From Sistotremastrum niveocremeum HHB9708 (taxonomy: Eukaryota; Basidiomycota; Agaricomycetes; Sistotremastrales; Sistotremastraceae): DNA of 64,000 nucleotides. Below, one piece after another: positions 1 through 64,000 of the stretch. The notes below the pieces were generated by a model. That model had not been told where the DNA came from, made no database searches, and was given only the letters and a program-made list of their open reading frames with translations. The DNA lies in NCBI GenBank assembly GCA_001630475.1, contig KV419420.1, positions 143,024-207,023 on the forward strand, given 5' to 3'. The translations under genes were made by a program, and so were the position numbers. Position 1 is the stretch's first letter, and each line of letters opens with the position of its first letter.

Positions 1-339
1 AGACGAGTAATTGCTTCAAGTATGGCAGGCTGGGAGCTCGGGACCACATCGAGTTGTGGAACTCGTTGCCGCAAGAATTCCGCCCACAATTGCGTTACAT
101 CGTTGTTCAAGGCATCGTGATGCCCCATGAAATCAGCCACATCCTTATGCTCTTTGTCTTCGGCCTTGCAGTAATTGTCAATGAGACGAAGGAGGAGGGC
201 TGAGGAATCACTAATAAGAAGTAAAATCACAATGGTCATGTAATTGCTGACCTCCAAGGTGATAGACATCTGGAGCTACATATGAGAAAGCTGGATGATC
301 GTGGGCCTTGATAATGTAGTTGAGAGGGAACATAGGCAT
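1..339 (-). CDS. Hypothetical protein, 3' end beyond window edge
   Basis: Two exons are readable on the minus strand. The first runs from a possible ATG at 339 (MPMFPLNY) through AHDHPAFSYVAPDVYHLG. A 52-bp intron at 200-251 has a GTCAGC donor and a CAG acceptor. The second exon continues ALLLRLIDNYCKAEDKEHKD and DVTQLWAEFLRQRVPQLD, open to the window edge. Joining across this intron keeps one frame, which supports a real gene. I do not recognise the family. No domain, signal peptide or membrane span is visible in the part present. The true start may lie in an upstream exon, because the reading frame stays open above 339 without an ATG. Its 3' neighbour is the intergenic stretch before the first WD-repeat-like gene. 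Confidence 0.5.
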
Positions 340-861
340 GGATAATCGAAGGCGACAAATGCGATGATGCAGGGAGACAAGAAAAGAGTGGAGAGAGGCT
401 GAACACCGAGCCAAAGACAATTTATAGGCAAGAAAAACGCCCTCCGAAACGCTTGTGGCTTTGGACAAATTGATGACATCGTCGGGAGGGAGTCGAAAGT
501 CTCAGCATCAGCTCAGAATCATAGAAGAGACTCAACACAGCATCTGCGGGAGAAACCCGTCAGAGACTGGAGGTAGAAACGACTGAGGACGAGACGAGTG
601 TGCGCTGCGGGCGTTGGGCGCTGGGGTATTTTGAAAGTCCGATTTCGCTCACTGATCCGTATTCAATTAGGCCTACTCAATTCATCGCTGAACATATTCA
701 AGATGGGTATACTGGAGACGTAGAGGACAAAGACGAATATCAATAGAGTCCTTGTGTAGTTCAATCGCAAAGCCCTAATATACATGTCCAAAGTGCTTTA
801 ACTAAATATTTGAAGCTCTGCTACCTAGGCAAGGGCAGTGCAACTCCGCGGCTCGCAGCTA
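340..861. other. Intergenic stretch, no gene supported
   Basis: This holds the presumed 5' region of the left-edge gene and the 3' flank of the WD-repeat-like gene that ends at 862. I see no convincing coding exon, RNA gene or repeat. Confidence 0.4.
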
Positions 862-2598
862 TCAAAGCTGGTTCCGATGGACGTTGTCACAAGTGGGAGG
901 GCCAAATACTATGTGAGATATCCAGAGATGTAGCATACAGTTAATGACCAGGCACCCAACCCTCAGACTGGAGGCTTCGGTCGCGTGGTTGAAGAACTTG
1001 AAGATTTGAGCTGTAAAATAGCAAAGACTGAAAAGCCACAGAGCTTCCAAGCATACGAGTCGAACTCGGCGAAGGGCTAAAATGGCACTGACAATTTGGG
1101 CTGCTGCACTAGATCCGCTGTTGCTTGAAGGAAGCTCCACAGTGGCTACCGCTTCAGTCGTGGCGGATATACCGATGCGATTGGGTTCAGACTTGTGACG
1201 CGAGGAAACAATGTCAAACTCCGGATAATAAGAAATATGAAGCAATACTTACGGCGACGTGTGAGGTTATTTCAGGGCAACCAGCGCCAGCATTCTGGAC
1301 GAAATAGGTGCTTGAGTGAAGATCCCGATCGTCAAGAATTCTTTGGATGAACGTACGTGGAATCGAACAAAGGCGGTGATGGTTTTGCCAGCGCTAACGA
1401 TGACGTGCCGATCTGGGTACGAAAAAGCCGCTAAGCAATCCGCTGGCCAATGCGAATGAGCGAGAATTTGGTTCGTTTGGCCAGACTTGGCATCAAAGAT
1501 GTGGATGTGACCTCCTTGGCACGTCGCGAGAATTATATCGCCTTTCTCAGCAAAGATGACATAGTTGGGTGGATCATATCGGCCTCGGGGAATGTCGTAA
1601 GTTCGTAGGAGCTTCAGCTCTGGAAATGAGTAATGACTAAAGCCTGATCGAGGTGCGCAATGACTGAAAAGCATAGTGCCTCCAACCCGATCGAGACTGC
1701 ACATGTACCTGAATAGGGATTGGAAATGTATACGGATGACGAGACAGGGATCACACGCACGTTCGATCAACAGTGGTCTCTTTGTCCGTCTCGACCTCAC
1801 CGGTAGCCAAAGAAAGTGAATGTCTACAATGCGTCAGTAGAGGAAGGAAAATGGATAAGCATACTAACACGGTTCCCGTAAACATGCAAACCACGCGGAG
1901 CATTGCCTGCTCGCCATCAAACGCTAGGCTGCGAATTGGATCGTGGGATCCGCCAGTGAAACCGGGCACTCTAGTCTTCCATTTCGGGATGACCACATCT
2001 GACTATAATATAAGATCTATGTCCTGTCCGCGAACCGAGAAGCGCATACCTTCGTCCAAGGAGACCGTATAAACCACGACATCACCAACTGCAGTGGCTG
2101 CAGCGAGCTGCCCCGAAACTGCGTCATAAGCCATAGCATCGACAGAACCGTCCATATTCACATCCCATCGGTGCTCAAACTCGTTCTGACAGACTTTGAT
2201 TAAGCAACAGCGATAAACTCAAGATGGATACTCACCCGCACATTGTCCTTTTGATGATACAAGGACAATAGACCGGACTCGGTTCCGAGGGCGAATGTTC
2301 GTCTGTCGCCATTGCCGTTTGAGAGCCATTGAAAACAATATATCAAGTTCCAGTCTTCGTGAGAGAGAACCTGAAAGACGTTCAGATGCGGCATTTCGAA
2401 GATGATGATGCGCCCGTCGTCCACTAAGAGGTAATGTTAGACAAATTCACGAGTAACGTTGGATAGATGTCATGAAGACCGACAAGACGAACCTGTAACG
2501 CCAAGGAAGAGACCGTCAGAGTCAAAAGAAAGGCGGAAACAGCCTTGTACACGATCACGCAAGGGAAAGGTCCATATCTTGGAGTAGTTCACGTCCAT
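862..2598 (-). CDS. WD-repeat-like protein with C-terminal membrane span (paralog A)
   Basis: The start is ATG at 2596-2598 (MDVNYSKIWTFPLRDRV). Several exons join in frame: LFLGVTG is followed by an intron and VDDGRIIIFEMPHLN, then FALGTESGLLSLYHQKDN. The later exons carry PIRSLAFDGEQ, LATGEVETD, FAEKGDIILATCQGGHIHI and SYPDRHVIVSAG. The regular pattern of 'stored value, then glycine, then hydrophobic strand' is that of WD/beta-propeller blades, although few canonical WD dipeptides are kept. The last exon contains a hydrophobic segment (LVCLEALWLFSLCYFTAQIF), so the protein is probably anchored in a membrane with the propeller on one side. The closest relatives are the genes at 4617-6097 and 12023-13713, with the same exon order and the same blade motifs. 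Function is unknown. The internal splice sites are mostly clear, but the final exon boundary is less certain. Confidence 0.7.
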
Positions 2599-3285
2599 GA
2601 TTGGTTGATATTGATTGGTTGATGCTTGACTCTCTAGCACGGGCAGACTTGAAGCTGGAGCACGGTTTAGTGAATTTCAGAGCTTATGTAGACCACTTAC
2701 TCGTCGTCTTGGTGCTCACAGCCTTGTACTCCGTTGCCTCGTCTCATCGTCTCGGTCGATAACGACTCGCCCTGCTGTACGGCGCCTTGTTCCTGTTGGA
2801 GGAACAAAAACGATGGGAAGAACAATGAAAACCCTGGGAGAAACCCATGGGATCTCTTATTGTGACGCTCTCGAGGGGTAGCGGTCTCCCTGGAAATACC
2901 AAGTGGAGATCACAGGACGAAACGCAGTGCGGATGTGCGACTGACGATCGCCGTCCACGACGAAGGAGACGTTGATGAGTTACACGTCACGCGTTACACG
3001 TCACGCAGCAGTTCCCCGAGCTAGCCATAGATTACATCGCGCTGGTCTCTACTGGGGTTGGCGCACCTATACAGTAATAGAAGTCTATACATCCAAGTAA
3101 ATATACAATAAGCAAGAGAATTCCAACGCTAATCATGAAATATTGCGACAATTGAACTTATGTGGTGATGGTCCGAACAATAAGGACTGAAGGCAACGCG
3201 CCGGTCGCCTGCGAACTCAGCTGAAGAATAGAGTGAGGGCGCGATATAGTATCACCCAGCAAGTGACAAAGCGCAAGACCATCCA
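2599..3285. other. Divergent promoter region of paralog A and the 3286 gene
   Basis: The two flanking genes point away from each other, so this 687-bp stretch should hold both promoters. It contains a 14-bp direct repeat with CACGTCACG cores (annotated separately). It also holds a CTGGGAGAAACC block near 2840 and a CCTGGAAATACCAAGTGGA block near 2890. Both blocks reappear upstream of paralog B, at about 6259-6271 and 6911-6930, as expected if promoter and gene were duplicated together. Confidence 0.5.
2979..3006. promoter_or_regulatory. Tandem 14-bp repeat with CRE-like half sites
   Basis: Two identical adjacent copies of GTTACACGTCACGC occupy 2979-2992 and 2993-3006. Each contains CGTCA, the half site bound by CREB/ATF-type bZIP factors. 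It lies about 380 bp upstream of the paralog A start and 280 bp upstream of the 3286 start. That it is a binding site is inferred from composition and position. Confidence 0.4.
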
Positions 3286-4097
3286 ATGCCTCCGTATCGC
3301 TCACGTCGCCATCTCTCACTCATCGTGGATCGCATTGCATTCGAACCTGAAATCCGTCAGGTTTTGGGAACTCACATAGCTCAACGAGAATTCGTACCTC
3401 TATCCAAGGATAGCTCTTTCGCGCACCGTGCACGCCGCCTGAACACGCATTCCTCCCGTCACGGCTCGCCGTCGCCAGACATCGCCTCCATCCTTCCAAG
3501 GCCTGAGGGTCGTCTCCCAGATGCCGCATCCTCTTCTAAAAAGACCCGGAAACAGCTCATCCTGAAACCTCCTGGAGAACCCGGCCATCCGGGTTCGGGT
3601 GGCTATAATATAATTGCCAAGCTCGTAGAATACGGCTGGACTGAAACGATGGCGTTGGAACTGAAAGTGAGTATGGGGCACGGAGTTGTGTATGTGGAAT
3701 GCTCACACAGTGTCAAGGAATCCATTCAGTCATATGCCGACGCCAATCTCAATCTCGATCTCGCCTTCACATCTCAGCCAACTGCAGTGAAAGATGCTCT
3801 ATACGCCAAGGTGGGAGCGCTTCCTATGTGTTTCGCGAGTGATCCATCTGACAAATGTAGATCAAGAAAGAGTATCCCCAGCTCGAGCTCTACAAGGATT
3901 ATTGGCCAGTCGTCAATATTTTGAAGATGCACCTGAAGGCTTCAAAGCAGAGAGCAAGGAGTCAAGCAACGAAATTGAAAGTGAGCATGCTGGCATTTTC
4001 GAAACGAAGTGTGTATTCAAGCCGTACACAGGCGTCTGGAGTTGACGGACCAGGAGTTGGATCGAAGGATCAGGACAAGGGGCGCAGCCAGTCGTAG
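3286..4097 (+). CDS. Small basidiomycete-type hypothetical protein, 219 aa
   Basis: Four exons join cleanly: 3286-3666, 3718-3810, 3861-3980 and 4032-4097 (TAG stop). All three introns are about 50 bp, phase 0, with GT...AG ends. The N-terminal half is basic and Ser-rich (MPPYRSRRHLS). A conserved-looking core follows: KPPGEPGHPGSGGYN, YGWTETMALELK, LNLDLAFTSQP, then YPQLELYKDYWPVVNILKMH, and a Lys/Arg/Gln-rich tail. From memory, 'GxPGxPxSGGYNL ... YxxDWPxxxxLxxHLK' recurs in many basidiomycete hypothetical proteins of unknown role. I assign no function. It is transcribed divergently from paralog A. Confidence 0.65.
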
Positions 4098-4616
4098 AAG
4101 CGATGATCAGAAGATGTCGATAGATATTTTAACATGACAAGTTATTCGCCAGGCGTTTGTATGGTATCGAATGCGATCCGACGTGATTGAAGCCCTCTGG
4201 AGGAACCAAGTAGGGCCACGACCGACTGAAAGCATCGAACCGATACCGCGAGAGCGAGGTCTTGATCGTGAACACGACTAAGGTTCGATTACGTGAGACA
4301 GGCGCTCGAGACATCACCAAGTTCATGGAGACTATACCGATGGCCTAATGTAATGATAAGCTTTGTTAAACTAGACGATCAACGCTACATTTATATACAC
4401 AAGATAAGAACATTTATTTATGCAAGATAAGAACGATAGTCTGTAGTAGAGATAGACACCCCACGTCTCACTCTCACTTGGAAGCCCGAAGCACGACCTA
4501 GTTTGCCTCTGCGTCGGCCATGGCTGCACCACAAACTTGCTCGAGATGGCTGATCGAAAGTTTGCGCAACCACGAGGAGAGAAGATCCTTTCGGTCCTAG
4601 CAGGGTATTAGATGCA
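4098..4616. other. Intergenic stretch, nothing supported
   Basis: This lies between the small gene ending at 4097 and the 3' end of paralog B; the two genes converge here. No coding exon, repeat or RNA gene was recognised. Confidence 0.4.
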
Positions 4617-6097
4617 TCAGACTGACGAAACCGGCGAACATACCAGCTGGGGAGGTAAACAATGGCCTGTTTTAATCATATGCCCCAAAACCTCCTGTAG
4701 TATAATCCAAGCGATAATGGAAGCCGTCAAGATGAACCATAGCTCAGACATGATCCACCGCATGATTTTGACGAGAAGACGTGGTTTACGTGGCTCCTGT
4801 AGGTGTCGAATGAGGATGAATGGACGAATAAGCTCAGAATGCTGCCATACCGGAATCCGTGTGTGCGCGCAGATGGAAGAGGTTCCGCTCACGATAACGT
4901 GCCGGTCTGGATAAGAGAAAGTGGCTACGGAATGGACTGGAAGGCCGGAATGCAACAATGCCTGCTTTTGACGCCCGGTCTGAACGTCGAAGACGTATAC
5001 CTTGCCGTGATCGCTTCCAGCAACGGCCAAAGTATCGCCCTCTGCGTAGACTGGATAGTTTCTGAAAGTGGTACTTGATTTTTGAGGAACTTTGAAACTT
5101 CGGATAAGAGACATTTGAGGATATTTGAAAAGGCTGAAGCCGGGCATTCTTTTGACATTGTCGCCGATAAAATGACGTTGATCTGAGGCAAGAGATACGC
5201 TCGCACTGACGTATGATTCAGCATTATGTTGTTAAGATGAACAAAGAGACTCACATGTCCGAAGCCAAGAATTTCGACGGTTCTACAATGTCGCCGGTGA
5301 CGAGGTCCAGGGTAACTCTGAATGTGGAACGTAAGGAGGCGAGAGAAGACATAGATAAACGACATACACAACGCCTCGACCCGGAGAGAAGAGATTCACG
5401 GTCGACGAACGGCCAAACTGAAACTTCCATCCTCTTATGGTAGGATACATCTTATGGTGGAAGCTGAAAGCCCTGACAGGGGCCGTAGTCTGCAGCTTGG
5501 TCTTCCATACAGTCGTCGGTGCAGCTAATGACGGATTCAGGTAAGCGGAATGAATACAAGAGAAGAGAAACATGATTACGCACCCGTCCCATCTGCCAAG
5601 CCGAACAGGCGAATCACACCTCCTTCGTTAGCGATGACGAGTTGACGAGTCTCGGCGTCGAATGCAACCGCCTCTACAGCACTGCTCGCCCGCAATGCAT
5701 AAGGACTATGAAACGCGGTCTATCAAATTGTAAGCTGGACTTGTCGCCAATGATAGAGCGAGGGACGTACTTGAGCTTTTAATTGACTGTATAGACACAA
5801 GAAACCGGAGGCGGTTCCGACACAGAAAGACTTTCTGCCGATGGAATCCTCAGGTAGCCATAGAAGACAGGTGATCTGGCCCCAGGACTGGTCGAGGATT
5901 TCTTGGAATTTGGCACAGTCAGGCATTGACCAGATTACAATCCGACGATTGTCGTCTGCTATGGTTGAGAAAGGCAGTCAAGAGAAACGATTTGACATAC
6001 CTGTGCTGGCGAGAAACTCTCCACGAGCATCGAAGAGTAGGAATTTGATTTCTCCTTGATGGAGATTCTCGAAAGTCTGTTGATATTGGTAGGACAT
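4617..6097 (-). CDS. WD-repeat-like protein with C-terminal membrane span (paralog B)
   Basis: The start is ATG at 6095-6097 (MSYQYQQTFENLHQGEIKF). The first exon ends LLFDARGEFLASTG. After an intron with a GTATGT donor the protein continues ADDNRRIVIWSMPDCAKFQE, then LDQSWGQITCLLWL. The DDNRRIVIWS stretch is a good WD blade and matches GDDQRVIIWS in paralog C. Later exons hold ETRQLVIANEGGVIRLFGLA, LDLVTGDIVEPS, VAGSDHGKVYVFDVQTGR and SYPDRHVIVSG. A hydrophobic span near the end (WFILTASIIAWIILQEVL) predicts one membrane anchor. The stop used here is at 4617-4619; a GTATGT just before it leaves open one more short terminal exon. Function unknown. The tract upstream carries a hAT-like insertion (6272-6839). 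Confidence 0.7.
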
Positions 6098-6271
6098 GTT
6101 GGATTTGAACTCGAGAAAGGATGAAGGTGCAGTAGATAGGTGATAGGTTGTTCTCAGAAGGTGCGTTTCTTGTTGCTTGGACGGGCTTCATCGAGTTTTG
6201 TTATAGCGCTCTTATTCTACGTGTCGTCTCGACAACGAGTGAATATGCCAGTGCTCATCCTGGGAGAAACC

Positions 6272-6839
6272 TAGGGTTTTAAAGTCCGGTCACGACTGGA
6301 CTTTTTCCATTTTTGCCCGTGACTGGCAACTGCCGGTCCGGTTGCCTGCCAAAATTTTGGGCAACTGGCAACAGGACTGCAGTTGCGGTCCAGCAACCAG
6401 TTGCCAAAAAGACCAGTTGCCTGACCAGTCNNNNNNNNNNNNNNNNNNNNNNNNNNNNNNNNNNNNNNNNNNNNNNNNNNNNNNNNNNNNNNNNNNNNNN
6501 NNNNNNNNNNNNNNNNNNNNNNNNNNNNNNNNNNNNNNNNNNNNNNNNNNNNNNNNNNNNNNNNNNNNNNNNNNNNNNNNNNNNNNNNNNNNNNNNNNNN
6601 NNNNNNNNNNNNNNNNNNNNNNNNNNNNNNNNNNNNNNNNNNNNNNNNNNNNNNNNNNNNNNNNNNNNNNNNNNNNNNNNNNNNNNNNNNGGTTGCGACC
6701 ACGGTTGCGACTGGTCATGACTGCAGTTGCCGGTTGCCTGATTTTCAGAAATCCAGATGACCGGCAACTGCAGTCCAGTCACGACCCCACCACGACCTTC
6801 GGTTGCCTGCAGTCACGTGGACTGGACCTTCGAACTCTA
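6272..6839. mobile_element. hAT-like non-autonomous element (MITE) with assembly gap
   Basis: The 8-bp target duplication GAGAAACC is at 6264-6271 and again at 6840-6847. Terminal inverted repeats start TAGGGTTTTAAAGTCC on the left and, reversed, TAGAGTTCGAAGGTCC on the right. The interior is dense in CGGTTGCC / CAGTTGCC / GACTGG motifs on both strands, the usual arrangement of subterminal transposase-binding repeats. An 8-bp duplication plus a YARNG-type end fits hAT. The element lies about 170 bp upstream of paralog B. It shares its subterminal vocabulary with the element at 9121-9629. No coding capacity. Confidence 0.8.
6431..6690. other. Assembly gap (260 N)
   Basis: A run of N sits entirely inside the MITE at 6272-6839. 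The true length is unknown. Reading frames that cross it are not meaningful. Confidence 0.95.
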
Positions 6840-6847
6840 GAGAAACC

Positions 6848-7299
6848 CTAGGATAACTTGGAGGCCGGGAACAAGGACAATAAGACGCTAATTCTTCTGT
6901 CGACCCACTTCCCTGGAGAACCAAGTGGAAGGGAGGACAAAAGGGCGCGGGCGCGATATGATTGATGGCGGTCGCTGTGGCCGGAGCTGGTGCCTTTGTC
7001 GTTGTTAGCGGAATCGGAAATCCAAGCTAGAGACGCGTGTTCACGTTGCCTTGGCTGGCCTTATTCTCCTAGTTGGTTCCTCCACAGGAGATGGCGGCTT
7101 GTTCTTCTGATTGGTTCCTCCAAAGGAGAACATGGCCTGGCCTTGTCACTTTTTCGGCTTCAAGCAAAGGGCAACAGCGGTGGTCTTGTTTCCTCGCTGC
7201 CGTCCAATTTTGCGCGGTCTTGTCCTGACTGGCCTTTAAGCCATCGCATCACGACTAGCTCGAGCTTTAACCTTCCACTTCATCAGCTGTGGCCCCATT
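6848..7299. other. 5' flank of the transposase gene
   Basis: This 450-bp stretch contains two imperfect copies of a 'TTGGTTCCTCCA(C/A)AGGAGA' segment (about 7071-7091 and 7108-7128). It also holds the block CCCTGGAGAACCAAGTGGA, shared with the paralog A promoter. The left end of the transposon should lie here, but I could not find a terminal inverted repeat matching one downstream of 11564. Confidence 0.35.
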
Positions 7300-10200
7300 A
7301 TGCCGCCGAGAAAGCGCACCGTCCGTTGGCGCCGCTGCTTTTGTGTCAAGGCTGGATGCGTCGAAACTCTTGACGATTCTGGACGTCCGATTGGAGAGGA
7401 CCTAGACCAAGACACTTACGATCGTCATCAATCCGCGGACAAGCTTTCTGATGAGCGCATCGCCAACATCTATGCGATGGCTGAGTTAGAACTGGAAGAG
7501 AACGAGGAGTACATCCGCAGACAGGTCGCTTCCCTCGTCCTCTTCGACAGATCAGAAGACGACTTGGCCGCTCTGCCTGGATCTCAGAAGAAGCCGAAGA
7601 AGAGGAACAAGAAGGAAGAGGCTTACAGAGTTCGAATGCTCTGCGAGCTCGATGAATCCGTTCGCGAGTTTCGATCTTCGGCCGAGCAGGAAACCAGACA
7701 ATATATATCAACCACTCTCATCCTTCAGCGTCCCGAGCTATCATTTCCTCTCTCTCATCTTGAGACTCAACATGCAGTATTTCGTCGAAATCTCGACAAC
7801 CTCGCCGGCGGTGGTGCTGGCGCCGAGATCATTCGCTCAGAGATCCGGGGCGATCTAGACCAACTATTGATCACTCTCAGTCGAGCGCGAACGGAATGGG
7901 AGGAACGTCTCTCTCGTTTAAGAGGCGAAACTCAAGACGGAATTAGGCAGCCGCAGAGCTCGAGTAGCGTTGTCTTCGATTGTGGTACGTTTCCCGCCGC
8001 TTCTAACTACGTACCTGCTAACGTGACTTCTTTAGAGCGTCATGCCACGCCAATCATGCAAACTGCAGATCCCATCATGGTTCTTGTTACCTTCATGGTC
8101 CTTGCATGCCAGATTTTTGCCGGGACGCCTCGCAAGGGGTGCAACTGGATACTTCAGATGACACAGTTTGTCTGTCAAGCGCTCCTCCAGCGTATCTACC
8201 CTGATCGTATTCCCCCTCTCCACACTGCGCTCCTCAGCAGCATTCCTCGAGACATCCGCGCCGTCTCTGATCGCTTCGATCTTGGCGGTCAGACCATCGT
8301 ATTCGCCGTATGCCCTGGTTGTCATACCTTGTCCGCGCCCCGATACTCCAAAGACTCTGATATCCCCATATACGCCTCGTCTTGCGCGGCCCGAAAACAT
8401 CCCGGAGGTCGCAAATGCGGCGAAATTCTCACCAGACCTCGCATCGTCAGCGGCGCTACCCGTATGTCTCCAATTTTACCGTTCGTCTTCCACAACTTTC
8501 GCGATTGGTTGGCGGGAATTCTTTCGCGGCAGAGTGTGGAAGAGCGCATGGACAAGGCATGGGATGAGGCCAAAGATCCCGGTCCCGATGGCGAACTAAC
8601 TGACATATTCGATGGAGAGGCTATCCGAACTTTCAAAGGCCCTGATAATCAGACACTCTTCTCGGTTGGAAATGGAGAGGGTCGCTACGTCTTCAGCATG
8701 TGTTTCGATTCATTTAATCCGAATCACAACATGATCTCCGGAAAGAGCATCGCCTGCGGCATCATCTCACTCATCTGTCTAAATCTTCCACCCCAGATAC
8801 GATACAAAACTGAGAATATGTATCTAGCTGGGATTGTTCCGGGTCCCAGCGAGCCCGCTTTGAATGCTCTCAACCACTATCTCACACCCCTCATCGACGA
8901 CTTCTTGGAGGCTTGGGAACGGGGGGTTTTCTTCACCTCCACCGGAAATCACCCGCATGGCCGGACGGTGCGCTACGTCATTATCCCTCTCGTTTGCGAC
9001 ATGCCAGGGGCACGCAAGGCGGCGGGATTCGGGTCTTCACAGCATACCTACTTCTGCTACAGATGCAAGTTGAAGAAGGATAAGACCGTGAATGAGATGC
9101 AGAGGATTGACGTTCAAAACTAGTGTTCCAAGGTCCAGTTCCCGTGACCGGTGGCAACCGGCAGTCGTGACCGGACCGTGACCGGACCGCAGTTGCCAGT
9201 TGCCTAGGTTCTTGGAAAATCAGGCAACCGGCAACCGCAGTCATGACCGATCGTGACCGTGGTCGCAACCGAGGACCCTTAAGGGTCCCCAACCAGGGTC
9301 CCCAGAGGGTATTTTGGGTCTCAAATAGGTGTTTACAGTGACATATCTGGTATATATTGGTCTCTATATGCATGTACCACATCATATGAGGTGTATATAC
9401 AGTATATATAATATAATAATGATTAAAATATTAATAAAAGACAAGCTGTGACTGGAAAAACTGGCCATGACCGGTTGCGCAACTGGTCGCAGCCGTGACC
9501 GGTCGCCGGACCGCAACCGCAGTCGCAGTTGCCAGTCACGCCAAATTTTGGACGGCAACCGGACCGGCAGTTGCCAGTCGCACCCTCCGGGGGTCAAAAG
9601 TCCAGTCGCGACTGGACCTCGGAACACTATTCAAAACTGGCCTCGTCGGACAGGATCCGAACTCCGACACGCCGCCGAAAAATGGAAGGCCGCGTCTACT
9701 TTGGCCTCTCGCAACGAAATATTTGCCAAAGAAGCCGTGCGTTGGACAGAACTATTGAGGTTACCGTATTGGGATCCAATGAAGTTCACCGTCATTGATC
9801 CTATGCACACCCTCTTCCTCAATCTTGTCCAGAATCACTTTCGCTTCGTGTTAGGAATGGATCCCAAATACTCGAGCAAGAAGCGTACCCGAAAGAACCC
9901 GACAAGTCCACCGTCGAACGGCTCATCTCACCCCGTCTTCTCTTCCTCCACCCTCAAAAACATTGACTCGTTGAGGAAATGGTTGCTGCAATCCCCTGCG
10001 GAAGCTGAGCCCAAGACCATTAGCACCTGTAGTCTAGACGCTTTGAAGTTCATTGCCCATGAACTTAATCTTACAGCCCTCGTGAAAAGGCAGGACCGCA
10101 AGGCGGCCTTTCTCGACGTTTTACGGCCATGGGTGAGTCGAAGTTTTTTTTAAAAATAAAATGCAATTGTCAATTAAAGTTGTCCTCAGCATCAAATCCA

Positions 10201-11564
10201 CCCTTATGTTCTTCCCACTCCATTGATGCCAGCGGTGGTTCCTCCCCCTGGCTCGAATGACGCACCCCCTTTGGAGCCTTCAGATGCGAACGACGCCTCA
10301 GATCCTGTGGAGGAAGAAGAGTCCGGTCCTCCCCAAGTCGATGAAGCTGTCGAAGTCATTCCCGGCAGAGCCCCGCCGAAGACTCCCGTACTCGATAAAT
10401 TTGAGCTGGCGGAGATATGGCGTGATCTGAAGAGAGTAATCAAACCATCATGGGTCGCCGCTCTTCCCTCTGATCTGGGCCAGCCGCGTCATGGGAAGCT
10501 CAAATCTGATCAATGGCGTACTGCCGCGACTATATTTCTGCCTGTCACACTCATTCGACGCTGGGGCAAGTTGGGCGACTCGGTGGAGGAAACGCGAAAG
10601 AAAGCGATGCTCGATAATACCATGCACCTCATCAACGCGATCATCATTGCGACGGCCGACAAAACTTCACGCAAGCACGCCGAACGGTATACTTTCCATA
10701 TCCAAAAATATCTAGAAGGATATCAGACACTGTACCCTGGACGATTATTACTTCCGTCCCACCATGCTGCCCTACATTTGGGCGAGTTCTTGACTCAGTT
10801 TGGACCTGTCCGTGCTTGGTGGACGTTTCCCTTCGAACGTCTCATTGGATCGCTTCAAAACATGCACACCAATGAGAAACTAGGTATTGTTTCTGTCTCT
10901 ATCTTCGACTTCGTTATTGACTCAAACCCTTCCAGGTGAATTGGAGGGAACCATGACATCTACATTCATCATGTCGTCCAATATGCGCAATATTCTTTCA
11001 AACCCTCGCATTCCTCCTGTTCTTCAGCATTGTCGGAGAATGTTCGACACCATGATCAATCGAAGTCATAGAAATACCATGTTAACGGAGATTCTGAATG
11101 ACGTCGATAACCATTCGGACGGCGTCTCGGCGACTCTTGACCTTGACACGGCCAAGGCGCTCCTCGGCGACACAGTGAACAACTCGAGGCTTCCTCGCGT
11201 TCTGACGTTCCGGCGCGTTGAGAAGAGTACTCGTGTTTTTACAACTTCGCGTGCCAATGCAGGGGATAGTCTGGTCTGGGTCCCTGGTGCTGGAAGAGGA
11301 TCACCCGCTTCTATCTGCGAGATCTTCACGCAGGTTGATGATGCAGCTCAGGAGACTTACGTTTCCTTCAAACGTTATTTGCCAGCTCATGCATCGCAAA
11401 CGCAGAAATATGCTTACGAGGAATATCCCATATTTGGCGCTGAAGTTTGGTCGTCGGAACTATCCAGCTCTCTGGAGGTTCTTCCACTGCGTAAAATAAT
11501 TTCACACTGCGCATGTACTCCCTTAGACGATGGTTCATCTGTATTCGTGCCTCTATTTCGATAA
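7300..11564 (+). pseudogene. Tnp2-type (CACTA/EnSpm-like) transposase, broken by a MITE
   Basis: The gene starts at ATG 7300 (MPPRKRTVRWRRCFCVKAGC), with an N-terminal Cys-rich segment (CFCVKAGC) followed by TYDRH. An intron lies at about 7985-8035. The central part has FNPNHNMISGKSIACGIISL, CLNLPPQIRYKTENMYLAGI and PLVCDMPGARKAAGF...YFCYRCKL. These match the Transposase_21 (Tnp2) family, including its Cys-rich knuckle. After the MITE at 9121-9629 it continues FTVIDPMHTLFLNLVQNHF, and after an intron IKPSWVAALPSDLG, KSDQWRTAATIFLPVTLIRR and PSHHAALHLGEFLTQFGPV. Unspliced across the MITE, the frame stops at 9121-9123; without the MITE it reads through, giving roughly 1,200 aa. The protein would cut and paste its own element. 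The copy is therefore probably inactive but young. Confidence 0.8.
9121..9629. mobile_element. hAT-like MITE inserted in the transposase gene
   Basis: The target duplication TTCAAAAC is at 9113-9120 and 9630-9637. The ends are TAGTGTTCCAAGGTCCAG and its near-perfect inverse (reversed right end TAGTGTTCCGAGGTCCAG). Subterminal repeats (CCGGTTGC, CAGTTGCC, GACCGG) resemble those of the 6272-6839 element. The core near 9290-9450 is AT-rich with no ORF of note. Removing element plus one target copy restores the transposase frame (...RIDVQN then WPRRTGSE...). Confidence 0.9.
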
Positions 11565-12022
11565 TATAGCTCCTCATAGATCTCCGAATGTGCTTTCATT
11601 GCGAACGACATCGCTCAGTGACCGTGACGTCACAACCCCAACGAATTCGTCAGTTCTCCAGCGCGCGACGGCCCAAGCTAGAAACCGACCATCATCGATC
11701 ATGGTCATCGCTCGGATCACCAGGAAGGTCGTGATCAATAGCTTGTTGCCAGAGACTCTTTTTGTGATACATCGGGTCTCTCCCATGTAGCACCTTATTG
11801 TCTGACTGTGCGATGGCGCACAATAAGCTCGTCCTGCCCAAAAACCCAATTCAACGCGTTTGACCGTACCATCACCCTCCTCCGTTCTTTTCTGCGAAAA
11901 GAACTTTTTATCTTCTGCCTCTTTGCTCTCTCTATCTTCCATCTTTTCTGTGAAAAGACTTTGCTTTATCTTTTTCTCCACCCCCAATCCTTATCTACAC
12001 CGCTCTCTACATCCATTTTGAC
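11565..12022. other. Promoter region of WD-like paralog C
   Basis: This stretch separates the transposase stop from the paralog C start. It carries a full palindromic CRE, TGACGTCA, at 11625-11632. A pyrimidine-rich tract (about 11870-12015) lies immediately before the ATG, typical of basidiomycete core promoters and leaders. Confidence 0.45.
11625..11632. promoter_or_regulatory. Palindromic CRE (TGACGTCA)
   Basis: An exact CREB/ATF consensus about 390 bp upstream of the paralog C start. Whether it serves paralog C or belongs to the flank of the transposon is not known. Confidence 0.35.
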
Positions 12023-13713
12023 ATGAATTACGCACTCGCGAAGCGACTTACTGGGCACTCTGCCACCGTCAACTGTTTTGCATTCGATTCTCAAGGCCAG
12101 CTTATGGCTAGCGGTGGTGGGTCTATATATTCACTTACAAAATTCATGTCGGCTGATGTCAACCCAGGCGATGATCAACGGGTAATCATCTGGTCTATGG
12201 ATAAGCTCGTCAAATTCCAAGAAATATCCAATGATTCTTGGGGTCAAATAACATGCCTTCAGTGGCTCGGAGAAGAGTCTTCGGCGTCCAAGACCCTTTG
12301 TTTTGGATGCGGGAGGGGACTGATCCATCTGTATCACCAGACTGTCCCAGGGGTACGATCTCAACCTCGATTCTATGTTCATCATTTTCACCGTCCTTTC
12401 AGGAGAAGTTCACGGAACGATGCACTATCCCTTACCAGGCGCGGACAAGCATCGAGGCCATGGCTTACGATACTCAGGGCAGACGGTTGGTGGTCGCAAC
12501 AGCACATGGAGACATTGGCCTATGGCTGGTTCCCAAGGGAGGAGGTACTCATCATTCTCTGTCCTTGCATCCTCGATTGCTCACTCGCCTTCAGGTGCCC
12601 CATCCCAGTCATGGAATGCGTCGCTGTTCGGCACCGACGCAGTGGTGCGTGGCCTAGTCTTCGATGAGGATCAGTCATCAGTGGATGTGTTCTGTACGGA
12701 AACGGGAACCATGTACGTCACTCTCGATTGTCCTTCTTCATCAACTAATGTTGATCACAGCCACACATTCGATATCGAGACTGGTACTCAATCATCGACG
12801 CCATACCGAATTGCTGAAAGTCGAATGTACGTCTCTCGTTCTGTCGTTAAGCCATCATTAACTGAGTATCAGTGGGAGCATCTGTCATGCACCGACGAAG
12901 CGTTACGTCCTCATCGACAACTTAGGCGATGGTTGTTCGATGTATCACTACACCAAGACGAAATTGGAGTTGGTTCGCTCTTTCGATGTAATCAGGAAGG
13001 GCAAACTCTTTCCCTTCAAAGCTGTCTTCGCCGAATCTGCCACTTTAGCCGTTTCCGGCAGTGACCATGGAAAGGTGTACATCTTCGACGCCACCACGTC
13101 CCGCCTGACTCAAGTCCTTTGCCACGGAAAGGCTTCGGTGCAGACTGTCGGTTCTTTCTCGTACTCTGATCAGCATCTCATTGTGAGCGGAGAGAATGGA
13201 TCGAACGCCACCATATGCGTCTATAAGCGTTCACTGGTAAGCTCATGTGTCAAATGCGTCGACAAGTTCTCTCATATCGTGTTCTCAGTCGCGTACGCCT
13301 GCACAGTTACAAACACTCCTGCTCATGATCATCACTGCAGTGATATCGGGGTTTGTGTTGCTTATCTTGCTTTCAACAATTGATATCCCTGGCCCGGTCG
13401 AAAAGGTATGTCGGATTCCCTTTTGTCATTATCATGCCTTGATGCTTACTCTGGTTAGACTTGGAATGCCATGCCCTCCTTTTCCTCTCTAACCAGTTTT
13501 CGCTCGATGGCCACGGTTCAGGTTCCTCACGTCAGCGAATCGCCTGGGTCAACCGTTCCCACTTTGGATGCTGGCCCAAAATTCGTCGATAACCTAGAAA
13601 GTCTCGATGCTCTGGACGATATTGATGGAGCTGACGACCTTGACGACCTTGACGACATTGACGATCTCGATACAATTAATCAAGGCTCACAACCTCTTTG
13701 CCTTGTCCCATAA
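12023..13713 (+). CDS. WD-repeat-like protein with membrane span and acidic tail (paralog C)
   Basis: The start is ATG 12023 (MNYALAKRLTGHSATVNCFA). LTGHSATV and, after a short intron, GDDQRVIIWSMDKLVKFQE form clear WD-type blades. Further blades include DSWGQITCLQWL, FGCGRGLIHLYHQT, AYDTQGRRLVVATAHGDIGL, VRGLVFDEDQSSVDVF, VSGSDHGKVYIFDATT and YSDQHLIVSGEN. A hydrophobic span (LLLMIITAVISGFVLLILLS) comes late in the protein. The last exon adds a tail absent from paralogs A and B, with a DD(L/I)DD repeat (DDLDDLDDIDDLD) before the stop. Exon order and blade motifs match A and B. The protein is likely membrane-anchored, with the acidic tail on the other side from the propeller. Function unknown. 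Confidence 0.75.
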
Positions 13714-14394
13714 GTCTGCTATATTTCTCTTACTATGGACTTTATATACCAAATGTTATATCTACACTTCTATATCACTTCTATCTCGTATGCCATATTT
13801 TGTTTCAAATACAATCAGCCACACTTGGATTGGTATCCATAAATATATGTTGTTTTCATGCAATCACTTGTGTGTAGAAATGCCTTGAGATCGTGTCGTA
13901 CCATCCTCGCCGGCTTGTTCTCCTCGCGTCGTCAACACGACACGCTAACAACAACAACAACAAACACACGCCTGGTCCTGTCCTCGTTGATCGTCGATTG
14001 ACCAAGACGCTAAACGATCACAGCTCACTTCCGATCCTTTCCATCTCCAACGGAGGTTCAACTGTCGAACACTGCTTGGGTTTCTCCCGCAGAAATCGAA
14101 GTTGTGCCTTCTGTGTCTCAGCTCGCGCCCGCAACGATGGCGAAAATGCCAGCCTAGTGATTGTCTTATTGTCCATAGCTCAAACCTGCTGGCGATCCTC
14201 GCAACCGGAACAAGATTCGCGTGTTGACTCTTGTCCCGCGCCCATGGCAATCGCATAGAATCGAAGGCTTGGTGACTAGTCTAATTGTTGTTGAGAACAA
14301 TAATGAGGAATGGTATGTAACGCCGAAGTCTCTCTGCCTCTCTATCAAAATCTTTCTCTAACACTGTCTCTTACACCAGCATATTACAATCAAA
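13714..14394. other. Intergenic stretch
   Basis: This holds the 3' flank of paralog C and the 5' flank of the gene starting at 14395. A short (ACA)n tract lies near 13948-13967. I see no gene. Confidence 0.4.
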
Positions 14395-15124
14395 ATGTCC
14401 AACTCCAACAACCAGAACCCGTCGGTCAATCATCCTCTGGCAGGAAATGCGCAAGAGCCGCTGGTCGGATCTTCTCATCAGGACATCGGTGCTCAACACG
14501 ATGAACCACAGAGTCATGCTCACCCTAAGGTATGCACATATATCCTCTCGTTGTCGTGTTCTGACCACTCTTCAGGGAGTTCTTCTGACCCGAGCCAGCG
14601 TCAAGCATGCTGCAGGCGATCAGCGGAAACGAGGGGCAACGTTGTTCTCAAACATTCGAGCTGGTGGTACCCGTGCTTTGCAGCGAATTCATGGCTATAC
14701 GTCGGGTGCCACGGATCCTCCGGGAGCGGCGACCCTTCGAGACCTTCGAGAGTTCGTCGAACGACTCAGCGGCGAATCTCAACCCACTAATCCTCCTGAC
14801 CCTCCACTCGTTAACCCCCCCGAAGAGCTGGCCTCCCCCGTCAATCGAGACATCCCGCCTCGTGGTTTCTCCCAGGCGTCGTCTCCGACCACCAATCCCC
14901 ATCACCTCCCCGTACAAACACAAGCTACTTCGCAGCATGTGGATGACGGCTCCGCTTTGGCAGCAGGTCTCAATGAAGAACACATGACATCCGCTTCTGC
15001 TCAACAAGTCGAACCGACACGTGCTCCAGTGGATGTCCATGCATTCGGTGCAGTCGGCGCACCCACTGCGAGCCTCATAAGCCCACAGTCACACGGCTCT
15101 CGCAATCCGACTTCTCCTCATTCT

Positions 15125-15560
15125 GAGGCCAATCCTCATCTGCAATCTCTCATAGCCCCTCTCCCTGTCGAGACTCAATCATCTCGACCTCACGAGAATG
15201 AGCCATCGCCCCTTTTTCGTAATTTCACTCCCGTCGACTCCAATCCTCATCTTCAATCTCTCATAGCCCCTCTCGCCGTTCATACTCAAACCCCTCAAGT
15301 CATTGAGACGGAGCCAACTCGCCCTCTTCACGAGTCCACTCCCATCGAGTCCAACCCTCAACAATCTCTAATAACCCCTCTCCCTGCTGAAGCCCATTCG
15401 TCTCGATCTCTTGAGATTGAGTCAGTTCGCCTTTCTCGCGATTCCATTTCTAGCGGTGAATCCAGTTCACATACCCGATCTCCTACCCCTCCTTTGCATG
15501 CCGAGACTCAACCTATGGAGGTCGAGCATGTCCCTCCTGAACCGCAGTCTATCAATGCTG
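15125..15560 (+). repeat. Four degenerate tandem ~37-aa coding repeats
   Basis: Successive units begin NPHLQSLIAPLPVETQSS, SNPHLQSLIAPLAVHTQ, SNPQQSLITPLPAEAHSS and SSSHTRSPTPPLHAETQ, spaced about 111 bp. They lie in the disordered N-terminal part of the 14395 gene. A second, shorter duplication (SSG...PDDG) lies near 16087-16190. Confidence 0.7.
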
Positions 15561-16740
15561 AGCAATCCTTGTCCATCCCGACAAGTGAGCCTACATCAGC
15601 TACCCCCTTTTCTGCTCAGGAACCCTCTCTACCCGCAGTAGACGTCGTCACACCTCCTATCCAGCCTGCGTCTTCACTCGGGCTGAGCCATCTCGATCGC
15701 ACAAATCCGCACGAAGCTATTCCCCAAGCTCATGGCCTCGCTTCTCCTCTCATGCACGAGACCCAGATGCCACCTCAGATTGTGACTACGGACGTCGTCG
15801 ACCCTAATGTTCCTCGTGCAGAGGCCATCGTTCCAGTCAACGTGAACTCGATGTCGACTGACACTAACGCAGTTTCCCTCATCCACGAAGCCCCATCCGC
15901 CTCGAGGAATTCTCATTCCGACATCCATGATTCACCTAGGATAATGCCGGGAGCCATATCAGAAGAGGACGATAACGAGCACGATGACAGTGATGTAGAA
16001 GAAGAGATGGATACGGGAGCGGATCCCCAGAATGTCACGACCTTGGTATGTGAGCCAGACACCGATGAACCGATGAATCCACCCGATGCCTCATCTGGGT
16101 CTGCTCCCGATGACGGTGTCGCTCTTCATCTTTCGGTTGCGTTTGCCCAGGAACCAGCCTCATCTGGGTTGTCTCCCGATGACGGTATGGGTCTGCCTGG
16201 CTCCGCCTCGTCTGCGCCACCGGTTTCGGATTCAAATCAGGTCACGGATGCTACTTCATCCTCCCCGCCGAAGACAAAGGTACTTCATTACCATAACTTC
16301 TAACTCTTCTCTAACATATCTTAGAGCATTCACCCAAACCCGCTCGTCAATGCCATCCCCGAGCATACTCCTTATGATCCTGTTCGGCCTCCGCAGACCT
16401 TTTCCCATCCTCGAGCAGGGGGTGGGACGAACCCTGCCCGTCCTATGTTTCTTGTGAGTCGGAACATTCTGTTTGTAACATGGTCTATGTCCTCATGCAC
16501 TGCCGTTAGACTCAAGATGTTGCTATGAATTCAGCGTCTGCACCATCACCCGCCGACGTTCACTCGTCCCCACAGTCTACCACCCCGCATGCCCACACAT
16601 CTTCTACTGCCGAACAACCTACTTCTGCGACACCCACGCCTGCTCCCTCGAGCACGATGGGCATTGATTCCGATATTCAGAAGGAATCTCAATTCACTCA
16701 GATCCAGAGGCAGATGAACAAGATCGAGGCTACTCAAGAT

Positions 16741-17090
16741 TAAGGTTTAACACGAGTCCATACTTGCCATACCTGGGTACCTGTGGCAGGTACCTCCCTG
16801 CTTTTTTTAGGGCCTGAGCTCATACTTGCCTCCAAAAAANNNNNNNNNNNNNNNNNNNNNNNNNNNNNNNNNNNNNNNNNNNNNNNNNNNNNNNNNNNNN
16901 NNNNNNNNNNNNNNNNNNNNNNNNNNNNNNNNNNNNNNNNNNNNNNNNNNNNNNNNNNNNNNNNNNNNNNNNNNNNNNNNNNNNNNNNNNNNNNTTGATA
17001 CTTGGTACTTGCCCCTTGCTTAGTAAGCAGGTACCTTGCCAGGTATACCTGCGGGTACCTGTTTTTTGCCTGGACTCGTGTTAAACCTTA
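16741..17090. mobile_element. hAT-like MITE with assembly gap, in the 14395 gene
   Basis: The target duplication CTCAAGAT is at 16733-16740 and 17091-17098. Terminal repeats TAAGGTTTAACACGAGTCC are inverted at the other end. Subterminal GGTACCTG / CAGGTACC motifs occur on both sides. Removing the element rejoins ...KIEATQD to AVVVLLSDQ in frame; with it, the frame ends at the TAA formed by its first bases. Confidence 0.9.
16840..16994. other. Assembly gap (155 N)
   Basis: A run of N inside the MITE at 16741-17090. Confidence 0.95.
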
Positions 17091-17248
17091 CTCAAGATGC
17101 TGTTGTCGTACTTCTGAGCGACCAACCGAAGCGGCGAAGGCGTGATCGTGTTCAGAAAGAACAGGACGCGGGTGGTCGGGATAGTGATGCCGACTCGCCG
17201 AACGAGCTGGGTCAGGTTCCTAGAGGCATCTATAAGAAGCTGAAACGA

Positions 17249-17346
17249 CATCAGAAAAAATTAGAGCTCCTATTTCAACTCTGGAGTACTCTAGAGTACT
17301 CAAAAAGACTCCAGAGTTGAAATAGGAGCTCTAATTTTTCCTGATG
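17249..17346. mobile_element. 98-bp palindromic foldback element
   Basis: Two 39-bp arms with one mismatch surround a 20-bp loop, starting CATCAGAAAAAATTAG and ending CTAATTTTTCCTGATG. The flanking 2-bp direct repeat is GA (17247-17248 and 17347-17348). Removal rejoins KKLKR to GGPRGALLVKYQ in frame in the 14395 gene. It shares its terminal consensus with the three 88-bp elements in the copia region but has different inner arms. Confidence 0.8.
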
Positions 17347-18002
17347 GAGGGGGTCCCCGCGGAGCTCTCTTGGTGAAATATCAGGAGGTAGTCCGTACAC
17401 GAATGGCGCAGGGACTCGGCATCATACACAAGAAATCTATCCCCCTTGCAGCTCACGTCTGGGATCTCGAAGCCGAGATAATGCCCAATGATCCCGTTAT
17501 CCATAAGTTCACTGCGGGTCAGAGGTTCAAACTAGATTGGCGTAAGACCATCAAGGAGAGCAAGTTCAACCAGTCAGTCTGTGATCGCTTTTGCGAAAAC
17601 ATTCTACAGGAAATCACAACGGGAAATGTCGGGGCCATCTCTAAAAACCTTGCGCTCAAGAACCTTATTGCCGTCGTCGACGTCTTCAAGCGCAGGTACG
17701 ATCAATGGCGAACTGAGCATGCTCATTGGATCCGCACTATCAAGGAGCCTGAGCTCGACATCGACAACCTGGAGCATCTTCAGAAGATTTCCTTGACTCA
17801 TGACCTAGCAAGAGCAAAGCGGAAAGCAATTCTAACACGTAAGAACCAACGCAAAGTCAAGGTTCGTCTTCTTCCTCTATCATCTCGTCGTTTTCTCAAA
17901 TTCGCACAGCTCTGCGCGCATCGCAAACAAATCCTCGAGTCTTTGATCGAACAGAAAACTCCGGAGGAGAATTCATATCGGTGGCTTCTGAGTGTCGTAG
18001 AG

Positions 18003-18301
18003 TAAGGATAGCAACGAGTATATACTCGTGGACTCAGGTACCTGTGCACAGGTACCTGCAGTTTTTTTTCAGGCCGTGGACTCGTATCTGCCTCTGATTT
18101 TGGGCCAAAATGCTGGACTCGTACTCAGGTACCCGCGAGTCCCTCTGCCAAAAAACACAGGTACCTGCCCACGGGTACCTGTATTTTCAAAAAATTTCCC
18201 AGAGCGGGCTGTATCTGGACTCGTGTTTGCTTAGTAAGCAGGTACCTGTACTTGAGTACCCACGAGTACCTGTATTTTTGCGGTATTCGTTGCTATCCCT
18301 A
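18003..18301. mobile_element. hAT-like MITE, 299 bp, complete
   Basis: The target duplication TCGTAGAG is at 17995-18002 and 18302-18309. The ends are TAAGGATAGCAACGAGTAT and, reversed, TAGGGATAGCAACGAATAC. The interior is packed with CAGGTACCTG-type palindromes and GGACTCGT motifs. Removal rejoins LLSVVE to ELGNKGVSSDES in frame. An almost identical copy in the opposite orientation lies at 60099-60397. Confidence 0.9.
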
Positions 18302-18675
18302 TCGTAGAGGAATTGGGGAATAAAGGCGTGAGCTCGGATGAGAGTGACCGGGACGAGAAAACACATCAGTCTATCTACAGAGTCAAGACCTTTCGCTGGC
18401 GACACCCCGCTCTTACGGCGTACCTCGACGGAGTGGATGACGACCGACGCTGGACCAATGATGAACGTCAGCGTAAGCCTGGTGCTGGGTTCCGCGACCG
18501 TCGACGCACAGGGAATACCAGCTTGACACCTGCAGTCGGTGGAATGCATTCAGAAATCTACTCTCCAGATTACCTCCAGCATCTCCCACCCGCCGAAAGA
18601 GCGTACTTGGCCCCGAAGTTACCTCGTCCTATGCCGGAATTGCAACCTATTCTTGCGGCCAGACGGGAACTCTGA

Positions 18676-20468
18676 AATGGCCATAAACTGATATATATGT
18701 AAGTGCGATGACGCTGTTTTTCTTCGTAACCGACTAACAAGTTTCTTGCAGGTGAATCGTCGCCTAACGTACTCTGTTATCGTGAGTGAGATCCCTGCGT
18801 ATCACTCTGGATACCATTCTAATGACTTGTCACAGAGGATTCTGTTCCGTACAATATATTAGCCTTGTGAGTAATACTGCTTTTCTATTTGTATACGGCG
18901 CTAACCAACTCGTCGCAGCTGTAATCCAATATGTACAATCTATGCTTGCGTGATTTCTCTTCGCCTTACGATTTTCTTGTGTGACACGTGACATTTTGCC
19001 TCGGCGCAGGACCGAAGACGTGCCGGTCTGCCGACCATAGTGGGATCGTCAGAGGCTGGTCACGCTCCGGGGACGGGACCGTCGCAGGATGGATTTTCGG
19101 GCCTTGGAAACTTTGGGTTTCTCCCGAGTTTTCTTGGACCGTGGAATTTTGAGTAGTCGAGGCTTGGAAACTTGAACTTTCTGGCGGATTTGCGGTGGCG
19201 GGAAATCTTGCCGGAAATTTTGAGTGATCACTGATTTTCCAGGGCCGGTAGAGATGGTGGGAATTCTGAGTTTTCGTGAGATTTCGAGAGGGTGGAAATT
19301 TGGAGGATAGTTCGTGTTTCTGTGGCTGGAAAACTTGATGATGATTTTGAGTGTCTCGTGATTTTCCGGAGGCTGGAAATTTGGTGATGATCCCGGGTTT
19401 GTCGGGCTGGATCAGACGATGAATAGTTCGGCTTTCAGCCGAATTCCCAGGACCGGATGCCTTTGGCTTTCCGGGGCCGAGATACTTGAAGGATATATTG
19501 AGTATGTAAATCAGTTTTTCGGACCGGATCACCTCGGGTTTCAATTTTATTTGTCGGAGATGGAAAGTGTATCGATCATTTCAAATATCTAAATACAGTT
19601 TTCCGTCGATTTCCAGCCCCTTGAAAATGGCAGCCGCCCGCAGTGTCATCATCCCATGACTTCCTTCTCTCGCACCGACAAGCAAGTACTGACCTCATCT
19701 CACATGCTCTCTTCTAAACAGTCATTCAACTATCCTAATCCATCGCAGAGCATGTGTTCCTGTCATGGAAAATGTGGATCAGATCCTCGATCCTCGGTCT
19801 CGAAATCGGAAATCGGAAGACGTCAAAATCGGACGACGGAAATCGGAAGGACCCTACCCATTTCCGGAACCGAATTTCGCTTCTTCTGCCATCTACCAAT
19901 CTTAGCCCCCCGATTTCGATGAGACTTTTCGTGCCTGACGATCGTTTCATTTCCCATTTTATCTAACGATGCTCTTTTTGATTTTTCGCTGGATCAAATC
20001 GCAGGATATTTGGCCGTGGATATTTCTCAGTCCGGATAGTTACACGCTCTCAAACTTTGAGGGATGTTCCCGTATTAAATCACACGCAGTGCAAGGACTA
20101 CATGTCCCGTAAAACAGGCCGCTCTCTCCGGTTCCTGGGTTGTTCTGCTTCGAACTTCGACCGGAAGCCGTCGCGGTATCCAGGCACATTACTGGCAACT
20201 GTAAATCAAGCCTGAAAGTCTAGGCCTTGATATTTACTGAGGCAATAATCTGAATAATTGATCGCTACCTTTCGCTTACGGAGTCCGGACGGGACGGCGG
20301 GGAGATATATTTACTGAGCTACGATGAAAAAAGGTCCGCGTGTGGTTCCCAACATATTGATATTGGTAGTACAAGGGAACAAAATTGGAATATTGACTTG
20401 GACGGATGACTTGTGATTCGGAAAACAGGAACATTATATCATCACCGAGTGATAGCAACCACCACCTC
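18676..20468. other. Intergenic stretch with degenerate tandem repeat
   Basis: About 1.8 kb with no supported gene. It contains the degenerate tandem array listed separately. A second short stretch near 19800-19860 has AAATCGGAA repeated several times. Confidence 0.4.
19080..19420. repeat. Degenerate tandem repeat array
   Basis: The motif GG(C/G)TGGAAA(A/T)(T/C)TTG recurs every 35-45 bp, with a larger period near 81 bp. On the minus strand this spells loosely repeated KFPxS...TQNxHH segments, which creates a long but probably non-coding open frame (18966-19544). Confidence 0.55.
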
Positions 20469-22219
20469 CTATATCCCTCCCAATGCGTCTCTAGTAATCC
20501 CAGCAGCATCATACCCATACAACATCTCCTCCACCTCCGCCTCTACATCAAATACAAATCACAATATCAATAACATCCCATCAGTCTCATCAGTCACATC
20601 ACTATTACACACAAAACAGCAACTCACCGAATTTAAGAACCGGTAATCCTCTCCCGATACGATTCGATAATGTCTGAATCTCCGTCGCACGAGATTTCCT
20701 CAGTGATTCGAATAGTCTGAGACGGGTGTTAATCGTGTCACTTTGGTCCTTGCCGGCGTCGGATAAGGAGGTTGAGAGCGTAGAAGGGAGAAGAGTAGCG
20801 AGCGTTATCGCATCTTCAAATCCCTGCGCAGCACCCTGTCCAAGCACTATGATACAGGATCCCATTAACCCATATCCCCACTAATCCAATCCTCACAAGA
20901 AATGAACGTACTAGGAAACATAGCATGCGCCGCATCACCCACCAAACACGCCCGTCCCTTAATCCAAGTTGGAAGTTCCTCAAACAGCAACAAAGGCCAA
21001 AGCGTGACGTTATCCACAGGACAAAGACGTATAAGTTCTTTATACCGCGCCGAGAAATCTTTAAATGCTTCTAAGAAATCTTCAGGTGACGACACATGAC
21101 CTCCAAAACCTACCAACAAAAAGAAAAAACGTCAGCGATCCAACACCGCACGGAAGAAATAGTACCTTTCTCTTCCTCCAAACCACCAGCACCCGGAGTT
21201 CGAGGATGTAATCCCGCAACATTCAAAACCTCTCCCCCCCGACACGGATAAACAGTCAAATTTCTCCTTCCATCATCATCATTAATCAAACACAACGCCC
21301 TCTTACTCTCCCTCACCCACTCCAATCCCGGCTCATTCTCCGCGTTGACGAGTGAGAAAAAAATTGTAGTTCGGAAGGCTGCTAGGCCGGAGGGGTGGGG
21401 TGTGGTGTGGGGTGTTATAAATTTGCGGAGAGAGGACTATCATACCATTTGTCAATCAAATGAGTGAGGGAGGGGAGGAAAGGGGAACGTACGTTTATCC
21501 CATCAGCGACGATGACGATATCACCCGAGATGTACGATCCATCCCCCAATCCAATCGTACCACTTTCAGCGTCGAGCGAAAGAACGGCAGAGCCCAGATG
21601 CAATATACACGATTCTCCAATTCCGACGGAGGATGTGGCTCGGTCCTTTAGTTCGGTATGAAGATCGACTCGATGGACGAGGTAGAATTTCTATATCCAA
21701 ACGTATATTATAAAGGCGTTAGTCCCAGTTTATGAGCAGAAGATTAGCAGAGCGAAAACGTACCGCTCCGAATTTCTCGAAAAGGTCCGATCCACGACTC
21801 ACAAAACTCAAATCCCCATCCGCCTGATCCTTCCCAAAATACCTCGTCTACCCTCATCAACATCCCACACGAATAATCGGAGGAGAAGGAGACAAACCTG
21901 AGTATGTTCAACCGCCCTCATCCTCCCAAAATCACACCCCAACCCCTCAAGAATCCTCGTCGCATTCGGTCCACACGTAACAGCTGCACCCACCTCTCTC
22001 GAAAAAGATGATTTCTCATATATCTACCGACGTATGTTAGTACGTCATCGCGCAAAAATGTTGTTAGGAATGAGGGAATGGGGAGTGGGGAAGAGGGAGG
22101 GAGATGCGTACCTCGACGTGATGCCCTGCTCGACGGAGTGCGAGTGCCGTAGCGAGTCCTACGAGTCCTGCACCCACAATAATAACATTCAACGGAGTTC
22201 CAATGGGAGATGAATTCAT
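20469..22219 (-). CDS. FAD-dependent monooxygenase (salicylate hydroxylase-like), copy 1
   Basis: Class A flavoprotein monooxygenases use FAD and NAD(P)H to add one oxygen atom to aromatic acids or similar substrates. The start is ATG 22217-22219 (MNSSPIGTPLNVIIVGAGLV). The GxGxxG FAD-binding loop is VGAGLVGLATALALRRAGH. Next come VGAAVTCGPNATRILEGLG, the HRVDLH segment, ADGINV (the DG motif) and VGDAAHAMFPS (the GD motif that binds the FAD ribityl chain). LGQGAAQGFEDA is the usual isoalloxazine contact. After a last intron the protein ends LYGYDAAGITRDAL. About nine exons have short introns with GTACG-type donors. No signal peptide, so cytosolic. The substrate cannot be told from sequence. 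It is the first of three tandem paralogs and is not paired with a transporter, unlike the other two. Confidence 0.85.
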
Positions 22220-23183
22220 GTTGTCAAAAGATTTCGTCGCGTCAAGTCTGTTAGAGTTGTGTTCGTTAGAAATTCAGCAGATGAACGGGCTTTAATATAC
22301 TAGCACTTCAATTATACTTGTCTATTATATGTTCATTGACTCAGCGACATTAAAGAATTGCAGATCCCGCTCCCTATCGCGGTCGGGCTTACATGGGCTC
22401 TCTAAAACACATCTGCTATAATCAAGCACTCAAGCAAGCACTCAGGTTCTAGGGTGCGGGGTGAGAATGCTTGGAAGCCTCAGTATATGTTTCGATCCAA
22501 GCGCATCGTGGAGTAGGATTCCTGAGAATGAGGATGCGACCCAGGTGTTAGGAGGAGGAATGCGTCGAGGAAGACTCGGCGGAAAATGCCGGCATGTGTT
22601 TACTCTTTACGAACCCTAACCCTCAGCGCTTAGGCGGGATTATTTCATTGGTACATTGCAGACTTTCACTCAGACGTTCATCCTCGTCCTCATGAGCTTT
22701 CAGAATATTATTCCTGAATATTTACGCGACAGACAGAGATCATCCAAATCCGAGAACTGCTGCGTCTCCGCTTCTCCCCGAACTAGCCGAGCGTCTCTTC
22801 TATCCATCAATGACATCAAAACTCTCCTCCGAACGTTTCATCATTGACTTCGGCCGAAAAGGATCAGCCCACGGCCCGTTATCTAGAGTTGGCATTTGGC
22901 AGTCAATATTCAGCCCTACAGATTAGCTTCCGTGCCGACTGAGATGAGGTGCCAAGGCAGAATAGACTTGGCTGGGATATTATAGCGGCATTCGTTCGGG
23001 AAGAAGTTTAGTTTCATCCTTACGCTTAGATATCGATTGAAATATCCCGTCCCAGATCGCACGTCGATGACAGCGGCAGGAAGTGTTGACACGGACGAAG
23101 TTGTCAGCAGAATTTGAGAAATATTTGCATTGCACCGTGTTCAAGCGATTCTTCGTTCATATTATGAGTTGCATCACGCAGTA
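22220..23183. other. Intergenic stretch between monooxygenases 1 and 2
   Basis: About 960 bp with the promoter of the upstream minus-strand gene and the 3' flank of the next. No coding exon or clear repeat was recognised. Confidence 0.4.
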
Positions 23184-24787
23184 TTATTCTCTGGGATACG
23201 CCAAAGCATCCTTCGCAACTTGAATAACATCATACGCATACAAATCCGCCTCCAACTTCCCCTCTACACAATCCAATAAGTCTCACATTCATCAATCACA
23301 GCCTAGAGACAGCTCACCGATTTTCAAAAGCTTCTGTCCCCTCCCAAACCGATTCGACATCGTCTGAATCTCAGACGCCCTCGGCTTCCGTATACTCTCA
23401 AACAACTTCAACCTCCCCTCTATCGTCTCTTTATCATTCGGCGTGCCCAAAGGAAACATTATACCAATCGAAACAGCATCCTCAAAACACTGCGCACCCC
23501 CTTGTCCAAGCACTACGGGGCTCTCTCAATAAAGTGAAGTCAAGTGAAGGAGAGACGTACTGGGGAACATAGCATGGGCCGCATCTCCAATGATACACGT
23601 CCGACCATGCGTCCACGTCGGAAGTTCATCCCAAATGAGAAGTGGCCAAATCGACACCTCCTTCGATAGATTAATCAAATCCTTATACCTCTCCGCAAAA
23701 TCCCCAAAAGTATCCAAGAATTCCTCCCTCGTAGACGGTGCATTAATCCTGACTGTGAAAATGTGTGAGCCAAAGTAAGGTCAATATCACAGACGACGAC
23801 TTCGGCACACGTTGTTCAGATGCGTCCTTTCTCCTCTCAGGATGGTTTCCTGAGAAATTCAACAGCGTTCCATCCCGACACGGATATACGACCAAAGTCC
23901 TCTTCTCAGCCCAAACCAACCCCAATGCTTCGGGATTCGTCGTAACCCAAGACAGCGATGGATTATTCGCGACTTCTTCGAACGGAATGACAGTGCGGAA
24001 CGTAGCGAGCCCAGAAGGGTACGGATTGATTTCTTCTCCCAACACGAAACGACGAACTGACGACTGTTTCGAGTTAGTCGATGGATGAAGGAAAGTGATT
24101 GCAATACGTACGTTTATCCCATCTGCCCCTATAAGAAGATCTCCCGAGACGAGTTCCCCGTCTGACAACGTTATGCTCGCAGCTTCAGGATCGATGACTT
24201 TCACAGGACAACCCAGATGCAGAATACAAGGCTTCCCTGCGCCTTCCGATCCCGTCGCCAAACGTCTCAATTCAAGATGCAAATCAACTCTATGACAGAA
24301 GAACCAAGGCTACATGTCCCATCAGCTCAAATCACACGCAGAGAATAATCGACATGACTTACCGCTCCATAGTTCTGTTTCAGATCCGTAGTATTCACAT
24401 ACGTAGTATCGTCATCCGTCTCATCCTTCGTGAAATATTTGGTCTAACAACCAATTCAGTCAAGTTCCCAAGGATGAAAACTCGGCACGCGCACGTACCT
24501 GAAGCCGTTCGACTCCCCTAGCGCGCTTAATATCCAACCCAAGCGACCGAAGAGCCCTAGTAGCATTCGGCGCACAAGCGATAGCAGCGCCCACTTCATT
24601 TGCAAAGTTCGATTTCTCATAGATCTACGAGATCTCATGAGCGCCATATTCTGAAATATCACGAAATATTGAACCAGGACATAAGGCTTACATCGACACG
24701 ATGGCCTGCTCGACGAAGTGCTATTCCTGTCGCGAGCCCGGTCAATCCGGCCCCGACGATGATAACATGCAAAGGGGCATTCGACAT
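23184..24787 (-). CDS. FAD-dependent monooxygenase (salicylate hydroxylase-like), copy 2
   Basis: The start is ATG 24785-24787 (MSNAPLHVIIVGAGLTGLAT). Landmarks in order: GAGLTGLATGIALRRAGHRV (FAD loop), VGAAIACAPNATRALRSLG, FCHRVDLHLELRRLATG, LLIGADGINV (DG motif), VYPCRDGTLLNFSG, WPLLIWDELPTW, IIGDAAHAMFPS (GD motif) and LGQGGAQCFEDAVS. The C terminus is LEADLYAYDVIQVAKDAL with a TAA at 23184-23186. All catalytic landmarks of the family are intact. It is transcribed divergently from the MFS transporter at 26833, with about 2 kb between them. This pairing is repeated by the 31427/32477 genes, suggesting that monooxygenase and transporter act on the same compound. Confidence 0.85.
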
Positions 24788-26832
24788 CTGCGTAAGCCCA
24801 AGCAGGAGAGGTTGCAGAAGCGAAGTTGGATAGTCATTTGGATAACGTTTGCGTTATATCTTAATCTCTTCCATCAGAGGAAGCAAGAGGGATCCGGAGT
24901 CGGGCGTTCCCTCAAAGGGGTGAGAATTTCCGAAAATGACTGGTTCAGGAACGTCTTGCTGTTGCCGAACATGCGCTGAATGTTAATTTACGAGCGAATG
25001 AGGGTCGAAGGTTCGACCAAAGCGCAGATCGCGAAGTTAGCTAGCGAAAAGATGGAATGTCGTTGCCACGTTGAGCTCTGGGATCCGGACCCCGCTCCGA
25101 ATTCGGAGTTCGTGCGAGCGGCTTTATTTCCTCTCTTGCACTTTTCGGCCCTTTTATTCGCACTCCGAGCGAATCCAGCACGCCACCGAAGGTTTCACCA
25201 TATCTACGGGAATTTTAGAGATCATCATCTGGTGAGTCAGTCCTAGGCCCAGCCCTCAACACTGCTCTTTGTTCTCCAAACAAAGCATACGGATAACCAA
25301 ATATATCCAACAAAGGGACTTCTGAGGAACAGATGTCGTGCTATCCAGGATAACTGACGTGCTTTCGAAGTGGAGGTGATGTCTAAGCACAAGAAACTAA
25401 AATAGGCTTCCGGCGGTAGCTATTCTTCTTTCGGGCAGGGTGTAAGGGTCCGCTTTCCGTGATATCATTCTCGACGTGAGAGGTTTCTTAAAAAGTTAGG
25501 TTCGCAAATGGGTATCTGGGTTAGTTTTTGAGCGAAACGTGGGGTATGAAGAGCCAGAATTTCCTGAACAAAAACAGAATCCAAAGAAGAACGCACGCGA
25601 TGCAGTCCACGAGTAGAGCTTTTGATGCAAGTCAAGACTCGCATAAAAACAAATTCCAAGTCGGATAAAGGATTGCGTCAAAATGCTGCACGAAGGTGCA
25701 GATAAGGTACACCAAACGAATCACTAAGCGTTCAGGGCCGCTCCACTTCTCAGTCCATCAAATCTAGAAGCCAGATCGCGAGATCTAGCATTTTCTCTGG
25801 TGTATTTTCGTGCCTTGGATGTCTCAGGGGACGTATTCGCTCAGCTAGCAGGAGAATCGTGCTCGTAGATAGATTTGAGTCTAGCTGGGCAAGCCAAGGC
25901 GTACATCAGGAAATACCCCCCAGTACCTTCCCTGAACTTGACCATGGTCGGACGCTCTTACGTTTCGCAAACTACCCAGTGGCTCGTCATTCGAAATATC
26001 GAAAAGTAAGCTATGCATCTTCTGACCAGAAATCTGCCTACAGAGAAGGCACCGGCGTTCAAACGTTAATTTTCTAAACCTCGATCTCATCAAACCGGTA
26101 GTAACCTCCCTCTCGGATTCTCCAGTACATGCCGAATCAACGAGAGAATATTGACGATAGCCCTTGAGAAAATCGCCATACTCTCGAAAATAGATCAATT
26201 GAACGGGCCGTTCGCTTCCTCCTCGAAGTCGGATGAATTACGAACCAAGGGTTCTCTCGTGAGGCGCTTAGCCTTTCGCAGTGTCCTAGCCCGACTTGGA
26301 ACATTCGCCAACTTGCTCCACAACTCGGCTTGATAAGCCTCTGGTGCTTCAGTTTGAAAAACGTTGAGCTCGGATTTTCCGTAGGCTTCAATAGGTCCGG
26401 AAAACCTGAGAGCGCCGTGTAAAAATTCTGAGCACACGAGAAACGGAAGCAAACTCAAAGACCTGACTTCCGGATAGACTCCACCAAAAATAAGCTGATT
26501 CGAACGACAGATCGGCCAAAGCGCTGGAGCTACGATTGCGACAAATTATGTAAGAATGAGGACACGCCAAAGACGAGTTTATTTCAAACTCCGCCACGAC
26601 TAGCTTCTTTCTCGTCGACGCAACGCAGGGAGCTCAAGGAACAATCTCATGCAATCACATGGCCTCTCAACGCTCGCTTGCAAATCCATCTTCTTCCTTA
26701 TATTCACGACAAGCGCGGCTCTCATGGTCTTCCTCGTTCCATTTCCCCCATCTAACGCTTTAACGCCTCCCGGAACCGAAGGTTGATTAGCTATCTCGTT
26801 CGCGATACTATCTCGAGGAACCTTTCAATCCG
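24788..26832. other. Divergent intergenic region, monooxygenase 2 / transporter 1
   Basis: This 2-kb region separates two divergent starts and is long for this window. Small open frames exist on both strands (for example near 25880-26600), but none shows a recognisable domain or consistent splicing. I report no gene in it. Confidence 0.4.
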
Positions 26833-29454
26833 ATGGCTTTGAATGAGAAGGAATTCGATGGAGTGGACAGTCCTGTTCACGATGGACGTTCCTCGGAAAA
26901 GAGCTCGACGTTCGACCAAAACGTCGAGGAGAAATATAAGCATCTGCCTGCCGATGCCCATCCCGAACTCACGGAGAAAGAAATCAAGGCATTGTATCGG
27001 AAGTTGGACTGGAGGTGAGCACCATGTTGGGACTGAACGTTGTGCATTTGCTAACTCGTTACTTAGAATGATGCCCATTCTCGCTCTCCTGTATCTTGGT
27101 TGTCTCATCGATAGAGGAAATATCGGTATGTATTCACTATAGCGTCCTTCACGGTCACGTGTGATAACGATGCTTCTGATCTAGGGAACGCTGCCATAGA
27201 GGGTTTAACGCAAGATCTTCACCTCACCGGCAATCGTTACAACATCGCCTTGGTATATACATATCAACTCATTCGCGACAAAGACTAACACTCCTCCAAT
27301 ACCAGACCTTGTTTTTCATCGTAAGTCAACCTCTCATCTTTTCACAACTAAGATCACCCATTTTCTTCGACCTTTCAATACAGCCCTACGCCCTACTCGA
27401 GTTCCCATCCAAGTACGTAAATCGCTCTCAGGGTTTGAATTAAGATCTGACTTATCCCTGCATCAGCCTTGTCCTCAAGTATTTCCGCCCTTCAAGGTAG
27501 GCTCTATTCTTAAAAGCAACTCTCACGCACTGAATTGCTCGCGTATTCAGATGGATCCCTTTCTTAACCGTACGTCTCCCATTCACTCATACATGATATT
27601 CCTTCTAATTAACCGACATAATTAGGTCCTATGGGGCATCATCATGACTACAATGGGTCTAGTAAAGACCTACCACCAGCTCGTAGCAGTCCGCGCATGT
27701 CTCGGTATCGCCGAAGCCGGTCTTTTCCCAGGTACATCCCTACACCACCCGCACCAACCCCTTGATATCTCCTATCTAATCTATTACAAGGGATCGCATA
27801 CTATCTCACGTTCTGGTATCCTCGGCACGAGCTCAGCTTCCGCGTCGGTATCTTCTTCGCTTCGGCATCAATGGCGTACGTTCCCACCATCCCTTCATTT
27901 GTTATGGAGATTCGGATCTGAGTTTTGAGAGACAGTGGTGCTTTTAGCGGTCTTTTGGCATATGGTATTCACTTCATGGACGGAATCCAAGGTCTTCATG
28001 CTTGGCAATGGATTTTCGTAAGTTCTCCAAATATCATTATTCACGAAGCTGAGCTCACCACCCAACCTTTTCAGATCCTGGAAGGAATCGCAACAGTAGC
28101 CATAGGACTCCTAGCTGCACTCGGTACGTCCTTTCACTTAATCGCACACGACGATGACGTAATCCCCTATAGTTCTATACGACTTCCCCGCAACAGCCAG
28201 CTATCTCAAACCACACGAACGCGCTTATCTCGTCTGGCGTCAAAGTACTCCTCCCATCATCCACCCTCCTACCGAATGATATTAACAGAGTAATAGAATA
28301 TGCGTATTCCGATCAAGGAGAGGATGAACACTTCTCATGGCAATACGTCAAGGATGCGTTGACGGATTGGCAAGTCTATACACATGCGCTTCTGTATATG
28401 ACCATCGGCGGTCCACGTGAGTCTTCTCCTGTTTCATCGCGTGGATGGATGCAGGCATTTGACTCACGAATTAGTTTATGGTTTCTCGTTCTTCGCTCCT
28501 GGCGTCGTCAAGAGGTAAAGACGTTCTTTTGATGCGTGTATATGAAATTGACTGGCGTTGTTAGTTTCGGGTTCAATACTGCCGATACACAGTTGATGAC
28601 CGTACCTCCAGTAAGTCCTCATCGTCATTCCTTCTCGTCCCAACCCTAACACGGTGTCAGTACGTCTTCGCAAGTACGCCCCCATCACCCTCGAACCATT
28701 CAAAGTAATTGATCATCTCATGCAGCCATTGTCCTCCTCTTCAACACCTACTGGTCCGACCGAACCCGTCTCCGCTCGTACGTCCTTCCATTCTCTTCCT
28801 CTTCCTTTAACAAAACGTCGTCTAACAACTCCGCCAGCCCATTCATCCTCTTCTCCCTCACCCTCAACATAATAGGCTACTCAATCCTCCTCTCAAACGT
28901 CAAATGGTCCGCGCACTACGTCGGAATATACTTCATCCTCGCAGGCGGATATTCTGCTTTTCCAATTATGATTTCATGGTCCGTCCCCTCTCCCTTTCCC
29001 GCAAATGTGGCATTAATTGTCCGATGATTTGGTGATGATGGCGATATAGGGCATCAAACAACTTCGCAGGCCACTACAAACGCTGCGTAAGCATGGCACT
29101 CCAAATCGGCCTCGGCAATTTCGGCGGAGCCATATTCTCAAACGTCTATCGAACTCAAGATGCACCGCGGTATAAACTCGGCTGTACGTCCCCCCTCCGT
29201 TCCCCCCTCCTCTATCTCTTCTTCCTTCAGTACTAAAGGATTGTGTGCTGATGATGATGACAGACGGCATCGTATTCATGTTCGAATGGTTCGGAATAAT
29301 AGCGACGATAGCGAATGTGTTGCTCTATCGTCATATCAACGCTAAGCGCGCTAAACTCGTTGCTGGCGATTCCGAGGGTGCAGGTGTTAAATTGAGTGGA
29401 GAGGAGACGAGGAGGTTGGGAGATAAAGCGCCTACGTTCCGGTATAACCTTTGA
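26833..29454 (+). CDS. MFS transporter, allantoate permease (ACS) family, copy 1
   Basis: The start is ATG 26833 (MALNEKEFDGVDSP). The cytosolic N-terminal tail ends in LTEKEIKALYRKLDWR. Membrane segments follow, spread over about seventeen exons: MMPILALLYLGCLIDRGNIG with the family's D-R-x-N-I-G signature, VLWGIIMTTMGLVKTYHQ, ACLGIAEAGLFPG, YYLTFWYPRHELSFRVGIFF and GAFSGLLAYGIHFMDGIQGL. A loop with QGEDEHFSW comes next, then FNTADTQLMTVPPYVFA, ASNNFAGHYKRCVSMALQ and GNFGGAIFSNVYRTQDAPRY. The C terminus is GDKAPTFRYNL. This is the anion:cation symporter group of fungal plasma-membrane carriers (Dal5/Tna1-like), which import organic anions such as allantoate, nicotinate or other carboxylates. 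The individual substrate is not predictable. It converges with monooxygenase copy 3, 110 bp away. Confidence 0.85.
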
Positions 29455-29564
29455 TTCCTTTACGTGACAGTTTACTTTGAACTCGAATTGCGGTTGAGAC
29501 TGGTATACTACATCATTTATCTTTAGTATTGACTCCGTTTCTGTGGCCGGGACAGTGTTGTTGA

Positions 29565-31427
29565 TTATTTTCCGCCGTTCCGTAAATACTCAGCCAACGC
29601 CTGCTTCCCTTCTTTAACAACATCATACCCGTATAACCACCTCTCCAACTCACCATCTACACCCACGCCACCCAAACCGACGCGAACAATCCAATCCAAT
29701 CATCAATAAATGCGTAGGGATGATAATGAGAGGACGTACCGACGACTACGAATCCTTTCCCCGTCCTATTAGACAACTCCATAATCCTCTCAACGCGCGG
29801 TTTGCGGAGCCGCTCGTACAGTTTGAGTCTTGATGACACGATGTCATATGAATTTGAAGTGTTGAGTGGAAATAGTACGGGTAGGAGAGCGGCGTCTTCG
29901 ATTCCTTGTGCTCCGCCTTGTCCGATATCTTCAGATTTTACAGAATAGTCAATCAGTCAACAAAATCAAAAACCAAAAATCACCAGAATCGAAGATCAAA
30001 AACGACGAAATGATCAACAAAGACGAAATGATGAGAAAAGAGGAGAGATGGGGACGTACGAGGAAGCATAGCATGCGCTGCATCGCCTATCATCACCGTT
30101 CTCCCATTCACATAAGTATTTGAATGAATATCATCCGAGTCGGAGACTGAGGAGGAGGGAGAGATGAGGAGAGGCCATAAATGCACGTTGGGGGATAGCG
30201 AAATGAGTTCTTTAAAGCGGGGTGCGTAATCTTCGAACGCTTGCAAAAAGTCTGCGGTGGAGGGTTTGGTCGGGGCTACGCATGTAACATATCAGTCAAT
30301 TATTAGTAACGAGATGAGAGCTTTGAAATGGAAGGGACGTACGTTCCGAAGACTCGGAGGAAGATGTAGGATCGACCGGATGAATTCCGCCTATACTAAT
30401 AACCTTCCCACCCCGACAAGGATATACGACCAAACTCCTCCTCTCATCTCTAATAAAAATCATCCCATGCGGATTATCCGTCAACCATTTCAATTTCGGA
30501 TTTTCGGTAAGTTGGTCGTAGGGTATCGTTGTGCGGTAAGCTGCTGATCCGGAATGAATGAGGTTTATTTCTTTTCCGAGTATGAATTTCCGGAGGGAAG
30601 ACTTTCTGATAGTAAGACATGATAATGAGGGGAGGAGGGGAAAGAGCGCACGTTTATACCGTCTGCACCAACAATAATATCCCCCTCCACCCTCTCCCCA
30701 CCCTTCAAAACCACAACTCCATCCTCCGGATGACACTCCACCACCCTCCGTCCAAGATACAATTCACAAGCCTCTCCGAGTCCATCCCCCTCACTTGTTG
30801 GTTGGGTGACGAGTTGACGAAGTTCGTTAAGAAGATCGGTGCGGTGGACCATGTAGAACGGCTGTCATTGCATGAATGAGAAATTTGAGGAGGGGAGGGA
30901 GGGGAGCGGGGAGGGGGACGTACGTAGCCGTACGTATCCCTCAAATGACTGCCCGTAACATCAACTTTATACGCCCCACCCACCTCTTCATCATGCTTAA
31001 AATATCTTCTCTACACCCCATCAGCCCCTCCCACTCCACGAGTGGAAAGAAATAAAGGAAAACGGGGGAGACGAACCTGACGATGTTCAACACATCCCAT
31101 CCTCTCAAACTCAACTCCAAAACCATCAAGTATCCTCGTCGAATTAGGCGTGAGCGAAATAGCTGCGCCTATCTCCTTCCCGAATTTATCTTCAGGGTAT
31201 TTCTCATATATCTACCCATTTATCAGCACTCATCAGCGAATCAGCTCTTCAACGCGAAAGCGGGAAGGGGGGAAGGAGGGAAGTGGAAAGCAGAAGAAGT
31301 GGGGGAGGAGAGGAGGAGGACTGACGGAGACGATATGTCCCGCACGACGAAATGCAAGAGCAGCCGTAAGACCTGCCAACCCCGCACCCACAATAATCAC
31401 TTTCAATTGACCAGAATCCGCGCACAT
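29565..31427 (-). CDS. FAD-dependent monooxygenase (salicylate hydroxylase-like), copy 3
   Basis: The start is ATG 31425-31427 (MCADSGQLKVIIVGAGLAGL). Landmarks: GAGLAGLTAALAFRRAGH (FAD loop), MVHRTDLLNELRQLV, IIVGADGINV (DG motif), LRKFILGKEINLIHSGSAAY, VVYPCRGGKVISIGGIHP, WPLLISPS and MIGDAAHAMLP (GD motif). The C terminus is LERWLYGYDVVKEGKQALAE, with TAA at 29565-29567. An acidic, Ser-rich insertion (SSSVSDSDDIHS) precedes the GD motif and is absent from the two paralogs; it may be an exon extension or a mis-read intron. It is divergent from the transporter at 32477 with 1,049 bp between starts, so this pair repeats the 24787/26833 arrangement. Confidence 0.85.
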
Positions 31428-32476
31428 GTGTTGCTCTTCTGTAGATGCAGAGGACGAGGAGGGGGGAGGAGGCGAGGTCTGAACTCGATTCAGGTACGGA
31501 AGAACCTCAGCCGAAGGAATAGTACGTACGTGCCGCGCGAATGGTCATCTGCGATCGGAGGATTTTGGAGTGAATTGGATTTCAGGGAAGGGAAGGGAAG
31601 GGAAGGGAAGGAGTGCTTCCGTTCTTATCGTTATCGTAAAATTACGTCTTGAAGCCGAACTCATTACTGTATTAGTCAAAAATCGCAAAGTGAAAGCCAA
31701 TCCGTTGATATTGGAACTGTACTAGTAGATCGAAGACCCCGAAGATCGATGTATCAAATCACATATACACACCACTTCAACAGATTACCATCAAAGAATC
31801 AAAGTTGACACGTTCAGGACATCAAGAGGAGGACCCAAATCTCCCGGCTCCACCATCACCTCTTCCAAATCGGTCCAAGGTTCAGGAGATCGAAGCCCTC
31901 GTGATATGGAGTGTATATCATTCGGAAGCATTTCTATCACGAAGCACGTTCTTCCAGGGACACAATATCTGTAGAACTAGACCTCAGACCCTTCGGCCGC
32001 TTGGAGAGTCGGCATCCAAAGCGAAATCGACTGGCCAAACTTGACGGAAAATATCTCCTGCTGGAGAGAATCAGTGAGGAAGAGATGTATGTAGAAATTT
32101 TTGGGACCAGTATTCAAGCTATTCAAGGTTGGGGAATCAAAAGGACGAACGGCACCAAATTCGGCAGAAGAAGGAAGCACGGCCCGAATTAAACTCCGCT
32201 TCGCTTCCTCAACCTAACCTAGCCTTCTCCTTTTCCGCCTTCCCTTTCGCCTCGCCTTCTCTCCTCCAATGGATTCCAACGAATTGAATTCACCTGAACC
32301 CTTCGATATATCATTCAATGCTCTCACGCCGCACTCGTAGCCTTGTCCTTGGCTATGGCTAGGGAGCGTATATCTACCTCCTAGCCATCCATTGACTCCC
32401 GGTTTCCTCAGGCTTTTGTCGTTCCTCCATCTAACGACACGTTCACGAATCTCAACGATCGAACGACTGGACGAAC
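31428..32476. other. Divergent promoter region, monooxygenase 3 / transporter 2
   Basis: This region lies between two divergent starts and contains a (GGGAA)n run at about 31584-31611. I found no gene. Confidence 0.45.
31584..31611 (+). repeat. (GGGAA)n simple repeat
   Basis: About five consecutive GGGAA pentamers, in the divergent promoter of monooxygenase 3 and transporter 2. Confidence 0.8.
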
Positions 32477-35400
32477 ATGACAACGCCAACTTCAAAACCC
32501 ATGTCCCATTCACCTTCCTCAATTCCCTCGCTCGCACAGACAGAGAAAGAGAAAGAATACGAAGGCGAAGGCGAAGGAATCGACTCACCTCCAGAGCTCT
32601 CAGAAAAGGAAATCAAAGCTCTCTACCGCAAGATCGACTTCAGGTCCGTCCGTCCCTCTTCCCTCTTCCCCATCCCCCATCCGAGAGAGAAGATCGATGT
32701 GAGCTGAATGGTGGTGTCTCTGATGTAGGATTATGCCGATCCTCGCGTTGCTCTATCTATGCTGTCAAATTGATCGAGGGAATATCGGTGCGTCTCCCCT
32801 CCCCTGTCCTTAGGAGGAAGAAGGCTGATTGTGTGTTGGTTGGTAGCGAACGCTGCGATCGAAGGACTTACGACATCCCTCCACCTCGGTGGAAATCGAT
32901 TTAATATCGCTCTGGTCTCTCCCTCCCTCCTTCTTCTAACTAAATAATGACTGATTGATTTGGGTGTAGACTTTATTCTTTATCGTACGTCCCCCTCTCT
33001 TCGATCGTTGGATGGATGGTGGAGCTGATTAGTTCGTTGTAGCCGTATTGTCTACTCGAAGTTCCGTCAAAGTACGTCCTCCTCCCTTCCCCCTGTTTCA
33101 CAATCTAACTCATACTCCCAGCCTCGTAGTAAAATACTTCCGTCCATCCCGGTCCGTCCTCCTCCTCCCTTCTCAGCCCTTCTAACCTCCCCGCGTGAAC
33201 AGTTGGATCCCATTCCTAGCCGTACTATGGGGAATAGTAATGACACTCATGGGCCTCGTAAAAACATATCATCAGCTCGTCGCCGTTCGCGCGTGTTTGG
33301 GTATCGCAGAAGCAGGTCTTTTTCCCGGTAGGCCCTTTCCTTCCTTTTATTTGATGGTATGTTAATGGGATGGGGTGTAGGTGTGATATATTATTTGACA
33401 TTCTGGTATCCGCGTCACGAACTCTCATTCCGTATCGGATTATTCTTCGCTGCTGCTTCGATGTCGTACGTCCCTTCCTCCTGCTCCCTTTCCTCCATCT
33501 TCCCCTGCTACTCTTCCTCCACTTACTCCCCTTTTACCCTCTTCGCAACTCTCCTTCCCTCGTTTCCATTATCACCCCCTTCTTCCGCGTTCTTCTCCTT
33601 CGTCCTCGCGTTCCGCTTCGGCTCGATTGACATTGTGAGGATCTTGAACTGACTGATGGCCGTAGGGGAGCGTTCAGTGGGTTGTTAGCGTATGGAATAT
33701 CATTCATGGATGGGATACAAGGATTGAGAGCTTGGCAATGGATATTCGTACGTCTCCTTACCTTACCTACGCTACACTATTCGTCCTCCGCCTCCGTTTC
33801 GCGTCCTATTATCCTTTCTTGGCCCTTCCCTCCTCGCATTGAGATTCGCATTCAATTCAAGATTCGCATTCGCATTCGCATACCTTCTCTTCTTTCACTC
33901 GTGCTTCGTCACCTTCTTCTTCACCTTTCTTCACCTTCCTCACTTCGTCTCATTCGTCACCTTCCTTTGAAACATCTTCTTTTGATTTCGATCTCAAGTT
34001 CTCAACTCGAGCTCACGCACGTTCGCAGATCCTTGAAGGAATAGCAACAATCGCAGCAGGCCTCCTCGCTTCTCTCGGTACGTCCTGCTCCCCGTCCCCT
34101 CTCAATATCCTACTTTGCGAACGCGATATTGATCTTATTGGTGCTGGTAGTGCTCTACGATTTCCCCTCAACTGCAACTTACCTCACGGATTCCGAACGA
34201 GCTTATATCGTCTGGCGACAGAGTACGTCCCTTCTCCCTTCTTTCACTCCCTTCTCCCCTCCTCTTCCTTCGTTCTCTGTCCTTTCCACCCACTCCTCTC
34301 GCTCCCGCACACGAACAGATGCTGAGGTCCGACTGATAGAATACGCCTACTCCGAACAAGGCGAAGACGAACAATTCTCATGGATATACGTCCGCGATGC
34401 AGTATGCGATTGGCAAGTCTGGACGCACGTCTTGCTTTACATGTCTATCGTCGGTCCCCGTACGTCCTTCTCTCCTTATATGAGTTTGACAGTATTGACT
34501 GTTGGTGGTGCTGGCGGTGTTGGCGGTGGTAGTGTACGGCATCGTATTCTTCACACCGTACGTCCCTACCTCAGTTTGTCTCTACGTTACTGAAGGATAG
34601 GCAGAACGGTCGTCAAAACGTTAGTTCTATCTCCCACACCCGTGCAACATATATTGATCAATACTAAATATCAGATTCGGATTCAACACCCCCGATACAC
34701 AACTAATGACAGTCCCTCTCGTACGTACCTCGTCTCACTTCTTCCAGCCATCCGCTAATGCTAAACTATATTTAGTATGTCTGCGCAAGTACGTTCTCTA
34801 CCATCTCGGTTCAACCGTGGCAGCTAATGGTGTCAATCGCAATTCAGCGCTCGTACTTCTAACAAATTCATACTTCTCCGATCTCACCAAACTCCGCTCG
34901 TACGTCTGTTTCCCCACATTCCCAATCCCAATCCACCATCCCCTCCCGCTTCTCAGCGAAACTATCGAATGTCTTCAACGACGACGCTGACGCTATCATT
35001 TCCAGACCATTCATCCTCTTCTCATTCACCCTAAACGTGATCGGATTTTCTATACTTTTATCATCTGTAGGATGGGGTGTGAAATACTTCGCTCTCTTCC
35101 TCGTCCTTGCGGGCGTATACTCCGGATTTCCAGTCATGCTCTCATGGTACGTCTTTCTCTCATTTACCCACTTCACCTCCTCCTCTTCCACCCCCGCTCC
35201 TCCGCTCCTCCGCCTTCTCCACGTCTTCGCTTGTCGCTTTGTCTCATCCAACTATCGAATTCAAACCGGGCTAACGACAAATAAAGGGCAAGCAATAATT
35301 TCGCAGGCCACTATAAAAGATGCGTAGCAATGGCCATCCACATCGGCATCGGGAATTTCTCAGGAGCTATCTTCTCAAACGTATATCGCTCAAAAGACGC

Positions 35401-35711
35401 TCCGCGATATATCTTCGGCCGTAAGTCCCCCTCTTTTCATCACAATCCTTTGTCAAATAGATAATGACGGGATCATTTGGTATGGTGTAGATGCGATGGG
35501 AATGGGATTCACATGGCTTGGGATATTCATTGTCTTGCTCAACGTATTCTTATACCGGCGGATCAATGCGCGGAGGGATAAGATCCTTGCTGGGAATAGT
35601 GGAGGAGAGGACGGGAATGGGAATGGGAAGATAGATGTGAAGGTGAAGGTGGAGGCGGAAGAGGTGAGGAGGATGGGGGATAAAGCTGTTACGTTCAGAT
35701 ATAATCTGTAG
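32477..35711 (+). CDS. MFS transporter, allantoate permease (ACS) family, copy 2
   Basis: The start is ATG 32477 (MTTPTSKPMSHSPSSIPS). The tail has EGEGEGIDSPPELSEKEIK and ends KALYRKIDFR. Segments mirror copy 1 exon by exon: IMPILALLYLCCQIDRGNIG, VLWGIVMTLMGLVKTYHQ, CLGIAEAGLFPG, YYLTFWYPRHELSFRIGLFF, GAFSGLLAYGISFMDGIQGL, QGEDEQFSWIYVRDAV, FNTPDTQLMTVPLYVCA, ASNNFAGHYKRCVAMAI and GNFSGAIFSNVYRSKDAPRY. The last exon carries a charged insertion rich in Gly/Asn/Lys (GEDGNGNGK), then GDKAVTFRYNL. Introns are short but several are expanded by TC-rich sequence. A plasma-membrane importer of organic anions is the likely role. A decayed third copy follows downstream. Confidence 0.85.
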
Positions 35712-36090
35712 TTTGTCGTGGCGATGTTGTTGTTGTGCGTGTGCTATCACTCCGGTATATGACCTTGTATGCATTTACGAGAAGACGCGATTGCGTTCGG
35801 CAAGCTCAGATTTCCTTTCCTTCTCTCTTGATCCTTGGCTCTGATTCGGTGGTTCCTCGCTGCGATTCCCTCCCCTATCAATGCCTCCTCTCGTTTCTGT
35901 CCTCGATCTGACTCGGTTGATTATTTCTCGATTTTTACGCGTCGACAGTATATATGCCATCGAATTCTGCGCACTGTAAGCTCATTCCCCCGTTCCCTTT
36001 GCTGACACCAAACCATAATTCAAGAAAAGGTGGTTAACAGCGGCGCTCTTCCCCATCATTCGCACACTGGCACATATATTGACCAACCAA
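35712..36090. other. Spacer between transporter 2 and the transporter relic
   Basis: No gene seen. It may contain unrecognisable decayed exons of the relic that becomes readable at 36091. Confidence 0.35.
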
Positions 36091-36334
36091 ATATGAGATT
36101 CGATGTCAAGACCACCGACACTCAACTCATGACAGTCCCTCTCATACGTTTTCATCCGGCTCTCAATACGCATATTCACTAACGCTCGGCTGAATTTGAT
36201 ACGTCTTCGCAAAACCGTGCGTCCAGGCTTCGTTGAAGATGAAATGGCGTTGATGTCGATCTAGGACTCGTCCTCTTGACCAACTCCTACTTCTTTGATC
36301 TCACTGTTTCTTCTCACAAGACTCCGCTCGTCAG

Positions 36335-37168
36335 TCCTTTCACACAGTGTCGAAGTTCAAAGATGGCTTCTTTGAACCGAGGAGGCAGATTCTCGGCTTG
36401 GGAATGTAGATAGTATGTGTATATTTCGATTGAATGATAATATCGATTTGTTGACCACTGAATATGTGTTTCCGTTGAGGGCTCAGCTAGGTGTCTGAAT
36501 CGAATTGTCAGGCTTTTAGAAATTAACAGGCAGTCTCTGTGACTCGCTCAAATGATTCAGAGGCTCAGACGACTGATGGAGAACGCACTGGCTCGAATTG
36601 TGGGGCTAAAACTGTCTTATTCTCTGGCTACCTACCTCTAGGGTCTTGAATAATCATCCTCAGCTCCATGAGTTCGATACACCATCTCGTCAGTCTCTGT
36701 AATGCATTCTCACACTTGACTGAATAGAAAGGGAATTATTCTGTCACCTGAGCTACCCGTGAGTCACTTATTCCGGAGTCTCGTGGACCTTATCATGTGC
36801 TACCTTATGTACTCCGACGTCAGAGAGCTAGTCACGAGAGCTTTGTCGGAGCTGGTGAGAAACTAAATCGATTTTTGGAGTGAACTTGAGTGAACTGACT
36901 TGGCAGCGGAGAGAGTGGAGCCGAAAATCAGACGGCCCAGAGACTGACGGAACCTTATTACTTGTCTCTTCTGGATTTGACGGAGCACGATTCAGATCTT
37001 ATAAACAATTGGAGCAACAGGAAACCAAGTGGCGCAAAATGACCGTGATCGTGGTTCTTTTTCAAACTCCGATCGTCAGGACCCCAATCCCATATCTTCC
37101 CCACCCCCCCCCCCCCCCCCCACTTTCTTAAGGAAACTACTGAGTAAATCGACACTGAAATTTAATAT
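36335..37168. other. Unidentified insertion inside the transporter relic
   Basis: The relic matches transporter copy 2 up to the end of an exon (CTCCGCTCGT) and resumes with the next exon near 37170. In copy 2 this intron is about 100 bp; here the gap is about 840 bp. I see no coding sequence in it and could not identify terminal repeats. Confidence 0.45.
37104..37121 (+). repeat. Poly-C run
   Basis: Eighteen consecutive C residues inside the interruption of the transporter relic. The exact length may be a sequencing uncertainty. Confidence 0.8.
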
Positions 37169-37987
37169 TACAGATCCGTCGTCATATTTTCGTTCTCGTT
37201 CAACGTCATTAGATTTTCCATCATCCTCTCTGGCGCTAGGGTGTCAATACTACTAGTACTACTTCGCCCTCTTCCTCGTCCTCTCAGGCGCTTATCCGGT
37301 TCTTCGATGATATTATTGATATCTTGGTACCTACCCTTCTTTCGTATGAATTCGAACATCGACTGCCGCAAATGACAATCCCGATACCCAGTGCATCAAA
37401 CAACTTGAACTTCGCATGCCCCCACAAACACTGCGTAGCTATGGCCATCCACATCGGCACCATCAGCAGCGATATTCTCAAATGTGTATCGGTCGCATGA
37501 TGCGCCGCGGGATATTTTTGAACGCAGGTATTCCCTTGCAAAATTGTCCGTCCTTTTTGCCTTTTATTATCTCATCCACCTCTTCTCAACATCATCCTTC
37601 CCCCTTCTCGTCATTGGCACCATATCCATTGTCTGTCGATTGAACACCCTCTCACCAAGTCTTCAATTTTGCTCAGGCATATTCGCTTTCTCGCAACCCC
37701 GATATGGCGGTATTCAAATATGCTGCTCCATAGATGCAATGGGAACAGGCTTCACATAGCTCGGAAACTTGACTATACTACTTAATGTGTTCTTGTATCA
37801 TTTCCGCATTAATTTTCAGAGGATTCAGATACTTCCCGAGAATAATGGGGGAGAGAACAGAAAGATGGAAGTGAAGGCAGAGGAGGTTAGGACTGGGTAA
37901 TAGAGCCCTTACGTCTAGATACAATTTGCAATCTTCGCTCTTTGTTCGTGTGTTGTATACGAGCGCTACAAGTTGGTATCATTATCA

Positions 37988-39623
37988 TCAGCTCAGCTCC
38001 TGCGATTCCGAGAAGGTACGATCGCCTCCCGCAAGCTCGAATGAAATCGATTTTGATGGGGACACTCGCACAGTAACAAGCCTCGGTCGCGATTTGAGGT
38101 CGGGCTTGAGGTGGGCTCCAGTCAAACCCTCCTCGTTCGGTGGTTCCGGGCTAGTGCTTGTCCAGTCCAGCCCTTCTATACTGTAGTGGGTTTCGAGCGA
38201 GAATTGATCGAGCCCTTGGATGGGCCATCCGAGCTTATGAAAAAACTGCCATAGTCCATCAATGTCCTGTTTTGTAGGAGGTTGTGCGCTTTTAATAGAT
38301 TGCGAAGGCGGCGCAGACGATTGGTATAACTTCGCGTGTGGGTTGTCATATCTGGTATCAATCAACTGCTTAGGATGATCTCGTTATCAGAATCAATGAC
38401 GACCCACCCAATAAGCGCACTACATACCTCTAGAACATCGTCATCATCTTTTGGAACGTTCCTGTATTCGCAGAGCTGCGACTTGAGGAATGAAGCGGAG
38501 GGTCGATCACTGGGGTCAAACCTCCAGCACTCGGTACATATTCCCTTCAAAAATTCTCTTTCTTCGCGGCTGCATGATATGATCTCAGACAGCTCAGACA
38601 AAGCATACAACAATTGGGGTTCTGGAATATGGTTATGTAATATACGAAGAATAACTTGAGGATCATTTTTGGCTTCGGTATAGGGCACTAACCCGTAAAC
38701 CTCCTGAAATGGCCGATGGATGTCTCAATAGTGGTCACGGGAAAGGTATGCGACTTACCAGAATAACACATCCAAAGGCCCAAATATCCGTTTCACGACT
38801 TGGTTTCCCGCGCTCGTTTTGAACCAATTCCGGGGCCATAAAACGTGCCGTGCCCTTCAGATTGGTCGTGCTCGAGGTGAACGAGTCGGTGAAAAAGCCA
38901 GTACCAGCTTCCATGAGTTTCGAAAGCCCGAAATCGGCTAGAACAGGATGGCCGTCATCTGTGATGAAGATGTTTGCCTAGCGTTGCAGCATTGCACGTT
39001 ATTGTGTGGAACCACAGAGATGATGAGAGACGCACTCCTTTCAGATCTGCGTGAACGATGTTCTTCCCATGTAAGTATTTCAGCCCGTTGATTATCCCAT
39101 GCAACTACGTCACACTCGTGAGTGTTGTTTCCTGAGCGGTCAGGGTGACTTCCATACCAAGCATATCCTGTCTATCTTGGGATATCTTTTGATGTATTCT
39201 TTTATAGTCCCATTTTTCATCCACGGTGAAACCATAGAGAAGACGGACTCGTCTGGGAGAGCCGTTGGAAAGAAGCAGACTCCTTTGAAAGACAAAATAT
39301 TGTTATGTTCCAGTGAGTGCCACAAGCTCAGCTCATCTCGCAGTTTCTGAATAGCGTCCGTCATATTGCTGTTATATAAAAGTCGAAGAGCATACCCGGT
39401 TCATTGACCGCTTCCTCTTCTCTTCATTTCTCTCAATGTGCCGAGAGACTTTGACCGCTACCTCCAGTCCGTCAAGAGTTGCCAGATAGATATCTGCTTG
39501 CCCGCCAGTTCTGACCGGGAATCGGTTCTCGACGAATATTAGTCGACTGGTGAGGTCATCCCAGGGGGCACCTGTCTGGCTGGGATGCGTGGAGTCCGGC
39601 TCTACGACTAGGGTGTGGGCCAT
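37988..39623 (-). CDS. Ser/Thr protein kinase (fungal TKL-like)
   Basis: The start is taken at ATG 39621-39623 (MAHTLVVEPDSTHPSQTG); an upstream exon is possible because the frame remains open. Kinase landmarks in order: FPVRTGGQADIYLATLDGLE (glycine loop, loosely kept), VAVKV (ATP-anchoring Lys), LWHSLEHNNILSFKGVCF, YLHGKNIVHADLKGANIF (catalytic loop, HAD instead of HRD, with catalytic Asp kept), LADFGLSKL (DFG) and ARFMAPELV (APE). Then DIWAFGCVILEVYGLVPYT and CWRFDPSDRPSASFLKSQL. After a last intron the C terminus is a low-complexity Ser/Pro-rich tail ending at 37988. All residues needed for phosphotransfer seem present, so it is probably active. Such kinases are greatly expanded in Agaricomycetes. 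No extra domain is visible to suggest a substrate. Confidence 0.8.
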
Positions 39624-40341
39624 TCGTCTCAGTGACTGTCGGTCCAGTGTTGGGTAGAGCGTCAAAGATGTTGAACACGTGCCCGCCCCTTAACAACCTG
39701 AACATGAGCAGCGGTGTTGTTGTCACACCGCATTGACCCTTGAACTCACTTGCACCATGATAAATGATTTAGCACTTCTACGCAGAACGAGCTAAGTACT
39801 AATGTCTCGTGATACCGGTAGATGCCGAGACGTCGGTTCGGTCTGACGATCTGTTAAATAAATTAAATAAATCTTTCGATCTGATGTACTAGATTACTCT
39901 ATTATATCCTAAGGGTGATGACCGTGAAAAAAAGCGAACATATTATCCCAGTGTCCCAAGACAAAGTATGGCAGAAACATTGTCCCAATTGCCTCGCAGA
40001 TCCCAAAAATAACATTTATTTTATGTATTTCCAAAATTTCTGGCAGGTTGTGTGACGTGTGACCGGGACACCAGTTCGATTTAGTCCACTTAGACTCCAC
40101 TACAATGTAAATGTATCTCTCCACCGGTATTTCGAGCACATACACCCGTCTGAGTAGGTAGAGCTTTGGAGTTTTCATCACGGATATAGCGCCCAGAGCG
40201 CTTTAGGGTTTTGCCCTCGTTGCATACACCACACCTTACTAGCACTGTAGGCCCGGGAATATTGCCTGAAGCGGGATCACCCGATCCATTGCAACGTCGA
40301 AGCCTCAATTGCAAATATACACATACAAAGGAGACAGCGAG
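39624..40341. other. Intergenic stretch
   Basis: This lies between the kinase start and the 3' end of the peroxidase gene, both on the minus strand. It is AT-rich near 39850-39910. No gene recognised. Confidence 0.4.
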
Positions 40342-41729
40342 TCAAGTATTAATCCCCAGTGGACACCCTAGCGGCTTAAAAATAGGATCCAACTTCCCAC
40401 TCAACCAATTCAAAATCTCAACCGGAATCTCAACCACATCGTCCAGTGCTAACATCCCACCATCAGCATTCCAATTCGTTCAACGTATGAAGAAAAAAAC
40501 TCACAAACAGGAATTGCCTGCGTAGCAATAACTTGATACAAAAGACACGCAACCTCATCCTCGCTAATCCCAGCTTTCAACATCCCCCCACTAATCAACC
40601 CATCATCAGAATCAACAACATCAAAAACTCCCTCAGCCGTATTCCCACCGAACAACACCGGATTTTCGAGATACATAGCAACAGCTTCCGCAGCAAGCTC
40701 GGGAATCGTATAAGCGTTGGTCCGTGTATACCAATTCGGCGGAAATCTCTCCGGTTGGACTGTATACCCCTCCTCGCCCGGAATAGGCACCGCACCAAAG
40801 AACGATAAAAGAGTCTCCTTATCAGCTCCAACACCAGCTTCACTCCCATTCGCAAACAACTCATACACAAATCCCGCCGCAGCATAAAGTCCGAATCCAA
40901 TAGGCCCATAAAAGAAATCCGGATTATCCCTCTGAGATTGTGCCCACCTCTGCGATCGAAAGAGCGAAAGACCGGTCCGATCGTATATTGGAGATGAGGA
41001 GGAGGATGTAGTGGATACTGTGGATGTCATCATTTGGAAGAGGGTTGCGTTGAAGGAGTGGTTGTCCCCGTTTGCGAGGAAGAAGTCGTTTCGGGTTAGG
41101 GAGGCGTCGTTCTCGATTCTGTTATGTGCGTCGAGGCCGAGTTCTCGACCGAGGAGACCGATACCGAGGAGTGAAGTCTCAGCAGTCGCATCGCCCCCAA
41201 TCGACATCTACCAACCCCCAATACCAATCAAACACTCCCACTTGACACCGACGAAACAGAAACATACCTTCTCAGTAATAATATCCCCAGAAAGCGCAAT
41301 TCCCCCAGCAGCAAAAAGCACACTCGTCCCCCAATCCGCATTAAACCCATTCTGAACCCCCGCCACCATCTCATCAAAATCCGTCACTCCATCTCTCGAA
41401 ATAAACCCATGATTCGCAAGCGCATTCAACCCCGGACAAGGTCCTCTCATCGCTCCCGGAGGGGGAGGCTCGAATTGGTGGGCTGTGTCTAGGGGATTGG
41501 GAGTGAGGACGTTGCCGATTCCGGGGCCGGGGAGACCGTTGGATTTGGCACCGCTGTAGGGGAATTGGGATGTGATGGGGACTGCGGCGCGTTTGTGTGG
41601 GGCTTCGGGACCAGCGTTGGGGGATGGAGAGCGGATGTTGTTTTTGGAGAGCTTGGTGGGACGGGATATCGAGAAGGATGATACGAGAGGAAGGATGAGA
41701 ACGAGGGATAGAACCGGAAAACAACGCAT
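40342..41729 (-). CDS. Secreted heme-thiolate peroxidase (chloroperoxidase/UPO family)
   Basis: The start is ATG 41727-41729. MRCFPVLSLVLILPLVSSFS is a clear signal peptide. PPPPGAMRGPCPGLNALANH contains the PCP motif whose Cys is the proximal heme ligand. IENDASLTRNDFF corresponds to the E-x-D-x-S-x-x-R acid-base region: Glu and Arg are kept, as in the long unspecific peroxygenases, but the Gly of EGD is Asn here. GDNHSFNATLFQMM and PNWYTRTNAYTIPEL follow. Three exons are split by short introns at about 41207-41267 and 40445-40500, with the C terminus KLDPIFKPLG. These enzymes are extracellular and use H2O2 to oxygenate or halogenate organic substrates. Confidence 0.85.
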
Positions 41730-43205
41730 GGTTATAGAGCAAATTTAAAGTCTGTCGAGAGCTTGAACTATAGTCGAAATTAATCTCGTTGAACGAAGGT
41801 GCGAAGGTGCGGCGAGGTGGAGAATTTATATCAACGAGGGCATTGCAGCCAGATATTGACAGATAGGGATGCACATCATGCCGATTTACGGCTTCAGGTA
41901 CCCAATCCAAGACAGGATACATTGTTGCCCATAGTCATTGGTATTAGCTCGAATCAGACCTGTCAATGTCACTTTGAGTACAACGTTCTGAGGCACGCAG
42001 TACGTCGACCTCATCACCTGAGCAGTATTCCATACGATACATCCCGAATGATCCTAGAAGTGAATAACGCACCATATGTTCCTTCTGTCAGAATACAACA
42101 CCATGCCTCCTACGACATCTCGTGTCAAGTCAAAGAAGTACTAGCAGTCCGTCGAATTACCAATCAGAACCATCAAAAACCAGATGTAGCATAACAAAAG
42201 TGAGAAGCATTGAGAAGATATAGGAAAGAATGAAACGCGAAACCAAAAGCGGTCGTGGCGTTGCTCAACCAGTGTCATCGGAGTTCAAAATCTCGACAGG
42301 CCGTTTGGTCATTCAATTTCTCTTACAGGAACATTTACGTACTCGCTTCCGGTTCTTCTCTTCTCAGGCTGACGATCGTTTGTTGAATCCCGTTTTTAGT
42401 CCTGGGGCCTACGATATCGCGCGTTGAGAACCTTCGACACAATGTGGATGGTGGTGCAGAAGGTGTCGGAAGCCTGAACGTTTGTCCAGAATAGTCCATT
42501 TTTTTCTCCGTTTTCTCTGACCCTTTTTAGCAGGTTCAGGGTCAAACTCGAAGTCAATTCTTTGGCATCGACCGGGCCACTGCTTAACTGAAATTAAATA
42601 TACGGCTTCAAAAGATGACCACGACCATCAACTTGACGCGTGAGAATCATTCTTTACTTTCTCTATTTTTCTCTTTCGACGCCAGCTTCTCTACCATGGT
42701 CATCAGTAACAAAATTCCTATCGAAGTTGAATTCAACCATCGGCACCCGGAATCCCGAAGAAGCCGAGGGCGGAGTTTGAATCGAAAAATAGCTCCGGAC
42801 TTGCCCACGTCATAGCGTTGGCTCAGCCCCAACGATTTCTTTCATCCTCAAGCAGCAAACAAGACAAGAGACAAGACTCGATATATGATTGGAAATAAAT
42901 GAAAACGATAGACAAGGGAGGGGTAATATTTGCTACAGAGAATGAAACACGGAACCACAATTGGAATACAAGAGGAAATGGAATGCTTTCAGCCCAAAGG
43001 GAAATTCTACGATGCATCAGCTGTCACGGTGATCCAAGCACGATTAGTCCGCTGATAAGGTATTTTGATGCTTGGGTGGGTGGAGAATAGGATGTTCAGG
43101 CGTGAGTGCGAGGAATGAGTACGTGATGATCACTTTATTGAAATGTCAGATCGATTTGGTAAGAGGAAGATGAGCGGACAGGGACATACGTGGCACTTCG
43201 ATAGA
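41730..43205. other. Intergenic stretch
   Basis: About 1.5 kb with no supported gene. Scattered short open frames have no recognisable domain. The first few hundred bases should include the peroxidase promoter. Confidence 0.4.
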
Positions 43206-43870
43206 TCACAGAGTCAAAGACAGGGCGATGAACGAGCCGAAGAAGAGTACGGAGGGGACGGTAGATGATGCGAGAGCACCGCTCGTCTTGTTGTGGATAA
43301 TATCCGTACTGAGATCAGGTTGAGGGATCGAGATACCGGCATTGGTGCAGATAGCAGTCATATCTGCGATTAATTCCAATTAGCAAAGAACTCAAAGACG
43401 GGGATGTGAAGACGTACTCTCTCCGACTGATTGAATGAGTGGTTGTGCAGAAGGTTGGACGACGATACCGCATTGTCCGCACGCTTCGATAGCCTCCGAA
43501 AATTGTTTCGTGCAAAGGCAAGTCGTGTTTAAATTCGCGTCTGGGGCGCAAGTATTGTAGATAGCTTGTATGGGCAAGCATGGGGTACCGCACTATCAGT
43601 AAAGCATCAGACTTGGTCTCATGGAGCGAGTAGATGAAATACGCACGTCAAGCGAGTTTCCAATACCGAAGAATACAGTCGGGAGCTCGCCGTCGGTCGA
43701 CTGCCTCGACACCAGCGCGCCATACGGTGAGGGACTAGCGCTCACTATCCAACACAAAGCAGATCAGTATCATCGCCATCATCCACGCTATAGCCAGAGC
43801 GCTCACCATAGCCAAACGACAGCACCAACATCACCGAAACAACGCTCCTGGCGAAATTTTGGAAGAACAT
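43206..43870 (-). CDS. Small CFEM-like Cys-rich protein, probably GPI-anchored
   Basis: The start is ATG 43868-43870. The first exon is a hydrophobic secretion signal (MFFQNFARSVVSVMLVLSFG). Exon 2 holds ALVSRQSTDGELPTVFFGIG. The Cys-rich core has CGTPCLPIQAIYNTC, LNTTCLCTKQFSEAIEACGQ and, after a further intron, MTAICTNAGISIPQPDL. Eight cysteines with a CxC in the middle resemble the CFEM layout, although the fit is not exact. The C terminus is a short hydrophobic tail (VPSVLFFGSFIALSLTL) preceded by small residues (TSGALASS), the pattern of a GPI-anchor signal. It is probably on the cell surface. CFEM proteins act in heme capture, adhesion or host interaction; which applies here is unknown. 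Confidence 0.65.
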
Positions 43871-45436
43871 GACTGAATGGTGCTAGAGTCGAAGGAGTCG
43901 AGGTCGAGGATAAAGGAGGGATAGAGAAAGGGAGCTCTCGGTGGGAGTTAGCTGTTATACCATCCCCCTGATACAAGACCGCCGTATTTGGGATGGGTAG
44001 GGTGCCCTTTGTTCTGGATTTGGCAAGCGAGTTCTTGCCGCCGAAAATTTTCTTGTTGTTTCGTTTTGAACACTCATGAGATATTCGGGAATAATAAATG
44101 AAGGCAGAGGAAACCAGTCGTTTATACAAAAATTGTCCCCAACAGCGAGGAGTATAGCAGAAATGCAGGCTGTCGTTCAATGAGATGGGGACGAAGAATT
44201 GATGCCGCCGAACCACGTGAGATTTCGGCACGCCGGCCGGAACGGAAGCAACATCCAATTCGGCTTCTCCTTCAACCGAATCGGGTGTCGGAGAACGGAA
44301 GGGAATGACTACACGTGGTCCTTCCCATCGACGAACCTTGACGATGCTGAACTGACCTTATATTCAATTCGGGTCTTGGTTACCTTATGAATATCGGAAC
44401 TCCTCTTCATAGAGCCTTTATCCGCCGCCGTCGTTACTGGCCGTCCGAATCCATTTCTTGACTGCTCGAATCGTTTCGTAATTGTCGTTTTGGGTATCAG
44501 GATCTGTGCAATGGTGCTGTGCGATTCATGACAGCGAAATGTTCCCCAGTTTCTTGACTGATTCCTTTGTCTTCGTTCTATGTCTCTGTCTGTAGACCCC
44601 CTGTCATCCTGCACCAGGTACTGCTGGATTGAGACGACGATTGGACACTGAGCTGCCAGTATATGTCGACTCCAACGATCCGCTTGACGGTTTATATTAA
44701 CCAGACATCTTTCACGCTCATCTGAAGATGTGATACGTGACCTATCTGGTGGGACGCGAATAAATTGGCTTCCCGGACATCGCCGAATTCTTCGTTGGGG
44801 AGAGGAAGGAAAGAACTGTTCATCTGTGGGACTCAGCTTCTCTAGATCAAACTTTTGAAATGGCTTCGGTCGGACTAGTACGTTATGCACGCCGGAATCT
44901 TGAGATCGTTTTCACGAGTTGCTATTTCTCCGAGGTTCGACCGTCGTCGAATTTGCGGGGCTCAATTGTGATATTCGTTGGTCCACAAACCGGTCACTCC
45001 TCAGGCACAGAAGCGTTATGATGTCTTGAAGCCAAGCTTTTTGATCCCGTCCCTGCATCACTGACTAACTCTCGTGATTGAATTCGGCATCGGCAACGCA
45101 TCGATGACCATAACGTGACAACGGTAAGGGCTAGACAAGAGGAACTTCTATTGAAAAGCCGAAAACTAAAATGAAGAACCGTTTTTACCACCGAATTTCT
45201 CCGATATCCATCAAATTTCAATCAAACGTGCAAGTGACGTTGTCAACGGTTACGTATGACCGTATTGGTAGGTCTACTCCTCGACTTATTGCAGCCAGTA
45301 TGACACCAATCGACACAGGGTCGCGAAATGCGTTCGGAAACAATATTAAACCAGAAAACAACTATATAAGACCTAAGTTTTGAAGAGGCACATCAACACG
45401 CCTCAGCTGTTCCTCGCTTCTTTCCTCAACCCCATA
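43871..45436. other. Intergenic stretch
   Basis: About 1.6 kb between two divergent small secreted-protein genes. A 193-codon open frame on the minus strand (44309-44890) has no recognisable features, and I do not call it. No repeat was recognised. Confidence 0.4.
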
Positions 45437-46075
45437 ATGCATCTGACTTTCATCTCTGTCGTCGCTCTTGCCCTTTCCCCCGTCGTCTCCGCTGTCTGTC
45501 CTTCAGGCTACGTTGGCATTGGAACCGAGACTGTAAGCCTACCTTCTCGCCTGTCGACAAGAATTATTGATGGATTCTCGCAGCTCTGCGGAATCGGCAC
45601 TCCCGACGGTGGTAGCTGTAAGCACCTATGCGCCTCGAATATCCTACAGCTGACATTGTTCTATAGCTTGCGGCGGTGCATTTGGAACCATATGGGCCAA
45701 TAACTGCGGGATCATCGCTCAAAATTCTGCTGATGGTAATCCATGCGCTGGTGGATATAACGGAGGCGCATATGTCAGTGAATTCGTGCTCTTCTTTTCG
45801 TTTATCGTTGACCTTCCCTTATACAGGTAAACTGCGGTTCCGGGTATCCGTCCTCAATCTTTATATCTCGTGCATGACTGACAGCGTTGTAGAGGGAACC
45901 CCACTTATGTTCATACTAGCGGCGGCAATTTCGGCAGCTGCTATGGAGTGTCCGAAAGATGTGATAACACCAACGGCTTCTCCTCTGTCTACGGGGTACG
46001 TTCGTACCTGTTCACATTGGGCGCCTGATGCTAAATTACGTGCAGGCGGTCAATTATTGCTGCTCTCGTCAGTGA
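45437..46075 (+). CDS. Small secreted Cys-rich protein
   Basis: The start is ATG 45437. The N terminus is a good secretion signal (MHLTFISVVALALSPVVSAV) followed by CPSGYVGIGTE. Six short exons join with GT-AG introns: LCGIGTPDGGS, CGGAFGTIWANNCGIIAQ, PCAGGYNGGAYVNCGSG, GNFGSCYGVSERCDNTNGF, and the end AVNYCCSRQ with TGA at 46073-46075. The mature protein would be about 107 aa with ten or more cysteines and many glycines, so it should be disulfide-rich and extracellular. I do not recognise the family. Small secreted proteins of this kind are common in fungi and often of unknown role. Confidence 0.65.
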
Positions 46076-46475
46076 TGGTCAAGTCACATTTCGACTCGCG
46101 GGACAAAACGAATGGGAGAAGGGTATACTGCTCGTTAAACACTCGACCTGAATATATTGTTAGTCAAGTTGTCGAATTCTTCGTTTCCAGTTCCACTCGT
46201 CATCCTGGCCGCTAGTGTTTGTCGCTCAAAGTCCTTGGGACAAAATGATCAACCAGATTCTTCTATTGTGACCTGTTACGATTAAAAATGACTTGAAAAG
46301 AAAGCCTGAATTTCGCGAGAGCGACAAGTGTAGCATCATGATGCCGTCAAGCGTAGATCGGAGTTCCAACAACGGGCGACAAAGGTTGTGACGCTACGTG
46401 ACAAGCGCGTTAGTCTCCTTGTCTGCCTCCGATTCCTTTGTCTCCCTCACATTCCTCTGTTCTTGATTGGGTTCA
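46076..46475. other. Promoter region of BTB gene 1
   Basis: Contains GTGACGCTACGTGACAAGCG at 46388-46407, about 70-90 bp before the start codon. This stretch carries a TGACG half site and an ACGTGAC. Similar sequence lies before the other BTB genes. Confidence 0.4.
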
Positions 46476-47611
46476 ATGCCGTCTGCGACTCCCGATGTTA
46501 CTGGTGATGGCAGTGCGTCCACTATCGTTGTGTTCATTACCTCGTCAATTCTTATGAGTCATGATTTTCAGCCACGATTTACGATCTTATCCCATCGCTG
46601 AAACGGCGGCATTCGACGCGACTTGCTGCTGCTTCTCAGCCTTCACAAGACGGAGCTAACAACGCGCAGGACGAGCAGGACGTCAATGCCTCTCAATCTT
46701 CCAGCCATCTTTCCTCTCCCCCTACCGAAGCCACCGAGCCTGCCACCGAGTCCAAGGAGACCGAAGTCGATATCACTCCATCCAAGAGATTCTCCTTCGC
46801 TGACGCGGACGTCCTTTTGCGCTCGAATGACGGACATGAATTTAGCGTCCATCGGTGCATTCTTATCGCGGCTTCCGAAAACTTCGAAACCATACTCCGG
46901 AACCCCCCAACCTCCTCCAAGCGCCGAAAGATTGGAAATAATACGACGTCTCTCCCTGTCATCTCTACTGACGAGACAGGAGAAGAGCTGGACATCCTCC
47001 TTACTTACATCTATCCACGATCTCGTCCAAACAATGTTCGATTCCGTCACCTTAGCTTCGACATTCTCCTCCTTGACCGATGGAATATCCTTACCATACG
47101 CGACGACCTCGGTCGACAGCTCTGTTCTGATGTTTTCATCCAGGAAAATCCCGTTGCTGTGTATAATCTTGCCAAAAAGATGGGATTCGTCGACGCTCAG
47201 CATGCCGCTCTAAAGCACCTCTATGGCATTTCATTCGAAGGAAACCGGCAGTATTTCCTGGACGATGGCATTGAGTTGACAGCCAAAGATTTGCAACAAA
47301 TTATGATGTGGAAAAAGGAGTATCTCCGCAGTGTCATGGCTGTTGTTGATGGATACATTGTCCCTCCTATCAATCACAGAAACAGTTGTACGAAGTGCGT
47401 CTCGGCGAAGCAGTGGTGTTGGTGGAACACCTTCAAAAAGAAACTCCATAACTGGAATATCTTCAACCGTGATACGATTGATAAGGTGGTTTTTCTATCG
47501 CTGGCGGCAACCGAGTGCCAAGCACCATACGGTGACACTTACAAAGCTATCAAACTTTTGCATGACTCTCTTGAGAAGGAGATTGACAAATTGCCGGTAT
47601 CGTTTGAATAA
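46476..47611 (+). CDS. BTB/POZ domain protein with C-terminal CWW motif, gene 1
   Basis: A short first exon from ATG 46476 (MPSATPDVTGDG) is joined by an intron to TIYDLIPSLKRRHSTRLAAA, the same opening as gene 2. A Ser/Pro/Glu-rich linker follows. The BTB core has FADADVLLRSNDGHEFSVHR, ILIAASENFETILRNPP, a basic SSKRRKIG stretch, LPVISTDETGEELDILLTYI and WNILTIRDDLGRQL. Then NLAKKMGFVDAQHAALKHLY, SFEGNRQYFLDD, DLQQIMMWKKEYL and CTKCVSAKQWCWWNTFKK. BTB domains dimerise and recruit partners such as Cul3. SSKRRK could be a nuclear localisation signal. The C-terminal CxxC...WCWW block is shared by all six paralogs here. Role unknown. Confidence 0.8.
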
Positions 47612-48106
47612 GGTCAGGTTTATCCGTCAAACTTTGAGCGAATTTCTGACGACGTCTCTAGACTAGGGTCAGCTCTATTCTAACGCATGAAGATGCGAAT
47701 ATTATTGGATCGTAGAGAACGAAACACGAGAGCGCTCATGGGCTGAGACTACGCACTGAATGTAATTGAATGTATCGCATACGCCGTTGTCACATCCTTA
47801 AAATTCACTGATTCCAAGCCGCTTACGTCGACGTTTGAACGGCTCCGGAGGATAAAGTCCTCACTCTTCCAGAGCATGACAGAGACAGTTTTGACAGGAT
47901 GGGACACATTCCACCGAGAGATCTTATCGAAGACTGTAGGATTGTATACAGTTGCAGTAGACGAGTCGGAGTCTAAAAGTAGACGACGAGAAGTGTGACA
48001 GACGCTGTGACAGACGCTGTGACAGACGCGTCAGGCTCAAGCGCCACCCTGCCTTCCCCCCGTTGCTCTTATTCTTATTCGTTTCTTATTTCTTGGTATA
48101 TATTCA
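47612..48106. other. Promoter region of BTB gene 2
   Basis: About 500 bp. It contains a 12-bp tandem triplicate (TGTGACAGACGC) close to the start of gene 2. No gene. Confidence 0.45.
47994..48030 (+). repeat. Three tandem TGTGACAGACGC units
   Basis: Direct repeats of a 12-bp unit, about 80-115 bp before the BTB gene 2 start. The position suggests a repeated regulatory site; the function is inferred. Confidence 0.7.
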
Positions 48107-49393
48107 ATGGCGGATGAGACCTCGAATAATGCTTCAGACAGTGTGTCGCTTCACGTCATCATCCGAAGCTCATCCTAATTTTCTCTAGCTACGATATACG
48201 ACCCACTGCCGAATCTGAAGAGACGGCATTCGACGCGCCTTTCTGGTGCTTCTCAGCCATCGCAGGAGAAAGTCGTTGACCCAGAGACCCCCCACCCATC
48301 GATCGGGAACGATTATCCTCCTTCCCCTCCTATTTCGACAATCGACTCGAACGGGAAGATGACACCCGGTCCCACCAAGGAAGCTGTCGCGCCGGAGAAG
48401 AGCTCAAACAAAAATCAGGAATCTTCTGAGCCAGGCCCTCCTGATGCATCCAACACAACCCACGCGATTGATCTCATCACCTCTTCGGTCTTTGCTTACG
48501 ACGACGCCGACATCATTCTTCGTTCCAATGACAACGTCGAGTTCAGGGTTCACAAGCAGATTCTGAACCTGGCGTCTCAAGAGTTCAGAGACCTAGTGCA
48601 GAACCCTCGTAAAACCTCGAAGCGCAGGAAAATTCTTCCCGATGCCGAGATCTCCGAGTCTCTCCCTGTCAGAGCAGTCGACGAGACCGAAGATGACCTT
48701 GAAACTCTCCTTCGATTCGTCTATCCCATCGGCGGGAATTTTACCACTTCTCTTTCGTCCCTCACCGAAGACATATGCCTTCTTGGAAAATGGGGCCTTG
48801 TCGCTATCCAGAACGATTTGGCGGAGCGTCTCGCTGAACCCAACCTCATATCGAACGATCCGGTCAAAGCTTATGACCATGCGAAGTACTTCGGATATGA
48901 AAACGCGCGTCACGCTGCACTGAAAGCACTCTACGCTCTTCCATTCGAGGGAGATGAAAAGTATTTCATGTCCGAGGACCTCGATCTGAATGCGAGAGAT
49001 CTACAGCAGATACTGTCTTGGAAGAAACGATACATGGATGAAGTCCTCACCATCGTTGAAGACTATAAGGTTCCCAAACCGACAGCCGGGACTTCTTGCA
49101 AGAATTGTATCTCCGCCTCTCGTTGGTGTTGGTGGGGGAGCTTCAAGAATCGGGCCCGGAACACGTCTAACCTCCTAGGCCCTAACGAGCTGGAGAAGAA
49201 GATTTTCGCTTCGATGGATTCCAAGGCATGTTCAGCTTCGCATTCCGAGGTGTTCGAAACTGTGTCTACCTTATGTGCCGATCTTCGCAAGAAGATTGAT
49301 GCGTTGCCCGTCGAACACGCCTGTACGTCAATTCTTTCGCAGTTTGAGTTCGGTGTTATTGAGCTTCGCAATGTAGCTTCAAATTCAACTTGA
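48107..49393 (+). CDS. BTB/POZ domain protein with C-terminal CWW motif, gene 2
   Basis: Exon 1 starts at ATG 48107 (MADETSNNASD) and splices to TIYDPLPNLKRRHSTRLSGA, closely matching gene 1. After a Pro/Ser-rich linker the core reads FAYDDADIILRSNDNVEFRV, QILNLASQEFRDLVQNP, SKRRKILP, VRAVDETEDDLETLLRFVYP, WGLVAIQNDLAERL, ALKALYALPFEGDEKYFM, DLQQILSWKKRYMDEVL and CKNCISASRWCWWGSFKN. The region ends EVFETVSTLCADLRKKIDA and LPVEHA. The last ~25 residues before the stop at 49393 do not match the paralogs, so a terminal intron with a GTACGT donor after the LPVEH codons is possible. Confidence 0.8.
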
Positions 49394-50597
49394 TAATCCG
49401 GAGCTCGCTATTGGTTTCGAACTCACCGGAGTCTACGCATCTGGTCAGGTCGATGACCAGACGGTCGCGTACGAAAGAATAATGTTGATCCATCTCAAGA
49501 CACTTTGTAGGGTTGACAGGGTCCCGAGAAAAACATCATTCCTTGTGACCACCTCGTAATCACGCTGATCGTGCTGGTCGGAAAATTGAAACAGTCCATC
49601 GATTATTTTGCAGCCCCTTTGGGCTTCATGAATGAGGCCCTGATAAAGATCGAGATCAATATTAATAATATTGTTGACATTTCGCCCCCGTTGCGAAGCT
49701 CAGAGCTTCTGGGATGCATCTTTTCAGCTGCTGTTGGTAGCCCTCTCAGGTACACCTGTTCTCAGACTGTAATCTGGAATACATTTGCCGAACGATATCG
49801 ATTATTTATGTCAATGATTGAACAAGAAACTATTTGTTGCCGATTAGAGGTTCGACCTGTTGGGACATTCGTCACTGTAGATACAATAGAGATCAAGAAC
49901 ACTCCTCATGTATTGCAGAATACCGCATTCCGTCACTGCGCCTTTCTCAACTAATCTACACTTCTTGTTAATTCAGCTATATGAGTGGGGACGCGCAAAG
50001 CCGCTAACGAATTTGTGACCATTACATAAGCTTTTCTCCCCTCGCGTCGTGGCAAATCCGCGCGACCTCGATTTATACACTTTTGACCCCTCCACACTAA
50101 ATGTTAAATTTATCGAAAATTGGAGAGACTCCTTGAGATCTCTTGTATGACAATGGTGGAAAAATAAATGTCTATAAACCTCGGGGATGTGCCATTCTAT
50201 AGGATCACAGCGCGGGAACTGTATTAGATAAGCGGCTTTTCGCCCTCAAAATGGCTGCACGAGAACAGGGCAGGCTCCACGAATTCCGCTGCGGTCAGCT
50301 CTCAGAACGGACAAATGATGGGATTGAAACAATCTGTTCAGAATGCTTTTCCATTATCGGCCATAATTCACGCGTTACGTGCAAGAATTCGATGATCGAG
50401 GACAAATTTTACAAATCGGTTCTGAACATCCTTTTTGTAGACCGGAAAAACCCCGATTTAGTTCAAAATTTGGGCCAATATCGTGGGCGTTCGACCTGCG
50501 CAATGTCCGTGCCACAGATTTTGCACTTTCCCGCCAAACGACGCGTCACGTCGGAGTTGAAATTTTGGCGCGTCGTTGCTGGTCCCCAATATGAGAA
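49394..50597. other. Intergenic stretch
   Basis: About 1.2 kb between convergent BTB genes 2 and 3. Two open frames (49571-49954 and 50251-50601, both plus) have no recognised domain, and I do not call them. Base composition is more AT-rich than the flanking genes, which may indicate old mobile-element remains. Confidence 0.35.
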
Positions 50598-51770
50598 TTA
50601 AGATAGACCAACGATACCTTTGTATTCCCCTGGTAGAGATGCGATCTTCTCCCGCATATCCCCAAGAATAGACTCGACACCGTTGTAAACCTCAAGAGGA
50701 GATTGCTTACAGATTCTCGCTGCAATGTTGATGGTACACTTGAGAACATCGTCGGTCAAAGGTTTGGAGCATCCTCGAACGAGATCTTGGAAATGATCCC
50801 ACCAGCACCACTTTCCGACAGCACAGAACTCGCAAGAAGTTCCTGTGGGCCCGTTCTGATATCTATAGGACTTTATCAAGGAGTGGACATCCTCGAAATG
50901 TCGCTTCTTCCAGGCGATGATCTGTTGAAGATCTCCGGCTGTCAAAGAAAGACTTTTGTCCATAAAATACTTCTTGTCTCCTTCGAACGGAAGCTCGTAC
51001 AAAGCTCGGAGAGCTACCCGACGAACGCTGGGCAAGTCGAGCTTTCTCGCAATATCGTATGCGTACACAGGGTCTTCCGCGATCAATGATGGGTCTGTGA
51101 GGCGCTCGGTGAGCTCGAAGCGGGCAGCTTGAAGATCCCATCGATCGACCAGATAAATCTGAGTGCACAACGCGCGAAGACTGTTGATCACCGGACGTCT
51201 GACAGGATACAGATACGAGAGTAAATCCGACGTCGATTTAGAGGATTCGTCGATGGAGATGATGGGAATGGAAGTGTATGACTCGGTTTCACTGCCACTT
51301 CCGTGTTCAATCCTGCGCCGTTTCGAACCGGAAGGAGGATTCTGCAGAAGTTCCTTGAACTTTTCGGATGCGAGAGTCAGAATGAGTCTGTGGACTCTGA
51401 AACTAACATCATCCTTCGACCGTAAGATAACATCTGCATCCGCGTATTGAAAGGGTCTGCGGCTCTGGGTTTCGTCCCCATCTCGAGGAACTGGATTCGG
51501 ATCTTCGGTTACGCGCGAAAACTTTAAAGGGTTAACTCGGCGGGGGGCCGTGAAAGATACTACGGTGACCCCAGAAGACTTGGGTCCTAATTGTCTCCTT
51601 TTCTTTTGGATATTAGGATCCGTCACGGAATAGAGACGTGTCGATGGCACTGGAGCCTGCGCTGTACGTTTGGCTGCCCCTGCAGAGAAATGGATGCATA
51701 CTGCGCCATCATGAACGATTCGACTTCGAAACGTACCATTAACGTCATTATCCAAAGTTCGGGTGGTCAT
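50598..51770 (-). CDS. BTB/POZ domain protein with C-terminal CWW motif, gene 3
   Basis: A single open frame of 390 codons from 51770 (MTTRTLDNDVNGTFRSR). A basic region (NIQKKRRQLGPKS) precedes the BTB core: YADADVILRSKDDVSFRVHR, LILTLASEKFKELLQNPP, GSKRRRIEHG, IPIISIDESSKSTSDLLSYL, QIYLVDRWDLQAARFELTER, AYDIARKLDLPSVRRVALRA and LYELPFEGDKKYFMDKSLSL. Then DLQQIIAWKKRHFEDVHSL and CEFCAVGKWCWWDHFQD. It is closest to gene 5, sharing FEGDxKYFMDxxLSLTA, RLALRALYELPFEG-type runs and YLVDxWDLQxAR. It is divergent from gene 4 with 210 bp between starts. Confidence 0.85.
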   Translation of the reverse strand: MTTRTLDNDVNGTFRSRIVHDGAVCIHFSAGAAKRTAQAPVPSTRLYSVTDPNIQKKRRQLGPKSSGVTVVSFTAPRRVNPLKFSRVTEDPNPVPRDGDETQSRRPFQYADADVILRSKDDVSFRVHRLILTLASEKFKELLQNPPSGSKRRRIEHGSGSETESYTSIPIISIDESSKSTSDLLSYLYPVRRPVINSLRALCTQIYLVDRWDLQAARFELTERLTDPSLIAEDPVYAYDIARKLDLPSVRRVALRALYELPFEGDKKYFMDKSLSLTAGDLQQIIAWKKRHFEDVHSLIKSYRYQNGPTGTSCEFCAVGKWCWWDHFQDLVRGCSKPLTDDVLKCTINIAARICKQSPLEVYNGVESILGDMREKIASLPGEYKGIVGLS

Positions 51771-51821
51771 TCCAGTGTAGGAGACAGATGGCCTGGCGAT
51801 GGTGAATGGTTCGAAAGTGAG

Positions 51822-51907
51822 ATCACGTCAGCATCGTGACGTTCCGAATGACCGACGTTACGTCGCGTACGGTCACAGTCACGTTGCGTCATCCTATTGC
51901 GTCATCC
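51822..51907. promoter_or_regulatory. Dense TGACG/CGTCA cluster in the divergent BTB 3/4 promoter
   Basis: Within 86 bp there are CACGTCA (51824-51830), CGTGACGTTCC (51835-51845), ACGTTACGTCGCG (about 51855-51867), GGTCACAGTCACG (51871-51883) and two copies of GCGTCATCC (51886-51894, 51899-51907). TGACG/CGTCA is the half site of CREB/ATF-type bZIP proteins. Such density between two divergent starts suggests a shared regulatory region, by inference. Confidence 0.5.
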
Positions 51908-51980
51908 TCCTGGTCCCCACAACCTCATTCCAGCTGGACGCGAAGCCTGTTATTCCTCTTCAACGATTTGGCTCAGAGAT

Positions 51981-53073
51981 ATGACGACGAGCTCACTAGA
52001 CACTTCAGACGGTATGTCTTGCTTATCTTGAAGAGATCCTCTTACATGATGACGCGACAGAGGTGGCTAAGTCGAACAAAAGGAAGCTCCCAGCCGGCCC
52101 TGAAAATATGAACAGAGCACTAGAAAAGTCTGTTTCCAGCACTGATGCGAAGCAGAGTGTGGATAACCCACCTTCAAATCCGGGCTCTCCTGTCGCAGAG
52201 CCAGAGCATAAAGAAATCAACCTCACGGTGTCCGAAAATTTTGCCTACGACGATGCCAATCTCATCCTTCGCTCGAACGATGATGTCGATTTCAAAGTTC
52301 ACAGGAATATCTTATCATTGGCATCGGCACCCATGAAGGATCTCATCGAAAATCCCCCCGCATTGTCCAAGCGTCGTCGGACCGATGCAGCCCAATCTCC
52401 TCTCCCTATCGTTTCCGTGGATGAGACGGAAGAAGATCTCGACTACCTTCTGCGTTACGTCTACCCTCTCTCCCGTCTTTCCAATGATTCTGTGGAGGAT
52501 CTGGAGTTGGGGCTGAGATTGGTTGTCAGATGGGGACTAGAGGCTGCTCGAGAAGAGTTGGGCAGCCAACTCAACAACACCTCGAGGATAGAGGAGGATC
52601 CAGCCAAAGTATACGCTCTTGCCAAGGAATTCGGGCTTGAAGATACGCGTAACTCGGCTCTCAAACGTCTATATGAAATTTCGTTCGAAGGAGATCAAGA
52701 CTATTTCATGGACGAAACTCTGGGCCTGACCTCCCGCGATCTCCAGGAGGTAATCTCATGGAAACGAAAATACCTCACCGCTGTTGTCTCGATCTTCGAG
52801 AAGTACAAGCCTCCGGTTATAGGTTTTTCGGCTACGGGAAATAAACCTCCATGCAAGGGATGTTCCGCTGCTCGTCAATGGTGCTGGTGGAGCCATTTCA
52901 AATCCAAAGTCCGGCGATTTTTGGACCTCATTAATGAGGACGACCTTGAGGAATTGGTCCTCAAATCGATGGAAATCAAAGAATGTCGAGTGTCTCATTC
53001 CGAGATATTCAACATTCTTCATATGTTGCGCACCGAATTTCGAGAGAAGGTGACTGCCGTACCCGTAACTTAG
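51981..53073 (+). CDS. BTB/POZ domain protein with C-terminal CWW motif, gene 4
   Basis: Exon 1 starts at ATG 51981 (MTTSSLDTSD). A 49-bp intron (52012-52060) joins it to EVAKSNKRKLPAGPENMNRA. The core reads FAYDDANLILRSNDDVDFKV, RNILSLASAPMKDLIENPP, SKRRRTDA, LPIVSVDETEEDLDYLLRYV, WGLEAAREELGSQL, LAKEFGLEDTRNSALKRLYE, SFEGDQDYFMDETLGLTSRD, LQEVISWKRKYLTAVVS and CKGCSAARQWCWWSHFKSK. The C terminus is VTAVPVT with TAG at 53071-53073. The basic KSNKRK and SKRRR stretches could be nuclear localisation signals. The 10-residue first exon followed by a short intron is shared with genes 1, 2 and 6 and probably 5. Confidence 0.85.
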
Positions 53074-53365
53074 GTAAGTGAATGCACACTTTCCCGTCCC
53101 TTTTGTTTCATTTCTCTCACGCTGATGTGATAGGCAAGATATTCTAAACGTCGAAAGCGCATTCAAAAGGTTGACTGCCAACTTTCAACTTTCGCGCCGT
53201 ATCCCGATTTGTCTATGAAGAATGAAAGGAAAAACAAAACAAGTTGTATGAGTTCAATTGTAATTGTCACCACCATAGTGATTGTGATCGTTGGCAAATC
53301 GCAAAATTTGCTTGCATTAAGCTCCCACGGTTCTCGGTCTTCCCCACCGACGATAGAAAGCAAGA

Positions 53366-54621
53366 TTATCGACATTCTTTCAACTCTTGCCGAGCTCCAA
53401 GTTTGGTGGATGTACCACTTAGTCTAGTCTGTGTAGTCCGTCGAATTTCATACGAGGGTGCAGATAAAACAATCTCACCTTGATATTCCATAGGCAAGGA
53501 CGCGATTCTGTCTCGTAGATCCGACAAAATCAAAGTGATTGCATCATAGCGCTCCGGCAACGATTCTTCGCAATCATCCGCAGCGTTGAGGATTAAGGAG
53601 TGTAGAATTTTGTCGGTGATGGGTTGTACTGTTTGTCGAGCAGAACTTTTGAAGTCGCTCCACCAACACCATTTTCCAGCTTTGCTAGCCCTACAATCCT
53701 TGCAGAACGCCCTTGGTGTGGCTGGGCACTTGTATTTGTCAATCAAGGATTTAACATCCTCAAAATGTCGCTTTTTCCAACCGATGATCTGTTGAAGGTC
53801 TGTCGCAGTCAACGACAGGGTTTCATCCATGAAATATTTGTTATCCCCTTCGAACGGAAGTTCGTACAGAGCCCGGAGAGCCAGTCGACGAACGTCAGGC
53901 AAGTTTAGCCGTTTGCCCATGTCGTATGCATAGACGGGATCTTCTGCAATTAATGAGGAATTGCAAAGGCGCTCGACGAGGTCGGTTCGAGCAGTTTGTA
54001 GATCCCAGCAATCGACCAAATAAATCTGGGAGCATAGCCCGCGAAGATCGTAGTTCACTGGACGCCTGATGGCGTATATATAGCATAGTAGATCTTCTAC
54101 GGAGCTCGAATACTCGTTAATGGAGATGATGGGAAGGGAAGACTGGGTGCCGGTATTTCCAGAATCGATTTTGCGCCGTTTAGAAGTTGCGGGAGGATCC
54201 TGTATGAGGTCCTTCAATTTTCCAGAGGATAGCCCTAGAAGGAGCTTGTGGACTTTAAAATCCACATTACCTTCCGAGCGCAAGATAATATCTGCGTCTG
54301 CGTAACCAAAGAGTCCGCTAATGTTTGCTTTGTCCTGCGGTGCTGGCGTGATGGAAGTCCTTATGCTCGAATTGGAAGATGGGAGATCCCCAACTGATAT
54401 TTCAACGTTGGATGAGGCAGATGGGACATCATTGGTAGGTGAGCCTCTGGAGCCCGCTGAATTTTGACTACCCGCGGCCGGAAGTGAGGCACTATTCGGC
54501 TGATATGCGATTATCGTGACTGTTTTCGAGCGTTACGGATGGGCGAATATATGTGATTAAGAATTATGAAACCACATCCATCAGCGTCCTTGTATCTCTT
54601 AGTTGATGCACGAGTGCCCAT
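53366..54621 (-). CDS. BTB/POZ domain protein with C-terminal CWW motif, gene 5
   Basis: The likely start is ATG 54619-54621 (MGTRASTKRYKDADGC). A ~50-bp intron with a weak GTTTCA donor ends at AACAG before VTIIAYQPNSASLPAAGS. The core reads YADADIILRSEGNVDFKVHK, LLLGLSSGKLKDLIQDPP, SKRRKIDSG, LPIISINEYSSSVEDLLCYI, QIYLVDCWDLQTARTDLVER, LALRALYELPFEGDNKYFMD, DLQQIIGWKKRHFEDVKSL and CKDCRASKAGKWCWWSDFKS. A GTGAGA right after LPMEYQ could be a final intron that would move the stop to 53424; otherwise the frame ends at 53366. It is closest to gene 3 and divergent from gene 6. Confidence 0.75.
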
Positions 54622-54955
54622 TTGGTGGATAAAAACGCAGATGGCTTTGAGGTTGCTTTGTGCGTGAGCGCTGAGCAGTCGGACTTCAAAAATGTCGGAA
54701 CTGTCACTAGCTCTGTCACCCTAGGGAACGCTTCGTAAATCACAAGAGGTCGAATTACCGGGCTGTCGGAATAATACCTCTATTGAAGAATGGACATTCG
54801 AGTTGTCGTCTTTGCATAGACCTCGTGAAAATCAACTGACGGTCCTGTCGGCGTTCAAAACCAGTCGGAGCTTGAATGTAAGGCCTAAAAGCGGTGACGT
54901 AACGCGTTACTCGCTTCGTCTCGTCCACATCGTCAGCAACATCCTATTCGCAGCA
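54622..54955. other. Divergent promoter of BTB genes 5 and 6
   Basis: This 334-bp region carries GGTGACGTAACGCGTTAC at about 54892-54910, 46-64 bp before the gene 6 start. It contains a TGACGTAA CRE variant like those before the other BTB genes. Confidence 0.45.
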
Positions 54956-56146
54956 ATGCCCCGAACATCAATCCAATCTGAAAACGGTGTGTAACGCACA
55001 GCTCTCCCTGCAGCTTGTCTGACTGTGATAAAAGTCAACCCAACTCCCGTCGAGTCCAAGAAAAGGAGATTCTCGGCCCGCATCGCAGCTTCATCGACGT
55101 ACAACGACCTCAGTCTTATGACCTCGAACATCTCCAACACTATCAGCAGCACAGATTCCGTCATGGATCTAGACATTCGCGCTACTTCTCCTCTTTCGGA
55201 ATTCTCAGAATCGGCCTCAAGCATGTCCGAATCCGAGACCTCGACGCTCAACAGTAATAAATCCGCCGATATGACTTTTTTGCCAGGCTTCGACTACGAC
55301 GACGCAGACCTCGTTCTTCGCTCTTCCGATGGCACCGAATTCCGCGTACACAAGACTGTACTCAGCTCGGCCTCCGATTCGCTGAAGTACCTCTCTCAAG
55401 ACCCTCCTCATTCTTCCAAACGACGACGCGTCGCTTTTGCAGATAGACCCGAGAAGGATCATTCTTCGTTGCCCATCGTCTCCGTCGATCATTCGTCCGT
55501 AGAGCTTGATCGCCTCCTTCGTTATATCTACCCCATTGGCCGACCGAAAATCACATCACTCGCCGATATTCAATGCGATATCAACCTTCTCACGCGTTGG
55601 GATCTCGAAGGCGTCCGCACCGATCTAGGAAAAGAGCTCGATAACTCCTCCCTCATCTCCCAAGACCCCGCAGCCGCCTACGCTCTCGCAACACAATATA
55701 AATTCCTCCCCGCCCGCGACACGACTCTTCGGATCCTCTATAAACTCCCATTCGAAGGTTCTCCTCAGTACTTCCAAGAGTCTCAGATCACGTGCGGAGA
55801 TCTCCAACGGCTCATCGGATGGAAGAAACGATATTTGGCCGAACTCGAATCTCTCATGCGCACCTTCAAGATACCGCGTCTCTCCGAAGAATACGAATGC
55901 GATGATTGTTATTTGGCGAATTCGAAATGGTGCTGGTGGCCTATTGTCAGAGAGTGGATCGATGAGCAGACGGGGATATTCGATCTGGATAAGATGTGGG
56001 AGGTTATGGCTCAGGCGTGTCAGGAGTGCGAGGCGGACTGGGTGGAGAGCTTTAAGGGGATTCAGACGTTGAGGACGAACTTGATGAAAAAGATTGAAGC
56101 GTTGCCGGTCATATTTGAAGGTGAAGTTTCTTGTTTCCCCGTATGA
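54956..56146 (+). CDS. BTB/POZ domain protein with C-terminal CWW motif, gene 6
   Basis: Exon 1 starts at ATG 54956 (MPRTSIQSEN). An intron with a GTGTGT donor joins it to VNPTPVESKKRRFSARIAAS. A Ser-rich stretch precedes the core: FDYDDADLVLRSSDGTEFRV, KTVLSSASDSLKYLSQDPP, SSKRRRVAFA, LPIVSVDHSSVELDRLLRYI, WDLEGVRTDLGKEL, LRILYKLPFEGSPQYFQE, DLQRLIGWKKRYLAELESL and CDDCYLANSKWCWWPIVREW. The stop used is at 56144-56146. A GTGAAG after VIFE could start a terminal intron leading to another stop about 50 bp on. It is the most divergent of the six in the region following CWW. Confidence 0.8.
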
Positions 56147-56890
56147 GTCCCGGCCTGACGTGTTCGTTCAGATGGACCTGTGCCGTCTACTTGATTGAGC
56201 AGTCTAATCCTCGCAATCTGGAATGTGGTGATGACTCTGTGCTCGCCCCTTCGATTGCGATTTGTGTTTCTGGCTTGTACTCGCATCTGTGTTTTATCCA
56301 CCTTCGTCCATATTCATATCACTATTTCTATTCCGCATGTCGTCACAACCCCTGTATCAATCAACCGCATATACCATATCTCATGCTCAATAGCTTCCTC
56401 CGCCCGGTCGTCAATTAAATCTTTGCCGCAATCGTCATCCTCGATGACTCCGTTCTAGACGAGACAGATCGTTCACTCCCATACACTCGAGTTTAGAGTG
56501 CACTATTGTAGCGGAGGGCAGGGGTTTGTTAGTACTACACTGAGAGAGCGAAATTCGGTTTTTGAAGCTATGTCAGGAAGCGACGAGCAATTTAGCATAG
56601 AGAATACTGTTCCGACTCCTGAAAACATTGTTTGATTAATATCGTTGATTAAAATTCAGCATACACGTCCCGACCCCAACACCCAGATACGAAGCGCCCA
56701 TCGGGCTTAACATCCGAGCACACTTCCCGAAGCTTCCGGATCCATATCCGTTGTTGCCGGTCGGACGTTCAAATCTCGCCGCATCGAGCCCGTCAAACCT
56801 TATTCGCCGCGTCTCCCAATCCCCAGCTCGCGAACGCTTTCCCCTCTCTTCATCCCGGTGCCATCCACATTTCAGGTTTCCTAGACTTCA
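56147..56890. other. Intergenic stretch before RPP1
   Basis: About 740 bp; no gene. It marks the switch from the BTB cluster to housekeeping genes and should hold the ribosomal protein promoter. Confidence 0.4.
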
Positions 56891-57653
56891 ATGGTGAGCT
56901 GATTTCTGTTCTATGTGATTTGCGCAAATGGTGGAGAGAATGAGTTGATGGAAAGGGGTGGATGCTTGAGATGAGGGTCGGATGACGCCTGGGTTTTGGG
57001 TGTGGTGAAGACATGCTGGGACGATTCGTTGATTTGATAGGATGCCTACGAGGAGGATGGGCGGATTGGATAGGGAACCATGGATTGGATGGATCGCTTT
57101 CGCTTTGGACGAACCTAAACGTATTGGAGTTATATGATTCTAATTCGTTTTCTATTTCTTTCAGGCAACTTCAGAACTCGCCGCTACCTACGCTGCCCTC
57201 ATCCTCGCCGATGAAGGTATCGAAATCACCGTACGTCCTTCCCTCCCTCCCATCAAGCAAGCCTCAAACCTAATATCCTATTTCGTTCTCAGGCCGACAA
57301 AATCGTCGCATTAACAAATGCCGCTAACGTCGAGCTCGAGCCCATCTGGGCTACTCTTCTCGCAAAAGCCCTTGAAGGACGGGACGTCAAGGAGCTCCTC
57401 CTGAACGTTGGTGCTGGAGGAGGCGGTCCCGCTGTTGGCGGAGCACCCGCTGCTGGTGGTGCCGCTGCTTCTGCCGATGCCCCTGCTGAAGAGAAGGTCG
57501 AGGAGAAGAAGGAAGAGGCTAAGGAGGAGTCAGACGATGACATGGTACGTCCTTCTCATACCTTTTTATTCTGAATATAACTGACTGTACATTTCTTTTC
57601 TCTTCTTTCACGATATCGTTATGGTCTTATAGGGCTTCGGGCTGTTCGATTAG
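56891..57653 (+). CDS. RPP1: 60S acidic ribosomal stalk protein P1
   Basis: P1 pairs with P2 on P0 to form the lateral stalk of the large ribosomal subunit, which recruits and stimulates translation GTPases. The first coding exon consists of the ATG alone (56891-56893), followed by a 271-bp intron, long for this window. Exon 2 starts at 57165: [20 protein letters not shown]. Exon 3 reads [36 protein letters not shown], and a Gly/Ala hinge ([16 protein letters not shown]). It ends in the acidic [19 protein letters not shown], with a tiny last exon GFGLFD. The terminal SDDDMGFGLFD is the universal stalk signature. [11 protein letters not shown] at the N terminus identifies P1 rather than P2. 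About 110 aa, the normal length. Confidence 0.95.
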
Positions 57654-57887
57654 AAAATTATTGTTGTCTCTCCGTCTATGCTCTAGGCTCAGACCGACGA
57701 CTGCTCTTGCTAGTTGTAGTGCATCGATTTGTATCTCGCTAGTCTGATTACGCATATCGATTTTCCATTACTAATCACATGCAATGACACCATCCTCCCA
57801 CGCTTAGAGCCTCGGACTACATAAGACCCCCAACTTCCCCGACTCACGCCATCTTATCTCTCATCACCCAACTCGTCCTCATCGATA

Positions 57888-58542
57888 ATGGCACACACAC
57901 TCCCTCCTCTCCCATACGCCTACAATGCTCTCGAGCCTTACATCTCGAGCGAAATCATGACTCTCCATCATACCAAGCATCACCAAACCTACGTGAACGC
58001 TCTCAACGCTGCCGAGTCTTCGTTCCAATCAGCTACCTCTCCCAAACAACGCATCGCGCTCATCAGCGCGCTCAAGTTCAACGGAGGTGGTCACATCAAC
58101 CACTCGCTCTTCTGGGAGAACTTGGCTCCTGCTTCGGAGAAGGGTGGAGCTGGAGGTGTTATCAACGATGGGCCTTTGAAGAAGGCTATCGTCGAGGAGT
58201 GGGGATCGGTGGACGACTTCAAGAAGGCGTTCAACGCTGCTACGCTCGGTATCCAGGGTAGTGGTTGGGGATGGCTCGGCGCGGATAAGAAGGGAAAACT
58301 CGTCATTACGACGACTCCTAATCAGGATCCTCTCCTCGATTACACTCCGTTGATAGGTGTGGATATCTGGGAACACGCGTTCTACTTGCAGTACAAGAAC
58401 GTCAAGCCCGATGTGAGTCTCTTTTACTATTATCTTTTCTCGGATCGTGCTGATGATGAGACAGTACCTCGCTGCTATCTGGCACGTCATCAACTTCCAG
58501 GAGGCCGAGAAGCGATACACCGCCGCCATCTCTAAGCTTTAA
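57888..58542 (+). CDS. Superoxide dismutase [Mn], cytosolic type
   Basis: It converts superoxide to H2O2 and O2 using manganese. The start is ATG 57888: [20 protein letters not shown]. Metal ligands are visible: His in [13 protein letters not shown], His in [11 protein letters not shown], and Asp and His in [29 protein letters not shown] is the usual active-site loop. An intron at 58412-58463 splits the gene before [20 protein letters not shown], ending AISKL with TAA at 58540-58542. The total is about 200 aa, and the first residues match the mature enzyme (HTLPxLPYxYNALEP) without a mitochondrial presequence. It is therefore probably one of the cytosolic Mn-SODs known from fungi, unless an upstream exon is missed. 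Confidence 0.92.
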
Positions 58543-59031
58543 GCTTTGAAGAGTCGTGGTATCGTGAACATTGAGAAGACGAAAGAAGAAAAACTTTTAT
58601 CGTGCATGTATCAGTAGTTTCATCTCTGTGCCGACAAACCCAAGCCAAGTCAAATCGAATAAAATCACACTTGTACATTGTCATCTATCACATCGGCTCG
58701 ACTAGAGCTATAAGCAGTCTTTGTCGTCAAGCTCTCGGAAATGAAGTGCGCCGATCTGATTTACGGTTGACGATATCGCACTCAAAAATCAGCCTGAGGG
58801 AATCAAGTATCGGATCTCTCAGCCGACGGGCGCTTAAAGCGTAGCAGAGCGTTACGGTCTGGGTATATGCTGTATTTTTTTTTACTCCGCAATCATACTA
58901 TGTTTTCGGGCGTCGGCACAATATTTTCTGGACTAGATTGACTATTGTTATCTGAGACTGGTCCCGTGATCGCGCCAAGATCTCGTTCTCTGGGAGAATG
59001 AGCAGACCCTCCCCCGCTACGATAATGCATG
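58543..59031. other. Intergenic stretch, 3' flank of SOD
   Basis: No gene. Contains a T-rich run near 58873-58884. Confidence 0.4.
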
Positions 59032-59165
59032 CTGAACTCAAAAAGGGATTGAGCGGGGTCGGACTGTGGCTCAGATCTGCGCGAGCCATGGACCTGGTTT
59101 CTCTCGGAAGAGAACAGGCGTCGCGAGGCACGAACGACTCTTTGACCGAGTCTCGTTAGGGAGGC

Positions 59166-59253
59166 CTTCAGAAAAAAATAGACCAGCTAATTTGACTCCT
59201 GAGTCCTCCTGAGCGCTCAGGAGCTGAATTAGCTGGTCTATTTTTTTCTGAAG
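59166..59253. mobile_element. 88-bp palindromic foldback element (copy in LTR region)
   Basis: 38-bp arms with two mismatches and a 12-bp loop, starting CTTCAGAAAAAAATAGACC and ending in its inverse. The 2-bp flanking repeat is GC at 59164-59165 and 59254-59255. Same family as 62321-62408 and 63509-63596. Confidence 0.8.
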
Positions 59254-59282
59254 GCAACGCCCAGGAAAGCAAAGCCGAAAAC

Positions 59283-59564
59283 TAAGGCTTCCAACGAATA
59301 TAGCCCGTTTAAGGATATCCGCAAGTATACTTGCCAAGGGTACCTGCCTAATACACCGTAGGCAGGTACAAGATTAGTGGCTGGACATTTAGGCAGGTAC
59401 CTGCCTACTATTTTTACTAGTAAATAGGGGTTATTTAGGCAAGTATAGGCAAGTAAGTACCTGTACTTGCCAAGTACAAGTATGGGATTTTGGCTGAAAA
59501 AAACAGGCAGGTACCTGCATGCAGGTACCCAGGTAAGGCAAGTATATATTCGTTGGAGGCCTTA
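59283..59564. mobile_element. hAT-like MITE, 282 bp
   Basis: The target duplication CCGAAAAC is at 59275-59282 and 59565-59572. The ends are TAAGGCTTCCAACGAATATA and, reversed, TAAGGCCTCCAACGAATATA. The interior is rich in GGTACCTGC and GGCAAGTA motifs. Related in style to the 16741 and 18003 elements. Confidence 0.9.
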
Positions 59565-60098
59565 CCGAAAACTGCATAAGCTATCAAGTGCGTTTTACAA
59601 GGCAATCTTCAGTTGCTGGTTTCAACTATATTAAGGAATGTCTAAATACCTTTTACAAGGCAACTAGAGACTATTAGCAAGGAGCGACGATACTAGGATA
59701 AACGAATGACTTACTCTTCAGTTGCTGGTTTCAACTGAAGAGCGTAGGCACGAGGGCGCGGAGCATTAACTACTTAAGTCCGTTAAGTCCGAACACTATA
59801 TACGAATTGTAATCTAAGCTTGAATTCCAACACTCCCCCTCAAGCTGGATGCAGTCCAAGCCCGAGAGAGAATTTCTCTATCTTTGGAGAGTCCAATGCC
59901 TTGGTAAGAATATCGGCAATTTGGCTGTCGGTCTGAATATATTTGAGGATGACTTGATTACGAGCGACCATCTCGCGAATGAAATGATAAGGAAGGGCGA
60001 TGTGTTTGGTTCGGGGTGAGAATTTGTGTTCCTTGGCCATCGCAATTGCACTTTGGTTGTCACCAAAGAGAGTTGTGGGATATTGGAGAGGGGAAAGG

Positions 60099-60397
60099 AT
60101 AGGGATAGCAACGAATACCACAAAAATACAGGTACTCGTGGGTACTCAAGTACAGGTACCTGCTTACTAAGCAAACACGAGTCCAGATACAGCCCGCTCT
60201 GGGAAATTTTTTGAAAATACAGGTACCCGTAGGCAGGTACCTGTGTTTTTTGGCAGAGGGACTCGCGGGTACCTGAGTACGAGTCCAGCATTTTGGCCCA
60301 AAATCAGAGGCAGATACGAGTCCACGGCCTGAAAAAAACCACAGGTACCTGCGCACAGGTACCTGAGTCCACGAGTATATACTCGTTGCTATCCTTA
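60099..60397. mobile_element. hAT-like MITE, 299 bp, without target duplication
   Basis: Nearly identical, in opposite orientation, to 18003-18301, with both ends intact (TAGGGATAGCAACG left, TAAGGATAGCAACG reversed right). The flanking 8-mers differ (GGAAAGGA and GTTCTTCA). Copia sequence on the two sides is not contiguous: ...SQSEIDEMKN on one side and LSPLQYPTTLFGDNQ on the other. Confidence 0.85.
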
Positions 60398-61526
60398 GTT
60401 CTTCATTTCGTCAATCTCGGATTGGGATGTGGGACACTGACTGCGAGTATATTTGGCGCCTGGAACCATGGGAGAATGGGTAGGTCGACAATCTGAAAGG
60501 TTGAATCTCTTTGCCATGGCGTCAATATAACTTTCCTGTGACAGAGTTAAGATCCGATTCTCTCGATCACGTTCGACCAGAAATCCCAGTAGCCAATGGA
60601 TATCACCGAGGAATTTGATGGGATACACGGCCTCGATCCGACGATGAATATCCAACAGTGTAGGTGTGTCATTACCTGTACTGTGGACATCATCGACATG
60701 AATTCCTAGGAATGTTGAGATTCCATTCGGCTCGTGTCGGTAGAAGATGGCGGGATCAACCTGGCTACGGGTAAATCCCAAATCTTCTAGAAGTTTGAGG
60801 ACGGTCAGGTACCACTCTCGTGCGGCCTGCTTTAGACCGTAGAGCGGATGAAGCAGTAGGCAGACGTGATCGGGATTGTCCGGATCTTCGAAGCCTTCGA
60901 CTTGTTCCATGTAGACAGTCTCTCGGAGGGTTCCGTTGAGGAAAGCTTGCTCGAAGTCGGCTTGGTAGATGTCCCAGTCGTTACGAGTAGCGAGGGAAAG
61001 GAGAATTTTGTTGGAGGCGGATCTGGCGACGGGGGCAGTGGTTTCAAAGTAGTCAACCTTGTATTTTTGAGTGAATCCACGAGCTGTGACTCTTGCCTTG
61101 TATTTTACCGGCTTTCCGAGTGCATCGAGCTTGATTTTGTAGACCCAACGGTTGCTGACCACGTTGACACCAGGAGGACGAGGTACGAGTTCGTACACTC
61201 CACGTGCTTTAAGACCTTCCACTTCGGCTTCCATCGCGGACCTCCATTCCGGCCACTCCTCGGTCTTCATCGCTTCCCGCATGCTCTCCGGTTCTCCACC
61301 AGCGGTGGTAGCAGCGAAGGCGAATACTCCCCCTGATTTGAAGTCTTCTTCGAGTTCGGTGACGTAGGCGAGAGAAGCTTGTGGAATATCAGAGGATGGT
61401 GAAGCTGATGATTTGCGAGGGTTTAGACCTGTGGATGATCCGATCCCAGATTGGATGTCCCTCAACTTCAATGATGGTGTTTTCGTACGATGACCGCGAC
61501 CTAGAGGGGCAGAAGACTCTTCTGAT

Positions 61527-62018
61527 CAAGGGGCATGCGTAATAAAAATTTATGATATGACGTTGAAAAATTTTATTAAGGCCTCTTTGACCCTGTACCC
61601 TGAGATTTAAACTCCGAAAATCAATAAATATATTAATTTAAGGTCTCATACTATTTTCCGGGGTCTCCAATAGGCTTTGGTAGCTGTAGACAGTCTCCGG
61701 AAGCGTCAGTGAGATTGTTTCTGAGCACGTCGGGAGTTTCTCACAAGTTGTGACACTGCGGTGACCGTGACTCCGGAGCGTGACACAAGTGTGACGAAGT
61801 GACCTCCAAGAAGGCAACTAGCCGATGCAAGTACCACTTATGATTTGAAGCTCTCTCTGGCAAGCGTCACATCCTTCCAGACATGTTTGATGATCAAATA
61901 CACGCTCAGATGACTTGTAGATTAATATAAAAGGTATGTCGAAAATTTTATTTAAGGCCCTCGGAAACCCTGACCCTGACCACCCTGTGTCTCGGCATTT
62001 GCCGGTGCATGCCCCTTG
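61527..62018. mobile_element. hAT-like MITE, 492 bp
   Basis: The target duplication CTTCTGAT is at 61519-61526 and 62019-62026. Terminal repeats CAAGGGGCATGC are perfectly inverted. Inner repeats around ...AAAATTTTATT(T)AAGGCC and many GTGAC motifs follow. Removal rejoins the copia linker in frame (PLDESE to ESSAPLGRG). Confidence 0.9.
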
Positions 62019-62320
62019 CTTCTGATTCGTCCAATGGTGTTGTCTCGTTTTCGAATTCATTCATGAGATCGGCGAGGGGTTTAAGGGAGCTGGGAGATGA
62101 TGGAGGAGTGGTGCCACGAAGCGTTGGCGATGGGCGAGGGGATAATTTTGGTGATGATGAGGGAGTATTTCCGGGTTTGGATGATGTATCTTCCGGAGTG
62201 GGTTGATTGATATCGCTAGACTCCCCCTCAATCACGATAACTGGAGGAGATACATCGTTCTTGTCGAAGATGATGTTTCTTTCAACAGAGACTCTCCCGG
62301 TTTCTGGCCAATAAATCCGA

Positions 62321-62408
62321 CTTCAGAAAAAAATAGACCAGCTAATTCAGCTCCTGAGCGCTCAGGAGTACTCAGGAGCTGAATTAGCTGGTCTATTTTT
62401 TTCTGAAG
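62321..62408. mobile_element. 88-bp palindromic foldback element (copy in copia linker)
   Basis: Perfect 38-bp arms around a 12-bp loop; ends CTTCAG...CTGAAG. The 2-bp flanking repeat is GA at 62319-62320 and 62409-62410. Element plus duplication is 90 bp. Its removal gives SESKGHRIYWPETG, a normal copia sequence. Confidence 0.85.
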
Positions 62409-62492
62409 GATGCCCTTTGCTTTCTGAGTCAAAGCCAAGCCATTGACAGTGTTTTGATTTGGGATCGAGCTTGGAGTTAGCTTCGATATGAA

Positions 62493-62953
62493 TAGTGTTT
62501 GCAAGTCAGGTCACTTAACCGCCAAATAACTGCGACTTAGCCGTAACTTAACCATTTGTGACCTAACCATGGTTAATGGTCATGGCTCAGAGCTGGTGGT
62601 CAAGTCACAGTCATGGACCTCCCGGAAATCCTTGACCGCTTGCCTTGACCAACATGGGTAGATCCTTGTCTACAGCCTTCCCCAGGCCTTCCGATGTGTT
62701 CTGCTTGCCATATACATCATATATGAGGTCCAATAACCTAGTTTAAGTAGTAAAAAGTGGAGATTTATGACTTTTTTGAGGTCATAACCGCATTAACCGG
62801 TCAAAGTCAAGTCATGGTCACCCAATTTTGGCTTAACCGTGACCGTTGGCGGTTATAGGTTACAGCAAAACCCATTAACCATAACCGCGGTTTGGTTACG
62901 GTTAGGGCCTCCGAGGTGCCTATAACCTAACTTAACCTGACTTTCAAACACTA
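62493..62953. mobile_element. hAT-like MITE, 461 bp
   Basis: The target duplication GATATGAA is at 62485-62492 and 62954-62961. The ends are TAGTGTTTGCAAGTCAGG and, reversed, TAGTGTTTGAAAGTCAGG. The interior is crowded with TAACCG/CTTAACC motifs on both strands. Removal rejoins copia KVWVHI to EANSKLDPKS in frame. Confidence 0.9.
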
Positions 62954-63508
62954 GATATGAACCCAAACCTTACACCCGAACTTGTGAAGCTGCGACAGAT
63001 CTGGCTTCTTCCCGTGGACCATTTCGTATGGAGTTTTCCCGGGTAGAGCGCGAGTTGAAGTGCGATTCTTCAACCAGACAGCATGACGAATAGCTTCTCC
63101 CCATAGCGACAGAGGTAGACCGGCTTCGATGCGCATGGCTCGAGCCTTCTCCTTGAGAGTTCGGTTGAGACGTTCGGAGATGCCGTTCTGGGAAGGGGAA
63201 TCATGGACATTCAGGCGACGAATAGTTCCTTTGGACTTCAGATGAGCAGAGAATTCCTCGCTGGTATACTCTCCACCTCGATCGCTCTGGAATTCCTTAA
63301 TGACGCTGTTCCGCTGCTTATCGACCCAGGCTTCGTATTCCTTATAGGTTTTGAAGACTTCATCCTTGCTCTTAAGGAGGACCAGATAGGTTTCGCGTGA
63401 ATAGTCGTCGGTGAAGGTGACAAAGTATTTCATCCCTTTTCTGGTGGCCTTCGGTGCCGGTCCAGATACGTCACTGTGAACTCGGTCACCGTAATGCTCC
63501 ATACGCTT

Positions 63509-63596
63509 CTTCAGAAAAAAATAGACCAGCTAATTCAGCTCCTGAGTACTCCTGAGTACTCAGGAGCTGAATTAGCTGGTCTATTTTTTTCTGAAG
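63509..63596. mobile_element. 88-bp palindromic foldback element (copy before integrase)
   Basis: Perfect 38-bp arms with a 12-bp loop; ends CTTCAG...CTGAAG. The 2-bp flanking repeat is TT at 63507-63508 and 63597-63598. Removal gives HPKIRESKRMEHYGD, the expected copia junction; with it the frame meets a TAG inside the arm. Confidence 0.85.
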
Positions 63597-64000
63597 TTGC
63601 TCTCGCGGATCTTCGGATGAGGTTTCCGAGTCTGCTTCGCCTGCGGACAGATGCCACATGTCTTCGGCTCCCCCTCTTTCGTGATCAGCTTGATGCCAGT
63701 GACGAGTCCGTCCCGCACGAGTTTCTCCGCAGCTTTTGGAGATATATGCGCCATGAGCTTATGGAGTTCGTAGATGGTGACGTGAAGATCGGTGGGTTTG
63801 GCAGATTTAGCAGATTCAGCGGACGTGGCGGATTTGGCGGAGGCCTTCTTCGTAGGAGTGCGAGACAAGAGATGGTAGAGACCATTGAGTTCATGGAACT
63901 CGGCGAAGGTCTTCTCCTCCTTTGAGACTGCGCATACTCTCTTTTCGATATGAATGGCGAATCCGGCTTTATCGAGGCGACTGGCAGAGACGAGGGCAAT

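Follow-up and report, generated by a model that had tools for sequence, protein, structure and literature searches.

Four short palindromic elements in a 64,000-nucleotide stretch of the Sistotremastrum niveocremeum HHB9708 genome (contig KV419420.1, positions 143,024 to 207,023; hereafter the window) are a real and well-bounded mobile family. Their ends and their 2-bp target site duplications (TSDs) suggest that they are probably non-autonomous MITEs of the PlavakaB type, which would be moved in trans by a transposase encoded outside the window. The elements are listed below, each with the left and right copies of its duplication, to which no strand is assigned.

Element 1: 17249..17346, no strand assigned; 98-bp palindrome with ends CATCAG..CTGATG and one more central 10-bp unit than the others; GA at 17247..17248 and 17347..17348.
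Element 2: 59166..59253, plus strand; 88-bp palindrome with ends CTTCAG..CTGAAG; GC at 59164..59165 and 59254..59255.
Element 3: 62321..62408, minus strand; 88-bp palindrome lodged within the SH3-like domain of a polymerase of the copia type; GA at 62319..62320 and 62409..62410.
Element 4: 63509..63596, plus strand; 88-bp palindrome in a copia-type polymerase, with the GAG-pre-integrase domain on one side and the integrase core on the other; TT at 63507..63508 and 63597..63598.

Shape, boundaries and kinship of the four elements

Re-reading of the sites returned the same coordinates, lengths (98, 88, 88 and 88 bp) and flanking dinucleotides as the initial annotation, and its description of the elements as near-perfect palindromes was borne out by half-to-half complementarities of 44/49, 38/44, 41/44 and 43/44 in elements 1 to 4, respectively. 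The four elements head an inverted-repeat listing of the window that comprises 10 pairs, and their predicted single-stranded DNA folds have z-scores of -13.5, -12.1, -15.7 and -19.3 relative to shuffled sequences, with none of 200 shuffles folding as well in any of the four cases. Rfam returned no match at the gathering threshold. The three shorter copies had also been described as sharing a 12-bp loop; their length of 88 bp stands, while the size of the loop varies with the point at which the arms are cut, the minimum-energy structures giving a loop of 10 nt for element 2 (12 nt in its centroid structure), 12 nt for element 3 and 4 nt for element 4.

Folds of this stability would be in keeping with elements moving as single-stranded or RNA hairpins and acquiring their 2-bp repeat from end joining, a mode of movement that has been put forward for mitochondrial elements of the double-hairpin type or GC clusters. 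We consider this very unlikely here, as the ends shared with the diverged element 1 and the constant 2-bp scar (4/4) fit a DDE transposase better, and the neighbourhood contains nuclear-type genes, among them an intron-containing Mn-SOD. The best PDB match of the latter is 1kkc, which we take to be a fungal enzyme; this match is in keeping with a fungal host, as are the gene content and the intron-bearing genes of the window.

The 2-bp target duplications claimed by the annotation were recovered in all four elements (GA, GC, GA and TT). When each side was shifted by -3 to +3, giving 49 registers, the 48 alternative boundaries each yielded agreement between flanks in at most one element of four; from base composition, the probability of four agreements is approximately 1.5e-5. 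A 3-bp duplication was found in none of the elements. Searching the whole window for the end motif with up to three mismatches produced eight matches that are exactly the eight element ends (seven free of mismatches and one with a single mismatch), against an average of 0.81 and a maximum of 4 in shuffled windows. No fifth copy was detected in the window by nhmmer, the best other match having an E-value of 3.1. The family thus displays the attributes by which MITEs are recognized, namely small size (88-98 bp), lack of coding capacity, terminal inverted repeats, a TSD and several copies (four in the window).

The copies are related to one another well beyond their termini. Five of the six ends of elements 2 to 4 carry exactly the 38 bp with which element 4 begins, the exception being the left end of element 2, which agrees with element 4 over 27 bp, and the centre of element 3, once read on the minus strand, aligns with those of elements 2 and 4. 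The centres are built of units of about 10 bp, each starting with CTC, and it is one extra such unit that accounts for the 98 bp of element 1. Element 1 is a diverged relative of element 4 whose likeness extends past the ends: the outer 17 bp share 15 (left) and 14 (right) positions with element 4, and the agreement continues over 8 of 13 letters of the inner left arm, a level that 0.9% of 20,000 shuffles attain, and over 15 of 19 letters of the centre.

We note that a terminal pentamer and a matching 2-bp flank would by themselves be weak proof of a family, since such pairs often arise by chance at long distance. A scan of the window for CWTCA-type pairs (C[AT]TCA..TGA[AT]G with identical flanks of 2-3 bp, the ends matching at 10 or more of 14 positions) returned 19 pairs, of which the four elements ranked first (13-14/14) and the remaining 15 scored 10-11/14. 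In 20 block shuffles the mean was 5.85 pairs and the maximum 10, fewer than these 15; repeating the scan with the flanks taken 1 to 20 bases farther outward nonetheless returned 10 to 28 pairs, and the 15 are therefore the window's own background. The case for the family accordingly lies in the near-perfect palindromes, the common 17-bp ends and the four TSDs taken together.

Insertion into coding sequence

A retrotransposon whose remains occupy the end of the window harbours elements 3 and 4 in its coding sequence.

60398..64000, minus strand: remains of a Ty1/copia-type polymerase with GAG-pre-integrase, rve, SH3-like and RVT_2 domains; host of elements 3 and 4.

Pfam matches to this polymerase include RVT_2 (2.4e-55) and rve (3.6e-9). 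When the pieces flanking element 3 were searched apart, they matched SH3_retrovirus positions 25-47 and 49-70, so that one codon spans the junction; around element 4, the GAG-pre-integrase domain runs to its final position (67/67) before the insertion and rve begins at position 9 after it. Among the five matches of this separate-piece search only that to rve (37.3 bits) lies above the Pfam cut-off, GAG-pre-integrase scoring 27.9 against 28.4 and three SH3-like pieces 25.1, 23.6 and 16.5 against 27, as may be expected of fragments of cut domains. The argument for insertion is thus drawn from the order and phase of the pieces; these abut at both junctions, and the insertions are therefore real. 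Restoration of a reading frame upon removal of the element had been claimed in three cases, and holds in this way for elements 3 and 4. For element 1 it is plausible only, the open frame across the joined site belonging to a gene of no recognized family (no match above the Pfam cut-off). Element 2 lies 29 bp ahead of an element with an 8-bp TSD, and no gene was identified around it.

Small palindromic elements in coding sequence, three of which (elements 2 to 4) end in AG, call to mind introners, the new introns derived from transposons. Such an origin is extremely improbable for the present family: the 5' boundary has no nearby GT in any of the four elements, the first GT lying at least 37 bases into the element; element 1 lacks a terminal AG; and two copies sit in a retrotransposon gene that is also cut by another insertion.

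The window further contains five short elements whose inverted TA..TA ends match at 14-16 of 16 positions and which are each flanked by a perfect 8-bp target duplication; judging from the length of their TSDs, we regard them as hAT-like.

9121-9629: duplication TTCAAAAC; interrupts the tnp2-type transposase gene described below.
16741-17090: duplication CTCAAGAT.
18003-18301: duplication TCGTAGAG.
59283-59564: duplication CCGAAAAC.
62493-62953: duplication GATATGAA; interrupts the copia-type polymerase.

A sixth, weaker candidate at 6272-6839 has the repeat GAGAAACC and 12 of 16 end matches, and contains a run of N. The ends of the block at 60094-60398 resemble those of the 8-bp-TSD elements, and an 8-bp duplication was looked for there and not found. 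Many palindromic motifs resembling GCAGGTACCTGC occur at 59320-60390 and 16740-18300, in or beside these elements.

Probable assignment to the PlavakaB lineage

The annotation knew of no described superfamily with this combination of features, a view that is not upheld by the literature. The parts of Kojima (2025) covered here distinguish two Plavaka lineages, PlavakaA with a 2-bp TSD and TGT..ACA termini and PlavakaB with TSDs of 2 or 3 bp and CATCA..TGATG termini (PMC12730594). Given that a described lineage already has the combination, novelty at the superfamily level is unsupported, and a 2-bp scar other than TA does not alone make a new superfamily. According to the same parts of that source, TSDs in Plavaka's clade measure 2 to 5 bp and Plavaka families have been reconstructed from various Agaricomycotina fungi (PMC12730594); for CMC elements as a whole, the portion covered of another study gives 2-4 bp (PMC4482050).

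All four elements have a TSD within the PlavakaB range (2 bp), and the printed PlavakaB termini are matched exactly by element 1 and at four of five letters by elements 2 to 4 (CTTCA..TGAAG). The probable assignment to PlavakaB is drawn from these ends and 2-bp scars, the comparison being with the printed five-letter terminus. The elements differ from PlavakaB as described in that covered material in carrying no transposase, in measuring 88-98 bp, in being almost wholly palindromic and in the CTTCA..TGAAG termini of three copies; moreover, most CMCT elements have CA..TG ends in common (PMC12730594, parts covered), whereas elements 2 to 4 have CT..AG ends. Other CMC groups with 2-bp TSDs may offer an alternative home. 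A precedent for assigning non-coding elements from their ends and TSDs exists in Marasmius oreades, a species in which Plavaka and KDZ account for about half of all DNA elements; unlike the four elements described here, the non-autonomous DNA elements of this fungus are not mentioned as palindromes in the parts of that paper covered (PMC8290104). Likewise, no palindromic Plavaka MITE was found described in the literature searched (titles and the beginnings of abstracts). The new features are that the elements are so small and so symmetrical and that their cores are built of 10-bp units.

Stowaway MITEs of the Tc1/mariner superfamily are also short, hairpin-forming and flanked by a 2-bp TSD; their target is TA, in contrast to the GA, GC, GA and TT found here. 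Terminal inverted repeats with a short TSD, as well as the presence of a tnp2-type transposase gene in the window, could point to another known superfamily, whether Tc1/mariner, ESTA/PHISTA (TA), ISL2EU (AT), EnSpm/CACTA or PlavakaA. We nevertheless find this unlikely. As the annotation had maintained, the duplication is not TA: neither TA, general in the mariner group, nor AT, the defining feature of ISL2EU (PHIS), both as given in the source material covered, is seen in any of the four elements, and 2-bp duplications other than TA set the family apart from Tc1/mariner. Nor does any element have the TGT..ACA termini of PlavakaA or the CAC..GTG termini with 3-bp TSD reported for fungal EnSpm/CACTA families (PMC12730594, parts covered).

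Under the preferred PlavakaB assignment, a DDE transposase supplied from another part of the genome would recognize the CWTCAGAAAAAAWTAGA ends and excise the element; this enzyme would most likely belong to the PlavakaB lineage, within the CMCT (CACTA/EnSpm-like) clade. Reinsertion would take place by cut-and-paste at a 2-bp staggered cut with no fixed target sequence, the 2-bp duplication being the presumed product of gap filling. The elements would then be little more than a pair of terminal inverted repeats that face each other across a core of repeats of about 10 bp, and the palindromes may have originated when one end was duplicated in inverted orientation and the number of central repeats subsequently changed. 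Should the assignment hold, the family would represent a natural substrate of minimal size for a transposase lineage that has received little study and would help map the end sequence that this lineage requires, and the palindromic shape with its 10-bp core units offers a testable model for the origin of tiny elements.

Search for a partner transposase

In agreement with the annotation, the end-motif scan and nhmmer did not reveal any longer element with the same ends in the window. The one recognized transposase gene in the window, at 7240-9120, matches Transposase_21 (tnp2) at 5e-15 and probably continues to about 11564; no convincing termini of an element of its own were found around it. 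This gene (7240-11564) is in pieces and is flanked by two WD40-like genes (weak WD40 matches) that show inverted similarity to each other. PF18759, the Pfam model named Plavaka, matched none of the proteins chosen from the window for Pfam scanning, the tnp2-type transposase included; these scans covered 10 proteins at E <= 0.001, 8 at E <= 1 (two of them shared with the first 10), 10 at E <= 0.1 and 4 pieces at E <= 1, the window having 47 ORFs of at least 150 amino acids.

That no partner was found in the window, that Pfam does not call its transposase Plavaka and that elements 2 to 4 are one letter off the PlavakaB terminus printed in the material covered would also suit MITEs of an undescribed transposase lineage that has CWTCAG ends and is relaxed in its choice of 2-bp target. 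This reading appears improbable, as element 1 fits PlavakaB in both ends and TSD and the combination is, in that same material, already covered by PlavakaB. There is a small but appreciable chance that the family belongs either to an undescribed transposase lineage or to a third, distinct lineage of Plavaka marked by CTTCAG ends. The smallest mobile unit would in either case be a self-complementary hairpin of less than 90 bp whose core is made of 10-bp repeats. For such a transposase, end sequences of at most about 17-38 bp would suffice, and a spacing of only some 90 bp between the ends would be tolerated.

Beyond the window, a pattern search of viral contigs for relatives of the tnp2-type transposase picked up 21 stretches, none of which was confirmed by tblastn. 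The end motif occurred in at least 120 stretches of these contigs, with one match each and no opposing end among the 80 matches listed, and we read these as chance AT-rich matches. A 22-base end had no match in viral contigs and two in genome contigs; both of the latter are single arms, with no opposing arm within the 251 and 301 bases read. Elsewhere in the window, a cluster at 46565-56143 comprises four or more ORFs with BTB/POZ domains as well as repeated segments.
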